From Adineta ricciae (taxonomy: Eukaryota; Rotifera; Eurotatoria; Adinetida; Adinetidae): 64,000 bases of DNA. The notes under the pieces are model-generated. The model made no database searches and had not been told where the DNA came from. It saw only the letters and a program-made list of their open reading frames with translations. This document shows, one piece after another, positions 1-64,000 of the stretch (positions within the stretch are counted from its first letter, which is position 1; the number at the start of each line of letters is the position of its first letter). A program made the position numbers and the translations under genes. The DNA is taken from positions 124,001 to 188,000 of the forward strand of contig CAJNOJ010000153.1 of assembly GCA_905250025.1 (NCBI GenBank), given 5' to 3'.

Positions 1-229
1 ATCGTCGAGGCGATGCGTAACATTTTATCAAATTATCATGAACACGGCGATTTCTTTTCCTACCTAGTTTACATACTCTTCTTCTTTTTTAATTTCTCTC
101 TTCCATAAATCATATCAACTAATCATCAACATGTCGCACAAAGTAAAGTTTTTTTAAAAGTACCAGTGCTTTGTAGATATAATCTAATCTACTTACACTA
201 ATATTTGCTTGGGATTGTTTAATTCAACT

Positions 230-1396
230 ATGGCTACAAATAATGGCGAAACTAATGCAGGCGATGCGCCATTTGTATGTATTTTTATTATTATTTTATC
301 GAAGTTAATGGTTCTGCCTATTTTTCTTAGGCTAAATCTGATCCACCAACGTCTCACTCATCAAATAAGCGACAGCCGACGTCAGATGGACTACAAGAAC
401 ACACTCGCGTTGTATCAGGATGTGCAGCCAATATCTTGTCTTCAATTGGTATTATATTCCTTAACAAATATATCTTCTCCCATTGCCAGATCAAAACGAT
501 GACGTTAATAGCTATTCAAATGGCGATCACTTGGTTGGGATTGGTCATCTGCTTGAAAATGAATACGTTCGTACGCAAAAGTGCGCCATTGATGAAAGTT
601 TTACAGTTAGCTGGCGCGTTTTGTGCGTTCGTGGTCTTTACTAATCTTTCCCTTGAATACAATACGATCGGTACATATCAACTATTCAAAGTCTTAACAA
701 CGCCCGTTGTCGCATTGATCTCCTGGCAATATTACAAAGAGAAATATTCACGAATGGTTATCGCTACATTGATACCTGTTGTCATAGGTGTTTGCACACA
801 TTCAGTTAACGATATTAAACTGACAATTTTTGGTACACTCATTGCGTCTATCGGCGTGCTTGCAGCATCGCTCTATCAAGTTTGGGTTGGTGTCTGTTTG
901 AAAGAGTTAGAAATGAAGCCACAACAATTACTATTTTATCAAGCACCTCTATCCGCGGTGTTATTGATACCGTGTATTCTGCTAATGGAAAGTTTACCGT
1001 CGTACAAAACAAGTGAAGAAGAACGAACTGCATTCTTTGCAGTTCTTGCGTCTAGCGTCGTGGCATTCGTATTCAACCTGTCCCTTTATTGGGTGATTGA
1101 TAACACGTAAGTAGTTGTTGATAATGTCATCTTGCTTTTTTCTTCTTACATTGGAATATGATCTGTATTTCTCATGTAGATCACCCTTGACATACAATAT
1201 GATTGGACATTTGAAAACTGTTTTGATACTCGTTGGTGGCTGGTTCCTATTCAATGACACATTGAACTTTAAACAATTCATTGGTATTTTATTGACATTA
1301 TTTGGTTTATTTACTTATTCATTCGTTAAAATGGGCGAAAAAAATCAATTGCCATGTAAACGATGGAATACAGATCCTGGCAATAGTATAGTCTAA
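230..1396 (+). CDS. SLC35E3-like nucleotide-sugar/triose-phosphate transporter, copy A
   Basis: Multi-pass membrane transporter of the TPT/DMT family, closest in my recognition to solute carrier 35 member E3, presumably Golgi or ER. Three exons: 230-274, 331-1106 and 1180-1396, with GT-AG introns of 56 and 73 bp, giving 345 residues. Family motifs seen: SSIGIIFLNKYIF near the first membrane helix, FTNLSLEYNTIGTYQLFKVL, and GHLKTVLILVGGWFLF with NDTLNFKQFIGI at the end. The length fits the family (about 310-350). The start is the first ATG in exon 1; the first 43 residues are polar and probably cytosolic. A second copy lies at 2002-3003. The substrate cannot be told from sequence. Confidence 0.85.
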
Positions 1397-2000
1397 ACGT
1401 CTCGACCATAATGTTCGTTCATTGACTATTTCTCTTTGCATTCTGACACAAAACGTATTCGTTCTTATGCATATAAATGTTGTGATAAATATTTGATACA
1501 ATTCACTCGCAGTTCACTATCCCATTTTGTCAAGCTTTTCGTGATCGTCAAAATTCATGTTTTATGCGTAAAGATGTCAGAGATAATAAAACATGACGTC
1601 CTACAAATGCCTTTTCATGTACGAAATCCAAAGTCGTCAGTTCGATATGTGATTTTTTTAATTTCCGACTCTACGACAAAACATTTGAATTCATTCAATT
1701 AAACGACAATAACATAAGAAACAGGTTCGCTTTAAGAATACTGATTGTGTCAATATTCTATTCGGCAAGTTCAGCAGCAGCCTTACGCCGTTTTTTCTCC
1801 TTTTTCCGGCGTTTCTTCTCTTTGACTAAGATTTGTTCACGTTCAACTTCTGCTTCTTCCAAAGCAATCTTCATAACATCGACATTTTTCGGTGGTAATT
1901 CGCCACTATCATAGAATTTCAGACGATCAGATACCTGCTGTTTCAAATGATCACCGAACACAGCAGTCGGAATGTCTACAAGAAGTAAACATAAGATTTG
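395..2000. repeat. direct repeat unit 1a (allelic overlap), partner 2002-3608
   Basis: This stretch is nearly identical to 2002-3608, covering transporter exons 2-3, the intergenic spacer and the 3' end of NOP56. It stops exactly at the N at 2001, and the partner starts right after it. That pattern suits two haplotype contigs placed in series. A real tandem duplication is the alternative. Confidence 0.85.
1758..2000 (-). CDS. NOP56: NOP56, 3'-terminal fragment (copy A)
   Basis: Last exon (1758-1975) of a Nop56-family box C/D snoRNP core protein, plus the start of the preceding intron, cut by the N at 2001. It reads [19 protein letters not shown], then a lysine-rich tail with [12 protein letters not shown] and an alanine-rich end. 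The tail is in frame and longer than in the full copy downstream, which has lost one lysine block and shifted frame. Assignment rests on comparison with the full copy at 3411-5157. Confidence 0.8.
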
Positions 2001-2001
2001 N
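2001..2001. other. single-N junction 1
   Basis: A single ambiguous base joins the NOP56 last intron of copy A (left) to the middle of transporter exon 2 of copy B (right). The left flank recurs at 3601-3608 and the right flank at 395 onward, so the two sides overlap by about 1.6 kb instead of abutting. Confidence 0.9.
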
Positions 2002-3003
2002 AAGAACACATTCGCGTTGTATCAGGATGTGCAGCCAATATCTTGTCTTCAATTGGTATTATATTCCTTAACAAATATATCTTCTCCCATTGCCAGATCA
2101 AAACGGTGACGTTAACAGCTATTCAAATGGTGATCACTTCATTGGGATTGGTCATCTGCTTGAAAATGAATACGTTCGTACACAAAAGTGTGCCATGGAT
2201 GAAAGTTTTACCGCTAGCTGCCGCTTTTTGTGCGTACGTGGTCTTTACTAATCTTTCCCTTGAATACAATACGATCGGTACATATCAACTATTCAAAGTT
2301 TTAACAACGCCTGTTGTCGCATTGATCTCCTGGCAATATTACAAAGTGAAATGTTCACGAATGGTTATTGCTACATTGATACCTGTTGTCATAGGTGTTT
2401 GCACACATTCAGTTACCGATATTAAACCGTCAATTTTTGGTACAATCATTGCGTCTATCGGCGTGCTTGCAGCATCGCTCTATCAAGTTTGGGTTGGTGA
2501 AGGTTTGAAAGAGTTAGAGATGAACTCACAACAATTACTATTTTATCAAGCACCTTTATCCGCGGTGTTATTAATACCGTGTATTCTGCTAATGGAAAGT
2601 TTACCGTCGTACAAAACAAGTGAAGAACAACGAACTGCATTCTTTGCAGTTCTTGCATCTGGCGTCGTGGCATTCGTAGTCAACCTGTCCGTTTATTGGG
2701 TGATTGAAAACACGTAAGTAATTGTTGATAATGTCATCTTGCTTTTTTCTTCTTACATTGGAATATGATCTGTATTTCTCATGTAGATCACCCTTAACAT
2801 ACAATATGATTGGACATTTGAAAACTGTTTCGATACTCGTTGGTGGCTGGTTCCTATTCAATGACACATTGAACTTTAAACAATTTATTGGTATTTTATT
2901 GACATTATTTGGTTTATTTACTTATTCATTCGTTAAAATGGGCGAACAAAATCAATTGCCATGTAAACGATGGAATACAAATCCTGGCAATAGTATAGTC
3001 TAA
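2002..3003 (+). CDS. SLC35E3-like transporter, copy B, 5'-truncated at the N
   Basis: Second copy of the transporter at 230-1396. Exon 1 and the start of exon 2 are missing because the block begins at the N; what remains is exon 2 (2002-2713) and exon 3 (2787-3003) with a conserved splice pair. The frame is open throughout. Substitutions against copy A are mostly conservative, such as AGAFCAFVV to AAAFCAYVV. Both copies look functional, as expected of two alleles. Confidence 0.8.
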
Positions 3004-3410
3004 ACGTCTCGACCATAATGTTCGTTCATTGACTATTTCTCTTTGCATTCTGACACAAAACGTATTCGTTCGTATGAATATAAATGTTGTGATAAATATT
3101 TGTTACAATTCACTCGCGGTTCACTTTCCCATTTTGTCAAGCTTTTCTTGATCGTCAAAATTCATGTTTTATGCGTAAAGATGTCAGAGATAATAAAACA
3201 TGACGTCCTACAAATGACTTTTCATGTACGAAATCCAAAGTCGTCAGTTCGATATGTGATTTTTTTAATTTCCGACTCTACGACAAAACATTTGAATTCA
3301 TTCAATTAAACAACAATAACACAAGAAACAAGTTCGCTTTAAGAATACTGATTGTGTCAAGATTCTATTCGGCAAGTTCAGCAGCTGCAGCGGCTGCTGC
3401 TTCAGCTGCC

Positions 3411-5157
3411 TTACGCCGTTTTTTTCTCTTTGACTAAGATTTGTTCACGTTCAACTTCTGCTTCTTCCAAAGTAATCTTCATAACATCGACATTTTTCGG
3501 TGGTAATTCGCCATTATCATAGAATGTCAGACGATCAGATACCTGCTGTTTCAAATGATCACCGAACACAGCAGTCGGAATGTCTACAAGAAGTAAACAT
3601 AAGATTTGTCATTAATTTGGCAGACAAGCAAACCTGAAAAACAATCGATTCGGGATGCAATTGCACATTTATTTGCCAGATATCGAGATATGCGACCCTT
3701 ATTTTGTGTATTTGCTTTACCAATATATGACGAATAGTAAATAAGACCATACTTCGGTGTGTTGCCTTTCGTTTTCAACGCCCTAGACGAATCGACAAAA
3801 GTTTCACTTCAGTCAATACAGCTCTATCGAATATTTTACCGAAAAAGCGCTTTTTCAGCACCTAAGATTTGAATAGTCGGCGCAGGATACTTCGCAAGAT
3901 TGGTTAAACTATCAGCATGAGCAATGAGACGTGCACCGACCTATAAAATGTCGCATGAAAGTAGAAAAACTAATTGTCAGCACTTACTTGTTCGCCAATC
4001 AACATTGCTAGATTTGGGGCGACTTGTCCCATTTTACTTTTCAGATACTAAACAAAAGGAATTAACGAAAACTATCGACGTCTAAATACATACTTCTTGT
4101 AAACTTTTTCGGTAGTCGAATAAATGAATGACATGATTTGCAAATGATTCGATGTTGATCAAATCAATCGGTGAAATATCCATTCCTAAAATATTCTCTC
4201 AAGCTCTGATATAAATCACACTTTATATAATCCACCGATCGTTGTCTTCATTGCCTCGAAGACTGCTGCTGTTTTTCCACTATCCATAGTGATTGCTTCT
4301 AACTCTTCCTGACGATCAATGGAGAAATCTTTTCGATTTTTGATTAAATGCACAGCACGTGCGTATGTGTAATTGTCAGTGATGATTTTGATCAATTCAG
4401 GAAAATGATAGCCATACCATTCTCTAAAGTCTGGGGTATAGACACGAAATAATTCTCTCGTGAAGGACTTTTCCGTACCAGATGCGCATGGAGAACGTAT
4501 TGATATCTTTATCGAGTTGGCCGAGTAATGTGATGGACTGAATGATCATATTATCGACACGATTTACATTGAGCTTGACTTTCGCACGAGAATATGCATG
4601 ACCCAAACCAAGTTGAGGTTTGCTTTGATTTTGATCGGTTAAGCCCTTGACCAAATTTGGGAAATGAACTCGAATACCTAGAAAAACAAACAGGTTCATG
4701 ATTCATTTTCAGCGATCTTAATTGTACCTCGTAGGAGTTCGGGTACAACTCCCGTATGTCGACAAGTAACTGAAAAGAGTTCATTAATACTTGATGCGAC
4801 GCGCGAATCAGCAACATCGAGAATCATTTTTGCACGCTTCTTCTCTTTGGGCAGATTCGTGTCGAGAAATGTCCGTAGATCATCATGGAATAAACCTTCA
4901 GAAACGGAATTGATATTGTCCAATGCATTGATACCAGATTGAAATGGATGAAATGCAACCAGTTTAACAACAGTTGCGAATTTCGATAAATCAACGACAC
5001 TTGCTTCGACTTGCGGAATGTTCATACCAATCTCCTCAAACTCCCGAAATCGAAATAGTGCGTAGCCCGGCGCATGCTCGAATAGAATGTATAATTTTGA
5101 CTAAAGAACCAAAAGAGAATCATAGTTAAGATCGCAAAAATCGTTTTTTCTCACCAT
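3411..5157 (-). CDS. NOP56: NOP56 box C/D snoRNP core protein, with a nonsense codon
   Basis: Nucleolar scaffold of the 2'-O-methylation snoRNP. Nine exons on the minus strand: 5157-5155 (Met only), 5100-4728, 4677-4479, 4423-4236, 4185-4094, 4047-3988, 3940-3840, 3782-3634, 3583-3411; introns 46-57 bp. Family landmarks: [12 protein letters not shown] at the N-terminus, [44 protein letters not shown], and the Nop-domain stretch [18 protein letters not shown] then [20 protein letters not shown]. About 445 codons, shorter than the human protein (about 594) because the charged tail is short. Joining exons 3 and 4 gives TGA where the family has Arg (MRIREWYG); base 4480 is the cause. The tail also differs from copy A by a homopolymer frameshift. 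It is either a broken allele or carries sequencing errors. Confidence 0.85.
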
Positions 5158-5193
5158 ATCTTCTTCTCACGGTTGTTCGATCAAAATACAAGT

Positions 5194-5851
5194 ATGTATG
5201 ACGATGAGCGCAGGATCGTTTTATTCATTCATCCATCAATCGCGTACAACGCTGAAAGTCTCACGGTAATTACACAGTTAACTACAATTCTAATAACCAT
5301 TCGAACGATAACTACAGAAAAATCGTCTCACACGACATCAATAATACAATCAAGCACTTTCGTAACAACCGTTTAATCAACTTCAATTAAATATCCTACC
5401 AGTCAAGGTAATTCCTCGTTTATTGTAAGTTAATTCAATTTTTCTCATCTCTCATTTCATCGACAGCACCAGTACTTTTATTTATCAGACAGGGTTGTCC
5501 GAATGGTGCAATTTGTCGAGATATAAATACAAGTTATCATTGCGATTGTTTACATAGGAACATGTCTTCAGTTGATCAATGACACATTCGATTGCACATG
5601 TGCTCCGAATTGGACAGGAATTTATTGTGAAAACGTCAGTTATGAAAATACCGGCGTTTGTCGACCGTTATTAAGTGATTATCAGTGTGAATGTCTCGAT
5701 TCTTCGTCATAAAGTATTTTCAAAAGTAACCGTAGCTCTAGGAACTGCCATGGCTTTCGTTGTTATTATGGACGTATTAAAATATCTCTTCAAAATTGAT
5801 TCAATGCAGAAGTATACGCCGACGTGCTGTGACAGTCAGATTTATCTATAA
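5194..5851 (+). pseudogene. EGF-domain membrane protein, decayed allele
   Basis: Broken counterpart of the intact gene at 15200-15951. The Ser/Thr-rich N-terminal exon is present, but a TAA replaces an Arg codon (CGA in the other copy) in the text ACCGTTTAATCA. Exon 2 lacks the segment around the first EGF cysteines and the stretch encoding EAYFARHCETSSKS, so the frame breaks twice. The EGF core CTCAPNWTGIYCE and part of the C-terminal membrane helix survive. Begins 37 bp from the NOP56 start in divergent orientation. Confidence 0.7.
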
Positions 5852-6229
5852 AAATCCAAATTCAGTTGGTTAGAATGCAATGCTTTCTTGGTCGAATGAG
5901 AAGTGTAGCAAATGTGTCATGAACGATGAACACTTCAATATCGATTTGCATTCGTCTCGCTCAAACAAATGTGATTTTCCTTGTTTAGTTTATTTTCGCG
6001 AAAAAATGAAACAGTCTTAAGACTTCGTCGAATAAACAAAAATTTATTCTCTTCTGAGACACTTTGAAAATAATAAAGGATGGAAAATGTCCGCTTGAAT
6101 ATTTGTTTACTTTTATCTCAATAGCATTTAAATATATTCGTTTATACCGGAAAATTTTTTGAATCGATCAAAAATTCAGATGAAATCTGGGTTTTTATTT
6201 TAAAAAAATCAAATGTTGATATGTCACGA

Positions 6230-7445
6230 TCAATACAATTCAGCGGTTTTCAAGTGGCCACCACTATCGTCTCCGGCTGCCAGTAAAACTTTTTCATTTG
6301 ATAAGATCGATGCTGTGTGATAATGCCGTTCATAATTCATATTTCCTGTCATTGTCCAGATGCCAGTTAATGGGCTATACAACTCAGCACTGCTAACGAT
6401 TTGCCCACCAGCCACCAAAAGTTTGCCGTTCGATAAAAGTAATGCTGTATGATAATATCGTCCGACATTCATATTTGGAGTGTTTGACCAACTCCCAGTT
6501 GATGGATCATATAGTTCAACACTTTTGAGAGCACCACCCTTCCATCCACCAGTGACTAGCACTTTTCCGTTTGATAATACACATGCTGCATGTTTATACC
6601 GTTGAACATTCATATTTACTGTTGCAGCCCATTCTAAACGAGAAGAAAGGAAGTTGTATTTGAAAACCTATGTCATAGTTTCTACTTCAGCTTACGATCT
6701 GAGCAATTGAACAGGGAAAACTTTTGAATTCGATGATTATTCCGATCAATAACGAAAATATTACCAAACGAATCAAAACTTAGACTTGACGGCTGATTCA
6801 ATTGATTAGAACCTGATCCACCTTTTTTTTATCACAACCAATAAAGCAAACGAAACCGAACTGACTTTGTCGAACAACTCGATTATTTCCGCAATCGGCA
6901 ACGAACAAAGTGGAGTTATTTTCATCGAGAAAAATTCCTCGAGGATTTCGAAGTGTTGCCGATGTCGAACCGAGATCTCCTGTTCCTGCGACGGTTAACA
7001 AATAACTCCACTCATCGGGCAACGATTTCGCAATAATTTGATGCTGGTCAGACAATGAACAGTAAAGAGTTTGGTTTAGGGTGAGAAAGATATCGATACA
7101 TCGCACACACAAATCCATTCGCAGGATTGAATTTGTCATATTCGATTTCATTTCGGTCACTCCATTTATCGATGAAAAATAAATCTCATCACTTGTCAAT
7201 ACAAATAAACTTGAGAGATTTGTTGAATTGGCTGTGATCGATTTAACTAAAGTCGAATTTACTCCGAGAAAGACGCGAATAATCCCCTGATTCTCATGTG
7301 GAATATAGATTGTGTTGCTTCCATCAATAACTATGTCAATAGGATTTAAACCAGCGATACTCTGATTGCCAATAGTTGTCCCAACTGGATTCCATGCTAA
7401 ATCCGGGGAAACTATTGGTCGATTGTATGAAATCACTAAGCCAAG
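6230..7445 (-). pseudogene. NHL-kelch repeat protein, decayed allele 1
   Basis: Minus-strand gene with NHL beta-propeller repeats upstream (about 7420-6710) and kelch/galactose-oxidase-like repeats downstream (about 6640-6230), separated by an intron (GTAAGC near 6705 to TTTAG near 6640). NHL signatures: GIFLDENNSTLFVADCGNNR and LSFDSFGNIFVIDRNNHRI. Kelch signatures: three units of the type [19 protein letters not shown]. The frame is lost in a run of eight A at about 6829-6836, where one more A would restore it. One NHL blade and one kelch unit present in the other allele are deleted here. Function unknown; such proteins are abundant in bdelloids. Confidence 0.65.
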
Positions 7446-7479
7446 TAGGTTTTTATTGTAAAATTTACACAAAACTTTT

Positions 7480-8480
7480 CTTCATTTTACCAGAGACCTC
7501 TGTAATTAGAGATGAAAAAGAAGAAATGATGGAGTTTATCATTGAACAACATTGCGATGAGATGAATTCTGATAGATTCGAAGTGAGTTTTTATAGAGAA
7601 TCTTTGTCAAGTTTTCATTCTATGCCAAGGTTCTTAGAACCTAACTTTTAAAATAATCAAAATGACATTTTACTCAGATTGTTCTCTCGATAGTCTAATA
7701 ACGATAGTCAATCGTCATGTTTCCTCCTTTGACTTATCCAATAAAAACAAAATCTATAACAATACCATTCAGATAAATCGATTAAGTCATGCGCGTATCT
7801 GCAGACATGCATGCAAACGTATAAAATCTGGCAGACAAGTATAAAAGTAAATATATTTTTTTCTCAAACTATATACAAACAATCAAAACAGACTGTTCAT
7901 CGAATAACTCTATCGACAAATATTTACATCAAGCTTCTTTCCGTAAAACGCTTTAAAAAATTTCCATGAAAATTTTCTATTCCCAGAAATGCCAATAAGT
8001 TCCCCGGGTGTACACGAACATTCACTATAAACATCCATATTGTTTCGCATATTTTGACTCTCCTTTCTTACTTAATAATCGACATTTATATGTTGACACA
8101 ATAATTATTGTTGACATCGGAGATAGCTATACCTCTCAACAAGACTGCCTAGTTCTATATTTTTCTTGTAGATTATCTTCTGGCGTTGTGTATGTACATG
8201 TCGCACCACATTGTCTTTCCATATACTAACAGAAAAGGAAGTTACTTAATGTATATTTTCATAATACAACGGTATCTTTCTTTTCCTTCCATAAATATTC
8301 TGTTAGGACAATTGCCTCCTGACAATCAGATAGAACTCAAGTGTTTCTTTCTTTCTTTCTTTCTGCTTCGAGTAATATTAGGAGATAAAAGACAAGAATT
8401 TCCTGTTCTCTTTCTCAGTAGATTTATAATTCGAGTATAGATACTCTGTGTAATTCGCACTTGAAGATAAAAATTCTTTA
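7480..8480. other. intergenic, allele 1
   Basis: No gene I can support. Short open frames occur but are not conserved in frame between the two alleles. The matching stretch 17830-18948 carries extra sequence of roughly 90 bp near 18037-18124 and a short insertion near 18205. Contains the TTTC microsatellite at 8344-8363 just upstream of the 309-residue gene. Confidence 0.5.
8344..8363 (+). repeat. (TTTC)5 microsatellite, length-variable between alleles
   Basis: Five TTTC units here against four at 18812-18827 in the other copy. It lies about 120 bp upstream of the start codon at 8485. A simple slippage polymorphism. Confidence 0.9.
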
Positions 8481-8484
8481 GAAT

Positions 8485-9414
8485 ATGAATCAACAAATGG
8501 TATCATCAAGCCGAGTTTCCCATATTTCAAATATGTTTCCATCAGCAAATATCTACGAAGATGAACAATATATTGCCAATCTGATTAATCAACACTTAGC
8601 TTTATGTTCTTCAGGAACGTCAGGCAAAGTAAAGACGATTATCAAGCCAGTTCTTACGGAAGATATCTCATTATTCAACGACACAGGTTTCCTTGCTAAT
8701 CAACTTCGTCGTTCGGAAATCTCTTATCCGTATGAGTACAAGACACCTGCGAACGTCAAGCAAAACTCTGGTGTTACATTACGAAACACCTCAATGACTA
8801 TGAATGATTTCAATGAAGAAATTCCAATCAATGTCAATCATCTACGTCGACAACATAGAGGAGGAATTAGAAAACGAATCAAATCGATTTCCAAAGTGCG
8901 TGTTGTTGATCAATACGCCGAACCGATCGAGAGCGCTGTGCAACTTGATCATCGACAACAATCGGCTCTGTCACATCCGATTACCTATAGAATACCTGTC
9001 CATATTCAACCGACTACTGGCACAATTTCAAGAACGCATTATGCGATAACAGAAGAGGAACCCGCACAAGAAACATCGATTCATGTTGCTCAATTACGAC
9101 AGCCATTATTTGCACCGATGAACGCAGCTAAACGGTCAGTTTCGTCTATTATCGCACCAAGTGCATTCGTTGACATACCCGTTATTCACGAAACTCCGAT
9201 TTACGTTGATCGTGTTCGTCATCTGATTCAACCGCAAATTGTTCAATATAAACCCTCGAAAAATATTCTACCATCTATAGGTTCACTGTTTCAAACAAGA
9301 TTCGCGCTGAGCCAAGAGGAATCGCCTGAAGAAAGAGCGTTTTATGTTAATCAACTACGTCAGCCTACTAGGAAAGACCCATCGAATAATGAGAAAGGAT
9401 GGGTTTGGGTGTAG
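8485..9414 (+). CDS. 309-residue protein with a degenerate internal repeat, allele 1
   Basis: I do not recognise a known family. Single exon, ATG start, 309 residues, no signal peptide or membrane helix, so probably intracellular. An internal repeat of about 40-47 residues recurs: each unit carries an acidic residue, an aliphatic-x-Val/Ala stretch and then L-R-(R/Q). Clear examples end at residues 74-76 (ANQLRR), 118-122 (VNHLRRQ), 202-206 (VAQLRQP), 242-246 (VDRVRH) and 288-293 (VNQLRQP), with a weaker unit near 152-158. The C-terminus is GWVWV. The other allele (18949-19878) differs at 8 of 309 residues with no indel, which argues for purifying selection and a real protein. Confidence 0.75.
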   Translation: MNQQMVSSSRVSHISNMFPSANIYEDEQYIANLINQHLALCSSGTSGKVKTIIKPVLTEDISLFNDTGFLANQLRRSEISYPYEYKTPANVKQNSGVTLRNTSMTMNDFNEEIPINVNHLRRQHRGGIRKRIKSISKVRVVDQYAEPIESAVQLDHRQQSALSHPITYRIPVHIQPTTGTISRTHYAITEEEPAQETSIHVAQLRQPLFAPMNAAKRSVSSIIAPSAFVDIPVIHETPIYVDRVRHLIQPQIVQYKPSKNILPSIGSLFQTRFALSQEESPEERAFYVNQLRQPTRKDPSNNEKGWVWV

Positions 9415-9730
9415 AGAGATTGATTATGTTTATTTTATTCATATTTATTCGCCCTGATCCCTTGCTTGGTTTTTTATCTTTTTTTAAATTTTACACATCG
9501 CACTTTGAATAATGTCTAATGCCAACGATTCTCGATTATGTATAATAAATATTTATCAACAATATGCACTTTCAGCGTGAAGTATGTGTTTAGATTGTCT
9601 ATCTGATCCGAAATTTCGACGACCTCACTCTATTTTGCCATCCTCAGTATTTCTGGGATAACTGTCGATCGTCGTTTGCATTTTGTCACACAATACATCA
9701 TGAGTTTGACCAGTCGTCGAACAAAAAGTT

Positions 9731-10770
9731 TTAAAGCATAGTTGTCAAACCACCAAAAATTCCCACCACTGTTGTCACAATATAGGTCCATGCGTTCCTT
9801 GTTTCAGTAGTTGAATTTGTAGAATATTGACTTGATGTTGAAGAGTTAAGTGCTGTGATATTGGATGCTGAGTAGAGATAGGGCTATATTGTGTTCATAT
9901 ATTCTTGACTATAGAAGCATTATAAGGTCGACTGGAGTAAAGCTTCAATTATATAATATTCTGTAAAGAATACGAGAATTGCAAATAAGGTGGTAGGGTC
10001 CGGATGTGTGGCTATAATAGTTTCTAGTAGGCATTTTGATGAAAGCTTATAGCTACAGTTCCCAAAGCCGAGTAGGTCTGCGGATGTTTCCATGTCATCA
10101 GAAACTTTGAGTTGGTAGTTTTTTGACCCAGCGGAGAGGAGCGCATTGCTCTGAGTTGTATCACGAATCAAATAGAGTGACAAGAGAAAACTGGTGATTG
10201 TTGATGATTCGAACTGATCAATCAGTGCTCGAGTTTGGACTCGAAAAAGATCTTCAGATGTGATTGATGCAGTGGCATACTGATAGGAATAGAACTATTG
10301 TAAACTATTTCTGATTGTTTTACTCGCACTTTTGCATAACATCTGCAAAGCTTGGAATGAAAGTGGATCGATCCATTAAAAGTCTTCTAGAAAATATATT
10401 ACATCATCTTCCGTGAAAAAATAACTTATTCATCGGTGAGTGATGAAAGCATTGGCGAACACTCGATGAAATGTGTATCGAATTTCAAAAGACTTTTCAT
10501 AGTTGGCAGATGTGGACGAGTGAAGTATATGAGGTGAAGATTGTGAGAGACAGGATGAAGAGAAGAACGAATAATCTTGTTGATAGTCATCTGTAAAAGG
10601 TGAATGAATGGAAACATATGAAGAGTTTGAAAGTAGTCCTTGATTCGGTGCCATACCGTTGGTCTTTGTGTGACAATCGTGCTTACTAGGGTAGTACAAA
10701 ATACATGGCACTTGATGAATGACGCTGCATGTATAATATACTAATGATGAACATCTCGTTGTAATTGATT
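9731..10770 (-). pseudogene. decayed two-TM Cys-rich membrane protein (same family as 43058-47078), allele 1
   Basis: Pieces of one unit of the family at 43058-47078 can be followed in several frames on the minus strand: an N-terminal LSTRLFVLLFILSLTIFISY-type helix (clearest in the other allele), a middle TIRNSLQ...SITSEDLFRVQ stretch, and a C-terminal TTVVGIFGGLTT helix ending near 9731. Stops and frame changes are frequent, and about 55 bp present in the other copy are missing. Not a working gene in this copy. Confidence 0.6.
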
Positions 10771-11807
10771 TTCAAGAAATACGTAAGTATCTCCACAGTA
10801 GGAGCTTTTTTATTACAGGAAGGAAGTAAACCGTATATATCTCATTGAATAAAGCAAATTCCTTACCTTCCATCATGAAAATACACTATAGCTGTGTAAT
10901 CAATAACTGTAACTTTGATAATTCACTATTGAGTAATCATTAGAAAACAGGTGGTGAAATTTAAATAAGAAGCACTGGAAAAGAATAATAAATGCTAATG
11001 ATGCCCAAAATCACATAAAACTACTAAATGAAGAAAGAACACTTCTTAACGAAATTCTCAATGAGTATACGATGATTGTACAAAAATCTACATTCCCTTC
11101 GCATTAGTATTGTTCGCTCTTTGTGCAACTATTTACTTTATGCATTAAGATCTAGTTCTTTCTTCCGAGAAATGTTCTTCTCGTTTATTTCAAAATATTA
11201 GTTCTGCCTTATATATCTATGCCGAGTACGTAAGGAAAAGTTTTTATTTCCTTTTTCCACACTTGAAGAACTTTCTGCAACTAAACGTTAATTTTTCTGA
11301 CATAGTCCTGGAAATAACGAATAACTCAATCATATATCGGGGAAAACCCGTACGGGCACAGAAAGTAGATGAGAGAGCTGTGTCATAAAACTTTTTAAAG
11401 AAGAATTGACAATTAACCACTAAACAGAGTTGATTTCATTTTATGTATGGTATTTCCATATACGCATTGTATCAATTAATAGTTGAAGATATTTTCTGAT
11501 GGGCTATACTTGTTTCTGTTGTTTGCACAATTTAACATACTTTTTCAATGACAAATCAAATATGATTGTCGCTATTTTCCGAGAAGACGCCACATAGAAA
11601 TCAATAAATTCATTCTTAGCGGTCCAGGAAAAACATCTAACTGTTCGTACTCTAAATTTTGAGAAAAAAGAATCTTATCTTTTAACACTTGGCAAGAAAA
11701 TACCCTACCAAAACGATTGCTTGGAAATGTTAGTCATCATCAAATATGCATTCGTGTGTCAGTCGATGAGTCATTTTTCTTCTTTTGTTATTGCAACACG
11801 TTTTGCA
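10771..11807. other. intergenic upstream of F-box gene, allele 1
   Basis: No supported gene. A possible frame reading ITNNSIIY and GKPVRAQKVDE is open in the other allele (near 21880-22018) but broken here by two extra bases. The other allele also carries an extra 179 bp (22157-22335). Confidence 0.4.
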
Positions 11808-11816
11808 TATATAAAA
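11808..11816 (+). promoter_or_regulatory. TATA box of F-box gene, allele 1
   Basis: TATATAAAA 41 bp before the ATG at 11849, conserved at 22584-22592 in the other allele. A transcription start about 30 bp downstream would fall after the ATG at 11831, favouring 11849 as the start codon. Confidence 0.55.
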
Positions 11817-11848
11817 GGACAGAAGAATACATGAAATCATTTTCAAAA

Positions 11849-13570
11849 ATGCCCGAAAAAACTTCGCTGACATTACTTGATCACTTACCAACAGAAATTT
11901 TATTCGACATCTTCGACTATCTTTCATGTAATGATATTCTTTACGGATTTTACAATTTGAACGAGAAATTCAATCGTATTTTATTGAAACATTATCCACA
12001 TTTGAACAGCTTGGAAACTCCAAACAATGACTTCTGTTTCTGGCAAACTATTCTTCCGATTATTCAACTCCGAGTCGAACATGTAACAATCACTAACATT
12101 GACTCTGGTCTCACGCTGAATGCATTCCCGAATCTCAAATCACTCGTCATCTCCACAGCAGTTCCCATTTACTCCGATGAATTAAAACCGATAATCGAAG
12201 ATGAAAAAATTCGTCAATTAACAACACTTAAACTTCGCAGTGAAATTTTGAGCCGCGCAGATCTCAATGAAACATCTTATATTATTCCGACTATATTTCA
12301 TCATGCAAATTCTATCGAAACATTCGAGTTTCTGTTGACATTTGACTTACATCGATTGGAAAAGGTGATTAACGTCACAATTCAATCATTGACAGTGAAA
12401 CTGAGAAACAGCGCATCTATACTAACTTTAATAACACATATGCCGAACTTACGGTATCTAAATGCTGTTTTGCATTCAATGTTCACCCACCCTTCACGAG
12501 AAGAGACTGTCAATTTAACACACGTTCAATTAAGAACACTTCTCATTACATCAGAAAACGGTTCCATCAACAAACAGAGTTTCGCCAGATTGTCAAATAC
12601 GATTAAACAATTTGCAACCTCATTAATTCGTTTATCGGTGAAGTTAAGTTCGATCATATCGACAGACAATGAATTTGATGGTGTTATACTTCGAAGCCAA
12701 CTGCTTAACTCGATGACACAATTGAAAGTGTTTCACCTTTTTGTCACCTTCGATGAAGAACCAACAGAAATCAGCACATTATTATCTACATTTCAAAATA
12801 AATTTTGGTATGACCGTCGTTGGACGGTTGGAATTCATGGAAAGCATTTATTTACATTACCATTTCACTTTAAGGAACTGAACTGTTTTACTGATGTCGA
12901 TCAAATCAAGTCAAGTAATTCGAAAATGTTATCTACATGGCCGTATGTGACATCAATCGATTTGTCTCAATGCAACAATTTGGATGTAAATCTAATCAAA
13001 CAACTGAAATCCAACATGCCGAATTTAACAACAATAATCTTGAGTGCGGAATCAATGAACAACTTAGTGATAGATGAGACTATGACACTAGATAATGTTA
13101 GTACTATTCATTGTAAAGGCGAATACCTGCAAAATATTAAACAGTGGCTAGTCAAGGTCGTTCCGAACACAAAAAAGTTGGTTTTATCATATCGACCACA
13201 ATTTGCAACGTCTTCCTTGAACCGAACGGTGTATTTGCATAAACTTGACGCATACTTTCGTGGTCCACAAACGATTAGAAATTATACTTATTTTCTAAAT
13301 ATTCAACATGTTGATGTCAAATTTACCGTGGACGACGCCGAGGATTTCTATAGGCATGTGCTTCGCCTTATTCGGGAGTTTTTCGAGATGTTCAAGAATT
13401 TGAATTCATTTACATTTGAGTTTTATCAAAATATTTTCGATATGAACAATATCCCGTTCAGAGAACCAAGCGAACTGGTTAAGTTATTAAATATGGACAG
13501 AATTTCGCAGAAATATCGCCTGAAACGCGTCGACAACTATATTCAATTTATCAAAAAAACTCGTGTATAA
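11849..13570 (+). CDS. F-box protein with LRR-like C-terminal region, allele 1
   Basis: Likely substrate adaptor of an SCF ubiquitin ligase. Single exon, 573 residues. F-box at about residues 8-45: LDHLPTEILFDIFDYLSCND followed by LYGFYNLNEKFNRIL. The rest is a run of leucine-rich, LRR-like segments such as FPNLKSLVIST, MPNLRYLNA and MPNLTTIILSAESM. An upstream in-frame ATG at 11831 is possible; 11849 is preferred because of the TATA position. The other allele is 22625-24346, also intact; differences cluster in the middle of the protein. F-box/LRR genes are a large multicopy family in bdelloids. The substrate is unknown. Confidence 0.8.
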   Translation: MPEKTSLTLLDHLPTEILFDIFDYLSCNDILYGFYNLNEKFNRILLKHYPHLNSLETPNNDFCFWQTILPIIQLRVEHVTITNIDSGLTLNAFPNLKSLVISTAVPIYSDELKPIIEDEKIRQLTTLKLRSEILSRADLNETSYIIPTIFHHANSIETFEFLLTFDLHRLEKVINVTIQSLTVKLRNSASILTLITHMPNLRYLNAVLHSMFTHPSREETVNLTHVQLRTLLITSENGSINKQSFARLSNTIKQFATSLIRLSVKLSSIISTDNEFDGVILRSQLLNSMTQLKVFHLFVTFDEEPTEISTLLSTFQNKFWYDRRWTVGIHGKHLFTLPFHFKELNCFTDVDQIKSSNSKMLSTWPYVTSIDLSQCNNLDVNLIKQLKSNMPNLTTIILSAESMNNLVIDETMTLDNVSTIHCKGEYLQNIKQWLVKVVPNTKKLVLSYRPQFATSSLNRTVYLHKLDAYFRGPQTIRNYTYFLNIQHVDVKFTVDDAEDFYRHVLRLIREFFEMFKNLNSFTFEFYQNIFDMNNIPFREPSELVKLLNMDRISQKYRLKRVDNYIQFIKKTRV

Positions 13571-14032
13571 TTTGTTAGAAGTGTTGTATTGTTTATTTTG
13601 TCATTGTGTCGGTAGATTGTTTCGCGTTAAACAAAATTTCAAAAGTTGATCTCATTGAATAGTTTCCGGAACATTCCAAGCAAAGTAAGACACATTTTCC
13701 ATGGTCCTCTGTTCTGACATCATGTGTCATACAGCCACCCGAGAAGATCGTCAATAGTGATCTCCAACATCTCTTCCAATCTGAAGTCTCTGTTTGTAGT
13801 TATTTTACAATGTTCTTCGGGGGAAAAGTAAACAATTAACATTTGCACTTGCATATCTGGCCTCAAATTTCAATTTTTCTCTCTCTGAAACAATTGACGA
13901 CGTTTCTCTTCAGCCTTGAGATGACTGGACTTTATCGCAAGAAGAAAGCTGAGAAAATATATTGGAAAAATCCAACTAACATCAATAATGCATAAAGAAA
14001 GAGAGAAAGCATACGCCTCCGCCCTTGAAGAG
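13571..14032. other. spacer between F-box and LysM genes
   Basis: No gene seen. The F-box 3' end and the LysM promoter lie at the two ends. Conserved in the other allele at 24347-24798 with a few indels. Confidence 0.5.
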
Positions 14033-14074
14033 TATATAAGTGTATGTACGCATGATTATTTAACGCATAATCAT
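14033..14074 (+). promoter_or_regulatory. TATA box plus 8-bp inverted repeat, LysM gene, allele 1
   Basis: TATATA at 14033-14038, followed by ATGATTAT (14052-14059), a 7-base spacer and ATAATCAT (14067-14074), a perfect 8-bp inverted repeat. Conserved base for base in the other allele (24799-24840), although the exon 1 that follows is highly diverged. Probable core promoter with an operator-like element near the transcription start. Confidence 0.5.
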
Positions 14075-14155
14075 ATCAATCAGTCTGCTATTGTTTGAAA
14101 ATCGTAAAAAAGATTAAATGTTTTATCGTTGTAGGCCCTTTTCACGAACAGAAAT

Positions 14156-15024
14156 ATGGCGCAGCCTATCGACGGCGTACATACGGGATACAATTCTAAC
14201 AGAAATATCGATAATGCTATATTGTGCGGAAGTGAGGTTTCACGCTAAAAAGTTATCCAACGGAATACCTTTCACGTCGATTTTTAGGGCGTGGATGGAG
14301 CACCTTACAAGTGGTCGCGTTATGTTCAGCCGCGTTCGCAGTGGGTAATCTCTTCATTATGTATCATACGGTATCTACGGTTTACCCCACATTCAAAGGT
14401 GTTTGGATATATCGAATCGATAATATTGGTACCAGTATCTACCTGGTTTAAATTCATTTCTCAAATATTTCATAGTTTAGAACTGTTTTTATCGCCAATA
14501 CCGAAAAGTTTGGATCAAATTAACGATCGATGGAAGTCAAAAGATTATGATAGTATTCTTTGGGACGAGAGTTGTCCCACACATCGGATGGTACCACGTG
14601 AGACGTTATATATACTTTCGTTCAAGTACGGAGTTTCGGTTGATGAGCTAATTGCTCTGAATCCTGTTGTGAACGTGACGGAGCGAACGACTGGAATAGT
14701 CCTACGGCTACCATGTTATCGTATGTATCGAAACTTTCATTAAAATCTGCTCTACTTAAATAAACAATAATGCGATTAGTGTTGGTGCCACAGCGTATAT
14801 ACTATCATGGCATGTATTCTGGCTCAAAAGCGTGGTTTCAACACACAATTGGCCCAGAAGACACAGTTGGTAAGCTTGTTCGGTATTACGGTGCTGAACT
14901 GGAAGATATTGTAAATGCCAATCCGGGAATTCAACCTGACGTAGTGGTTAATGGACAAAAAGTTCAAGTACCTATTAGCATTCGGCAGGCCATTCGGTTT
15001 CTGTCTGCCTACCAAGGAAAATAG
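14156..15024 (+). CDS. membrane-anchored protein with two LysM domains, allele 1
   Basis: Predicted type II membrane protein binding GlcNAc-containing glycans (chitin or peptidoglycan) on the outside; the ligand is inferred from the LysM family. Four exons: 14156-14231, 14288-14428, 14481-14720, 14780-15024; introns 52-59 bp; 233 residues. Residues 1-25 are a polar cytosolic exon, followed by a membrane helix (LQVVALCSAAFAVGNLF). LysM 1 lies in exon 3 (HRMVPRETLYILSFKYGVSV, DELIALNPVV) and LysM 2 in exon 4 (HTIGPEDTVGKLVRYYGAEL, DIVNANPGI). The model was fixed by comparing alleles: substitutions in exon 2 fall on third positions only in this frame. Exon 1 is strikingly different from the other allele (24922-25789). 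Confidence 0.8.
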
Positions 15025-15029
15025 AGATG

Positions 15030-15030
15030 N
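15030..15030. other. single-N junction 2
   Basis: Joins the LysM 3' end of allele 1 (left) to the inside of NOP56 exon 2 of allele 2 (right). The left flank recurs at 25789-25794 and the right flank at 5026 onward, so the sides overlap by about 10 kb. Confidence 0.9.
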
Positions 15031-15163
15031 TACCAATCTCCTCAAACTCCCAAACTCGAAATAGTGCGTAGCCCGACGTATGCTCGAATAGAATGTATAA
15101 TTTTGACTAAAGAACCAAAAGAGAATCATAGTTAAGATCGCAAAAATCGTTTTTTCTCACCAT
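15031..15163 (-). CDS. NOP56: NOP56 5' fragment, allele 2
   Basis: First Met codon (15163-15161), the 54-bp first intron and the beginning of exon 2 of NOP56, cut by the N at 15030. It reads [15 protein letters not shown] then EFEEIG, matching the full copy ([12 protein letters not shown] there) with a few substitutions. It heads divergently from the EGF gene at 15200. Confidence 0.7.
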
Positions 15164-15199
15164 ATCTTCTTCTCACGGTTGTTCGATCAAAATACAAGT

Positions 15200-15951
15200 A
15201 TGAATGACGATGAGCGCATGATTGTTTTATTCATTCATCCATCAATCGCGTACAACGCTGAAAGTCTCACGTCAACTAGACAATTAACTACAATTCTAAC
15301 AACCATTCGAACGACAACTACAGAAAAATCGTCTCACTCGACATCAATAATACAATCAAGTACTTTCGTAACAACCATTCGATCAACTTCAATTAGATAT
15401 CCTACCAGTCAAGGTAATTCCTTGTTTATTGTAAGTTAATTCAATTTTTCTCATGTCTCATTTCATCGACAGCACCAGTACTTTTATTTATCAGGCAGGC
15501 TTGTCCGAATCAGACGTATATTAGCATTCATTGTAACATATCTGCAACACCATGTGAAGTTGTAAATCTCTGTCAGAATGGTGCGATTGTTTACATAGGA
15601 ACATGTAATCAGTTGATCAATGACACATTCGATTGCACATGTGCTCCGAATTGGACAGGAATTTATTGTGAAAACGTCAGTTATGAAAATACCGGCGTTT
15701 GTCGATCGTTATTAAGTGATTATCAGTGTGAATGTCTCGATGAAGCTTATTTTGCTCGACATTGTGAAACTTCATCGAAGTCGATTCTTCGTCATAAAGT
15801 ATTTTCAAAAGTATTCGCTTCGATTGCTACCGTAGCTCTAGGAACTGCCATGGCTTTCGTTGTTATTATGGACGTATTAGAATATCTCTTCAAAATTGAT
15901 TCAATGCAGAAGTATACGCCGACGTGTTGTGATAATCAGATTTATCTATAA
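15200..15951 (+). CDS. EGF-domain, mucin-like single-pass membrane protein, intact allele
   Basis: Probable type I surface protein of unknown ligand. Two exons, 15200-15413 and 15473-15951, 230 residues. Exon 1 encodes a Thr/Ser-rich stalk-like segment (LTTILTTIRTTTTEKSSHS). Exon 2 encodes EGF-type cysteine spacing: CEVVNLCQNGAI, C near TCNQL, CTCAPNWTGIYCE, then CRSLLSDYQCECLDEAYF and a second partial EGF. A C-terminal helix ASIATVALGTAMAFVVIM is followed by a short tail. No clear signal peptide precedes the ATG chosen; an upstream exon may be missing, but NOP56 starts only 37 bp away. The other allele (5194-5851) is broken. Confidence 0.65.
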
Positions 15952-16333
15952 AAATCCAAATTCAATTGGTTAGAATGCAATACTTTCTCGATCGAATGAG
16001 AATGTGTAGCAAATGTGTCATGAACGATGAACACTTCAATATCGGTTCGCATTCGTCTCGCTCAAACAAATGTGATTTTCCTTTTTTTTAGTTTATTTTC
16101 GCGAAAAAATAAAACGATCTTAAGACTTCGTCGAATAAACAAAATTATATTCTCTTCTGAGACACTTTGAAAATAATAAAGGATGGAAAATGTCCGCTTG
16201 AATATTTGTTTACTTTTATCTCAATAGCATTTAAATAGATATTCGTTTTTACCGGAAGCTTTTTTAGATCGCTCAAAAATTCAGATGAAATCTCGGTTTT
16301 TATTTTTTTAAATCAAATGTTGATATGTCACGA

Positions 16334-17746
16334 TCAATACAATTCAGCGTTTTTCAAATGACCACCGCTATCGTCTCCGGCTGTCAGTAACACTTTTCCA
16401 TTTGATAAGATCGATGCTGTGTGGTGATACCGTTCATCATTCATATTTCCCGTCATTGTCCACATGCCAGTTAATGGGTCATACAACTCAGCGCTGTTGA
16501 AAACACCACTGGTACCTTGTCCGCCAGTGACTAATACTTTTCCATTTAACAACGTTGTTGCTGTGTGAGAATATCGTGCACCACTCATCGCTCCAGTCAT
16601 TGTCCAACTGCTAGTTAATGGATCGTACAATTCAGCACTGCTAACGATTTGCCCACCAGTCACCAATAGTTTGCCGTTCGATAAAAGTAATGCTGTATGA
16701 TAATATCGTTCGACATTCATATTTGGAGTGTTTGACCAACTTCCAGTTGATGAATCGTATAGTTCAGCACTTTTGAGAGCACCACCCTTCTATCCACCAG
16801 TGACTAGCACTTTTCCGTTTGATAATACACATGTTGCATGTTTATACCGTTGAATATTCATATTTACTGTCGCAGCCCATTCTAAACGAGAAGAAAAGAA
16901 GTCATATTTGAAAATTTATGTCATATTATCTATTTCAGCTTACGATCTGAGTAATTGAACAGGGAAAACTTTTGAATTCGATGATTATTCCGATCAATAA
17001 CGAAAATATTACCAAACGAATCAAAACTTATACCTGACAGCTAATTCAATTGGTTATAGAACCTGATCCAGCTTTTTTTTATCACAACCAATAAAGCAAA
17101 CGAAACCGAACTGACTTTGTCGAACAACTCAATTATTCATTGAATCAGCAATAAAAAAATATCCGCTTCCGTCCAACATTATTGCTGTTGGGCAATTCAA
17201 GTCAATCGTCTGAATAGTTTGTCCGAGAAGCGAACCTGATTCGAATGATTGAATCCGATTATTTTCGCAATCGGCAACGAAGAAAGTTGAGTTATTTTCA
17301 TCGAGAAAAATTCCTCGAGGATTTCGAAGTGTTATCGATGTCGAACCGGGACCTCCTGTTTCTGCGACGGTTAACAAATAGCTCCACTCATCGAACAACG
17401 ATTTCGCAATAATTTGATGCTGATCAGACAATGAACAGTAAAGAGTTTGGTTTACAGTGAGAAAAATATCGACGCATCGTACATACGAATCCATTCGCAG
17501 GATTGAATTTTTCACGTTCAATTTCATTTCAGTCACTCCATTTATCGACGAAAAATAAATCTCATCACTTGTCAATACAAATAAACTTGATAGGTTTGTT
17601 GAATTTACTCCGAGAAAGACGTGAATAATCTCCTGATTCTCATGTGAAATAAAGATTGTGTTGCTTCCATCAATAACTATGTCAGTAGGATTTAAACCAG
17701 CGATACTCTGATTGCCAATAGTTACCCCAACTGAATTCCACGCCAA
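16334..17746 (-). pseudogene. NHL-kelch repeat protein, decayed allele 2
   Basis: Same gene as 6230-7445 but keeps more repeats: an extra NHL blade (LNCPTAIMLDGSGYFFIADS) and four kelch units against three. Broken at a TGA in place of Arg after DSMNN, at a TAG in place of Trp in the first kelch unit (GGA TAG AAG against GGA TGG AAG), and by the same eight-A run that disrupts the other allele. No working allele is visible in this window. Confidence 0.65.
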
Positions 17747-18948
17747 ATCCGGGGAAATGATCGGTCGATTGTATGAAATCGCTAAACCAAGTAGGTTTTT
17801 CTTGTAAAATTTACAGAAAGTTTCTCTTCATTTTACCTGAGACCTCTGTAATTAGAGATAAAAAGACAAAACGACGGAGTTTATCATTGAACAACATTGT
17901 GATGGGATAAATTCTAATCAATTCGAAGTGAGTTTTTATAGAAAATCTTTGTCAATTTTTCATTCTATGCCAAGGTTGTTAGAACTTAATTTTTAAAATA
18001 ATCAAAATGACATTTTACTCAGATTGTTCTCTCGATAAACGTTTGTTGACCTTTCTCAGTGCGTCGTTTAATTTCATGAAAAATAGTTTTCTTAGAAAAT
18101 TTTCTCAAACAACTTGCCCCTATCCTCATACGTCTAATGACGATAGTTAATTGTCATATTTTCTCCTTCGACTTGTCCAATAAAACCGAAATCTATAACA
18201 ATACCACTCAGAAAGTTCGTTTGGACGTGGTTCCATTCAGATAAATCGATTAAGACATGCGCGTATCTGCAGACATGTATACAAACGTGTAAAATCTGAC
18301 AAACAAGTATAAAAGTAAGTATCTTTTTTTCTCAAACTATATACAAACAATCAAAACAGACTGTTTCTCGAATAACTCTATCGAAAATATTTACTTCAAG
18401 CTTCTTTCCGGAAAACGCTTTAAAAACTTTCCAGGAAAATTTTCTATTCCCAGAAATATCAATAAGTTCCTCGTGTGTACACGAACATTCACTATAAACA
18501 TCCATATTGTTTCGCATATGTTGACTCTCCTATCTTACTTAATAATCGATATTTATATGTTGAAACAATAATTATTGTTGACATCGAAGATAGCTATATC
18601 TCTCAACAAGATTGCCTAGTTCTATATTTTTCTTGTAGATTATCTTCTGGCGTTGTGTATGTACATGTCGCGCCACATTGTCTTTCCATAATACTAACAG
18701 AAAAGGAAGTTACTTAATCTATATTTTCGTAATACAACGGTATCTTTCTTTTCCTTCCATAAATATTCTGTTAGGACAATTGCTTCCTGACAATCAAATA
18801 GAACTCAAGTGTTTCTTTCTTTCTTTCTGCTTCGAGTAATATTAGGAGATAAAAGACAAGAATTTCCTTTTCTCTTTCTCAGTAGATTTCTGATTCAAGT
18901 ATAGATACTCTGTGTAATTCGCACTTAAAGATAAAAATTCTTTGGAAT

Positions 18949-19878
18949 ATGAATCAACAAATGGTATCATCAAACCGAGTTTCCCATATTTCAAATATGT
19001 TTCCATCAGCAAATATCTACGAAGATGAACAATATATTGCCAATCTGATTAATCAACACTTAGCTTTATGTTCTTCAGGAACGTCAGGCAAAGTAAAGAC
19101 GATTATCAAGCCAGTTCTTACGGAAGACATCTCATTATTCAACGACACAGGTTTCCTTGCCAATCAACTTCGCCGTTCGGAAATCTCTTATCCGTATGAG
19201 TACAAGACACCTGCGAACGTCAAGCAAAACTCTGGTGTTACATTACGAAATACTTCGATGACTATGAATGATTTCAATGAAGAAATTCCAATCAATGTCA
19301 ATCATCTACGTCGACAACATAGAGGAGGAATTAGAAAACGAATCAAATCGATTTCCAAAGTGCGTGTTATTGATCACTACGCCGAACCGATCGAGAGCGC
19401 TGTGCAACTTGATCATCGACAACAATCGGCTCTGTCACATCCGATTACCTATAGGATACCTGTCCATATTCAACCGACTACTGGCACAATTTCAAGAACG
19501 CACTATGCGATAACAGAAGAGGAACCCGCACAAGAAACATCGATTCATGTTGCTCAATTACGACAGCCATTATTTGAACCAATGAACGCAGCTAAACGGT
19601 CAGTTTCGTCCATCATCGCACCGAGTACATTCGTTGACATACCCGTTATTCACGAAACTCCGATTTATGTTGATCGTGTTCGTCATCTGATTCAACCGCA
19701 AATTGTTCAATATAAACCGTCGAAAAATATTCTACCATCTATGGGTTCACTGTTTCAAACAAGATTCGCGCTGAGCCAAGAGGAATCGCCTGGAGAAAGA
19801 GCGTTTTATGTTAATCAACTACGTCAGCCTACTAGGAAAGACCCAGCGAATAATGAGAAAGGATGGGTTTGGGTGTAG
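18949..19878 (+). CDS. 309-residue repeat protein, allele 2
   Basis: Intact second allele of the gene at 8485-9414: same length, same start, 8 residue changes (for example VVDQ to VIDH and LFAP to LFEP), none in the LR core of the repeats. The upstream microsatellite has four TTTC units. Unknown function. Confidence 0.75.
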   Translation: MNQQMVSSNRVSHISNMFPSANIYEDEQYIANLINQHLALCSSGTSGKVKTIIKPVLTEDISLFNDTGFLANQLRRSEISYPYEYKTPANVKQNSGVTLRNTSMTMNDFNEEIPINVNHLRRQHRGGIRKRIKSISKVRVIDHYAEPIESAVQLDHRQQSALSHPITYRIPVHIQPTTGTISRTHYAITEEEPAQETSIHVAQLRQPLFEPMNAAKRSVSSIIAPSTFVDIPVIHETPIYVDRVRHLIQPQIVQYKPSKNILPSMGSLFQTRFALSQEESPGERAFYVNQLRQPTRKDPANNEKGWVWV

Positions 19879-20210
19879 AGAGATTGATCATGTTTATTTT
19901 ATTCATATTTATTCGCCCTGATCCCTTGCTTGGTTTTTTATCTTTTTTTATTTTACATCGCACTTTGAATAATGTCTAATGTCAACGAGTCTCGATTATG
20001 TATAATAAATATTTATCAACAATATGCACTTTCAGCGTGGAGTATGTGCGTGTAGATTGTCTATCGGATCCGAAATTTCGACGACCTCACTCTATTTTGC
20101 CACACTAGGTGACCTAAATTAGCTTTCTATCCTCAGTATTTCTGGGATAACTGTCGATCATCGCTTCCATTTTGTCACACAATACATTATGAGTTTGAGC
20201 AGTCGTGGAA

Positions 20211-21290
20211 CAAAAAGTTTTAAAGCAGTTATCAAACCACCAACAATTCCCACCACTGTTGTCACAATATAGATCCATGCATTCCTTGTTTCAATAGTTG
20301 AATTTGTAGAATATTGACTTGATGTCGAAGAGTTAAGTGCTGTGATATTGGATGCTGAATAGAGATAGGGCTATATTGTGTTGATATATTCTTGCCTATA
20401 GAAGCATTATAAGGTCGACTGGAGTAAAGCTTCAATTTTATAACATTCTGTAAAGAATCTGAGAATTGCAAATAAGGAGGTAGGGTCCGGATGTGTGGTT
20501 ATAATAGTTTCTATTTAGTAGACATTTCGATGAAAGCATACAGCTACAGTTCCCAAAGCCGAGCGATTCTGTGGATGTTTTCATGTCGTCAGAAACTTTG
20601 AATTGGTAGTTTTTTGACCCAGCGGAGAGGAGCGCATTGCTCTGAGTTGTATCATGAATCAAACTGAATGACAAGAGAAAACTGTTGGTTGTTGATGATT
20701 CGAACTGATCAATCAGTGCTCGAGTTTGGGCTCGAAAAAGATTTTCAGAGGCGATTGATGCAGTGACATACTGATAAGAATAGAACTATTGTAAACTATT
20801 TCTGATTGTTTTACTCGCACTTTTGCATAACATCTGCAAAGCTTGGAATGAAAATGGGCCGATCCATTGAACGTCTTCTACAAAATATATTACATCATCT
20901 TCCGTGAAAAAATAACTCATCCGTCGGTTAGCGATAAAAGCATTGGTAAACACTCGATGAAATGTGTATTCAATGTCAAAAGACTTTTCATAGTTGTCAG
21001 ATATGTATGTGCATGGATATGTGAGCGTTGGTAATTGAACGATAAATGTTTTATTGATGTGGACGAGTGAAGTATATGAGATGAAGATTGTGAGAGACAG
21101 GATGAAGAGAAGAACGAATAATCTTGTTGATAGTCATCTGTAGAAGGTGAATGAGTGGAAACATATGAAGATTTTGAAAGTAGTCCTTGATTCGATGCCA
21201 TACCGTTGGTCTTTGTGTGACAACCGTGTTTACTAGAATAGTACAAAATACACGGTGCATGAGGGATGACGCTGTGTAATATACTAAACT
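20211..21290 (-). pseudogene. decayed two-TM Cys-rich membrane protein, allele 2
   Basis: Counterpart of 9731-10770. The N-terminal helix is clearest here: LSTRLFVLLFILSLTIFISY, then SLVHINKTFIVQLPTLTYP, homologous to the start of each unit of the gene at 43058-47078. A TGA lies just before this helix and the frame changes several times downstream. Keeps about 55 bp that the other copy has lost. Confidence 0.6.
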
Positions 21291-22156
21291 CTGTTTAATA
21301 AGAATATCTTGTAGCTGAGAAGTAGAAAATATATGCCTGCATGGTGAACATCTGCTTGTAGTTGATTTTCAAGAAATACGTAAGTATCTCCATAGTAGGA
21401 ACTTTTTTTTATTAGAGGAAGGAAGTAAACCGTATGTATCTCATTGAATAACGCAAATTACTTACCTTCCATTATGAAAATACACTAGCTGTGTAATCAA
21501 TAACTGTAACTTTGATAATTCACTATTGAGTAATGATTAGCGAACAGGTGGCGAAATTTAAATAAGAAGCACTGGAAAAGAATAATAAATGCTAATGATG
21601 CACAAGATCGCATAAAACTACTAAATAAAAAAAGAACACTTCTTAACGAAATACTCAATGAGTATACGATGATTGTATAAAAGTCTACATTTCATTCGCA
21701 CTAGTATTGTTCCGTCTTTGTGCAACTACTTACTTTATGTATTGAGATCTAGTTCTTTTTTTCCGAGAAACATTCTTCTCGTTCATTTTAAAATATTAGT
21801 CCTGCCTTATATATTTATGCTGAGTATACGTAAGGAAAAGTTGTTATTTCCTTTTTCACACTTGAAGAACATTCTACAACTAGACGTTAATTTTTCTGAC
21901 GCAGTCCTAGAAATAACGAATAACTCAATCATATATGGGGGAAAACCCGTACGGGCACAGAAAGTAGATGAGAGCTGTGTCATAAAACTTTTTAAAGAAG
22001 AATTGACAATTAAACACTAAACAGAGTTGATTTCATTTTGTGTATGGTATTTCCACATACGCATTGTATCAATTAATAGCTGGAGATATTTTCTGATGAG
22101 CTATACTTGTTTCTGCTGTTTGCACAATTTAACATACTTTTTCAATGATAAATCAA

Positions 22157-22335
22157 GTTATGCAGAGAAAAAAATTGATACCAAAAAACGGCAGCGTGGA
22201 ACAAATACTACAGGACAGCTTCTGTCTGTTTGAGATCGAAAATCATCATGCAACTTGAAAGTGTTTAAAAGGGAATAAAATCTATTCAGATTGATATCTG
22301 TACGAGATGTATCAGTAGTAGGTGAGACAAGTCAA
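22157..22335. repeat. 179-bp allele-specific segment flanked by TCAA
   Basis: Absent from the other allele, where the flanks join directly (near 11557). It is flanked by TCAA on both sides. No terminal inverted repeats seen. Either a small insertion with a 4-bp target duplication or a microhomology deletion in allele 1. Confidence 0.55.
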
Positions 22336-22583
22336 ATATGATTGTCGCTATTTGCCTAGAAGACGTCGCATATCAATCAATAAATTCATTCTTAGCGGTC
22401 CAGGAAGAACATCTAACTGTTCTTACTCTAAATTTTGAGAAAAAAGAATCTTATCTTTTAACACTTGACATGAAAATACACTACCAACACGATTGCTCGG
22501 AAATGTTAGTCATCATCAAATACGCATTCGTGTGTCAATCGGTGAGTCATTTTTCTTCTTTTGTTATTGCAACACGTTTTGCA

Positions 22584-22592
22584 TATATAAAA
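22584..22592 (+). promoter_or_regulatory. TATA box of F-box gene, allele 2
   Basis: TATATAAAA 41 bp before the ATG at 22625, identical in position to allele 1. Confidence 0.55.
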
Positions 22593-22624
22593 GGACAGAA
22601 GTATACATGAAATCATTTTCAAAA

Positions 22625-24346
22625 ATGTCTGAAAAAACTTCGCTGACATTACTTGATCACCTACCAACAGAAATTTTATTCGACATCTTCGACTATCTTT
22701 CATGTAATGATATTCTCTATGGATTTTACAATTTGAACGAGAAATTCAATCGTATTTTATTGGAACATTATCCACATTTGAACAGCTTGGAAACTCCAAA
22801 CAACGATTTCAATTTCTGGCAAACTATTCTTCCGATTATTCAACTCCGAGTCGAACATGTAACAATCACTAGCATTGATTCTGGTCTCACGCTGAATGCA
22901 TTCCCTAATCTCAAATCACTCGTCATCTCCACAGCAGTTCCCATTTACTCCGATGAATTAAAACCGATAATCGAAGATGAAAAAATTCGTCAATTAACAA
23001 CACTTAAACTTCGCAGTGAAATTTTGAGCCGCGCAGATCTCAATGAAACATCTTATATTATTCCGACTATATTTCATCATGCAAATTCTATCGAAACATT
23101 CGAGTTTCTGTCGACATTTGACTTACATCGATTGAAAAACGTGATCAACGTCACAATTCAATCGTTGACAGTGAAACTGGGAAACAGCACATCTATACTA
23201 ACTTTAATAACACACACGCCGAACTTACGGTATCTAAATGCTGTTCTGTATCCAATGTCCACCCACCCTCGTCCAGAACAGACTGTCAATTTAACGCACG
23301 TTCAATTAAGAACACTTCTCATTACATCAGAAAATGGTTCCATCAAAAACCAGAGTTTTGCTAGATTGTCGAATATAATTAAACAATTTTCAACTTCATT
23401 AGTTCGATTATCGCTGAAGTTAAGTTCAATTATATCAACAGACACTCAATTTGATGGTCATATACTCCGAAACCAACTGCTAAATCCGATGACGAAATTG
23501 AAAAATTTTCATCTCTTTGTCACATTCGATGAAGAGCCAACAGAAACCAGTACATTGCTATCCACATTTCAAAATCAATTTTGGTATAACCATCGTTGGG
23601 CGGTCGGAGTTTATGGGAAGCATTTATTTACATTACCATTTCACTTTAAGGAACTGAACTGTTTTACTGATGTCGATGAAATCAAGTCAAGTAATTCGAA
23701 AATGTTATCTACATGGCCGTACGTGACATTAATCGACTTGTCTCAATGCAACAATTTGGATGTAAATTTAATCAAGCAATTGAAAACCAACATGCCGAAT
23801 TTAACAACACTAATCTTGAGTGCGGAATCAATGAACAACTTAGTGATAGATGAGACTGTGACATTGGATAATGTTAGTACTATTCATTGTAAAGGCGAAT
23901 ACCTGCAAAATATTAAACAGTGGCTAGTCAAGGTCGTTCCAAACACAAAAAGATTGGTTTTATCGTATCGACCACAATCCGCAACATCTTCCTTGAACCG
24001 AACGGTGTATTTGCATAAACTTGATGCGTACTTTCGTGGTCCACAAACCATTAGAAATTATACTTATTTTCTAAATATTCAACATGTTGATGTCAAATTT
24101 ACCGTGGACGACGCCGAGGATGTCCATAGGCATGTGTTACGTCTTATTCGGGAGTTTTTCGAGATGTTCAAGAATTTGAATTCATTTACATTTGAGTTTC
24201 ATCAAAATATTTTCGATATGAACAATATCCCGTTCAGAGATCCAGACGAACTGTTTAAGTTATTAAATATGGACAGAATTTCGCAGAAATATCGTCTGAA
24301 ACGCGTCGACAACTATATTCAATTTATCAAAAAAACTCGTGTATAA
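22625..24346 (+). CDS. F-box protein with LRR-like region, allele 2
   Basis: Intact second allele of the gene at 11849-13570, 573 residues and no indels. The F-box is conserved (LDHLPTEILFDIFDYLSCND). By eye about 30 of the substitutions fall in about 170 central residues (from FLSTFDLHRLKN to WYNHRWAVGVY), and fewer than 20 in the remaining 400. This uneven pattern suggests selection on, or conversion of, the substrate-binding part. Confidence 0.8.
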   Translation: MSEKTSLTLLDHLPTEILFDIFDYLSCNDILYGFYNLNEKFNRILLEHYPHLNSLETPNNDFNFWQTILPIIQLRVEHVTITSIDSGLTLNAFPNLKSLVISTAVPIYSDELKPIIEDEKIRQLTTLKLRSEILSRADLNETSYIIPTIFHHANSIETFEFLSTFDLHRLKNVINVTIQSLTVKLGNSTSILTLITHTPNLRYLNAVLYPMSTHPRPEQTVNLTHVQLRTLLITSENGSIKNQSFARLSNIIKQFSTSLVRLSLKLSSIISTDTQFDGHILRNQLLNPMTKLKNFHLFVTFDEEPTETSTLLSTFQNQFWYNHRWAVGVYGKHLFTLPFHFKELNCFTDVDEIKSSNSKMLSTWPYVTLIDLSQCNNLDVNLIKQLKTNMPNLTTLILSAESMNNLVIDETVTLDNVSTIHCKGEYLQNIKQWLVKVVPNTKRLVLSYRPQSATSSLNRTVYLHKLDAYFRGPQTIRNYTYFLNIQHVDVKFTVDDAEDVHRHVLRLIREFFEMFKNLNSFTFEFHQNIFDMNNIPFRDPDELFKLLNMDRISQKYRLKRVDNYIQFIKKTRV

Positions 24347-24798
24347 TTTTTTAGAAGTTTTGTATTGTTTCTTTTGTCATTTTATCAATAGATTGCCTCA
24401 CGCTGAATAATTTCAGAGGTTAATATCATTGCATAGTCTTCGGAAAATTCCAACTAAATCAAGACACATTTTCCATGGTCTTCTGTTCTGGCGTCATGCA
24501 GCCACCGGAGAAGATTGTCAATAGTGATCTCCAACATCTCTTCCAATCTGAAGTCTCTGTTTGTAATTATTTTACAATGTTCTTCGCGGGAAAAGTAAAC
24601 AATTAACATTTGCCTTGCATATCTGGCCTCAAATTTCAATTTTCTTCTCTCTGAAACAATCGACGACGTTTCTCTTCAGCCTTGAGATGACCAGACTTTA
24701 TCGCAAGAAGAAAACTGAGAAAATATATTGGAAAAATCTAACTAACATTAATAATGCATAAAGAAAGAGAGAAAGCATACGCCTCCGTCCTCGAAGAG

Positions 24799-24840
24799 TA
24801 TATAAGTGCATGTACGCATGATTATTTAACGCATAATCAT
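24799..24840 (+). promoter_or_regulatory. TATA box plus 8-bp inverted repeat, LysM gene, allele 2
   Basis: TATATA at 24799-24804; ATGATTAT at 24818-24825 and ATAATCAT at 24833-24840 with the same spacer as allele 1. Confidence 0.5.
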
Positions 24841-24921
24841 ATCAATCAGTCTGCTATTGTTTGAAAATCGAAAAAAAGATTAAACATTTTATTGTTGTAG
24901 GCCCTTTTCACGAACAGAGAT

Positions 24922-25789
24922 ATGGCGGAAGCAGTCGACTCCATACATAAGAGACGTAACTCTGACATAGAAATTGATGATCGTATCTTAATTCGAAGTA
25001 AGATTTCATGCGAAAAGTTTTCCAACCAAGCATATTTCAAATCGCTTTTGAGGGCGTGAATGGAGCAGCTTACAAGTGGTCGCGTCATGTTTAGTCGGGT
25101 TCATAGTGGGTATTCTCTTCAGTATGTACCATACGGTATCGACGGTTTACCCTACATTCAATGGTGTTTGGATATATCGAATCGATAATATTGGTACCAG
25201 TATCTACCTGATTTAAATTCATTTCTCAAATATCTCATAGTTTAGAACTGTTTTTATCGCCAATACCGAAAAGTTTGGATCAAATTAACGATCAATGGAA
25301 GTCAAAAGATTATGATAGTATTCTTTGGAACGAGAGTTGTCCCACACATCGGATGGTACCACGTGAGACGTTATATATACTTTCGTTTAAGTACGGAGTT
25401 TCGGTTGATGAGCTGATTGCTCTGAATCCTGTTGTGAACGTGACGGAGCGAACGACTGGGATAGTCATACGGCTACCATGTTATCGTATGTATCGAAACT
25501 TTCATTAAAATCTGCTCTACTTAAATAAATAATAATGCGATTAGTGTTGGTGTCACAGCGTATATACTATCATGGCATGTATTCCGGCTCAAAAGCGTGG
25601 TTTCAACACACAATTGGTCCAGACGACACAGTTGGTAAGCTTGTTCGGTATTACGGTGCTGAACTGGAAGATATTGTAAATGCCAATCCGGGAATTCAAC
25701 CTGACGTAGTGGTTAATGGACAAAAAGTTCAAGTACCTATTAGCATTCGACAGGCCATCCGGTTTCTGTCTGCCTACCAAGGAAAATAG
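24922..25789 (+). CDS. membrane-anchored protein with two LysM domains, allele 2
   Basis: Four exons: 24922-24997, 25053-25193, 25246-25485, 25545-25789; 233 residues, same architecture as 14156-15024. The LysM exons differ at about five residues in 160 (for example WDESC to WNESC, GPEDT to GPDDT). Exon 1 shares only about 10 of 25 residues with allele 1 (MAEAVDSIHKRRNSD here against MAQPIDGVHTGYNSN), and the first intron is equally diverged. The membrane segment also varies (LQVVASCLVGFIVGILF). The intron 1 acceptor is GAG instead of TAG. Confidence 0.8.
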
Positions 25790-25794
25790 AGATG

Positions 25795-26815
25795 AGAATA
25801 TCTCTCGGTAACATTGATACTCCTTATAGATATTTTATCCAAGAATTTATATGAAATGCGAAATTATATGACTATCATTTTCCTAACCACGAATACACAT
25901 CCGACTGTTTTTGATAAATTCTAATCTTTCGACATAAAACCAGGCTGAATCTTTTCCAGTTTATTTTCACCGAGATATTCCTCTGGATCATATGCTTCGT
26001 AAGCCGTTAGATAGCGATTTTTCTCTGATAATTTGCCTCACAAATAAATATTCAAAGATGTGGAGGATTCACATGCGCTAATACTATTCCACATACTAAT
26101 TTAATTGTTAATAATCAAAGAGTCAATTCTCATTTGAAATATATTCATTATTTATTAAAGATAATGATTGAAGTTGAGAATAAAGATCAACAAGAGAACA
26201 GATTTCGTCGAAGCATTCGATTTCCTCCGATAGAGCTTGACCGTTTGAAAGATTTTCACTATTGTTTATACCATTACGTAACAGCAATCAAATCAAAGTT
26301 AGATTTAGTTACCCAGTGAAAATCTCATGAATGACTATACTGATCTATCAAACAATGGAAAACAACTGTTCTGTTGTGAAAAAACTAAAATTGTATAGAA
26401 ACCACTCAGATAAGTACAAATTTTCTAGCAACGTGAAAAACGTGACGAAGTCCGATGACTTGTTTTCTCACATTTATTTCCACGAATGATCTTTTAGTAA
26501 ATTGAAATGGTTTGAATACAAAACTACATTGTTTCAACGAGAAAAGGTGAAAATTTTGTAACAATTGCACTAGGTTCACATACACAGAACTCGATGAAAT
26601 TTTGCCCAATTGCATCAAACAATAGTTGACATCTGCCATGCAATTTCTCTGCGATTGCAGCTGAAATGTCGCTTGGACTGTGTTTTTCCTCTTTTGTTCT
26701 ATTCGTGGGTTTCATCTTGATTGAATCCCAATTGAATCTATATTAATTCTAACTTCCGAAAAACTAGCTATATCAATAATTAGCGCCAACAAATCTTGTC
26801 GAACGTTATCAAGTA
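25795..26815. other. intergenic; start of the LDLa-GPCR repeat
   Basis: No gene supported. From about 26192 it matches 61731 onward. About 320 bp (26400-26715) have no counterpart there. Confidence 0.5.
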
Positions 26816-29350
26816 TATATGCAATGACCATTAGCATCGATAGAAAGGGAAGTTCAGTCCAGTGTGTCAATATCAGTTGGAAATATCTCGCCAGTACGAC
26901 CTTAGAGAATATCGATCGTTTCTACAATTTCTTCGGGGGTTATATATTAGATTGCAAGATGAATCGATTGGTACAACACGCTACGTTCACTTACAATGTC
27001 CGCATTTGTCGATTTCACCATGTTTGGATTGGATGAACATATGTGATGGAAAAATCGATTATGTCGATGCGGGCGCTGATGAAGAACACTACTGGTAATT
27101 ATAAACTAATAAGTGTAGCGATCATGAATATCAATGTGCTAATGGACAGTGTATTCTTAAAGAATTCCGTCGAGATAGCATGATGGTTCGCGGCTTCCTC
27201 GATGGCAGTGATGAAGCCGATGTTTTGAGTCGAGGAAATACTAAAATAGAAGATATATTTTGTGCCGAATTTCTACTCTCATACTCGTAATTGTTCTCAA
27301 CGACGCCAGGATTTTCTCGTCAATATGATCTATTCGATGAAAGATGATACAAACTCGCACGATTGTTAGTTGGCATCGAAATGTATGCTACAAGTTCCCG
27401 ATGGTATGCGCAACGATGATTAAAAACAATTGTTCAACAATGTTTTACGTTGCAAACGCTCCTCTCATTTCCAACGATGTCTATCTCGCTTATTCAATAG
27501 ACGATCTCAGCAAAAGATTCACGCACCATTATATCTGTATGAGCAAATATCGCGAAGAAAACTTGCCGGGTAATGTGTCAATAACCATTTTTAACAATCA
27601 AACATATATTCGACCAACAAACTTTCCAACATTATCCATACATGCAATGAATAATTTGAGATCAAACTTTTACTGATCATTATATCCAATTAAATCCAAT
27701 TTCGATACTTTATCAACAGTCAAATACGTATCGATGTACGCGGTCAAGAAGATGCATTCCTGCGTTTCGCTTCAAAGACAATGAATACAATTGTCCGTTT
27801 TGGGACGACGAAGAAATCGACTAGATTAACGTGACCAGTCTATCCAAACGACTACAACGACAATTGTTTAAATGCGAAATACCGAACAAATACATTTCTT
27901 CTTTCTAATCATTCGACGATGACTATCTTGATTGTCCGTTTGATCAATCGAAACCCTTTGTTAAAGATGAGCCACGAGACGTTCAATATGAAAAACATTT
28001 TTATTCATTTTACTCAATTCGTGATCGCTAATGAACAAAGTCAAACTGATGAAACCGAATGCGAACAATGGGAGTGTAACAATCTTAACACGGCATGCGC
28101 TGCCATATGGAATTGTCCCAATAATGCCGACGAAATCTATTGTAAACCATCTTCACGATGCATATATGTTCGTCGATTGTTCCCAGACAAATGATAAATA
28201 TATCCATTGCACAGATCTATGATGGTCGAATTGATTGTCTCGGTTCCGCTTATGACGAACCATTGTTATGCCCTCCGAATACTTCGCAAATTTTTTTATT
28301 ACAGCAGCACAAATGCTCTACGTGATTCCTGGTAAACATTATTCACCATCGTTATTCTCCTGATGTGCAACACCAACGCAAGAACGATTCATTCCGTTCA
28401 GCAACACATCGAGGCAGTTTATTGTTCTCGTTGAGATTTTCTTTTTTTATCCGTTTACCGTTTGCCACTTCTGATTGTCACATTCAGCACTCTTGCACTT
28501 GTTCATCGGATTCCCTATGTCTGAGAATAAACGCCAATACGAATCGATCGATCTGCATCTACCCGATGAACAAATTCAGTGTGTCACGCGAAAAATTCGA
28601 CGTGTCAAATACCATAATTTACTATGTTCAAAACAATCATTGAGTCTCTCTTACTTTTCTGATGATATTCATTTTTGTGTCTATTATGGGCATCATGACA
28701 CACGTTTAGCGAATTATTTTGAATTCGATCATGGTCAGAAATTCAATTGTTCTGGTCAAAGTGTTTGCAAAAACAATGGATTTTGCTTTGAAGATAGCTT
28801 AGATTGTTCTAAACGCTCGGTCTATTCTTGTTTATCATGTTACTACAGAACATACTATCGATTTAGTACAAGTGGATTTGGTTTATCACTCAACGCAATC
28901 CTAGGTTTTCACGTTCTTCCAAATGTAGAATATCGCCACCAACCAACGATCGTTAAAGTCGTCGTTGACCGTCTCAACGGTGTTTTAACTTCAGTTACTT
29001 TTCAAAACAGAGGTATACCTCATGCAGGTTGTGGGGCTGTATTTACTATAGTCTTCGATAACGAATTTGTTCTCAATAAGTTTATTCGGATGGAAGTTTA
29101 TTATCTTGACTCTTACACAAACGGACAGGATTACGAATCGATTGTTCTTCCGAGTGGAACGTTATTCCGTGAATTTTCTTCTTCGAATTGGTTTGAATAT
29201 CGATCAATGACTATACGCATGTGTCGCGATCGAAAGAGCAACGGCTGTCTTGTACGGTGTTCGGTTCTCTATAGGCAAAAGTAAACAATTAGCTAAGTTC
29301 GTTGTTATTATGATTGTGATAATTATCAGTGTAACATCGATTCATGATCC
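26192..29350. repeat. dispersed repeat unit 3a, partner 61731-64000
   Basis: Homologous to the terminal block after the N at 61606, with large internal gaps in the partner (about 26400-26715 and 27290-28180 missing there). Divergence looks higher by eye than in the overlap pairs above, so paralogue or ohnologue is as likely as allele. Confidence 0.7.
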
Positions 29351-29760
29351 TTTGCATCGGCATTTAATTGACAAAGAAAACGACGAGATGAAACAAATTT
29401 GGTGTATTGTTCGTTACTCACTAAATGTGCAAGATTACACTATTCTCATCGATTCTACTCAGTTTTTCGTTCCATTTGGGATTGATTTTGTCTTAACTGT
29501 GATTTTAATTACAAGAAAAACCAGCCAACAAAGCACTGTCCATGCAAATCGAATGTATGAAAACATTTTCCGAGAACAACTGTATCATCATCAAAATTTA
29601 CCCATCTCTCCAATCATTTTAGTGCTATTCTCATTATTGCGCATTGTGATATATTATTTATCCAAATGTTTGAAATCTAACAATGACTCCTGGGGTGTAT
29701 CTCATGGGATCTGAAACTGTATATGAGTCAATTTCGAAAATCTACTGTTTATTATCTGAA
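26820..29760 (+). pseudogene. LDLa/EGF-ectodomain GPCR, decayed copy 1
   Basis: Remains of the bdelloid receptor type with LDL-receptor class A repeats, EGF-like segments and a rhodopsin-type 7TM part. Visible pieces: CLDWMNICDGKIDY, CSDHEYQCANGQCI followed by LDGSDEAD (LDLa Ca-binding acids), CEQWECNNLNTACAAIWNCP, an EGF piece at about 28755-28855, and from 29250 a 7TM segment (GKSKQLAKFVVIMIVIIISV, SIHDPLHRHLIDKENDEM, SPIILVLFSLLRIVIYYLSK). Frames change repeatedly (for example HYW followed by TAA near 27094, and a shift near 29030). A second, differently broken copy lies at 62050-64000. Confidence 0.7.
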
Positions 29761-31382
29761 TAGTGTTCAACGAAGTAAATCAAATCGTTGGATTCGATGA
29801 TTTTTCTGATCAGCAACATAAAGATTTCCTTGAACATCAAATGACAAACTACTGGGAAGGTACAAATGAAATGGCTTTTCTCCGTATCCATTACTACCAA
29901 CAATTAATCCACCTACTTCTTCTTCTTCTTCGCTCCAACGCACAATTCGATCGTTATAACCATCTGCAATGTAAGCGTGACCAAAGTCATCAACAGCTAA
30001 TCCCTCAGGACCATCCAATTGATTCAGATACTTTCCCCTTCCATTCCCACCTGCAACAACCAGTCCCTCATTCGCATCTCTTCTCCATTTCATCACACGA
30101 TGATTGTAATAATCTAGAACGTAAACCGCTTGTTCATCATCGACGCGAAGAGAAGATCAGGAGAACGGAATTGATTGAGTTGATCTCCTTCTCCGTTTCC
30201 ACCAGCAACTAATTTTCCACTTTCTTACTTCATGTTTCTTTTCATCCAAGACGCAAATAAATCCGTATTTGTTTTTTGCCAAACCGACACACGCAAATCG
30301 TCAATGAAGATCTTCTGTTCATTTTGATTGGACCACCGAACCACTCGCTCGTTCCATTGATCAGCAATAATCAATGCACTATTTTGTTCATCGACGATGA
30401 TGTCCGTTAGATGATACAATTGGCCTATTCTGTTGCCTTTTCCAGACCCATACCTTCCTGCTACAGTTTGTACAGAATCCGTCCACCGTTTGAATTGGAT
30501 TTCTTCTAAAGAAAGGATAAAACAGTTTTATTTTGAATGAGACTGCAACGTAGTTTTATCTTTGAGATCTATTCTGATTTGTAAATCATCGGTTTCAACT
30601 AAATGAACATGATAGGAACGTTTTGGATGTTCTAAAACATCATCTTGAACACGAAAGCTTGTCTCCATCTTTAAAATCACGTCATTCTCATGTTCATGAT
30701 CAGTATAACCACAAATTCTCTTTCCACATGATATTTCGATTAAAAATGTTGTTGATTTTGTTGCATTTTGAAGAAAATCTCTGATAACATTAATCGACGA
30801 AGAACACGAACTGATACTCGACCATGTTATCTTTTGATTGCGAGACCAATTCTTTCCAGTATCATTCGAAACACCACATGAAACAACTCCGCGAACACTT
30901 GACAATTTGTCTAAAGCTGAATTAAATCATTTCAGATACGGAAACAATGTCGTCAGTGCATCTCGATCTTCATCTCTCAACGCTTTGTTCAAAACTCGGT
31001 ACAGACTTGTTTCTTCCCATTCCATTGTATAAATATAAATCGAAGCCGATTCATCATGTGTTAAATCATGTTCGGATGGAAAATGACGACGCTCCTTCGC
31101 TGTGGTAACATAAGACATCAATTGATCAATTCGAGATTGGAATGGTTCTAAAGCATCTTCAAGTAGAACCGATTTTGCATTACGATAACCGTAAGTAGCG
31201 GGAAACATTTTAGATGTACAATTGAGGTCACCAAAACGATTCTTTGTTGAGAAAGTTTTACCATAAAATGAAGTCGACTTGCTTTTTTGATCGAACAGGT
31301 AAAACGACAACAAAGATAAAACATATCGTTCGTAACAAGCAGGTTTCTTATGTTTTTCATCTTTACCTTCACGGAGAGTCAT
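29757..31382 (-). pseudogene. mono-ADP-ribosyltransferase-NHL fusion, decayed
   Basis: Minus strand. N-terminal region (31382-30927) with DESASIYIYTMEWEETSLYRV, typical of bdelloid R-S-E class ARTs, then the ART core (about 30905-30530) and NHL repeats (30480-29757; VDDFGHAYIADGYNDRIVRW, FDVQGNLYVADQKNHRIQRF). It is broken by an in-frame TGA after FPYLK (about 30930) and a frameshift near 30155. The triad is also eroded: where active members have an Arg-Gly-Val the sequence reads SCGVSNDT, and the usual Glu-x-Glu reads E-N-D (HENDVIL). The Ser motif (TWSSISSCSSS) is kept. ARTs transfer ADP-ribose from NAD+ to proteins; this copy should not. Confidence 0.7.
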
Positions 31383-31697
31383 TTCGATTATAAAATCGAT
31401 ACATGTGCATTTTGGTAATCGTATGCAAAACTATTTCTAAAAAAGATTATATTCTATTTTCCTACATGCATTTATTTACTGAAACTGATTATACATAACT
31501 ACGAAAAGCGTTGAAAACTTATGGGTCATCTATTATACATTTGTGTATGGAGCCATGAATGAAATTGTCGAAATGCCAACTGACACATGATAGGATATTC
31601 CACTTCTTCGTTTTTTCGTTAAATGTCAGTGAGAGGAAAAGTAATATAAAAAGGAACTGAAGTAATACGATACTATGTGATAAAGTTCGTCGGTGCC
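31383..31697. other. divergent intergenic region
   Basis: Separates the decayed ART-NHL gene (minus) from the secreted-protein gene (plus). No gene seen. Confidence 0.5.
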
Positions 31698-31705
31698 TAT
31701 ATAAA
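31698..31705 (+). promoter_or_regulatory. TATA box of secreted-protein gene
   Basis: TATATAAA 62 bp before the ATG at 31760. The next secreted gene has the same element at similar distance (33292-33300 to 33356). Confidence 0.5.
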
Positions 31706-31759
31706 CCATGTACACAATAAAACACGATCATCCATTTGATACAAATCTGCATCGAAACG

Positions 31760-32961
31760 ATGACGCGAACTTCCAATCTTCTGACTGTAGTGATTATTGT
31801 ATTGCTTGAAATATATTATTCTGAATCTTCTTCGTTTTTATCGAACGGGGGTAGGTTGATTGTAGCAGGATCTTTTACAAATGATTTTTTATTATGACCG
31901 TTATAGAGACTCCTGCTCAATGGGCCGTGAAGTGGAATGGTATAGGGAGAAGTAACAATCCTGCTCATAACTATGCCTTTTCGTGGCGAGGTGCTGGTAT
32001 TTCTGCGAAAGAGAAAGCAAAATTGATTTCAAAGATTGAATCGCAATCGGCTGATGACGTATATGAGGCTCTACTTGCTCGACCAGGTCCACGCGTGAGC
32101 TATTATGGGACCTGCGCGGTTGGAATAGTCCACGGAACGCCTACATTTTGGGTTGAAGGAATGTATGGATCTGTAGGACATTCCGGTTATCCGAAAAATC
32201 CTGATTCCGGCGATGCAACAGGACATTTAGACGCATGCTATAATGAGCATCGAATAACAGGCCTTTGCTCCTATTCAGATGTAGCAGAACGAGCAAAACA
32301 GACGCTCCTTTATGCTGTTAAGAATGATGTTTGCACCAATTACTACAATTTGAAACAGTTACTTGGAACAACATCTGAAGTAAGGATTGTTGATATGATG
32401 ATATTGTAGTTCATTTCTTTATTATTTCAGAACTTGTCCGAGTATCCTCAACAAGTAGAAGAGAGAGAAAACGTTCAAAGTCGTGCTGCTAAATTTCTTT
32501 CTGCAGTTGGTCTCCGAATTCCACCGACCGGCACAGGCGATAAATGGATCACTTTGTGTGAAGTACAAGCACGCATTCGATATTCTGGCTTCAAAGCAAA
32601 ATCGGACACACGGACATGTACAAGAACTGTCAATGGTGAAATCAAAGAAGTGCGAGTCAAAGTTAAAGAAAGTTGGGGTTGTGCATATCATACAGAAACA
32701 TATGCATCGGGTACAAGTCTTAAATACAAGAATAGTGTCTCTCGTCAATATGATGATGGTATAAAGTTGGCAATAGATTCGCGAGATAAACTAGCTGCTG
32801 ATTATTTGGAAACAATGAAGTATCGACATTTGGAGAGTCTTGATGTGGCTACTAATCAAGATACAGCTAGATTAACTGCAACGGCGACAAGCCAGGCCTT
32901 CTGGGGACCAGGTGGTAATTGCAACCTTGCGCTGGAAGGACGTGTCAATGAACTTTACTAA
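31760..32961 (+). CDS. secreted Cys-containing protein of unknown family
   Basis: Three exons, 31760-31850, 31907-32379 and 32431-32961, 364 residues, splice phases consistent. Exon 1 encodes a signal peptide (MTRTSNLLTVVIIVLLEIYY). The mature part begins ETPAQWAVKWNGIGRSNNPA and contains about eight Cys (YGTC, DACYNEH, GLCSYS, DVCTNYY, TLCEVQ, TRTCTRT, WGCAYHTE, GNCNL), compatible with four disulfides. I do not recognise a domain. The C-terminal third is Thr/Ala rich and may be helical. TATA box 62 bp upstream. Confidence 0.7.
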
Positions 32962-33291
32962 CTCTGAGTTACTTTTTCCACCATATTTTATGCATGATGA
33001 CATTAAAATAAAGTTAAATCAGCAGCGCATATATCTGTCTGTTGTTATTATGAGGAATGATATTCGTTCTACCGATAAAAAACAAAACAGTATGTCGAAC
33101 GTAGTCATAAACAACTTGAGTTGCAGTCATCAGAGATAAACGAAAGAAAAAGGAACTGTGTCGAGAGCGCACCTGGTTCGCCTGTATATTCTCTTATCAT
33201 ATCAGTCAACTTTGGTTACCTCTCTTGATATAAAGAGGAAGTGTCCTAGAAAATCACAAGTTCGAAGATGTTTTACGATCAGACGATAGAG

Positions 33292-33300
33292 ATATATAAA
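33292..33300 (+). promoter_or_regulatory. TATA box of RGM/VWD-like gene
   Basis: ATATATAAA 56 bp before the ATG at 33356. Confidence 0.5.
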
Positions 33301-33355
33301 TACAACTTCGAATATGCATGTAGACAAGCAAAAGCAATCCTAATATACTATCGCA

Positions 33356-34574
33356 ATGATCAAAATCGTATTGTTCTTGGCTACTGCTGCTGGTATAGCA
33401 AATTTTGAATCGAATGGATGTCTTTATCTTGATTTATAGGCTTGATTCACGCGCAAACGGTGCTCTATCAATGTTCCATCTGGGGTGATCCTCAATTGGT
33501 TCAATTTCCGACGAATACTCTACAGAGTGCACAGCACAGTTTTTGTTCATTCGATGGTCACGCAGTGTTGTATCGGTCAAAATATGTGCTTATTTCTGTT
33601 CGCAGTGCTCGGCACGGCGATTTGGTGCTCGACGTAAGTTTCCAACCAAAATAATCATCAACGCTGCTCATGAATTGTTAAATTTCAGTTCAATATTATT
33701 TTTTTTAATAATGCTTCTGTGCCAATCTGCACGGTGAACGCATTGGAGTTCATCACAGGTGAACGAGTATGTGATACGGGTAAGATAAAGGTTTTTCGAT
33801 GCAGAGGTAAAGAAGTGTGTCCGCAATTCCAGAGATTGTTATTCAGAAATCGAGTTCAACAGACATCAATGTTCAATACAAGCAAGCTCAATTTTCAATT
33901 TGGATTCAACGGAGATCTGGCGTAAGATATATTTCGTCATATCGTTTGGAATGAACTGTAGAATATGATTTCGTATAGAATCATTATAAGATCACATTAT
34001 TTACGACACCCGCCCATATCAATGACGGGCTCACTAGTGGAATGTGTGTTCAGGGATGTCGTTCAAGAAGTATTCAATCATTGGCAATGGAACGCACAGC
34101 CAACATGACCGATACACAAATTGTCACTAGTGTATTAGCAACGAAAGTGTGCGATTTATTCATCTCTCAATCAGTGAATAACTTTCTGCGAACAACTCGT
34201 TCATCGCCTGGTTTTGTTGAAGCTGTACGACAAGGATGTATCAGTGATGTTACTCTTACTGGCGATTCACGAGTAAGCAACTATGTCATCAATTTTATTC
34301 GTATCATATTCGTTCTTGACTCACTTTGCAGTTGGCAGGCGAAGGAATCGAGAATATCTTTGCTGATGCCATCATACAACAAGGAACTGTCTCTGTTGAA
34401 AACATCAGTCAATTGACAACGAATATTTCAAGTGTTGCCACACAAGTAGTTCAACAAGCTGAAGTTGAAACTGAAAAACTCGTCGCTTCTGCAACATGGC
34501 CTTGCCAACCCGATGTACCAGTTTGCATCATGCCATCGCTCATTCGACAACGATTGATTTCAGTGTTTGGCTGA
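33356..34574 (+). CDS. secreted RGM-C/VWD-like protein
   Basis: Signal peptide (MIKIVLFLATAAGLIHA) split by an intron (exon 1 33356-33392; exon 2 33440-33633), then CSIWGDPQLVQFP, the CxxxGDPH-type opening of von Willebrand D and repulsive-guidance-molecule C domains. Exon 3 begins at 33689 (FNIIFFNNASVPICTV). A later stretch reads IVIQKSSSTDINVQ, FSIWIQRRSG, then after an intron KITLFTTPAHINDGLTSGMC and VQGC, matching the end of that domain. The tail after another intron ends at 34574 and looks helical. The frame between FNNASVPIC (exon 3) and IVIQKSS does not join cleanly: either a short unrecognised intron or a one-base indel, perhaps in the T8 run. Role unknown. Confidence 0.55.
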
Positions 34575-35080
34575 ATGGAGATCAATGATTCGATTTTTTA
34601 AAGACAGTTAAATTTTCCAAATAACTTTTTTATTCAAGAATAAATCATATCATACGACTTTGAACCTTATAGATTGAGCGTGCAAAATAACTTGACCTTC
34701 ACCTCACACATTCAAGATATTATGAAAATTGTTTTCCTATAAGTAGTATTTTTACCAAGATAGTAAGAGCATTTGAAAAAAGTATACTTAGAATATTTTA
34801 TGTCTGCCACCGTCATCTCTGTAAGCCATCTACCTATTGCCTCTGTTCTTTTTACCGTCATCCATTAATTGTATTCTACTGGCCATTTATATCAATGAAT
34901 TAAAATTCACATTCTCCTTCACCGAGACTAGTAGCCAGGGTAACACCGCATGAATAGAACATCATATTGTCTTCGTGTCTTTGCTCTTTAAGAGATAAAC
35001 GGATAGTTGAACTAATGTTTAATGTACGATCATCGTCTTGTAGGCACTCTAATTGACAATATTTCACTTTTTTTCAGAAC
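34575..35080. other. intergenic
   Basis: AT-rich; nothing recognised. Confidence 0.4.
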
Positions 35081-35082
35081 AA

Positions 35083-35400
35083 AACCATCGTGCCCTATTG
35101 GATCTGTCGCCGAGAAAAATCATTGAGTAAAATGGCGTTAGTAAATTCAACGAATCCTACATTTAGGTCTTACATGATATTGGCTGCGAATCTGGAAATG
35201 TGACACGAGATCTTTCTATCTTTTTTAACAATGCTAGAGGTGTCGATCCAAGTTCAGAAATGACTGCTTTTGCACGAAATCAGAATGGAAAAACCAAGTC
35301 TGGCAACGACATCAAGTTTGACATAAGTTCTGCAGAAGATTTTTCAAAGCTCCATGAACTTCAGTCTGGAACTGTAGACTTGTTGATAGCAGGGATGCCT
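35083..35400 (+). pseudogene. class I SAM methyltransferase (TMT1/JHAMT-like), truncated
   Basis: One frame carries a methyltransferase N-terminal half: QNHRALLDLSPRKIIE, TAA, NGVSKFNESYI, TAG, then LHDIGCESGNVTRDLSIFF, GVDPSSEMTAFARNQ and FDISSAEDFSKLHELQ with VDLLIAG. Motif I should be D-I-G-C-G-S-G; here the second Gly is Glu. Two in-frame stops, the motif change and loss of the C-terminal half mark a pseudogene. Confidence 0.6.
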
Positions 35401-35451
35401 GTAAGTCAATATTTCCACCTGAATAAAGCACTTTCGATTTGATTAAGCTCA

Positions 35452-35953
35452 CTGGTTCGACATACCAAGGACCGTTCGAATTGTTGTCCTATCTTCGCTC
35501 AAGAAATATGCATGACAACCACATCGGACTTCGTTCGATACGAATGGAATTGTGATGGAGTATTAACCAACGATAAGAACTTTTTTGGTGAAAGTGAATA
35601 CTGTTCCTTAGACGATTCGGAGAGAACTTTGTCCACAGCCAGTATGGTTACACGTTGGAGAACAGCAAATCGAGAGCTTGCAAACACCGAGAATGACTGT
35701 ATGTGTGAAACCATGGTCAAATTCAGTGAAGCTCTCGGTAGACAAACTCCTTTGTACAAGGTATGGGAACTGTAATTTTATTATTCAAAAAGACTTGATA
35801 GATAATAAATTATGAACAAGAACACAAAAGAACTGCTTATGACTATAGTTCTCTGTCAATTTTCAGGCTGTGGCTGAAAGGTATCCAAATTATATTAAAT
35901 TTCGACTTTTCAATATCTTAAAAGCAATACGAACATTCGTTGAATATGTCGCG
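35452..35953 (+). CDS. orphan Cys-rich gene fragment, two exons
   Basis: Unrecognised. Exon 1 (ending at the GTATGG donor after LGRQTPLYK, near 35760) reads KDRSNCCPIFAQEICMTTTS, WNCDGVLTNDKNFFGESEYC, MVTRWRTANRELANTENDC. Exon 2 (AVAERYPNYIKFRLFNILKA, ending at TAG near 35953) joins in frame after an intron ending TTTTCAG. The 5' end is not found: a stop precedes the first exon in this frame and no signal exon was located. It may be the remainder of a secreted protein or part of a fusion with the decayed methyltransferase. Confidence 0.4.
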
Positions 35954-36036
35954 TAGAATAAATTGAAAAAATATTATAAAGAGTATATAAATGAGTAAAA
36001 ACAACTACGCGAAGAAATCAATGATGTTTGTTCAAA

Positions 36037-36524
36037 TCAACAGCCAACGTCTCGTTCGAGCTGTGCTTGTACTTTATTCACAGCTATTCGAACAGATTTC
36101 TCAATGGCAATATGAATCGTCTTCTTCGTTGCCGTTCGTACTAGTTTATTCAGATGAGCAGTTTTCGCATCTATTATTGGATCAACTTCCCCGTTGATCT
36201 CTTCAACAATTTGATGTTTGACTTCATTCGACGTAACATTGTGAATAGCTAGTTTCGACACTTGTTTCTCATTTTTCTCTGGATAATCTTTGATGTACAA
36301 ATCTTTATACGAATCCGGAGATGCTTTGTGCATTTCGTGGACGATATGATCCTTTTGGCTCTAAAACAATCCATACAGACGAATCGTTCGTTGTAAAGAA
36401 AAAGCCGTTTAAGCAGAGTTACTTTGAATTGTGCTGGAATTTTCGCCACACGTTCTTCAACGAAGTAGTTTGCGCGCTCAGTCAGTTCGTTTATAACGTC
36501 CGTGTTTGCAATAGCGTTTCCCAT
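36037..36524 (-). CDS. small, possibly N-myristoylated helical protein
   Basis: Two exons, 36524-36423 and 36360-36037, with a 62-bp GT-AG intron; 141 residues. Starts MGNAIANTDV, so Gly2 could be myristoylated (the sixth residue is Ala, not the preferred Ser/Thr). Continues AQFK then SQKDHIVHEMHKASPDSYKD, a charged central part and an amphipathic C-terminal helix (TATKKTIHIAIEKSVRIAVN). What looks like a frameshift in exon 1 is resolved by the intron. No family recognised. Confidence 0.55.
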
Positions 36525-36639
36525 TTGGCTTTATTTCATGCACTACTAACACGAAAAACAAACTCATACACAATTCTACCTCAAAATTCATCTACTTACA
36601 TCGAAAGAGTTATGTTGTGGTTGCCTAGATCTATATAGA

Positions 36640-37612
36640 CACGAATATAAATGTGTAAGGCATTTGCTTTTCTTCAAGCAACGTATAAATACGAAAGACC
36701 TCCCGTCAATCGATGATAATTATAGTATGGAGAATTTTGTAAAAATGTGTGTACTCAAAGGAGTGACGTCTCGTCTGTTCTGGCGTGATTTATTTCAAGG
36801 AACTGCTATTGAAAGGGCAGTAAAACGCAAATAGTACGTGATTTTTTTGTCTCCGTGAATCATACAACGCGTTAGTCAATGAATAATCGCTGTCTCAAAA
36901 AATTTTATGGAGTAGATAATGGCCAGATTACAAGTTTCACTAAGCGATTTTTGAGTAGTGTAGAAATCGTTAGACCGATTCGAGTATTAAAACTTTATTC
37001 GAATTCTAAATCTTTTACTTTAGAATTCGAGTACTCGAGTTTTAAACTATTCAACTTCTAAACCTATAAACTTAGAATTCGAAGTTTCGAGTTTTCCGCT
37101 TACCAACTCGTAAGTGGTTGATCGTAAATCCTTGAGTGTCTGATTATTAACTATTATGTAACTGTTATTTAAATATTAACCAACCGATCACTTACTATAA
37201 ATCAACGCACTATCACGTAATCGGCACCTGACTATTAAATACTATTTAACCATTTATTCACTATATGACTATGAATTATCAGTCAACTAACGGTAACGAA
37301 TCCTGTTGACATTGATCCTGACTATGCCGTTACCAGCTGCATCCTCCCCAATACCCTTGTCCTCACTCACACCCTCAAGATGATCAGATGGTTAATAAAT
37401 GATAATCCGTTAGTTAATCTCTTTAATAATTAGCATTTAGTTAGTGGATATTTAATAGCCAATTAGTTAAGAGTTTAAAACTCGAATAGTCTCTTCGACT
37501 TTTACATATATGAAATGGGAGAAAGGATTTATTTAAGAAAAGAGATCAAAAGCAGGTTTGGCCAGTCATACATGAGAAAATTGCCATCTATATCAATCAA
37601 TCATGTATTCAT
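36640..37612. other. AT-rich intergenic region with a hairpin
   Basis: No gene. Low-complexity A/T sequence full of TTAG/TTAA-like words (37080-37470) and the inverted repeat described separately. Confidence 0.5.
36997..37032. repeat. inverted repeat (14-base arms, 8-base loop)
   Basis: ATTCGAATTCTAAA (36997-37010) and TTTAGAATTCGAGT (37019-37032) can pair with one mismatch around the loop TCTTTTAC. A related word (CTTAGAATTC) recurs at about 37071-37080. Could be a hairpin or the remnant of a palindromic mobile element. Confidence 0.55.
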
Positions 37613-37614
37613 TT

Positions 37615-38397
37615 TCATTGCTTAGGTACTTTCAAATTAATCGTCAATTCAAGTAAATATTTGATATTGCTTAAAAGTGTTGCCTTAGTTCTACTTGCGA
37701 CGTCCGTAGCCGTTGACAAATAAGTATAATGATATCTATAGGGATAATATTGAAGACCTCGTTCATATTGGTATGAAGCAGTTTCACTGTCATGTACAAT
37801 AATGAGATCAGTCATATTAATTAAACGAATGATGTCTACTACACGTCGTTCGCCTGGTTTGTGATCGATGAACGCTATTGACCATCGAGGTCGATCATTT
37901 CCAACACTATTCCATTCCGAGACACGATTAATAAAACGAAATTGGTGGAGAGATGACGACATATTGTTCTGAAATTTGAGTAACCATTCGCGATCAGTGT
38001 CGGTCGAAAGAACATAACGTTTTTGCCTATCCACAGCTAATTGATGAAGAAGAAGTGTTGAATGGTAACCACAACCCATTTCCACTACAGGTCCACCATC
38101 TTTAGCTGTTAATAGAAGTGCAGCAAGGAGCGCAAGCTTATGAGACCCATAACCACTTTCTAACGGTAAAGGAACATAATGTTTGATGAGACGAAGCCAA
38201 TGAGCATTTAACTCATCTGATGGTTCTTGAACATGATTTTTTATATAATCTTCGGAATGTTGAATACTTTGGTTAGATGTTGTATCAATAATGAATTTAA
38301 GAAGTGTTTTAGAGAAAATTATATCGGAAGTAAAATATATTGTAAGTAACACTATAATAATGAATATAATACAAGAATATTTCTTGTTATTAGTCAT
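37615..38397 (-). CDS. membrane-anchored SAM-methyltransferase-like protein
   Basis: Single exon, 260 residues. Residues 8-27 form an N-terminal signal anchor (IIFIIIVLLTIYFTSDIIF region), so type II, probably Golgi or secretory lumen. The lumenal part has a Rossmann-like motif (DGGPVVEMGCGYHSTLLLHQ), an acidic strand end (YVLSTDTDREWL) and FIDHKPGERRVVDIIRL followed by LIIVHDSE, the pattern of class I methyltransferases. The substrate is unknown. The function is inferred from fold-level motifs only. Confidence 0.65.
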   Translation of the reverse strand: MTNNKKYSCIIFIIIVLLTIYFTSDIIFSKTLLKFIIDTTSNQSIQHSEDYIKNHVQEPSDELNAHWLRLIKHYVPLPLESGYGSHKLALLAALLLTAKDGGPVVEMGCGYHSTLLLHQLAVDRQKRYVLSTDTDREWLLKFQNNMSSSLHQFRFINRVSEWNSVGNDRPRWSIAFIDHKPGERRVVDIIRLINMTDLIIVHDSETASYQYERGLQYYPYRYHYTYLSTATDVASRTKATLLSNIKYLLELTINLKVPKQ

Positions 38398-41281
38398 CTG
38401 AAATGTTCAAGCAAATGGTAGATTTCTTAGTCACGAAACTGAATGAATAAAATTTTACTATGTGATCTTTTTTGTCTATATGGCAACGACATATGAGAAT
38501 ATATTCAAATGAAGCCTTATTTGTATTTCACAACCGAACGCAAAAGAAGTTGGTCGTCTCTTTCGCCGATAAAAAGTCATTTCGACGTAACATCAAGAAG
38601 AAATCACATCAGTGTATTTTGCGTTCTCTTTCTTCTGACTGTATTGTAGAATTTTTTTGTGCTAGCAATCGATGAATACGGCGAGCGCAACTTTCATCAG
38701 AACAAAAAATCATCCCGAAACGTACACCATGTAACACCTTTTTGATTGTCGAAATTCTACATACTTCTTTTCACAATTATTGATTTCAGTTGTCACTTTG
38801 TTAGTTCTCATTTATACACATGCTCTCAACATGTGGACAGATCTAGAATGAATAGAATATAGAAAGTGTGTTTCGAAAATTCGTCGTGTTAGAATGCAAA
38901 TCAATGAAAAAAACTTCGTTGATGGGCACTCGGTAGAAAGTTGTATCCACTATATGTAGATATGCGAATTTTGACGATAATCATTTATACCGAATATTGC
39001 TGAACAAAAATTTACAATCACTGCCTCGCTTTTGATTACAATTCATTGGATTTATCATATGGTGTCTCTGTGGCGGAAAATCAAGGAGAATATTTTCAGC
39101 TATTTCTATTTCGCGTATCGACTTATCTGAACCACCAGTCATTGAATATGCATATATACAATAAGAAGCGTAAGACGAATTATTATATACTCACGAGCAA
39201 CGGATAACAAAAGGTCGATGCAATGCATAATAGACGTAATCTAATTGGAAAGAATGTGTGCTCATATAACCAACGTTATAATGACTAAAGGAATTATGAA
39301 AATAGTTTAGCCATTCCTCACATCGCTTATTGGCATACCCTTCATACGATATATCGATTGAGTTATTACTACTTCTAAACGAGTTTGCGAACATAGACCG
39401 TAAGATGAAAACGTTTATTTTAGCGGGTAAATCACATCGGCTGGAACTGTGTTGTCTCCAAACCGCAGTTATCAATGGTTCAAAATAATCATCATCGTGA
39501 TAGCACGTCACTTCTGTTATCTATTCTATCCTTGCACTTTATTTAACATATCTTGGTTAATTGATTAGATACCACCATTTTTACCTGCTATCAAAGTCTA
39601 CTTATTCCACTGAATCACCTGATGATATACTGATATTAAATACGAGAGCTTATCTGACCAATCATAAAAATCTTTTCATTCAATTTAAATGATTTCATTT
39701 CTTGGTAAATTTTAAAGAGCCTAATAATTAATTTGTAAAACTTCCTGAGATGTGAATGTTGATGATGAACCGTATGCACATTGAAAATCGCTTTTCGATG
39801 GATTAATATGGCTGTGGTCCACCGAACAGAAGAGAATTTTTAATGTGCTACTATGTAGCAAACTCATCAAACACGCGTGATATTGCAAAAAGAGAAAGAT
39901 TCTAATAATTTATTAAAAATGTTTGAACAAACATGCGTTTTCTCGTTACTTCGCAACAATGTAGTAGTTGCTTAGGTGTCGTACACAGCGGAACGCCCAA
40001 ACGCATAAAGAAGAAGTTTTATGAAGCGTAAAGCATCTTTATAAATAAAAATTCATTGAATTTTAATACATTCTATCAAACCTGCTTTCGAGATTTACTG
40101 AGACGTATGGCAAATAAGAATGTATAATGATAAACGATATTGTCAAAGAAATTACTTGAATTGTTTTCAAAAGACCAGCAGTTGATATGTCATTGTGAAC
40201 TGCGCACGAATTTTCTTTGTCTTAGTTAAAAACTTCATTTTACTACTCAATGCAAAGAGAACTATAGAGCAGCAATATGCAATTGCGATTTGCCTTCTGG
40301 TCAAATTTTCAATTTGATTGGGGGTGAAAGCAGGTGAAATAACTTTTTTTCCAGAAAAATTTGCACTCGTTGTCATTGTCATCCCGAAAATCTGGTTCGC
40401 AAAAAGCAATCTCTTTATTCTATGTCAGAAACCATACAAGACGAGATCTAAGAGTGACCATGACACTAAATATCTTGACAATAGCTGACAAAGATCGACC
40501 CTGCTAAGAATATATTCGCGCAAATATTCCTGTCAAAAACGTTACCTGCATTAGGACGGGTCGGCGCGCCAACATTTGTAGTTTGTTATAAACGAACAGG
40601 AGATTTTCTGCGCCAAAATAAAACAGCATCTTTCAATTTTCCCGGGATATTGACCTTGCTGATGCACAAGTGACAATCTCTGAATCCGATACCATGATTG
40701 AATGATAGCACACGTTTGAGCCGAAAAGAAATGTAGTTATATAAAATATCATAGATTGTAACTACCATCTATAAAGTCAAAAGTACACAGTGAACAAAAG
40801 ATGCGAAATTCTGCATCTCGTAGAGAAACAGCGCGTGTACAATAGAATCGAACTTTTAGTGTTAGATTGAAAGATTTTTTTGTGACGACTAAACAATAAT
40901 AAACATGTGATCACATGAATGTTGAGAACAATGAATGTGCATAAGACACTATCATTGTATTACAATGATTATTTATCAATCGAAATGATTTTGGTAGTTG
41001 GGCAAAATTTCTTCACGACGATCTTCATTCGCTACGTCACTCGTCAATGGAGACAGTATCTTATTAAAATGTTCCTCATATAATTATAAATGGCACAAAA
41101 TTTCTACCCTTTAATTCTTTCACAGTGTGTTCGCATCCGGTTGAAGTTCATACGTCATCGAGAATGATTTTTTTTATTAAATTTTTACCATGGATATAAG
41201 ACATGACGTTTTATCTACTTCACAAAAAAAACAAAAGCTTTAAGACATGAGAGAATAAGAGTTTCTATATCCACCCTTTCA
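38398..41281. other. 2.9-kb gene-poor stretch
   Basis: No gene supported with confidence. A minus-strand frame at 39191-39511 (EEWLNYFHNSFSHYNVGYMS, QLDYVYYALHRPF) looks protein-like but lacks an ATG and has no identifiable partner exons; it may be a remnant exon. The rest is AT-rich. Confidence 0.4.
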
Positions 41282-42458
41282 CTAAGGTTCAAACTCAAAC
41301 TTTTGTATTCGTCGATTGCCATCATCGATAACGTAAAAGTTTCCTTGTCGATCGATGGATATATCCTCTGGCACAAATAACTGATGTGAAGCTCTTCCAT
41401 CACCATAACCACCAACAGCAATCCAAATATCACGCGATCTGTCTGACCAACGCATCACTCGATGGTTCAGCGAATCAGCCACGTACACATTACTCCGTTG
41501 ATCAACGAATATTCCGTTAGGACCATTCAGTTGTTTCATATGGGCACCGCTACCACGACCACCAGCAACAACAATTCCTTCTTTTGCATTTTTCAACCAC
41601 TTCATCACACGATTATTGTTTGAATCTGATACATAAACCGAATAATCTTTATCGACAGCAAGATATGTAGGATAGTGAAGTTGATCTAGACCACGACCTT
41701 TTCCATTGCCACCAGCAACAACTTTCCCACGGGACTCTCCTTCTTTCCATCGTGTTACAACACACTGCTCATGATCGCTTATATAAATAGCTCCGTCTCG
41801 ATCGATTGCTATATCTCTACAGGTAACGTTCGAAGCTATGATGTGCTGTTCGCTCGAATTTTGCAGCGACCATCTCAACACTCGACGATTTCCACTGTCA
41901 CAAATGATAATCGAATTTTTTGCTTTATCTATAACTGTATGTGTGGGCGCATGTAATTGATTGCTTTTATTGCCTCTTCCATTCCCACCAGCAATGACTT
42001 CACCTTTCGTCACATTAGATCTGCGTCTAACAATACAATTTGCAGATGAATCAGCAAAATAAATTGTTTCGTGATCATCATCATCAATGGTGATGCCTTT
42101 GACAGAACGCAGTATCATGCCTACATTGATAGAAATTCCATATTGATTCCATGAAGGATAACCTAGAACAAATCAAAAAATATATGAAACCTTAGATGTC
42201 ATACGTTCACGTGTGCCAACCTTCTGTGACTGTCATAGTGACGTTAAATAATACCTCTGTTGTTCTCGTTGTTGTTGTTACTGATTTCTTAATAATTGGG
42301 TCTTCCTTTGCTATAATGGTCAAAATAATTATTATAATGATTGCGATCAGAATGATGACACTGCTGACAAATATGACACACGTTCTTTTCTCTGATCGAG
42401 TATATTCATTTCTAAAAAACGATGTGTTCTGAGCTTTGTTTCGTACAATTTCAAACAC
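41282..42458 (-). CDS. type II membrane protein with NHL beta-propeller
   Basis: Two exons, 42458-42221 and 42162-41282, 372 residues. Cytosolic N-terminus with KRT just before the membrane helix (VIFVSSVIILIAIIIIIILTII, about residues 28-50), a Thr-rich stalk (VTTTTRTTEV), then six NHL blades with recurring signatures such as VDKDYSVYVSDSNNNRVMKW, VDQRSNVYVADSLNHRVMRW and IDRQGNFYVIDDGNRRIQKF, and AGGNGRG/AGGRGSG loops. It ends at the last blade, a complete propeller. Probably a surface protein; this architecture is common in bdelloids. Ligand unknown. Confidence 0.8.
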
Positions 42459-43057
42459 ACATACGATATATCTGATTGAGCTACTTCTGTTTGCAACACA
42501 TTCAGACTAGTCACGTTTAGCTGAAAATCATCAAACTAAATATTATTTTTCGAAAATTTATTCATTAATTACTTCATGATCAACTGTCTTATTGCTCTTC
42601 ATTAAGTGATCTTCAATACATACCGCATCAAGACAGACGATTGGAAATCGTTGTGTCGAGTATTATTTCACTTGAACGATCGTTAAGATATGGATGGTAA
42701 GTGAAAAGAAAAAAAGTCAAACAGTTTTAATACTTGATCATTGATATCGCGCAACCTTCTCTCCTTCCGTCTGAAAATATTTTAAAAAGGCTTTTTATCA
42801 TTTTAGGTTTGCTTTCGGCTGGGATATCATTTACTTCCGACGGAAGAAGGCGATAGCATTTACCAAAGCTGATTTCTACGTTCTACCGATAAAATGTTAA
42901 TATTACTGTTATCGCATGTGTATTTACAACTGAAATTAGCACGCAGTTGTTGCTATTTACTTCGAATGAAGTGAGTAAAATAAAAAAAGAACCCTGGTCG
43001 ATATCATATACGCTGCACATATTTTGCAAATTAACAGTTATAGAGGAAAGCTTCGTC
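42459..43057. other. divergent promoter region
   Basis: 600 bp between the NHL gene (minus) and the triple-unit gene (plus). No further gene seen. A TTG-initiated extension of the downstream frame to 42947 was not accepted. Confidence 0.5.
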
Positions 43058-46000
43058 ATGCGTATGAAACTCTTCTTACAATCGTTGTATAAAACTATTC
43101 GTGACAAATGGACGACATGGAATGTGTTTAATTCTCGATCAGCAGATCCGGTGATAAAACGTCGAGAAATTTTATCCACTCGTGTATATATCATTCTCGT
43201 TGTTGTGTCATCTATTATTCTCATAACATACAATTCGATTAGTGTGCAAGTCAAAGACAAGACTGTGCCATTCCCAAGTCAATCTACGTTTGAAATTCTT
43301 CAAAAGAAATACACAGATAATCTACAATGTTGGTGCACTAGAACTACAATTCCGTATAGAGAATTTGTTATAACCAAACCGATACTGCATCAAGTGTGTT
43401 CAAGTAAGTTTGTTTCTCAACGATGGATTGATTTGGTATTCAAGGTAGATTCAACATCAACTTATCCGATCGATGCTCGAACAAGTCTGAGTGCAATGTG
43501 GCAATTGATTCGATCGTTCTGTCGAATTTCAACAAGTATAGTGAACGATATACTTAATCAATTTCATGATTCTCTATTACTGACTTCTACGGCCTTAACG
43601 GAAGATTTGTTCAATGCAACAGTTCAATCGATGTTGCATTCACTACGTCAAATGGCTTCATCCAGTTTCATACAATCCATCACAGCTGTTCAGAAAATAA
43701 CTCATGTAAATCAGTTCATATCAGCATTATCAACCAATTATATTCCTATAACAAAGGAATATGGGCCTGCGCCTGGTATTTTTCCAGTTTTTAATTTTTC
43801 TTCGATACATGTATCAACTTACATTGGAATATTTGAAAATAAATACATATTGAAAAATTCTTCGAGGATCTGCTCTTGTAAAAACAATGTTTCTTGTCCG
43901 CTACCTAGCGGTTTGTATAACTACAGTGGTTCGAACAAGCTTGGAACGTATGATATGAATAAGATTCAACCGATTGCAACAGTGCCTGGTCTTATCGTGG
44001 ATTGTTTACCAATTCAAACAACACTTTCTTCGACATTAGAATGTTTTTATAATCGAACATGTATAGATCTTCTTCTTTCATTTTATTCAACACCAGATAA
44101 TATTTCAATTCTCGATGAAACTTTACCAAGTCGTTTCAACTCAACTACACGAATCGAGCATCTTATCAATGAACTTCTTGTCGAAGAAATTGTCAATGAC
44201 CTAGATTACAGCAAATATTATTCTCACTGTAATCCAGCTGTTTGCCATTATAAACATCCAAGTCGTTTCAATTGGCTTCCTCTTATCACTACTATTCTTG
44301 GTCTACTCGGTGGCATAACAACAATCTTACGCATTGTTACTCCGTACACTGTTCAATTGGTTTTATTTATGCAAAGGTATTGTTGTTCGAGACAAGCACA
44401 CGAGAACACTCAACAACAAAGTATAGCATTTGTGAAAGTAATTTGAGAATATTTCATCGAACGTTCTTTTAGATCAAACTATTCGAATTCGTTTAATAAG
44501 ACTTTTCCGAAAAGTAGAAACCAAAACAATCCGTTTAAATTTCTACACTCATTATTCCCATGACCGAAATCGTCTCAATCACGGCGTTTTATCCACACGA
44601 TTGTACATCGTTCTATTATTAATTTCCGTCTGCGTCATTGTTTTATTTTCTGATTTATCATCTCAAATAGTCGTCGAAAGAATTCCACTTCCAAGTATCA
44701 AACAATATGAAGAGCTATACACACAATATTCAACAGATGTAACATGTCCATGTACTAACATATCGTTACCTTACGGTAGTTTAATGACAATTCAAGTGCG
44801 ATATCATCAAATATGTTCGAGTGATTTTATTCAATCTTCGTGGTATGAAGTGTTCCCCGCATTAACTTCTTTAGACCTGAAAATTGATTTTCTCTTATTC
44901 GCTTCATCATACTTTCAAACCTTAGCAATATTTTGTGATTTTGCCAATATAACAATCAGCGGTGCCATCGAACGATTTTCCACAACGAATTTTGTCAATG
45001 CGCAGTTATTATCAAGCGAACTATTTCTTTCAACAATCAATTCATCACTCAACACATTCATTGAATCGGCAAGAAATGAATTTCATTACAAAATATCATT
45101 GATCAACGCATCACTTCACAGTAATCATTATGTAAGTAATATGAAGACAAATGCTCATCTTAAGCTAGCTGTCACCAAATACTTGAATGGCTCATATCAA
45201 CTGCGCATAGTAGGATATGATTTTTACGCCACTGACATTGACTATGATGACTGCTTTTGCGTTCACGATGCGACATGTTCGTTGACTTATGAAATTGTAT
45301 TAGAATATTCTTCAGTGAATATCGATTGGCAACTGGAAGGAATCCGAGGAGGTTGTACTGTTATGGATTCCGTATTGAAATCATCATTGATATGTTGGTT
45401 TAAAGCCAGTTGTTTGAGTCGATTGCGAATTTTAGCTTCTCGCGTTGGACTTTCAAATATGTTACCCATTAAACCGCTGAATAAAACAATGATCAGTCGA
45501 TATCGTGCGGATTCCTCAGTGGAAAATATTCTCGATGAAATGATGATCGAAGATTGGAATTTCTCGTATTCATTTCAGGAATTTTACCGTCAATGCAAAC
45601 CTTCGATTTGCTCATTCACTTACGAAAAGGGAACGAATATTATTTACGTAATCACTGTGATCATTAGTCTCATTGGTGGAATCAACGTGATTCTTCGATT
45701 GACTTCTCCATTTATTACGAAAATCATTCTGAAAGTTATCGATATTCTCAAACACTGTAAATCACCACAAATTCCAACAGTAAGGCAAGAAAATCATGGA
45801 CTTAACATTATCATTAGAAATCTGATGGCTCGCTTGAAACATAAATTGATAATGTTAAATATATTTGACAGTGAATCAAATAATCCTAGAACAGCTTACC
45901 GTGAACGAATGGCAACAAAGCTCTATTTCTTAATTCTCCCGTTTTTCATTTATGTCATAACTATTGGTATACTTTACTCGAATATGACTGTCGATAAGTC

Positions 46001-47078
46001 GGTCCTCAAACCGTCCGAAGAGGAATACAATCGTTTATTAACCTCTCATTCGAAACTACTCGACTGCCCTTGTGAGAAAATATCGATCGAATATAAATAC
46101 TTCGTTGAAATCAGTACAAGATTACATTCCGTGTGTTCAAGTGATTTTGTTCGCAAAGAATGGCGTGATTATCTATGGTTTACTAGAAACGCAATGATAT
46201 TTCATCGACTTGATATTCGTGTACGCGGTCCAGCATATTTCTCATTTCTTTCGGCCTTATGTCAAATTTCTGAAACAACACTGCGAAACGCCGTTGATCA
46301 ATTTCTTCATGGAACATACATCAGTCCTCGATTACTATCGCAATCGAATTTCGAAAAGCAGATTAATCATATTGTTTTACAATTTCAGAAAGTTCCTGGA
46401 GCAAAATTTGCTCGAAGTTTAGAAGTTATACGTGCTGTAATGAATGGAAATGCATTTGTCTCCGCTCATTCTTTGAATTGGGAGTGGTGGAGGGATTTAA
46501 ATCGTACTTTCTATACATTACCAACGCGTCCGATTACAATGAGCGACGGATGCTCTTGTGGAGCACGAAGCGATTGTTTCGGTTCAGCAGGTATCTATTT
46601 TGAATTAAGTCATGTGGAAAAATTTACGATACCTGGCTGGAAAATCGGATGTTCAGCTGTTGAAACGCTACTGCACTCGACATTCGAATGTTTATACGAA
46701 CAGAATTGTCTGAATTTGTTATTATCCCATATTCCAGAAGGTGGTTTTGGCTTTCCTCCCATAAATATGTCATCAATTAACTCTTCACTGGCAAGTCGCT
46801 TTCAAAACAGTTCAACTGTTCAAGATTTAGTCGATGAGCTATTCGTGGAAGAATGGAAAGTGAATAGTTATTATTCATCATTTTACAATCAGTGTGCTCC
46901 GATTTTATGTTCTTATAAGATGAAAAGAGAGGAATATCTTATTTTCAGCGTTACGAAAATTCTAGCCTTTTACGGAGGATTAACTGTAGTTTTGCAATTT
47001 ATTATTCCAATTATCATTAAATCAATATTCGATATTCATGATCGGTGTCGAAGAAACACAATTACTCCCGTTGAATAA
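43058..47078 (+). CDS. three-unit two-TM Cys-rich membrane protein
   Basis: 1322 residues from two exons, 43058-44420 and 44473-47078; the 52-bp GTATAG...TTTTAG intron joins A|AT in frame. Three tandem units of about 400-450 residues, each with a short basic lead, a helix (STRVYIILVVVSSIILITY; STRLYIVLLLISVCVIVLF; KLYFLILPFFIYVITIGILY), an ectodomain with shared Cys words (CWC/CPC, VCSS/ICSS before F, CSC/CFC, CFY/CLY, EELxVEE-like acids, CxPxxC) and a second helix with a Gly-Gly pair (LGLLGGITTILRIVTP; ISLIGGINVILRLTSP; LAFYGGLTVVLQFIIP). The start is the first ATG. No known family recognised; the topology of each unit resembles two-TM channel subunits, which is inference only. Decayed single units occur at 9731-10770 and 20211-21290. 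Confidence 0.75.
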
Positions 47079-47841
47079 TTTACATGATGATTATTTGTTC
47101 AATAAACTCGAACTAACTATATAGCTGAATTGCTTTTGAATAAAAAGACGATCTATCACATTGAACTTTCTTTTGTTTTGTATTAATTGAAACGAAGTCG
47201 CAAAACTTTTATATTCTGAAATTCATAATAGTCTAATCAAATGATAAATAAGCTCTCTCACCTTTTACCTATGCGTTTGTCGTTCTCATTGAATAGCTTG
47301 ACTCTATTCGCTCAGCACATACCGTGTCAGTTGTACCAGATTCGTCATCTCTCTAACTTACCATTCTCGTCGACGGTTAGTTACAACTCGAACTGAAATT
47401 ACAGAACAGCGTGCAATAAAATTGATTGGAATTCTATATTTCAACCTCACAAAATGTATTTAGAAATTATAAAGTAAGAATGTGATCAATAGAATAATAT
47501 ATCCAGTACTTATCGATAAGTTCATAACACATAGTTAACGGACACAATGGTCCATAAACGTTTTCTAAGCGCATGTCAGAGTATTTTTGCATGAATGAAT
47601 AGACACTTCTCATTTCCATCTGTTGAACAACTCTTGTCAAATGGATTTGTTTCTCGAAACTGGCATCAGTCTTGTATGAAACCAATATTTTCTAGGTCAT
47701 ATACCTTAAAAGGCACCATTAAAACTGGATACATATCATTAGTATCACCAGCTGTGCCCATTTGGTGTCGTTTTATAATGAGCACTATGAACAATAGAAG
47801 GTACGTGACTTTTTCTCAATAGATACGACACAGTATCAGAA
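47079..47841. other. intergenic
   Basis: 3' flank of the triple-unit gene and 5' flank of the GPCR; no supported gene. Confidence 0.4.
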
Positions 47842-48978
47842 ATGCTTTCCATTTCCCCTCATCAAACGAACTTTTTAGTTGAGAAAAGCAGAAAGACCCC
47901 CGAAAAGTTTAACTCTTCATTTTCTGCTAGTTTTAAGATGAATCTAACCGATATCTTCTACGATTTTTCTGGAGACGATAATCAAGCGTATCTCATCTCA
48001 CTAGTCAATCTTGTGAGCAGAATTGTCTCACAATTCGGTCTTGGTTTCATCTGGATTTTTGGAAACATTAGTTCAATTCTTATGTGCATGGTTTTCATTC
48101 AGCCAACTTATCGCAATAGTCCATGTGCAATGTTTTTTCTTGCTGCAAGTATTTCACAATTTTTTGCTTATAACTTCGCATTATTCACTCGAATGCTCCC
48201 TCTTGGATATCATGTCGCCATTTTCAATTACAATCTTTGGTACTGTAAACTTCGCTTTTATCTCTTTTATGTTTTTGTGGCTCTCCCTCGCTATTATATC
48301 ATTCTGGCATCCATTGATCGATATTTCGCCAGTTCACGCGAAGCACTTCGACGCCGATGGAGTTCACCAAAGATCGCCTATCGACTTATCATCGGCAATG
48401 CTCTATTCTGGTGTATCATGTACGCCCAAGTCATTGTTTTCTATGAAATCGCGAGTGGCACATGTACATTTCGGTCAGGAAGCTACGGAGTGTTTTTTAG
48501 TATTTATATAGCAATCGACAGCGGTATTCTTCCTTTACTCTTGATGATCGTCTTCGGCTTGTTAACTGTGCGGAATATTCATCAGAGGAAGATGCGGATT
48601 GGTGCACGCGAAAGACAAGTAACAAGAATGGGAAAGAAAGATCTGCAACTGCACCGAATGTTAGCAAATCAAATAGCTCTGTTTCTCATTCTCAATCTAC
48701 CGAATCCAATTTATCTTCTCTTCATTTCATTTACAATCAATATACCGAAATCAACATTTCAACATGCAGCGGAAATACTTGTTGGTAATATGACGTATGC
48801 CCTAATTTACTTCGGATTTTTATTAACGTTTACAAACTTTATGATCTCCTCGGACATATTTCGACAAGAGTTTTTCCATGTGTTCCGAGTGAAAATACTT
48901 CGCCGCTCTGCCGTGGGAAGATTAGCTGGTGGTGAGTTAACAGCACGACCACTTCGTCCAATCAATACCAATGCATAA
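47842..48978 (+). CDS. rhodopsin-class GPCR
   Basis: Single exon, 378 residues. Extracellular N-terminus with potential N-glycosylation sites (NSSF, NLTD), then seven hydrophobic helices: TM1 with GNISSI, TM3 ending ILASIDRYFAS (the D-R-Y motif, intact), a basic third loop (RKMRIGARERQVTRMGKKD), and a C-terminal tail rich in Arg. The internal ATG at 47938 (MNLTD) is an alternative start. Ligand unknown; bdelloids have large orphan GPCR families of this sort. Confidence 0.75.
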   Translation: MLSISPHQTNFLVEKSRKTPEKFNSSFSASFKMNLTDIFYDFSGDDNQAYLISLVNLVSRIVSQFGLGFIWIFGNISSILMCMVFIQPTYRNSPCAMFFLAASISQFFAYNFALFTRMLPLGYHVAIFNYNLWYCKLRFYLFYVFVALPRYYIILASIDRYFASSREALRRRWSSPKIAYRLIIGNALFWCIMYAQVIVFYEIASGTCTFRSGSYGVFFSIYIAIDSGILPLLLMIVFGLLTVRNIHQRKMRIGARERQVTRMGKKDLQLHRMLANQIALFLILNLPNPIYLLFISFTINIPKSTFQHAAEILVGNMTYALIYFGFLLTFTNFMISSDIFRQEFFHVFRVKILRRSAVGRLAGGELTARPLRPINTNA

Positions 48979-49945
48979 AAAATTCAACGAATCGAAGTGT
49001 TTAGTAGGTCTCTTACTTATCCGTGTTTACTTTTCATTTATCGAGAAAATAAAGGTTATGTGACGGCAGAACGCAGTATTCTGTTTGCTTTACTTCTTTC
49101 TAATATAATAAAAGACAATCAACAAATCTTTCCTTGTGTTTGTTCATCTATTTCGTGATCAATGTTATATTCGGTCCGATAGCAAAGCTATGTTAACTGT
49201 TTGGCCAAAATGATTTAGAATACTATAGAAATTATTCTTTCTCTCTCTATTTATAATCGATAAAAATTGTACTATCCTAAAGATACAATATCTGAGTAGA
49301 CGAACGACACAACGTACTATTGATATATTTCATGACAATCAATCAACGCTTCGAATCTTCAGGCCAAAAGATCCAACATATTTCAGATATAAATATTTCA
49401 AAACACACCTTCTATTTGAGAATAGAGATGCTGGAATGATTGAATTCAACTTTCGAGTTAAACTATTTCTTAGTTTGTCCGCACGAAGATCAGGCTATGA
49501 CATAACATGATAATCGTGTTATTTAGCGAGAGTGCAACAGCCCAGAACAAAAAAACGATGATAGAATAGAAAGTCAAAGTACATTTCACATGCATACGAG
49601 TATCATAAGTTTTTTGTTCATCTATATTCTTCGACATGGAATTCCTTGGCAGAACTGAAGAGCGTTTCTGACGTGTATTATGACTCCTGCTGATTTCAAG
49701 TCGATTTTTGTTAATACGAATAGAAATGGCGCACCGTCGTCTACTTCATTTCATTATATAAAGTAAGGGAATAATCATGGATGTAATAGTTTTACAGTTA
49801 GAAGTTATGATTAAAATTGAGTAAACCATCGATGTATGAGAATAAATCGTCAACTTGTGATAATTCATCGACAGGATTTGTTGAAAATTCAGATGTTAAT
49901 ATTTCAAATTAACTTACATTAAGTTTAGGAAAAGTCAAGTAAAAT
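48979..49945. other. intergenic
   Basis: No gene recognised. Confidence 0.4.
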
Positions 49946-50499
49946 ATGTTGACCTCTATCTTACATGTGGTTCAAGTTGTTCTCATTCGATATGATTTGC
50001 CAACATACTTGATTTTTGGTAGTATTGGCAGTTTCCTAATCATTTGCTTCTTTCAAAAACATCTACAGAACACATGTTCAAAGAATTTATCATATACGGC
50101 TGCTATGAATAGTATTTTTCTTACATTCAGTGTTCCTCTCCTTGTTTACGGTTCGACTTACGGTGATCCGGCTGTCCACTCAGTGATTCTATGCAAAACT
50201 CGCCGATATTTCCCTCACGTCGTTGGTCAAATCTTCTTGTTTTCACATTCATCGATCGTTTGCGAAATTTGTACGGTGTAATCACGGTGAGAAATCTTAT
50301 GATTACAATGAGTTCATTTTCGATAGTTCTATCTGTTCATATCGTATTATTTCAACGAGTCAAAATGGTTCATGTGCGCAATTTTCCTCGTATTACATAT
50401 GTTACCACATCTATGTTATTATTTTCGTTTCGATTATTCATCCGACGGTTATCATCTATCGAAATAATTGATTTACACGAGATCGAATACGACCTATAG
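49946..50499 (+). pseudogene. GPCR, decayed
   Basis: Fragments of a receptor related to 47842-48978: YLIFGSIGSFLIICFFQKHL (TM1), AAMNSIFLTFSVPLLVYGST (TM2) and CKTRRYFPHVVGQI (TM3 entry), then a frame change near 50240 and a second frame with ITVRNL and VKMVHVRNFPRITYVTTSML. DRY is lost and the middle helices are missing. Confidence 0.6.
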
Positions 50500-51138
50500 A
50501 AAATAGAATTACTGGTCAACGTCAGAAGTATACAGCATAAAACCATTAAGAACTTTTCTACTACTCATCGATGGCTTCGCTGGCAATGTGAGTAGTGCTA
50601 TGCATGTAAAACATATTGTCGAATGGTTATCCGATCTTTTAAACAGTCAATGTTTAGAATAGGTGAATATTCGCAAAGAATGTTTGCTCATTGGATAGAG
50701 TATGTAGGAATTGAAGAGAACTATCGAATTGTGTGAAACTATTGTTCTTTTCATCTTGAGGGTGATTCACTTCCGTATCGATGCTCATCGTATATTCAAA
50801 TGTCTTGTCAATCGTGCGATTCTAATCTAAAGGCCAAGGTTTTTCGTTCGATCCCTATCTCGATGTCATTGAAGAAGCGCAAAGGACATTCGACTTCGAC
50901 CCTATAATTGAGAGAGTGTCGTAAGTCCATTTGTTAGTGTTATTCGAAGAATGAGTATAGCTGCCGGTTTTCTCATCATTGATAAATGCGTTGAAAACGA
51001 ACCAATATGATTCGATGCGTTTATTTGTCAACAAAGAGAAGAACGATGGTATATATGCACGCGCATATGTTTCGGTTCTTCGTGTTTCCTTTTTCTTCGA
51101 TGTAAGAGTAATCTATTTCAATCCGACTGACTTAAACG

Positions 51139-51837
51139 ATGAATCTATTCATTTTTACATTATCATTGTGCATTTTATTTATTTATTCCTGTAATGCTAC
51201 GTATTTCGCAGTATTTCTTACTGGAGATACGACAAACTTGCTAAAAAACAAATTCTTTCGTCCTCATCCACAATCTTCTCCATTCTTCGGCAACACTGCT
51301 CATATTTATTCCGAACACAGCACCATCGAGTTCAATCCAAAGTCTGATTTCGTCAAACAACTCACAGAACATTACGGACACATACAAAAACTAGCTGTCC
51401 TAGCATATGCTGAAGATGAACACGCACAAACCGTCTTAGTTCGCTACATTGGCAACGATGATATTCATCTGTCTGATAATGAATATCCTCACATAACAAT
51501 TAGTGTTAGTAATATGAAACCTTACACACCAGTGTATTCGAATGATCTGTGGAAAAGACTGGTGGACGATGGAATCATAAAAGTACAGAAAGATAATAAT
51601 GACAAACCACAAGCAATTGCATTGAAAGATCAAACGGATGAATGGCAAGGAAGATTGAGCAGTGCTGGCAAATACGAAGAAACACAAGCGTATGTCAGAA
51701 TTATGAACCAAACGACCGAATTGAACGGAATTGTTTGTATGAACAACTTATGGAAAAACGATAGATGCCACATAACTAAATTCATGAAAACAATGTTTCA
51801 AAAGTTAAAGTTGTTTCGCGAATACCTAATCAAATAA
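51139..51837 (+). CDS. secreted 2H-phosphoesterase-like protein, tandem copy 1
   Basis: 232 residues, single exon. Signal peptide (MNLFIFTLSLCILFIYSCNA). The mature part has two H-x-T motifs: H60-S-T62 (SEHSTIEF) and H118-I-T120 (PHITIS), plus LAVLAYAEDEHAQTVLV between them and TPVYSNDLW after. This resembles the 2H fold of RNA-repair phosphodiesterase domains (tRNA-ligase CPD type), which hydrolyse 2',3'-cyclic phosphates. A secreted version is unusual. The activity is inferred from motifs only. Tandem partner at 52253-52897. Confidence 0.6.
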   Translation: MNLFIFTLSLCILFIYSCNATYFAVFLTGDTTNLLKNKFFRPHPQSSPFFGNTAHIYSEHSTIEFNPKSDFVKQLTEHYGHIQKLAVLAYAEDEHAQTVLVRYIGNDDIHLSDNEYPHITISVSNMKPYTPVYSNDLWKRLVDDGIIKVQKDNNDKPQAIALKDQTDEWQGRLSSAGKYEETQAYVRIMNQTTELNGIVCMNNLWKNDRCHITKFMKTMFQKLKLFREYLIK

Positions 51838-52252
51838 ATATTCGATAAAGATCAAGAAATCTTTTGAATTCAAATTCCCATCAAAACTATTATATAAACC
51901 GCTTTACGAACGTGAACATCCGTCTGATAATATAACAGCTATATATAGTCTTCGTGATTAGATTGTGACGATAGCGCATTTTCTCTTTTGCATATAGAAC
52001 AGGACGAGTTTGTCAATGTTTAAAATAAATCTATACACGTACACTTTTTCGTCTGTTTCATGACATTATTCATTCGGTCGTTTACGCATCGACCAGAAAA
52101 GAAAATGTATCTAATTATGCTAGTCAAGGCAGCTGTACCGCGAAGTATCGAAAAAATTCACGGACGTCGTTTATTTCTTCATGCGCGAACAAGTTTAAAA
52201 TCAATTGACGTAAACATTCTATTTTTCTTCTCCGCTTCTCGTTCGTTTGTCA

Positions 52253-52897
52253 ATGAATTTTCAAATATTCGCATTGTTATCCTGTTCTTTATTCGTTTCT
52301 TACTCTAATGCTACATATTTCGCAGTATTCCTTACTGAAGATGCGAAATACTTATTAAAAAACATGTTTTTCCGTCCTCATCCACAATCGTCCGCATTCT
52401 TCGGCAACACTGCTCATATTTATTGCGAACACAGCACCATCGAGTTTAATCCAAAACGTGGTCCCATCGAGGAAATCAGAAAGTACTATGGATATACACA
52501 AAAACTAGCTGTTCTAGCATATGCTGAAGATGAACACGCACAAACCATCTTAGTTCGCGGTATTGGCCACAGTGGCATTCATGCATCTTATAACAAATAC
52601 CCTCACATAACAATCAGTATTAGCAATGTGAAACCTTACACACCGGTGTATTCGAATGATCTATGGAAAAGACTGGTCCACGACGGAATAGTAAAAGTGC
52701 ACAAGAGCAAAAATGGTAAACCACGGAGTGTTACCATTAAAAATCGAACTGATGAGTGGCAAGGTAAATTGTCGAGTTATGGCCAGTATGAAGAAACAGA
52801 AGCTCGTGTAGAAACTATCGATGAAAGGATCGAATTGAATGGGATTGTTTGTGTAGATAATTTATGGCGAAACGGTAGATGTCATACAGCTAAATAA
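52253..52897 (+). CDS. secreted 2H-phosphoesterase-like protein, tandem copy 2
   Basis: 214 residues; start at ATG 52253 (an in-frame TTG at 52247 is not used). Signal peptide MNFQIFALLSCSLFVSYSNA; conserved CEHSTIEF and PHITISI motifs with the same spacing as copy 1 and the same TPVYSNDLW. It lacks the C-terminal basic extension of copy 1. Identity is highest in the catalytic-like core. Local duplication with divergence at the ends. Confidence 0.6.
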   Translation: MNFQIFALLSCSLFVSYSNATYFAVFLTEDAKYLLKNMFFRPHPQSSAFFGNTAHIYCEHSTIEFNPKRGPIEEIRKYYGYTQKLAVLAYAEDEHAQTILVRGIGHSGIHASYNKYPHITISISNVKPYTPVYSNDLWKRLVHDGIVKVHKSKNGKPRSVTIKNRTDEWQGKLSSYGQYEETEARVETIDERIELNGIVCVDNLWRNGRCHTAK

Positions 52898-53003
52898 AAT
52901 TTTAATAATCGATTTCAAAAGTGTTTTCTATTGTACTATAACAGGAGAAAAAAAACGCTCAAAACACTGATCATGAACAACAAAAGAAAAAAAGAATGTT
53001 TCT

Positions 53004-54216
53004 TCATTCAAAATCATATGCTGTATCCATACGATGCGGAAATTCCAAACGAAGCTGTTCCTCCACTGTCTAAAATAGAAAGAGTATAAAATTTTACTTT
53101 TTCTCTTGTGAATTACCTTACTTTTCCAATATGAAATTCAACTGTGGTATAATAAAAATCATCCTTGGCAAAGCTTTCAATCATAACGAGCGCGTTTCGT
53201 ATCTTCCAAAATGTTATCGTGTCGCATGCTTTCTCGAAAACACGCCCGGCCTTTTCATAATCCCTGTCGCAATCATCACCATTACATGATAATTCGAATT
53301 CTATCAATCGTGGACATCGACCTGACAGTAGCCATTCCCATTTTTCCACATCAAGTAAATGCCACTCATTATATATAATCAATTTCTTCAAGTTTGGAGT
53401 ATGTTTCAGCAAATATCTAAGATGTTCGAAAACGATATCAGCCGATACGCTCAAATCGAATGTTTTACATTCGGACAGCATTGGTATTGCAACTGGTACG
53501 ATCGGCTGTGTGAAAAACTCGTAATTATGAGATAATTCATCTTCCACACAAAACGATTTGACATGTTGTAACGCAGGAAGCAGCTTCATCAAATCAACGA
53601 TAGTTAAACGATCGATGGATAGATGTTCGATATTGGTTGGTTTAGTTGTTTGTACTAATGAAGGAATGGGAATGTCGGTGTTTAACTTATTGTCGCTGTA
53701 GTTTTTAATTATGAAACGAGTGAGCAATGGACAAAAATCGTGATTGAATATCGCACGAATTAGGAATTGTTTTTCGTCGAGGTTATTGTTAGGACGAAAT
53801 TTGCTTCCGAAAATAACTTTCAACGATCGTAAATGTTTCAAAGATGAAAGTTGGTTCCAAAATGTGAATAAATGATCCTTCGACGAATACATGTATTCCA
53901 ACGACAATAATCGAAGTTGAACAAATGAATTCAGAGGAGTTATCGAGAAAAAGTGCTTGATTTTATTCTGTTTTCGTAGTTTCAACGAACGGACACGACG
54001 AATATCTATCGATGGTAAGATATTTTTCATAAAATAGTCGTATTTGCCTTTTTTATCCAGATTTATATGCAATTGTGCTTGGTCGAGCATTTCATCAATA
54101 CATCTATTCAAACCACGAAACGAATACCACAAACTGTTCACATCGAGATAATCAAAGATTTCTAGCCAGAGTTCGACTGAGATTAGTTCCATTCGATTGT
54201 GACATATGTCGGACAT
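53004..54216 (-). CDS. F-box protein
   Basis: Two exons: 54216-53122 and 53069-53004, with a 52-bp intron, 386 residues. F-box at residues 8-45 (NRMELISVELWLEIFDYLDV, NSLWYSFRGLNRCIDEML), then leucine-rich segments (LRLLSLEYMYSSKD, LKHLRSLKVIF, TPNLKKLIIYNEWHL). The short last exon (TVEEQLRLEFPHRMDTAYDF) extends the protein beyond the stop seen when exon 1 is read through. Start: the ATG at 54216; a TTG two codons upstream is ignored. Probably an SCF adaptor; substrate unknown. Only distantly similar to the F-box pair at 11.8 and 22.6 kb. Confidence 0.75.
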
Positions 54217-54900
54217 TTTCAATCTAAAACATACATGAAAAAAAGTCAGAACCGCTCGTTGTAAGCTCTAGCTAACGAATAAAGATAGTGTTTGATTTTG
54301 TAAGACAGATACACGCGCACGTGGATAAATTTCGAGTTCGAAGAAGAAAAGTCTAGAATAGACAAAACGACATATATACAGAGAACGATTAGTTGTGTAT
54401 ACCATGCCATGTGCAGAAAAAGGAAAAAGGAAAAAGGAATAGGCAGTACTGAATCAGCGTGTACAAATCTATATTCACAATAGTTTCTTTATTCTGTTAT
54501 AATAAAGCACTATTTCGTTCCCTTTGTGTATTATATCAGCCACCATATCATATTAAATCCAATGAATTTTATTAACATGAACACATCAACAACTATAAGA
54601 AGGACTAAATTTAGAAAATATACATTAAGACAAATGCACATAACTATAAAGACGAGTCATACTTGCTTGGAATTAATTCTAATGTAAATACATTGCCGAG
54701 CGGAATGCCATAACCAGCTAATTAGTTTACTGAAATCTTGCTCATCAAGTTCAACTTCCCTCTTGCAAATCGAGCAACTCCCGTCGGTTGAGTCCCTGGT
54801 GCAATTTGGTTAGTTGTTTAAGAAATTGTGATGGCACGCAGTAATAAAGATAAAACGAACTGTTAAGTAGCCAGAACAGAAAATTTGCTCGTATTGAAAA
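54217..54900. other. intergenic
   Basis: No gene recognised. Confidence 0.4.
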
Positions 54901-54908
54901 AGAAAGAC

Positions 54909-55550
54909 TCACCGTATAAGGTCTGAATAATCTATTAAAAGCAAGATTCCATTGATAAGATTGTAAATCGTTCTCTGTTTTGAACTATGCGTAGTTATAT
55001 GCACTGAAATCCCGACAGAACAGGCAAGTGAAAACGAGTTATATAAATAGCTAAAATTGAATTCCTCAGCGTACAAATGCCCAGTGATGTATCCCAAAAA
55101 AAGAGAATACAAATATTATGCAAACATCAAAGCATACAACCGATAAATATAGCGTATTCAGCAACTCGCATGATACTAAAACGCCTGTATTTACTCATTG
55201 GTAAACATTGATCAATGGTTGCAAGACATACATGTGTAAACGATAGCATGATGCAACATGAGGATGCATAGATTTGTATCTTGCATACCCACGATATTCC
55301 TTTGATATCCGTGGAAAATCCATCACTTATAATGCTTACAAATACTCCCATAGTATTGATCGCTGAAACGGCAGTTAGGTACAATCCGCAGGTTGTTTCT
55401 TTAAATACTTTCAATACTGTGAGAACGATGATGTTGGATACACTACCAATGATTCTCAAAAGTGAAGACTGTCAGTCCGAAGTAAATATGAATTTTTCGA
55501 GTTGTAAGAGATACGTGCGAACGCACTTGTCTTTTGTAAAACAGTGAACG
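54909..55550 (-). pseudogene. FMRFamide-receptor-like GPCR, decayed
   Basis: Paralogue of 56014-57043 with TM1-TM4 recognisable (SNIIVLTVLKVFKETTCGLY, CLATIDQCLPMSKYRRFSIM) and then a jump to a TM7-like piece (NLINGILLLIDYSDL). TM5-TM6 are missing and frames change near 55127. It stops before TM1 is complete. Non-functional. Confidence 0.65.
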
Positions 55551-56013
55551 AAAATAATTGTAACTGGATAATAGAACAATATTGCATGCATGCATTTACC
55601 TTTAACCGAATAGAAAATTATTCTTCATCTATGTTGTTTACAAGCTGATGCGTTCTGATTAATTTATCTTGTGATGTGAAATGATTTAGCACTATAGTTT
55701 ACAAATGTTTTCTAGAGAAATCTCGTAACTTGGTCGAACGATTCTAATCAAAGAACCTGGTTATAGCACTAAAAAATATTATTATGTTCTTAATTAAGGT
55801 TCATATATGCAGACATATTTGCGTCCGAATATCAACAATAAAAACTGTATTGTCTGTTCGAAACTCAAATATCTCTATTTCTTTAGATCAAATAAAGTCA
55901 AACAGTTATTTCTAATTTAAATTCAGCTGACAGTTCAATGTACTCATACAAAGTATTTTTTTTTTTACAGTTAACTGTCATCGTGGAATTCTATCAATAT
56001 GATTTTGTGTTCT

Positions 56014-57043
56014 CTATGAGAATTGATCTATATTCATAGCTTCTACAGTTGGTGTAATTTGATTATTCATCAGCTTATTCACCCGGAATTCGTTGAAAAC
56101 GGTTGAAAGTACCAAGAAGAATTGATTTCGAAATCGTTGTGAGACACAAACATAAAGATAAAATGGACTCTATTTATCGAAATAGAAATTAAAATGGAAA
56201 TTTTTCATCTATGGAAAAGTGAAAAATACTTACAGCAAAGCTTGAATAGTCAATTAAAACTAAGATGCCATAGATAAGGTTATTAACTGCTACTTGTTCT
56301 GGATTTTTAGTGGCTTGATTGAGTGAAGAGATAACATAAATAACATAAGGTACTGTCGTAATTATAACATATACAACATGAATAAGCGTCATGGCCGTTA
56401 ATTGTCGGTCATGGCTTTGACGAACGATATATATTTGTCGACTAGCCAATGTTCGAGCATTGTAAAAAGCAAGAAGTGAAAATATGGACATTGTAGATAT
56501 AGGCAAAACTCCCAAAAGAATCGGAAACTGAAAGCGAGTGGTGTAGATTTCAAAGCTCGCGTTTATAATCACACAGGCACCGTAAGGCGCGTCCCAATAA
56601 ATCAAAATAGGAATACTATATAAGGCCCACAAAACCCAAATGATGGATATGTTGTATCGAGCAAAGCGTAAATGACTGAAACGTCTGTATTTACTCATTG
56701 ACAGGCACTGATCAATACTTGCTAAACACACAGCTGTTAAAGATACCAAAAGACACCATGTAACTATATAAATCTGTATTTTACAAATCCATGGCGTTCC
56801 GTTGATATTGATGAGAAAACCGGCGCGCAAAATACGCACAAACAATGCGATTAACAAACCAGCGATATTTGCCACTGAAGCTGCAGTCAGATACAATGCA
56901 CAAGTTGTTTCTCGAAATGTTTTCAATGTTGTGAAAATAATGATGTTGAACACGTTACCAACAACACCTAAAACCATGATTGGTAATCCGACATAAGCAT
57001 AAATTTGTTGGGTTACAAGAGTCAACGTATGTTGAGCTAACAT
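56014..57043 (-). CDS. FMRFamide-receptor-like GPCR
   Basis: Peptide-receptor-type GPCR of 321 residues. Exons 57043-56234 and 56169-56014 (intron 64 bp). Seven helices: TM1 VLGVVGNVFNIIIF, TM3 ending LASIDQCLSMSKYRRF (D-R-Y replaced by D-Q-C, as in its decayed paralogue), TM5-TM6 with VYVIITTVPYVIYVIS, TM7 NNLIYGILVLIDYSSFA, and exon 2 supplying SPFYLYVCVSQRFRNQFF, the usual end of TM7 and helix 8. Exon 2 is missed when the gene is read without splicing. Ligand unknown. Confidence 0.75.
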
Positions 57044-57912
57044 TGAACCAGATGCGATTCACTTATACCTGAAAAATGAATAGTTTTCTTTTTCAACTGC
57101 AAAGAAATGTAAGTTTACCAGACTATAGGCTAAGACATTCTACTTGGATAAGCCTTGTTTCCATCGCATGTAGATTCTTCTTCATACTTCTTACCTACGC
57201 AATTAACGAACTCGTGCGGATATAGACTAATTTCCTTTGTTATTTAATTGAATATGTGCCGACTTATACTTTAACTGAGCTTGGATGTAGATGTGTGGTT
57301 CAATAGGTGAATTGATTAGTTAGTATGTACTTTTACGTCACTTAACTCAACTTTGTTTGAAATGCAACAAAAAAAGAGACGATCCGAGACGAAAAAGTGC
57401 TTCACGATGACGTTTCTCATTAATTCTTCTAAAAGCGTAAGATTACTTGCTGATCAGAGCAAAAGGAGGTCTCTGCAAAGGCGAAAGTTTGTCTTTCAAT
57501 ATGCAAAATTTACCTAAGAGACTTGATGAAATTCATCATTATGCACAAGAATTAATATCGTGCTATTTGATGCAGAAATCCATCATAAATCAAACGTTTC
57601 AGTATTGCAAAGAAACCCAATGCATACATCCTTGCACTTCCAAGAGAATAGCCCAGCACGAAAGTAATCGATTTCCGCGAAAACTTTCACACACGAAAAT
57701 TCATCAAGTTGATTAATACGAAAGAAGGAAAATCAATAAAGCCATGCTTCTTACAATGGAATCATTTTACGAGCGATTTGTCTTTCTATCCTTAAAGTTC
57801 ATTTATAGATTGCCAATATCCACTCCTAAGTTTGAATCCAATACTCGAGTATCACTCGCTGATCGTGATACGCTTTCGAAATCTTTCTTTTCTAGATTAA
57901 ACAAATTTTATT
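57044..57912. other. intergenic
   Basis: Two plus-strand open frames near 57501-57716 and 57744-58004 have no recognisable domain or splice partner and are not called. Confidence 0.4.
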
Positions 57913-60268
57913 TTAAAAAATACAATCATTGTCTGGAGTTACAGGAATCCAAGGCAGTTCAATTTGATATTTTGCTACTCGGCGGACAAAATTATCAGTC
58001 TTAATCTGCCTTTTCTGAACCATCTGTGGATCGATGTGTTGGACCGATTGAGCTAATTTGTAGGCTATCTGCATATAAATGAACGCTTGAGTATAATCAA
58101 GCATGAGGGTATAACACTGTTTGATCCGATCTAATATATCAAAAATCGTCTCACTGTATCCAAGAATATTTTCATAGATTTCCAATTCGTTTAATGCGTA
58201 ATGAATACTTTCTTTATACAACCCATGTTTTGAGTAAAATATGGATATCTTCCGATATGATTGAATGAGTTGAGATGGATATTTTTGCTTGGCAGCATGT
58301 GAAACTTCAATTAGCAATTTCGTTTGCTTTTCTTTAAAGTCTTTCAGCTGATTCTCAGCTGTCTCCAAGCAATCTTCTATATGAATTAGGCGAGGGTGAT
58401 CTTTGTCAAGAGTTCCTTCTTCATCGAGAACTGATAATTTCTTTTTACAGAATTTAATGAAGCGACGATGATCGTCAGGAGTTTTGACTTCATGCAAAAT
58501 GTCCGTCAATATATCAGATAATGTCTGATTATCTGCAGGTAGATATTCCTCGCTGACAGCTAATCGTCGATACTGGAGCTCGAGCGATTGTTGAAGTTTT
58601 TCATTGTGCTGGCAATTCCAAGCTAAGTCTTCGATACATTCACTCATTGCCGGACTGGCGACTTTCAATTGTTCATAGATTTGTAACGCCTGGGTAAGAT
58701 AGGTTCCAGCTTGCACATATTTCGCGTGAAACGCCATTGTACGCAATAAATTGGCTTTTGTCAGAGTAGGTTCATCTGTTTTCTTGTCTTCCTCTTCGAG
58801 TTCTTCCTGTAAATCCTGTAGAATAATATTATCCGCCCTTTTTTCAATGAGATCTCGTTTTCGTCGAAGTTTTTCTTCAATCTTATAGTATTTGACCGCT
58901 TTTGAGTCCTGCCCTCGTCGATGATGAATATCACCGATTGCTTCATAAATATTGGGCAGATCTGGATGCGTTTGATCAATTTTCCTCAATAATTCATGAA
59001 AATATTCTAGCGCATGATTAGTTTTATCGAGATTTTTACTTAAGATTTTCCCAAAATAAATCATCGGCGACGTTGACCGAAAATCGTAACTAGCTAACTG
59101 ACAATGTTCACGAATTAAATCAGATCTATCATCAGTGGCATTCAAATAAAACACCCAATGTTGATTTGTATCATCATAATCCATTGAGATAATTCGAAAT
59201 GTTGAACCCAAAGAAAATAACACTTCTTCTTCCTGGGAAAATTGACTCATCCGACGAATATCCGCACAAAATACTGATTGTAAACGAGTTGGATTAACTT
59301 CGATGTGTAATCTCACACGAGCTAAATGATCTTCAATGATTCCTGTACCAGCAAATATGTGAGCAACGTTGATATTACGGGAAGTAGAGAGAAAGCTATT
59401 GATTGAAATTAAATTTCCAACGCTCTGTTTCAATCGCTCGAGTTCGTCTTTATGTAATCGAAAACCACTATATAAAGTCCATGTTTGATCATCTTTTTGT
59501 TTCTTGTGCTCACATTCGATTGCTGAACATAAAAGTTTCAGCCAATAGCGAAAGCGATAAACCAAAAGCATATCTTCAGTCCTTAGGGCATGGTTAGCCA
59601 ATTTGAAGAAGAACGTATTTCGAGTGTACCTAAATAAGCACGGATATACATTCCATAGGGAAAATGTTTGAACTTTACCAACGTATCGCAGTACGTTCAT
59701 TGTTCGACTTTCGATATTGTTGAATAATTCGTTCTTCACGAGGATTAGATTGATAATAATCTGAACAGAATCGTAGCATTTCTTCTTTCGCTTGTTCATC
59801 TGTAGGTAGTTGCTTCAAAGTATGAAATAAAATCTGATACCAGAGGAAGGTATTGAATTTGCTCTTTAAATCTTGGCTACTGCGTTGCATTTGATCGAAT
59901 ACGGAGAATGGTAGAGCTTGTTTTTCTAGGGAAATACATTCTGCTTGCACAGCTTGTTCTAATTTGCTTTCAGAACGGAATATTTCAGGTATAGGATCGT
60001 GTTGATCAAATTTAACTGTCAAAGGAGACAGAGATCGAGTGAACACGAGGAAACTCCGAATATGACGACAGAGTTTCAATCGAGTGTGAATTTCCTTTGC
60101 TAAACGATCGGCAACAATAAGTAAAACGTGGACCTGACGCTTGGACTCGATGAAGGCCATAGCTGCATCTACATCAGAATAGCGGCGAGTTAATTTTGAA
60201 TATGGTTCGGGTGAGAATTCTGTTGGTAGATCGACAAACACAAGGTAAAATGTTTCATTTTCATCCAT
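57913..60268 (-). CDS. ADP-ribosyltransferase with TPR-like C-terminal region
   Basis: 768 residues, exons 60268-59679 and 59629-57913 joined by a 49-bp intron (the TG|G completes Trp in IRWYTRNTF). Residues 1-190: N-terminal domain common in bdelloid ART-TPR proteins (FYLVFVDLPTEF, LIVADRLAKEI). Then the ART core: FKLANHALRTEDMLLVYRFR, WTLYSGFRLHKDEL, ISINSFLSTSRNINV (Ser-Thr-Ser motif) and FSQEEEVLFSLGS (Glu-x-Glu). From about residue 390, repeated TPR-like helices (IYEAIGDIHHRRGQDSKAVK, KISIFYSKHGLYKESIHYAL). The first Arg of the R-S-E triad, usually in Y-R-G, is Ser here (YSG), so transfer activity is doubtful. It would use NAD+. Confidence 0.75.
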
Positions 60269-60618
60269 TTCTAATTGATGAAAGCACTATACACTGGATA
60301 ACAATACAGGATTAGTCATCTATCTACTATTTTATCCTGTTTGCCGTGGAGCTTCTATCGATAAGTTGACTTTTGGAGGACTAATGTATGAGAACAACAA
60401 TGTGTGCTTTTATTGCCATTCTTCATATCAGACAAGTGCGCCATCTGGCATTCGTCCGATACAGAAGTAAATGGGATAAATATTCTCTGAATATATTTTG
60501 AATTACAAACGTTAATGATTAAAAATGAGACAAACAACACAAAGTATGCTAAAGAAAAGAAACAATGATAAGTTTGCTCTTGTATATCGACCATATTCTT
60601 TCACTCTGTTACATACGC
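60269..60618. other. intergenic
   Basis: Short spacer between the ART-TPR and FG-GAP genes, both on the minus strand; nothing recognised. Confidence 0.4.
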
Positions 60619-61424
60619 TTAATGTGTACGACATTGACACGGATTGATTAGAACATGTAGAACATCATTGACAAGTTCTATGTTAAGTACTTTTTGGCAA
60701 TTATCACGATCGAAATCGTTGATATTGTCGAAAGAATTATTGACCGTGCTCGAATAAATGATTTGCGTCTGAAACTGTCCGTTCTCATCTCCTAGGAGAC
60801 CATAGATTACATTGGATGAAACGGAACCAACAACGATATCCAAATACTTATCATCATTCAAATGGCTTAGAGATACTGTACTCAATGATGTAAAAGACGG
60901 CATAGTTATCTGTTGATTACTATGAAAAGTCTCATTCTGGTACCGATAGCGCATGGAAACAGTATTTTTCCAACTGTGTAAGAAGACGATATCGGATTGA
61001 TGATCATGATCGAAATCAGCAGCTATCATTTGTACTTGAGAAGTATCAAACGAAGTGTAAAGCCATTTGGGAGATTGGAAACTTCCGTTCGTGTTCTGGA
61101 AGAATACATGAATATGAAGAGAACGACGATTGAACACAGCAATATCCAAATAGCTATCATTGTTATAATCAGCGATAGCCAATTGTTGCGGATCGCTAGT
61201 ATATTCTATGAATAATGTTGATAGTGTTGAGTAGGTTCTGTTTTCATCGCCGAAGTATAGATAAACTTCGTTGGTGTATTTAGCTATCACGATCAAATCT
61301 AAATTGGTATCGTTATTGAGATCAACAATACTGATATCGGTTGGGTAGTGTGAAACAAATATTGGGTTTATGTTCGATATTTCAAACGTTTTATTTTCGG
61401 TGCCCAATAAAAAATAGATCTCCC
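60619..61424 (-). CDS. FG-GAP/VCBS-repeat protein, 5'-incomplete
   Basis: Last exon (61424-60619) of an integrin-alpha-like propeller protein; preceded by a TTCTAG acceptor, and the frame continues upstream (EIYFLLGTENKTFE). Repeats carry Ca-binding-type loops: VDLNNDTNLDLIV, ADYNNDSYLDIAV, ADFDHDHQSDIVF and LSHLNDDKYLDIVV. It ends with a Cys pair (PCQCRTH). Upstream exons were not found before the N at 61606, so the protein is truncated by the junction. Probably secreted or surface-exposed. Confidence 0.7.
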
Positions 61425-61605
61425 CTAGAAAAGAAAGGGTTATTCGTAAGTTTAATAAAACTGTTCAATGATAGATATTCGATTTTTCCCTGAATCTTTA
61501 CAATAGACAGTATGTATTTCAAAAGCTGAACGCTGTTTGGTATAAAATTTTGAGATTAAGTACTGCTTAGATGTAATACCTGCGGAGCCAAAAAAACTAC
61601 TAAGT

Positions 61606-61606
61606 N
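61606..61606. other. single-N junction 3
   Basis: Joins the FG-GAP upstream region to a 124-bp unique stretch with repeated AACCGC-like words (61607-61730) and then to sequence resembling 26192 onward. Unlike the other two junctions, the two sides do not overlap each other. Confidence 0.85.
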
Positions 61607-61730
61607 GCTGCACCACACCGCTGTTAACCGCGGTTTCTTTTCGACACAGCGACCTTCAACGATATAACCGCAGCCATTATGAAAAAACCGCGACGATCAG
61701 CGGTATCTGTTTCAAAATTTTTTCGTGAGA

Positions 61731-64000
61731 AGAGAACAGATTTTGTCGAAGCATTCGATTTCCTCCGATATAGCTTGACCGTTCGAAAGATTTTCACTGA
61801 TGTTTATACCATTACGTAGCAACAATCAAATCAAAGTTAGATTTACTTACCCAGTGAAAATCTCATGAATGATAATATTGATTTATCAAACAATGGAAAA
61901 CAGCTGTTCCGTCGTGAAAAAACTAAAATAGTATAAAAACCATTTAGATAAGTAAAGATCAAAAACTAATTGAATCTATATTAATTATAACTTCCGAAAA
62001 GCTAGCTACATCGATGATTAGCGCCCCACGGATCTTGTCGAACGTTATCAAGTATATATACAACGACCATTAGCATCGATAGAAATGGAAGTTCGATCCT
62101 GTGTGTCAATATCAGGTGAAAATATCTCGCCAGTACGATCTTGGAGAACATCAATCGTTTTTACAATTTATTTGGGGATTATGTAGTAGATTGCAACATG
62201 AATCGACTGGTACAACATGCTACGCTCACTTACAATGTCCGCATTTGTCGATGCGGGTGCCGATGCAGAACACTGCTGGTAATTGTAAATCAATGTGCTG
62301 TTGGACAGTGCATTCCTAAAGAATTCTGTCGAAATAGCATAATTGTTCGCGGCGTCCTCGATGGCAGCCGTGAAGCCGATGTTTTGAGTCGAGGAAATAC
62401 CGAAGTAGAAGATATCTTTTGTGTCAATCTTCTACCCTCACACCCTTGTTCCCAGACAAATGATAAATATATCTATTGCACAGATCTATGATGGTCGAAT
62501 TGATTGTCTCGGTTCTTATGACGAACCATTGCTGCGCTCTCCGAATACTTTGCAAATTTTTTACTACAATAGCACAAATCAACAATCATGTTTTGACACT
62601 TTATACTCATGTTATGACAATGACAAGTGCGCCCGGGAAGCAGATCGTGCGTACTGTCGAAATACGTCACATAATTCATCGTTAAATACTTTTCAATTGG
62701 CAAATTTGAATAAAAGTATAGAGTTTGTTTCAATAGAGCATCATTATCATTGCGGACTGGTTGTTCATATTTGGTTGAGCTCTCAAAAGAATCTGACAAA
62801 ACGTACTTGTCTTTGTTTACCAAATTACTACGGTCCATAATCTCAATAGCAAATCCATCGTATCAGCCTTGGACTTCGATTTCGAGCTCAACGTGATTCC
62901 TGGTAAACAGTAACTATTCACCATCGTTATTCTCCTTATGTACAACACCAACGCAAGAACGATTCATTCCATTCAGCAGCACATCGAGGCAGTTTATTAT
63001 TCTCGTTGAAATCTTCTTTTTTATCCGTTTTACCGTTTGCCACTTCTGATTGTCACATTCAGCATTTGTTCATCGGATTCCCTATTCCTAAGAATAAACG
63101 CCAATATGAATCGATCGATCTGCATCTGCCCGATGAACAAATTCGCTTTCCGCTGTTATCTGATCAATTCAGTATGTCACGCAAAAAATTCGACGTGTCA
63201 AATACCATAATTTATCATGTTCAAAACAATCATTGAGTCTCTCTTACTTTTATAATAATATTCATTTCTGTGTCTGTTATGGGCACCATAGCAAACGTTT
63301 AGTCAATTGTTTCGAGTTCGATCATGGTCAGAAATTCAATTATTCTGGTCCAAGTGCTCGCAAAAACAATAGACTTTGCTTTGAAGATAGCTTAGATTAT
63401 TCCAAGCGTCCGGTCTGTTCTTGTGTATCATGTTACTACAGAACATATACTGTCAGTTTAGTACCAATGGATTTGGTTTATCACTCGACGCTATTCTAGG
63501 TTTTCACATACTTCTAAACGTGGGAATATCGCCACTAGCCAACGATCGTTAAAGTCGGTTCGATCTTAACTGTGCCTTTTGTCTTCGTTGGCCGTCTCAA
63601 CGCTATTTTAACTTAATTTACTTTTCAAAACAGAGGTATGCCTCATGCAGGTTGTGGGGCTGTATTTACTATCGTCTTCGATAACGAATTTGTTCTCAAT
63701 AAGCTTATTCGGATGGAAATTTATGATCTTGATTCTTACACAAACGGATAGGATTACAAATCGATCGTTCTTGTGAGTGGAATATTATTCCGTGGATTTT
63801 CTCCTTCGAATTGGTTTAAATATTGATCAATGACTACACGCATGTGTTGCGATCGAAAGAGCAACAGCTGTCTTGTACGCGGTGTTCGGCTCTCTATAAC
63901 CAAAAGTAAACAATTAGCTAACTTCGTTGTTATTAGCATTGTGATAATCATCAGTATAACATCGATTCATGATCCTTTTCATCGGCATTTAAATTGACAA
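61731..64000. repeat. dispersed repeat unit 3b (partner 26192-29350)
   Basis: Starts with GAGAACAGATTT...CGAAGCATTCGATTTCC, shared with 26193, and runs to the end of the window. Two large gaps relative to the partner. Confidence 0.7.
62050..64000 (+). pseudogene. LDLa/EGF GPCR, decayed copy 2 (continues past window)
   Basis: Pieces homologous to 26820-29760: NINRFYNLFGDYVVDC, HRSMMVELIVSVL-like and CFDTLYSCYDNDKC (62570-62640, better preserved than in copy 1), an EGF piece (LTKRTCLCLPNYYGP), and later the CYYRT...VSLVPMDLVYHSTLF segment. Stops occur in the 7TM region (for example AACGGATAGG near 63745). The large deletion relative to copy 1 joins at a TTGTTC word near 62445. Confidence 0.65.

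Follow-up and report, generated by a model that had tools for sequence, protein, structure and literature searches.

Two Alleles of One Adineta Locus Very Probably Laid in One Row by Scaffolding

Genes and Doubled Blocks in the Window

The window analyzed here is a stretch of 64,000 nucleotides from Adineta ricciae (C153:124001-188000). It belongs to a scaffold of 252,508 bp, referred to as C153; the whole assembly comprises 130,461,839 bases in 1033 contigs. The G+C content of the window is 36.0% (base counts); the values reported for A. ricciae and A. vaga are 35.6% and 30.8%, respectively (PMC5916493), the former being the better fit. A protein of 592 aa from the window has an F-box-like match under the Pfam cut-off. 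Among 28 matches to this protein, the best named relatives were found in Adineta steineri (62%) and A. vaga (52%), followed by Rotaria, which fits the bdelloid setting assumed in an earlier note on this DNA. No tRNA was found in the window by ARAGORN with bacterial settings.

According to the contig tiling, the window includes the end of contig c6 (window 1-2000; c6 is C153:116559-126000), the complete contigs c7 (2002-15029) and c8 (15031-61605), and the start of c9 (61607-64000), which continues to C153:206671. All of these are in plus orientation. Contigs c6 and c8 were assigned to haplotype A and contigs c7 and c9 to haplotype B; these labels denote the tiling only, and the phase may switch within a contig. 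Self-comparison together with the tiling placed the joins at single Ns: c6/c7 at window position 2001 (C153:126001), c7/c8 at 15030 (C153:139030), and c8/c9 at 61606 (C153:185606).

Each join is accompanied by an overlap, in plus orientation, between the contigs around it. Overlap X connects 395-2000 (A) to 2002-3608 (B), with 95.3% identity over 1608 columns of the self-comparison. Overlap Y connects 5025-15029 (B) to 15031-25794 (A) through ordered pieces of 90.8-100% identity with indels. Overlap Z, found by self-comparison and tiling, is about 35 kb long and connects 26192-61605 (A) to a B copy that begins at 61730 and extends past the window to C153:222707; inside the window, the self-comparison pairs 26192-29374 with 61730-64000. 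For X and Y, the left copy stops on the base before the N (2001 or 15030, respectively), and the right copy starts directly after it. The block borders coincide exactly with all three Ns, including that at 61606, so that a gap lies between copies on one scaffold.

The self-comparison reproduced two statements of the earlier note, namely that X and Y are repeated tail-to-head and that the repeats end exactly at the Ns 2001 and 15030. The start of Y, given there as 5026, is 5025 in the alignment, and the other borders of Y agree. Both junctions named in the note were found here, and the third one, the N at 61606 with overlap Z, had been overlooked. The estimate of about 11.6 kb counted twice holds for the X and Y pairs but is too low as a total, because, for 54,712 of the 64,000 bases in the window, a different contig of C153 carries a collinear copy with 83% identity or more.

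For two stretches of the window, a partner was missing. The B stretch 3609-5024 (plus) corresponds to the gap of A between c6 and c8, and its A partner is absent from the scaffold; copies of it were found on C1 (94%) and C17 (71%). A stretch of 397 bp of A, 25795-26191 (plus), corresponds in the tiling to the gap of B between c7 and c9, and its partner was not found at the start of c9. The head of c9 (61607-61729, plus) is a dispersed repeat with 26 matches, the repeat itself being counted. True tandem repetition also occurs: 51174-51781 and 52288-52895 (79%) form a pair inside a single contig, uninterrupted by an N, and both haplotypes have this pair.

The doubled blocks contain an exon of a TPT-type transporter, an ORF for which Pfam gave no match, and an F-box-like gene, all of them open in both putative alleles. 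The transporter exon matched PF03151 in both copies, and its right copy starts at a contig edge. Ks and Ka were calculated by our own NG86 script. The values were 0.066 and 0.050 for the transporter exon (Ka/Ks 0.76), 0.069 and 0.011 for the ORF, and 0.165 and 0.042 for the F-box-like gene. Constraint is seen in two of the three genes and not clearly in the transporter exon. Each of the three would be counted twice. The warning of the earlier note that gene counts are altered by such double counting is correct in kind but understated in extent.

Two Collinear Series of Contigs

The analyzed part of the scaffold, C153:25001-252508 (227.5 kb of 252.5 kb), consists of 14 contigs (c0 to c13) with 13 joins, each of them a single N. 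In an all-versus-all comparison, these contigs fall into two collinear series. Series A includes c1, c3, c4, c5, c6, c8, c11, and c12 (105,163 bp in sum), and series B includes c0, c2, c7, c9, c10, and c13 (122,332 bp in sum). Collinear partners of at least 83% identity on a different contig were found for 181,249 of 227,495 bases. The two series are about 5-8% apart, with a weighted identity per contig pair of 91.9-95.3%. This divergence agrees with the median of 4.55% reported for homologous gene copies in A. ricciae (PMC5916493), being slightly higher for whole DNA.

Placed on one axis, both series span a locus of about 128 kb. The steps between neighbors are -7, -189, 4891, 5336, 1416, 159, and 1053 bp in series A and -110, -118, 274, 2776, and -6 bp in series B. 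The B step of 274 bp holds if the repeat that opens c9 lines up with A; otherwise, this step is 397 bp. A palindromic arrangement was also considered and rejected, as no inverted between-contig match of at least 300 bp at 83% or more was found in C153:25001-252508.

A search of the whole assembly with 7 kb of Y revealed one allele-like partner, on C153, and the other matches did not exceed 76% (six of six candidates scored). A search with 7 kb of Z also revealed one allele-like partner, on C153, among the best 40 of 155 candidates. The other Z matches among these 40 belong to one dispersed repeat (window 36952-37512), and their counts are lower bounds. For two 7-kb control stretches, one on C1 and one on C17, an allele-like copy was not found in the whole-assembly search. 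Therefore, uncollapsed alleles are not universal in this assembly; at the control stretches, the alleles may have been collapsed or one of them removed.

These results bear on the idea that the copies, whether joined rightly or wrongly, are old paralogues or repeats and not alleles. The segment around X does exist elsewhere, on C1, and Z does contain the dispersed repeat just described. However, the partners are collinear across about 128 kb, and, apart from that repeat, the searched parts of Y and Z showed no other match exceeding 76% (six of six candidates for Y, best 40 of 155 for Z). We consider an origin from old paralogues or repeats to be scarcely credible.

Contig Ends and Gaps

Exact end overlaps were found between contigs that are separated on the scaffold. 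The last 110 bp of c0 are identical to the first 110 bp of c2, despite the intervening c1 (12.8 kb). Likewise, c2 ends (C153:95805-95922) in the same 118 bp with which c7 opens (window 2002-2119, plus), with 30.1 kb between them; judged from this overlap, c7 is the successor of c2 and not of c6. In addition, c3 and c4, which are joined by an N, still share an exact overlap of 189 bp that was not merged. The final 6 bases of c10 recur as the first 6 of c13, which is weak if taken alone.

Contig c1 ends, and contig c3 begins, with 181 bp that form identical inverted termini of one repeated element. At least 44 matches to this element, both termini included, were found in the assembly (best 40 of 132 candidates scored). 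The outer flanks of the two termini meet at one unbroken site of c2, C153:53924-53930. We thus interpret the two termini as opposite ends of a single transposon insertion in haplotype A. The 51-kb contig c2 of series B, which stands between c1 and c3 on the scaffold, carries the empty site for this transposon.

Flanks of 300 bp were compared at the 13 gaps and at random positions; 400 positions were drawn, and 43 of them, located within 700 bp of a gap, were removed, leaving 357. At 8 of the 13 single-N gaps, the left flank recurs rightward and the right flank recurs leftward, versus 1 of the 357 random positions. Seven of these eight gaps are switches between A and B, and the remaining one (C153:99377) is the exact 189-bp overlap. 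At the other five gaps, the right flank alone recurs leftward, as in 120 of the 357 random positions. Four of the five (C153:102668, 116558, 206672, and 232574) link neighbors of the same series. The fifth, C153:245017, is the final gap, and the contig to its right reaches the scaffold end.

Origin of the Serial Blocks

In all probability, the serial blocks are two alleles of one Adineta locus that were laid in one row by scaffolding, and their arrangement is an assembly artifact. Series A and B would be the alleles of one animal. Because A and B differ by about 5-8%, the two alleles were presumably assembled into separate contigs. The break points would differ between the haplotypes, and several lie in repeats, such as the repeated transposon between c1 and c3 and the dispersed repeat at the head of c9. 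A scaffolding step may then have lined up the contigs of both haplotypes, sorted by their start within the locus, with one N between neighbors. Owing to the different break points, the tail of a contig would overlap the head of the next contig, which comes from the other haplotype, and this mimics a tandem duplication.

The earlier note had offered two readings of the blocks. The first one, unmerged haplotypes in series, is well supported by the evidence from the contig ends. The second one assumed true tandem duplications of alleles, a possibility once discussed for bdelloids; the allele-like copies of X, Y, and Z would then follow one another along a single chromosome. The scaffold as written does show tandem order, and genuine tandem pairs occur here, such as the 79% pair that lies within one contig in both haplotypes. 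However, all three block borders in the window sit on an N, and about 10 successive duplications, abutting with gaps of 0-5 kb, would be needed. Moreover, the order of the scaffold is not the order on one molecule, as the c0/c2 and c2/c7 end overlaps and the split of the transposon between c1 and c3 conflict with it. True tandem duplication of the alleles is thus very unlikely. It is just as improbable that, for at least one tail-to-head pair, a single chromosome really carries the allele-divergent copies in tandem; such a pair, if true, would matter for the old claim that haploid sets are not separable in bdelloid genomes.

Three observations count against a scaffolding artifact: a third copy of the neighborhood of X, the lack of an allele-like copy for the two control stretches on C1 and C17, and a gap of 11 Ns on C1. 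A 5.6-kb segment, C153:123643-129251 (window part 1-5251), has a further copy at C1:290445-294899, with 92-94% identity. At the first junction of the window, the ends of c2 and c6 and the starts of c7 and c8 are all located within this segment. Triploidy, a candidate prompted by the copy on C1, was rejected; since the match stops at both borders of the segment in the C1 sequence analyzed, a dispersed copy is likelier.

An artifact in which two alleles are laid in series belongs to a documented class of assembly errors, namely false heterotype duplication (Ko et al., 2022; PMC9516828). In such errors, divergent alleles are assembled as paralogues on the same scaffold, with gaps between the copies (PMC9516828), and the copies found here are likewise allele-like (91.9-95.3%) and collinear. 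In contrast to the published description, the pattern recurs here as a staircase along most of the scaffold; in addition, false heterotype duplications are usually judged by read depth and k-mers (PMC9516828), whereas the present one was judged by sequence. As a member of a known error class, the case would be an ordinary artifact, and the organism itself most likely lacks the duplication.

In bdelloids, homologous blocks that share a scaffold used to be taken as a sign of ameiotic evolution (PMC5916493), and claims on ameiotic genome structure have relied on homologue linkage of this sort. Bad scaffolding can imitate linked homologues (PMC7953838). For A. ricciae, two linked homologous cases, both tandem, were described by Nowell et al. 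(2018), who also raised scaffolding error as a possible cause of some breaks at Ns (PMC5916493). The scaffold analyzed here shares the tandem linkage of homologous blocks with these cases and fits the suspicion of scaffolding errors at Ns. The two published cases are located on ARIC00305 and ARIC00659, and the sizes of the assemblies differ (PMC5916493). Since 227.5 kb of the scaffold represent a locus of about 128 kb, gene counts, calls of tandem duplication, and homologue linkage taken from it would mislead. The contig-end tests applied here, which look for exact overlaps and for split transposons in contigs set apart on the scaffold, reveal such errors without reads.

Order of the Contigs and Scaffolding Tool

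All 13 pairs of neighboring contigs stand in the order of their starts within the locus. Ordering by contig end was rejected because it fits just 9 of the 13 pairs (the end of c12 being estimated), since the contained contigs c3, c4, c5, and c11 follow the contig that spans them. Contig c5 was placed within the span of c2, so c3 and c4 were expected just upstream and were then located via C153:55001-70000; this expectation was not recorded beforehand.

RaGOO sorts contigs by the start of their main alignment and then by its end, and joins them with N padding (PMC6816165). The contigs of C153 resemble such a scaffold in being start-ordered in 13 of 13 pairs, and their order may well come from a reference-guided tool such as RaGOO. 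A 2021 bdelloid paper, in its section 17, names RaGOO for sister species, A. ricciae not being among the species named there (PMC7943196).

It is possible, though rather doubtful, that the haplotypes in series were positioned not by reference order but by a scaffolder that uses linkage from mate pairs or long reads (SSPACE or SSPACE-LongRead). SSPACE puts one n for an unresolved negative gap. Both programs were applied to the 2018 A. ricciae assembly, together with transcript scaffolders and Redundans (PMC5916493, section 16). However, the position of the contained c3, c4, c5, and c11 after the spanning contig and the start order of all 13 pairs follow the RaGOO rule (PMC6816165).

The gap is a single N in 13 of 13 cases on C153. 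In the parts of the other two scaffolds examined, C1 has one gap of 1 N and one of 11 Ns, and C17 has one gap of 1 N. The 11-N gap of C1 does not suit one fixed padding. In the same parts of C1 and C17, the flanks overlap at all three gaps: by 3.1 kb at 92.4% identity in a tandem-repeat region, by 352 bp at 97.4% across the 11 Ns, and by 179 bp at 98.9%.

Transporter Segment and Tandem Gene Pair

The gene for the TPT-type transporter (PF03151) lies within a 5.6-kb segment (window 1-5251; in whole, C153:123643-129251, C153 being contig CAJNOJ010000153.1), a copy of which was found on another scaffold of the same assembly, C1 (C1:290445-294899). Sequence comparison of the copy with the C153 segment gave 92-94%. 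The borders of the segment are identical in haplotypes A and B of C153, and the two alleles, at 95.3%, are nearer to each other than either is to the C1 copy. The matches of a third scaffold, C17, to C1 and to C153 are mostly 66-74%; because of these matches, C1 is suggested to be the older location.

A genuine tandem gene pair (79%) was found inside a single contig, at window positions 51174-51781 and 52288-52895. Both haplotypes have the pair, that of the other haplotype being located at C153:212082-213804.

Repetitive Elements

A transposon with identical 181-bp inverted ends (C153:44463-44674 and 95924-96100) is inserted in haplotype A only, of the two haplotypes; the empty site is C153:53924-53930. 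The target duplication, judged by eye, is perhaps TAA. Among the matches listed, the full 212-bp end is matched at 100% in five other places of the assembly, and the family therefore looks recently active.

A dispersed repeat of ~560 bp occupies window positions 36952-37512 in haplotype A. It has many copies elsewhere, with the longer matches at 77-89% among those listed, and the B allele carries a different sequence of ~1.9 kb at this site. On C1, a tandem array with a period of ~141 bp (C1:240206-242840 and 245217-245948) is broken by a single-N gap whose flanks overlap.

Outside the window, a single N was observed in haplotype B at C153:206672, where haplotype A is ~2.8 kb longer; either a real gap has been reduced to one base here, or B has a deletion at this site.
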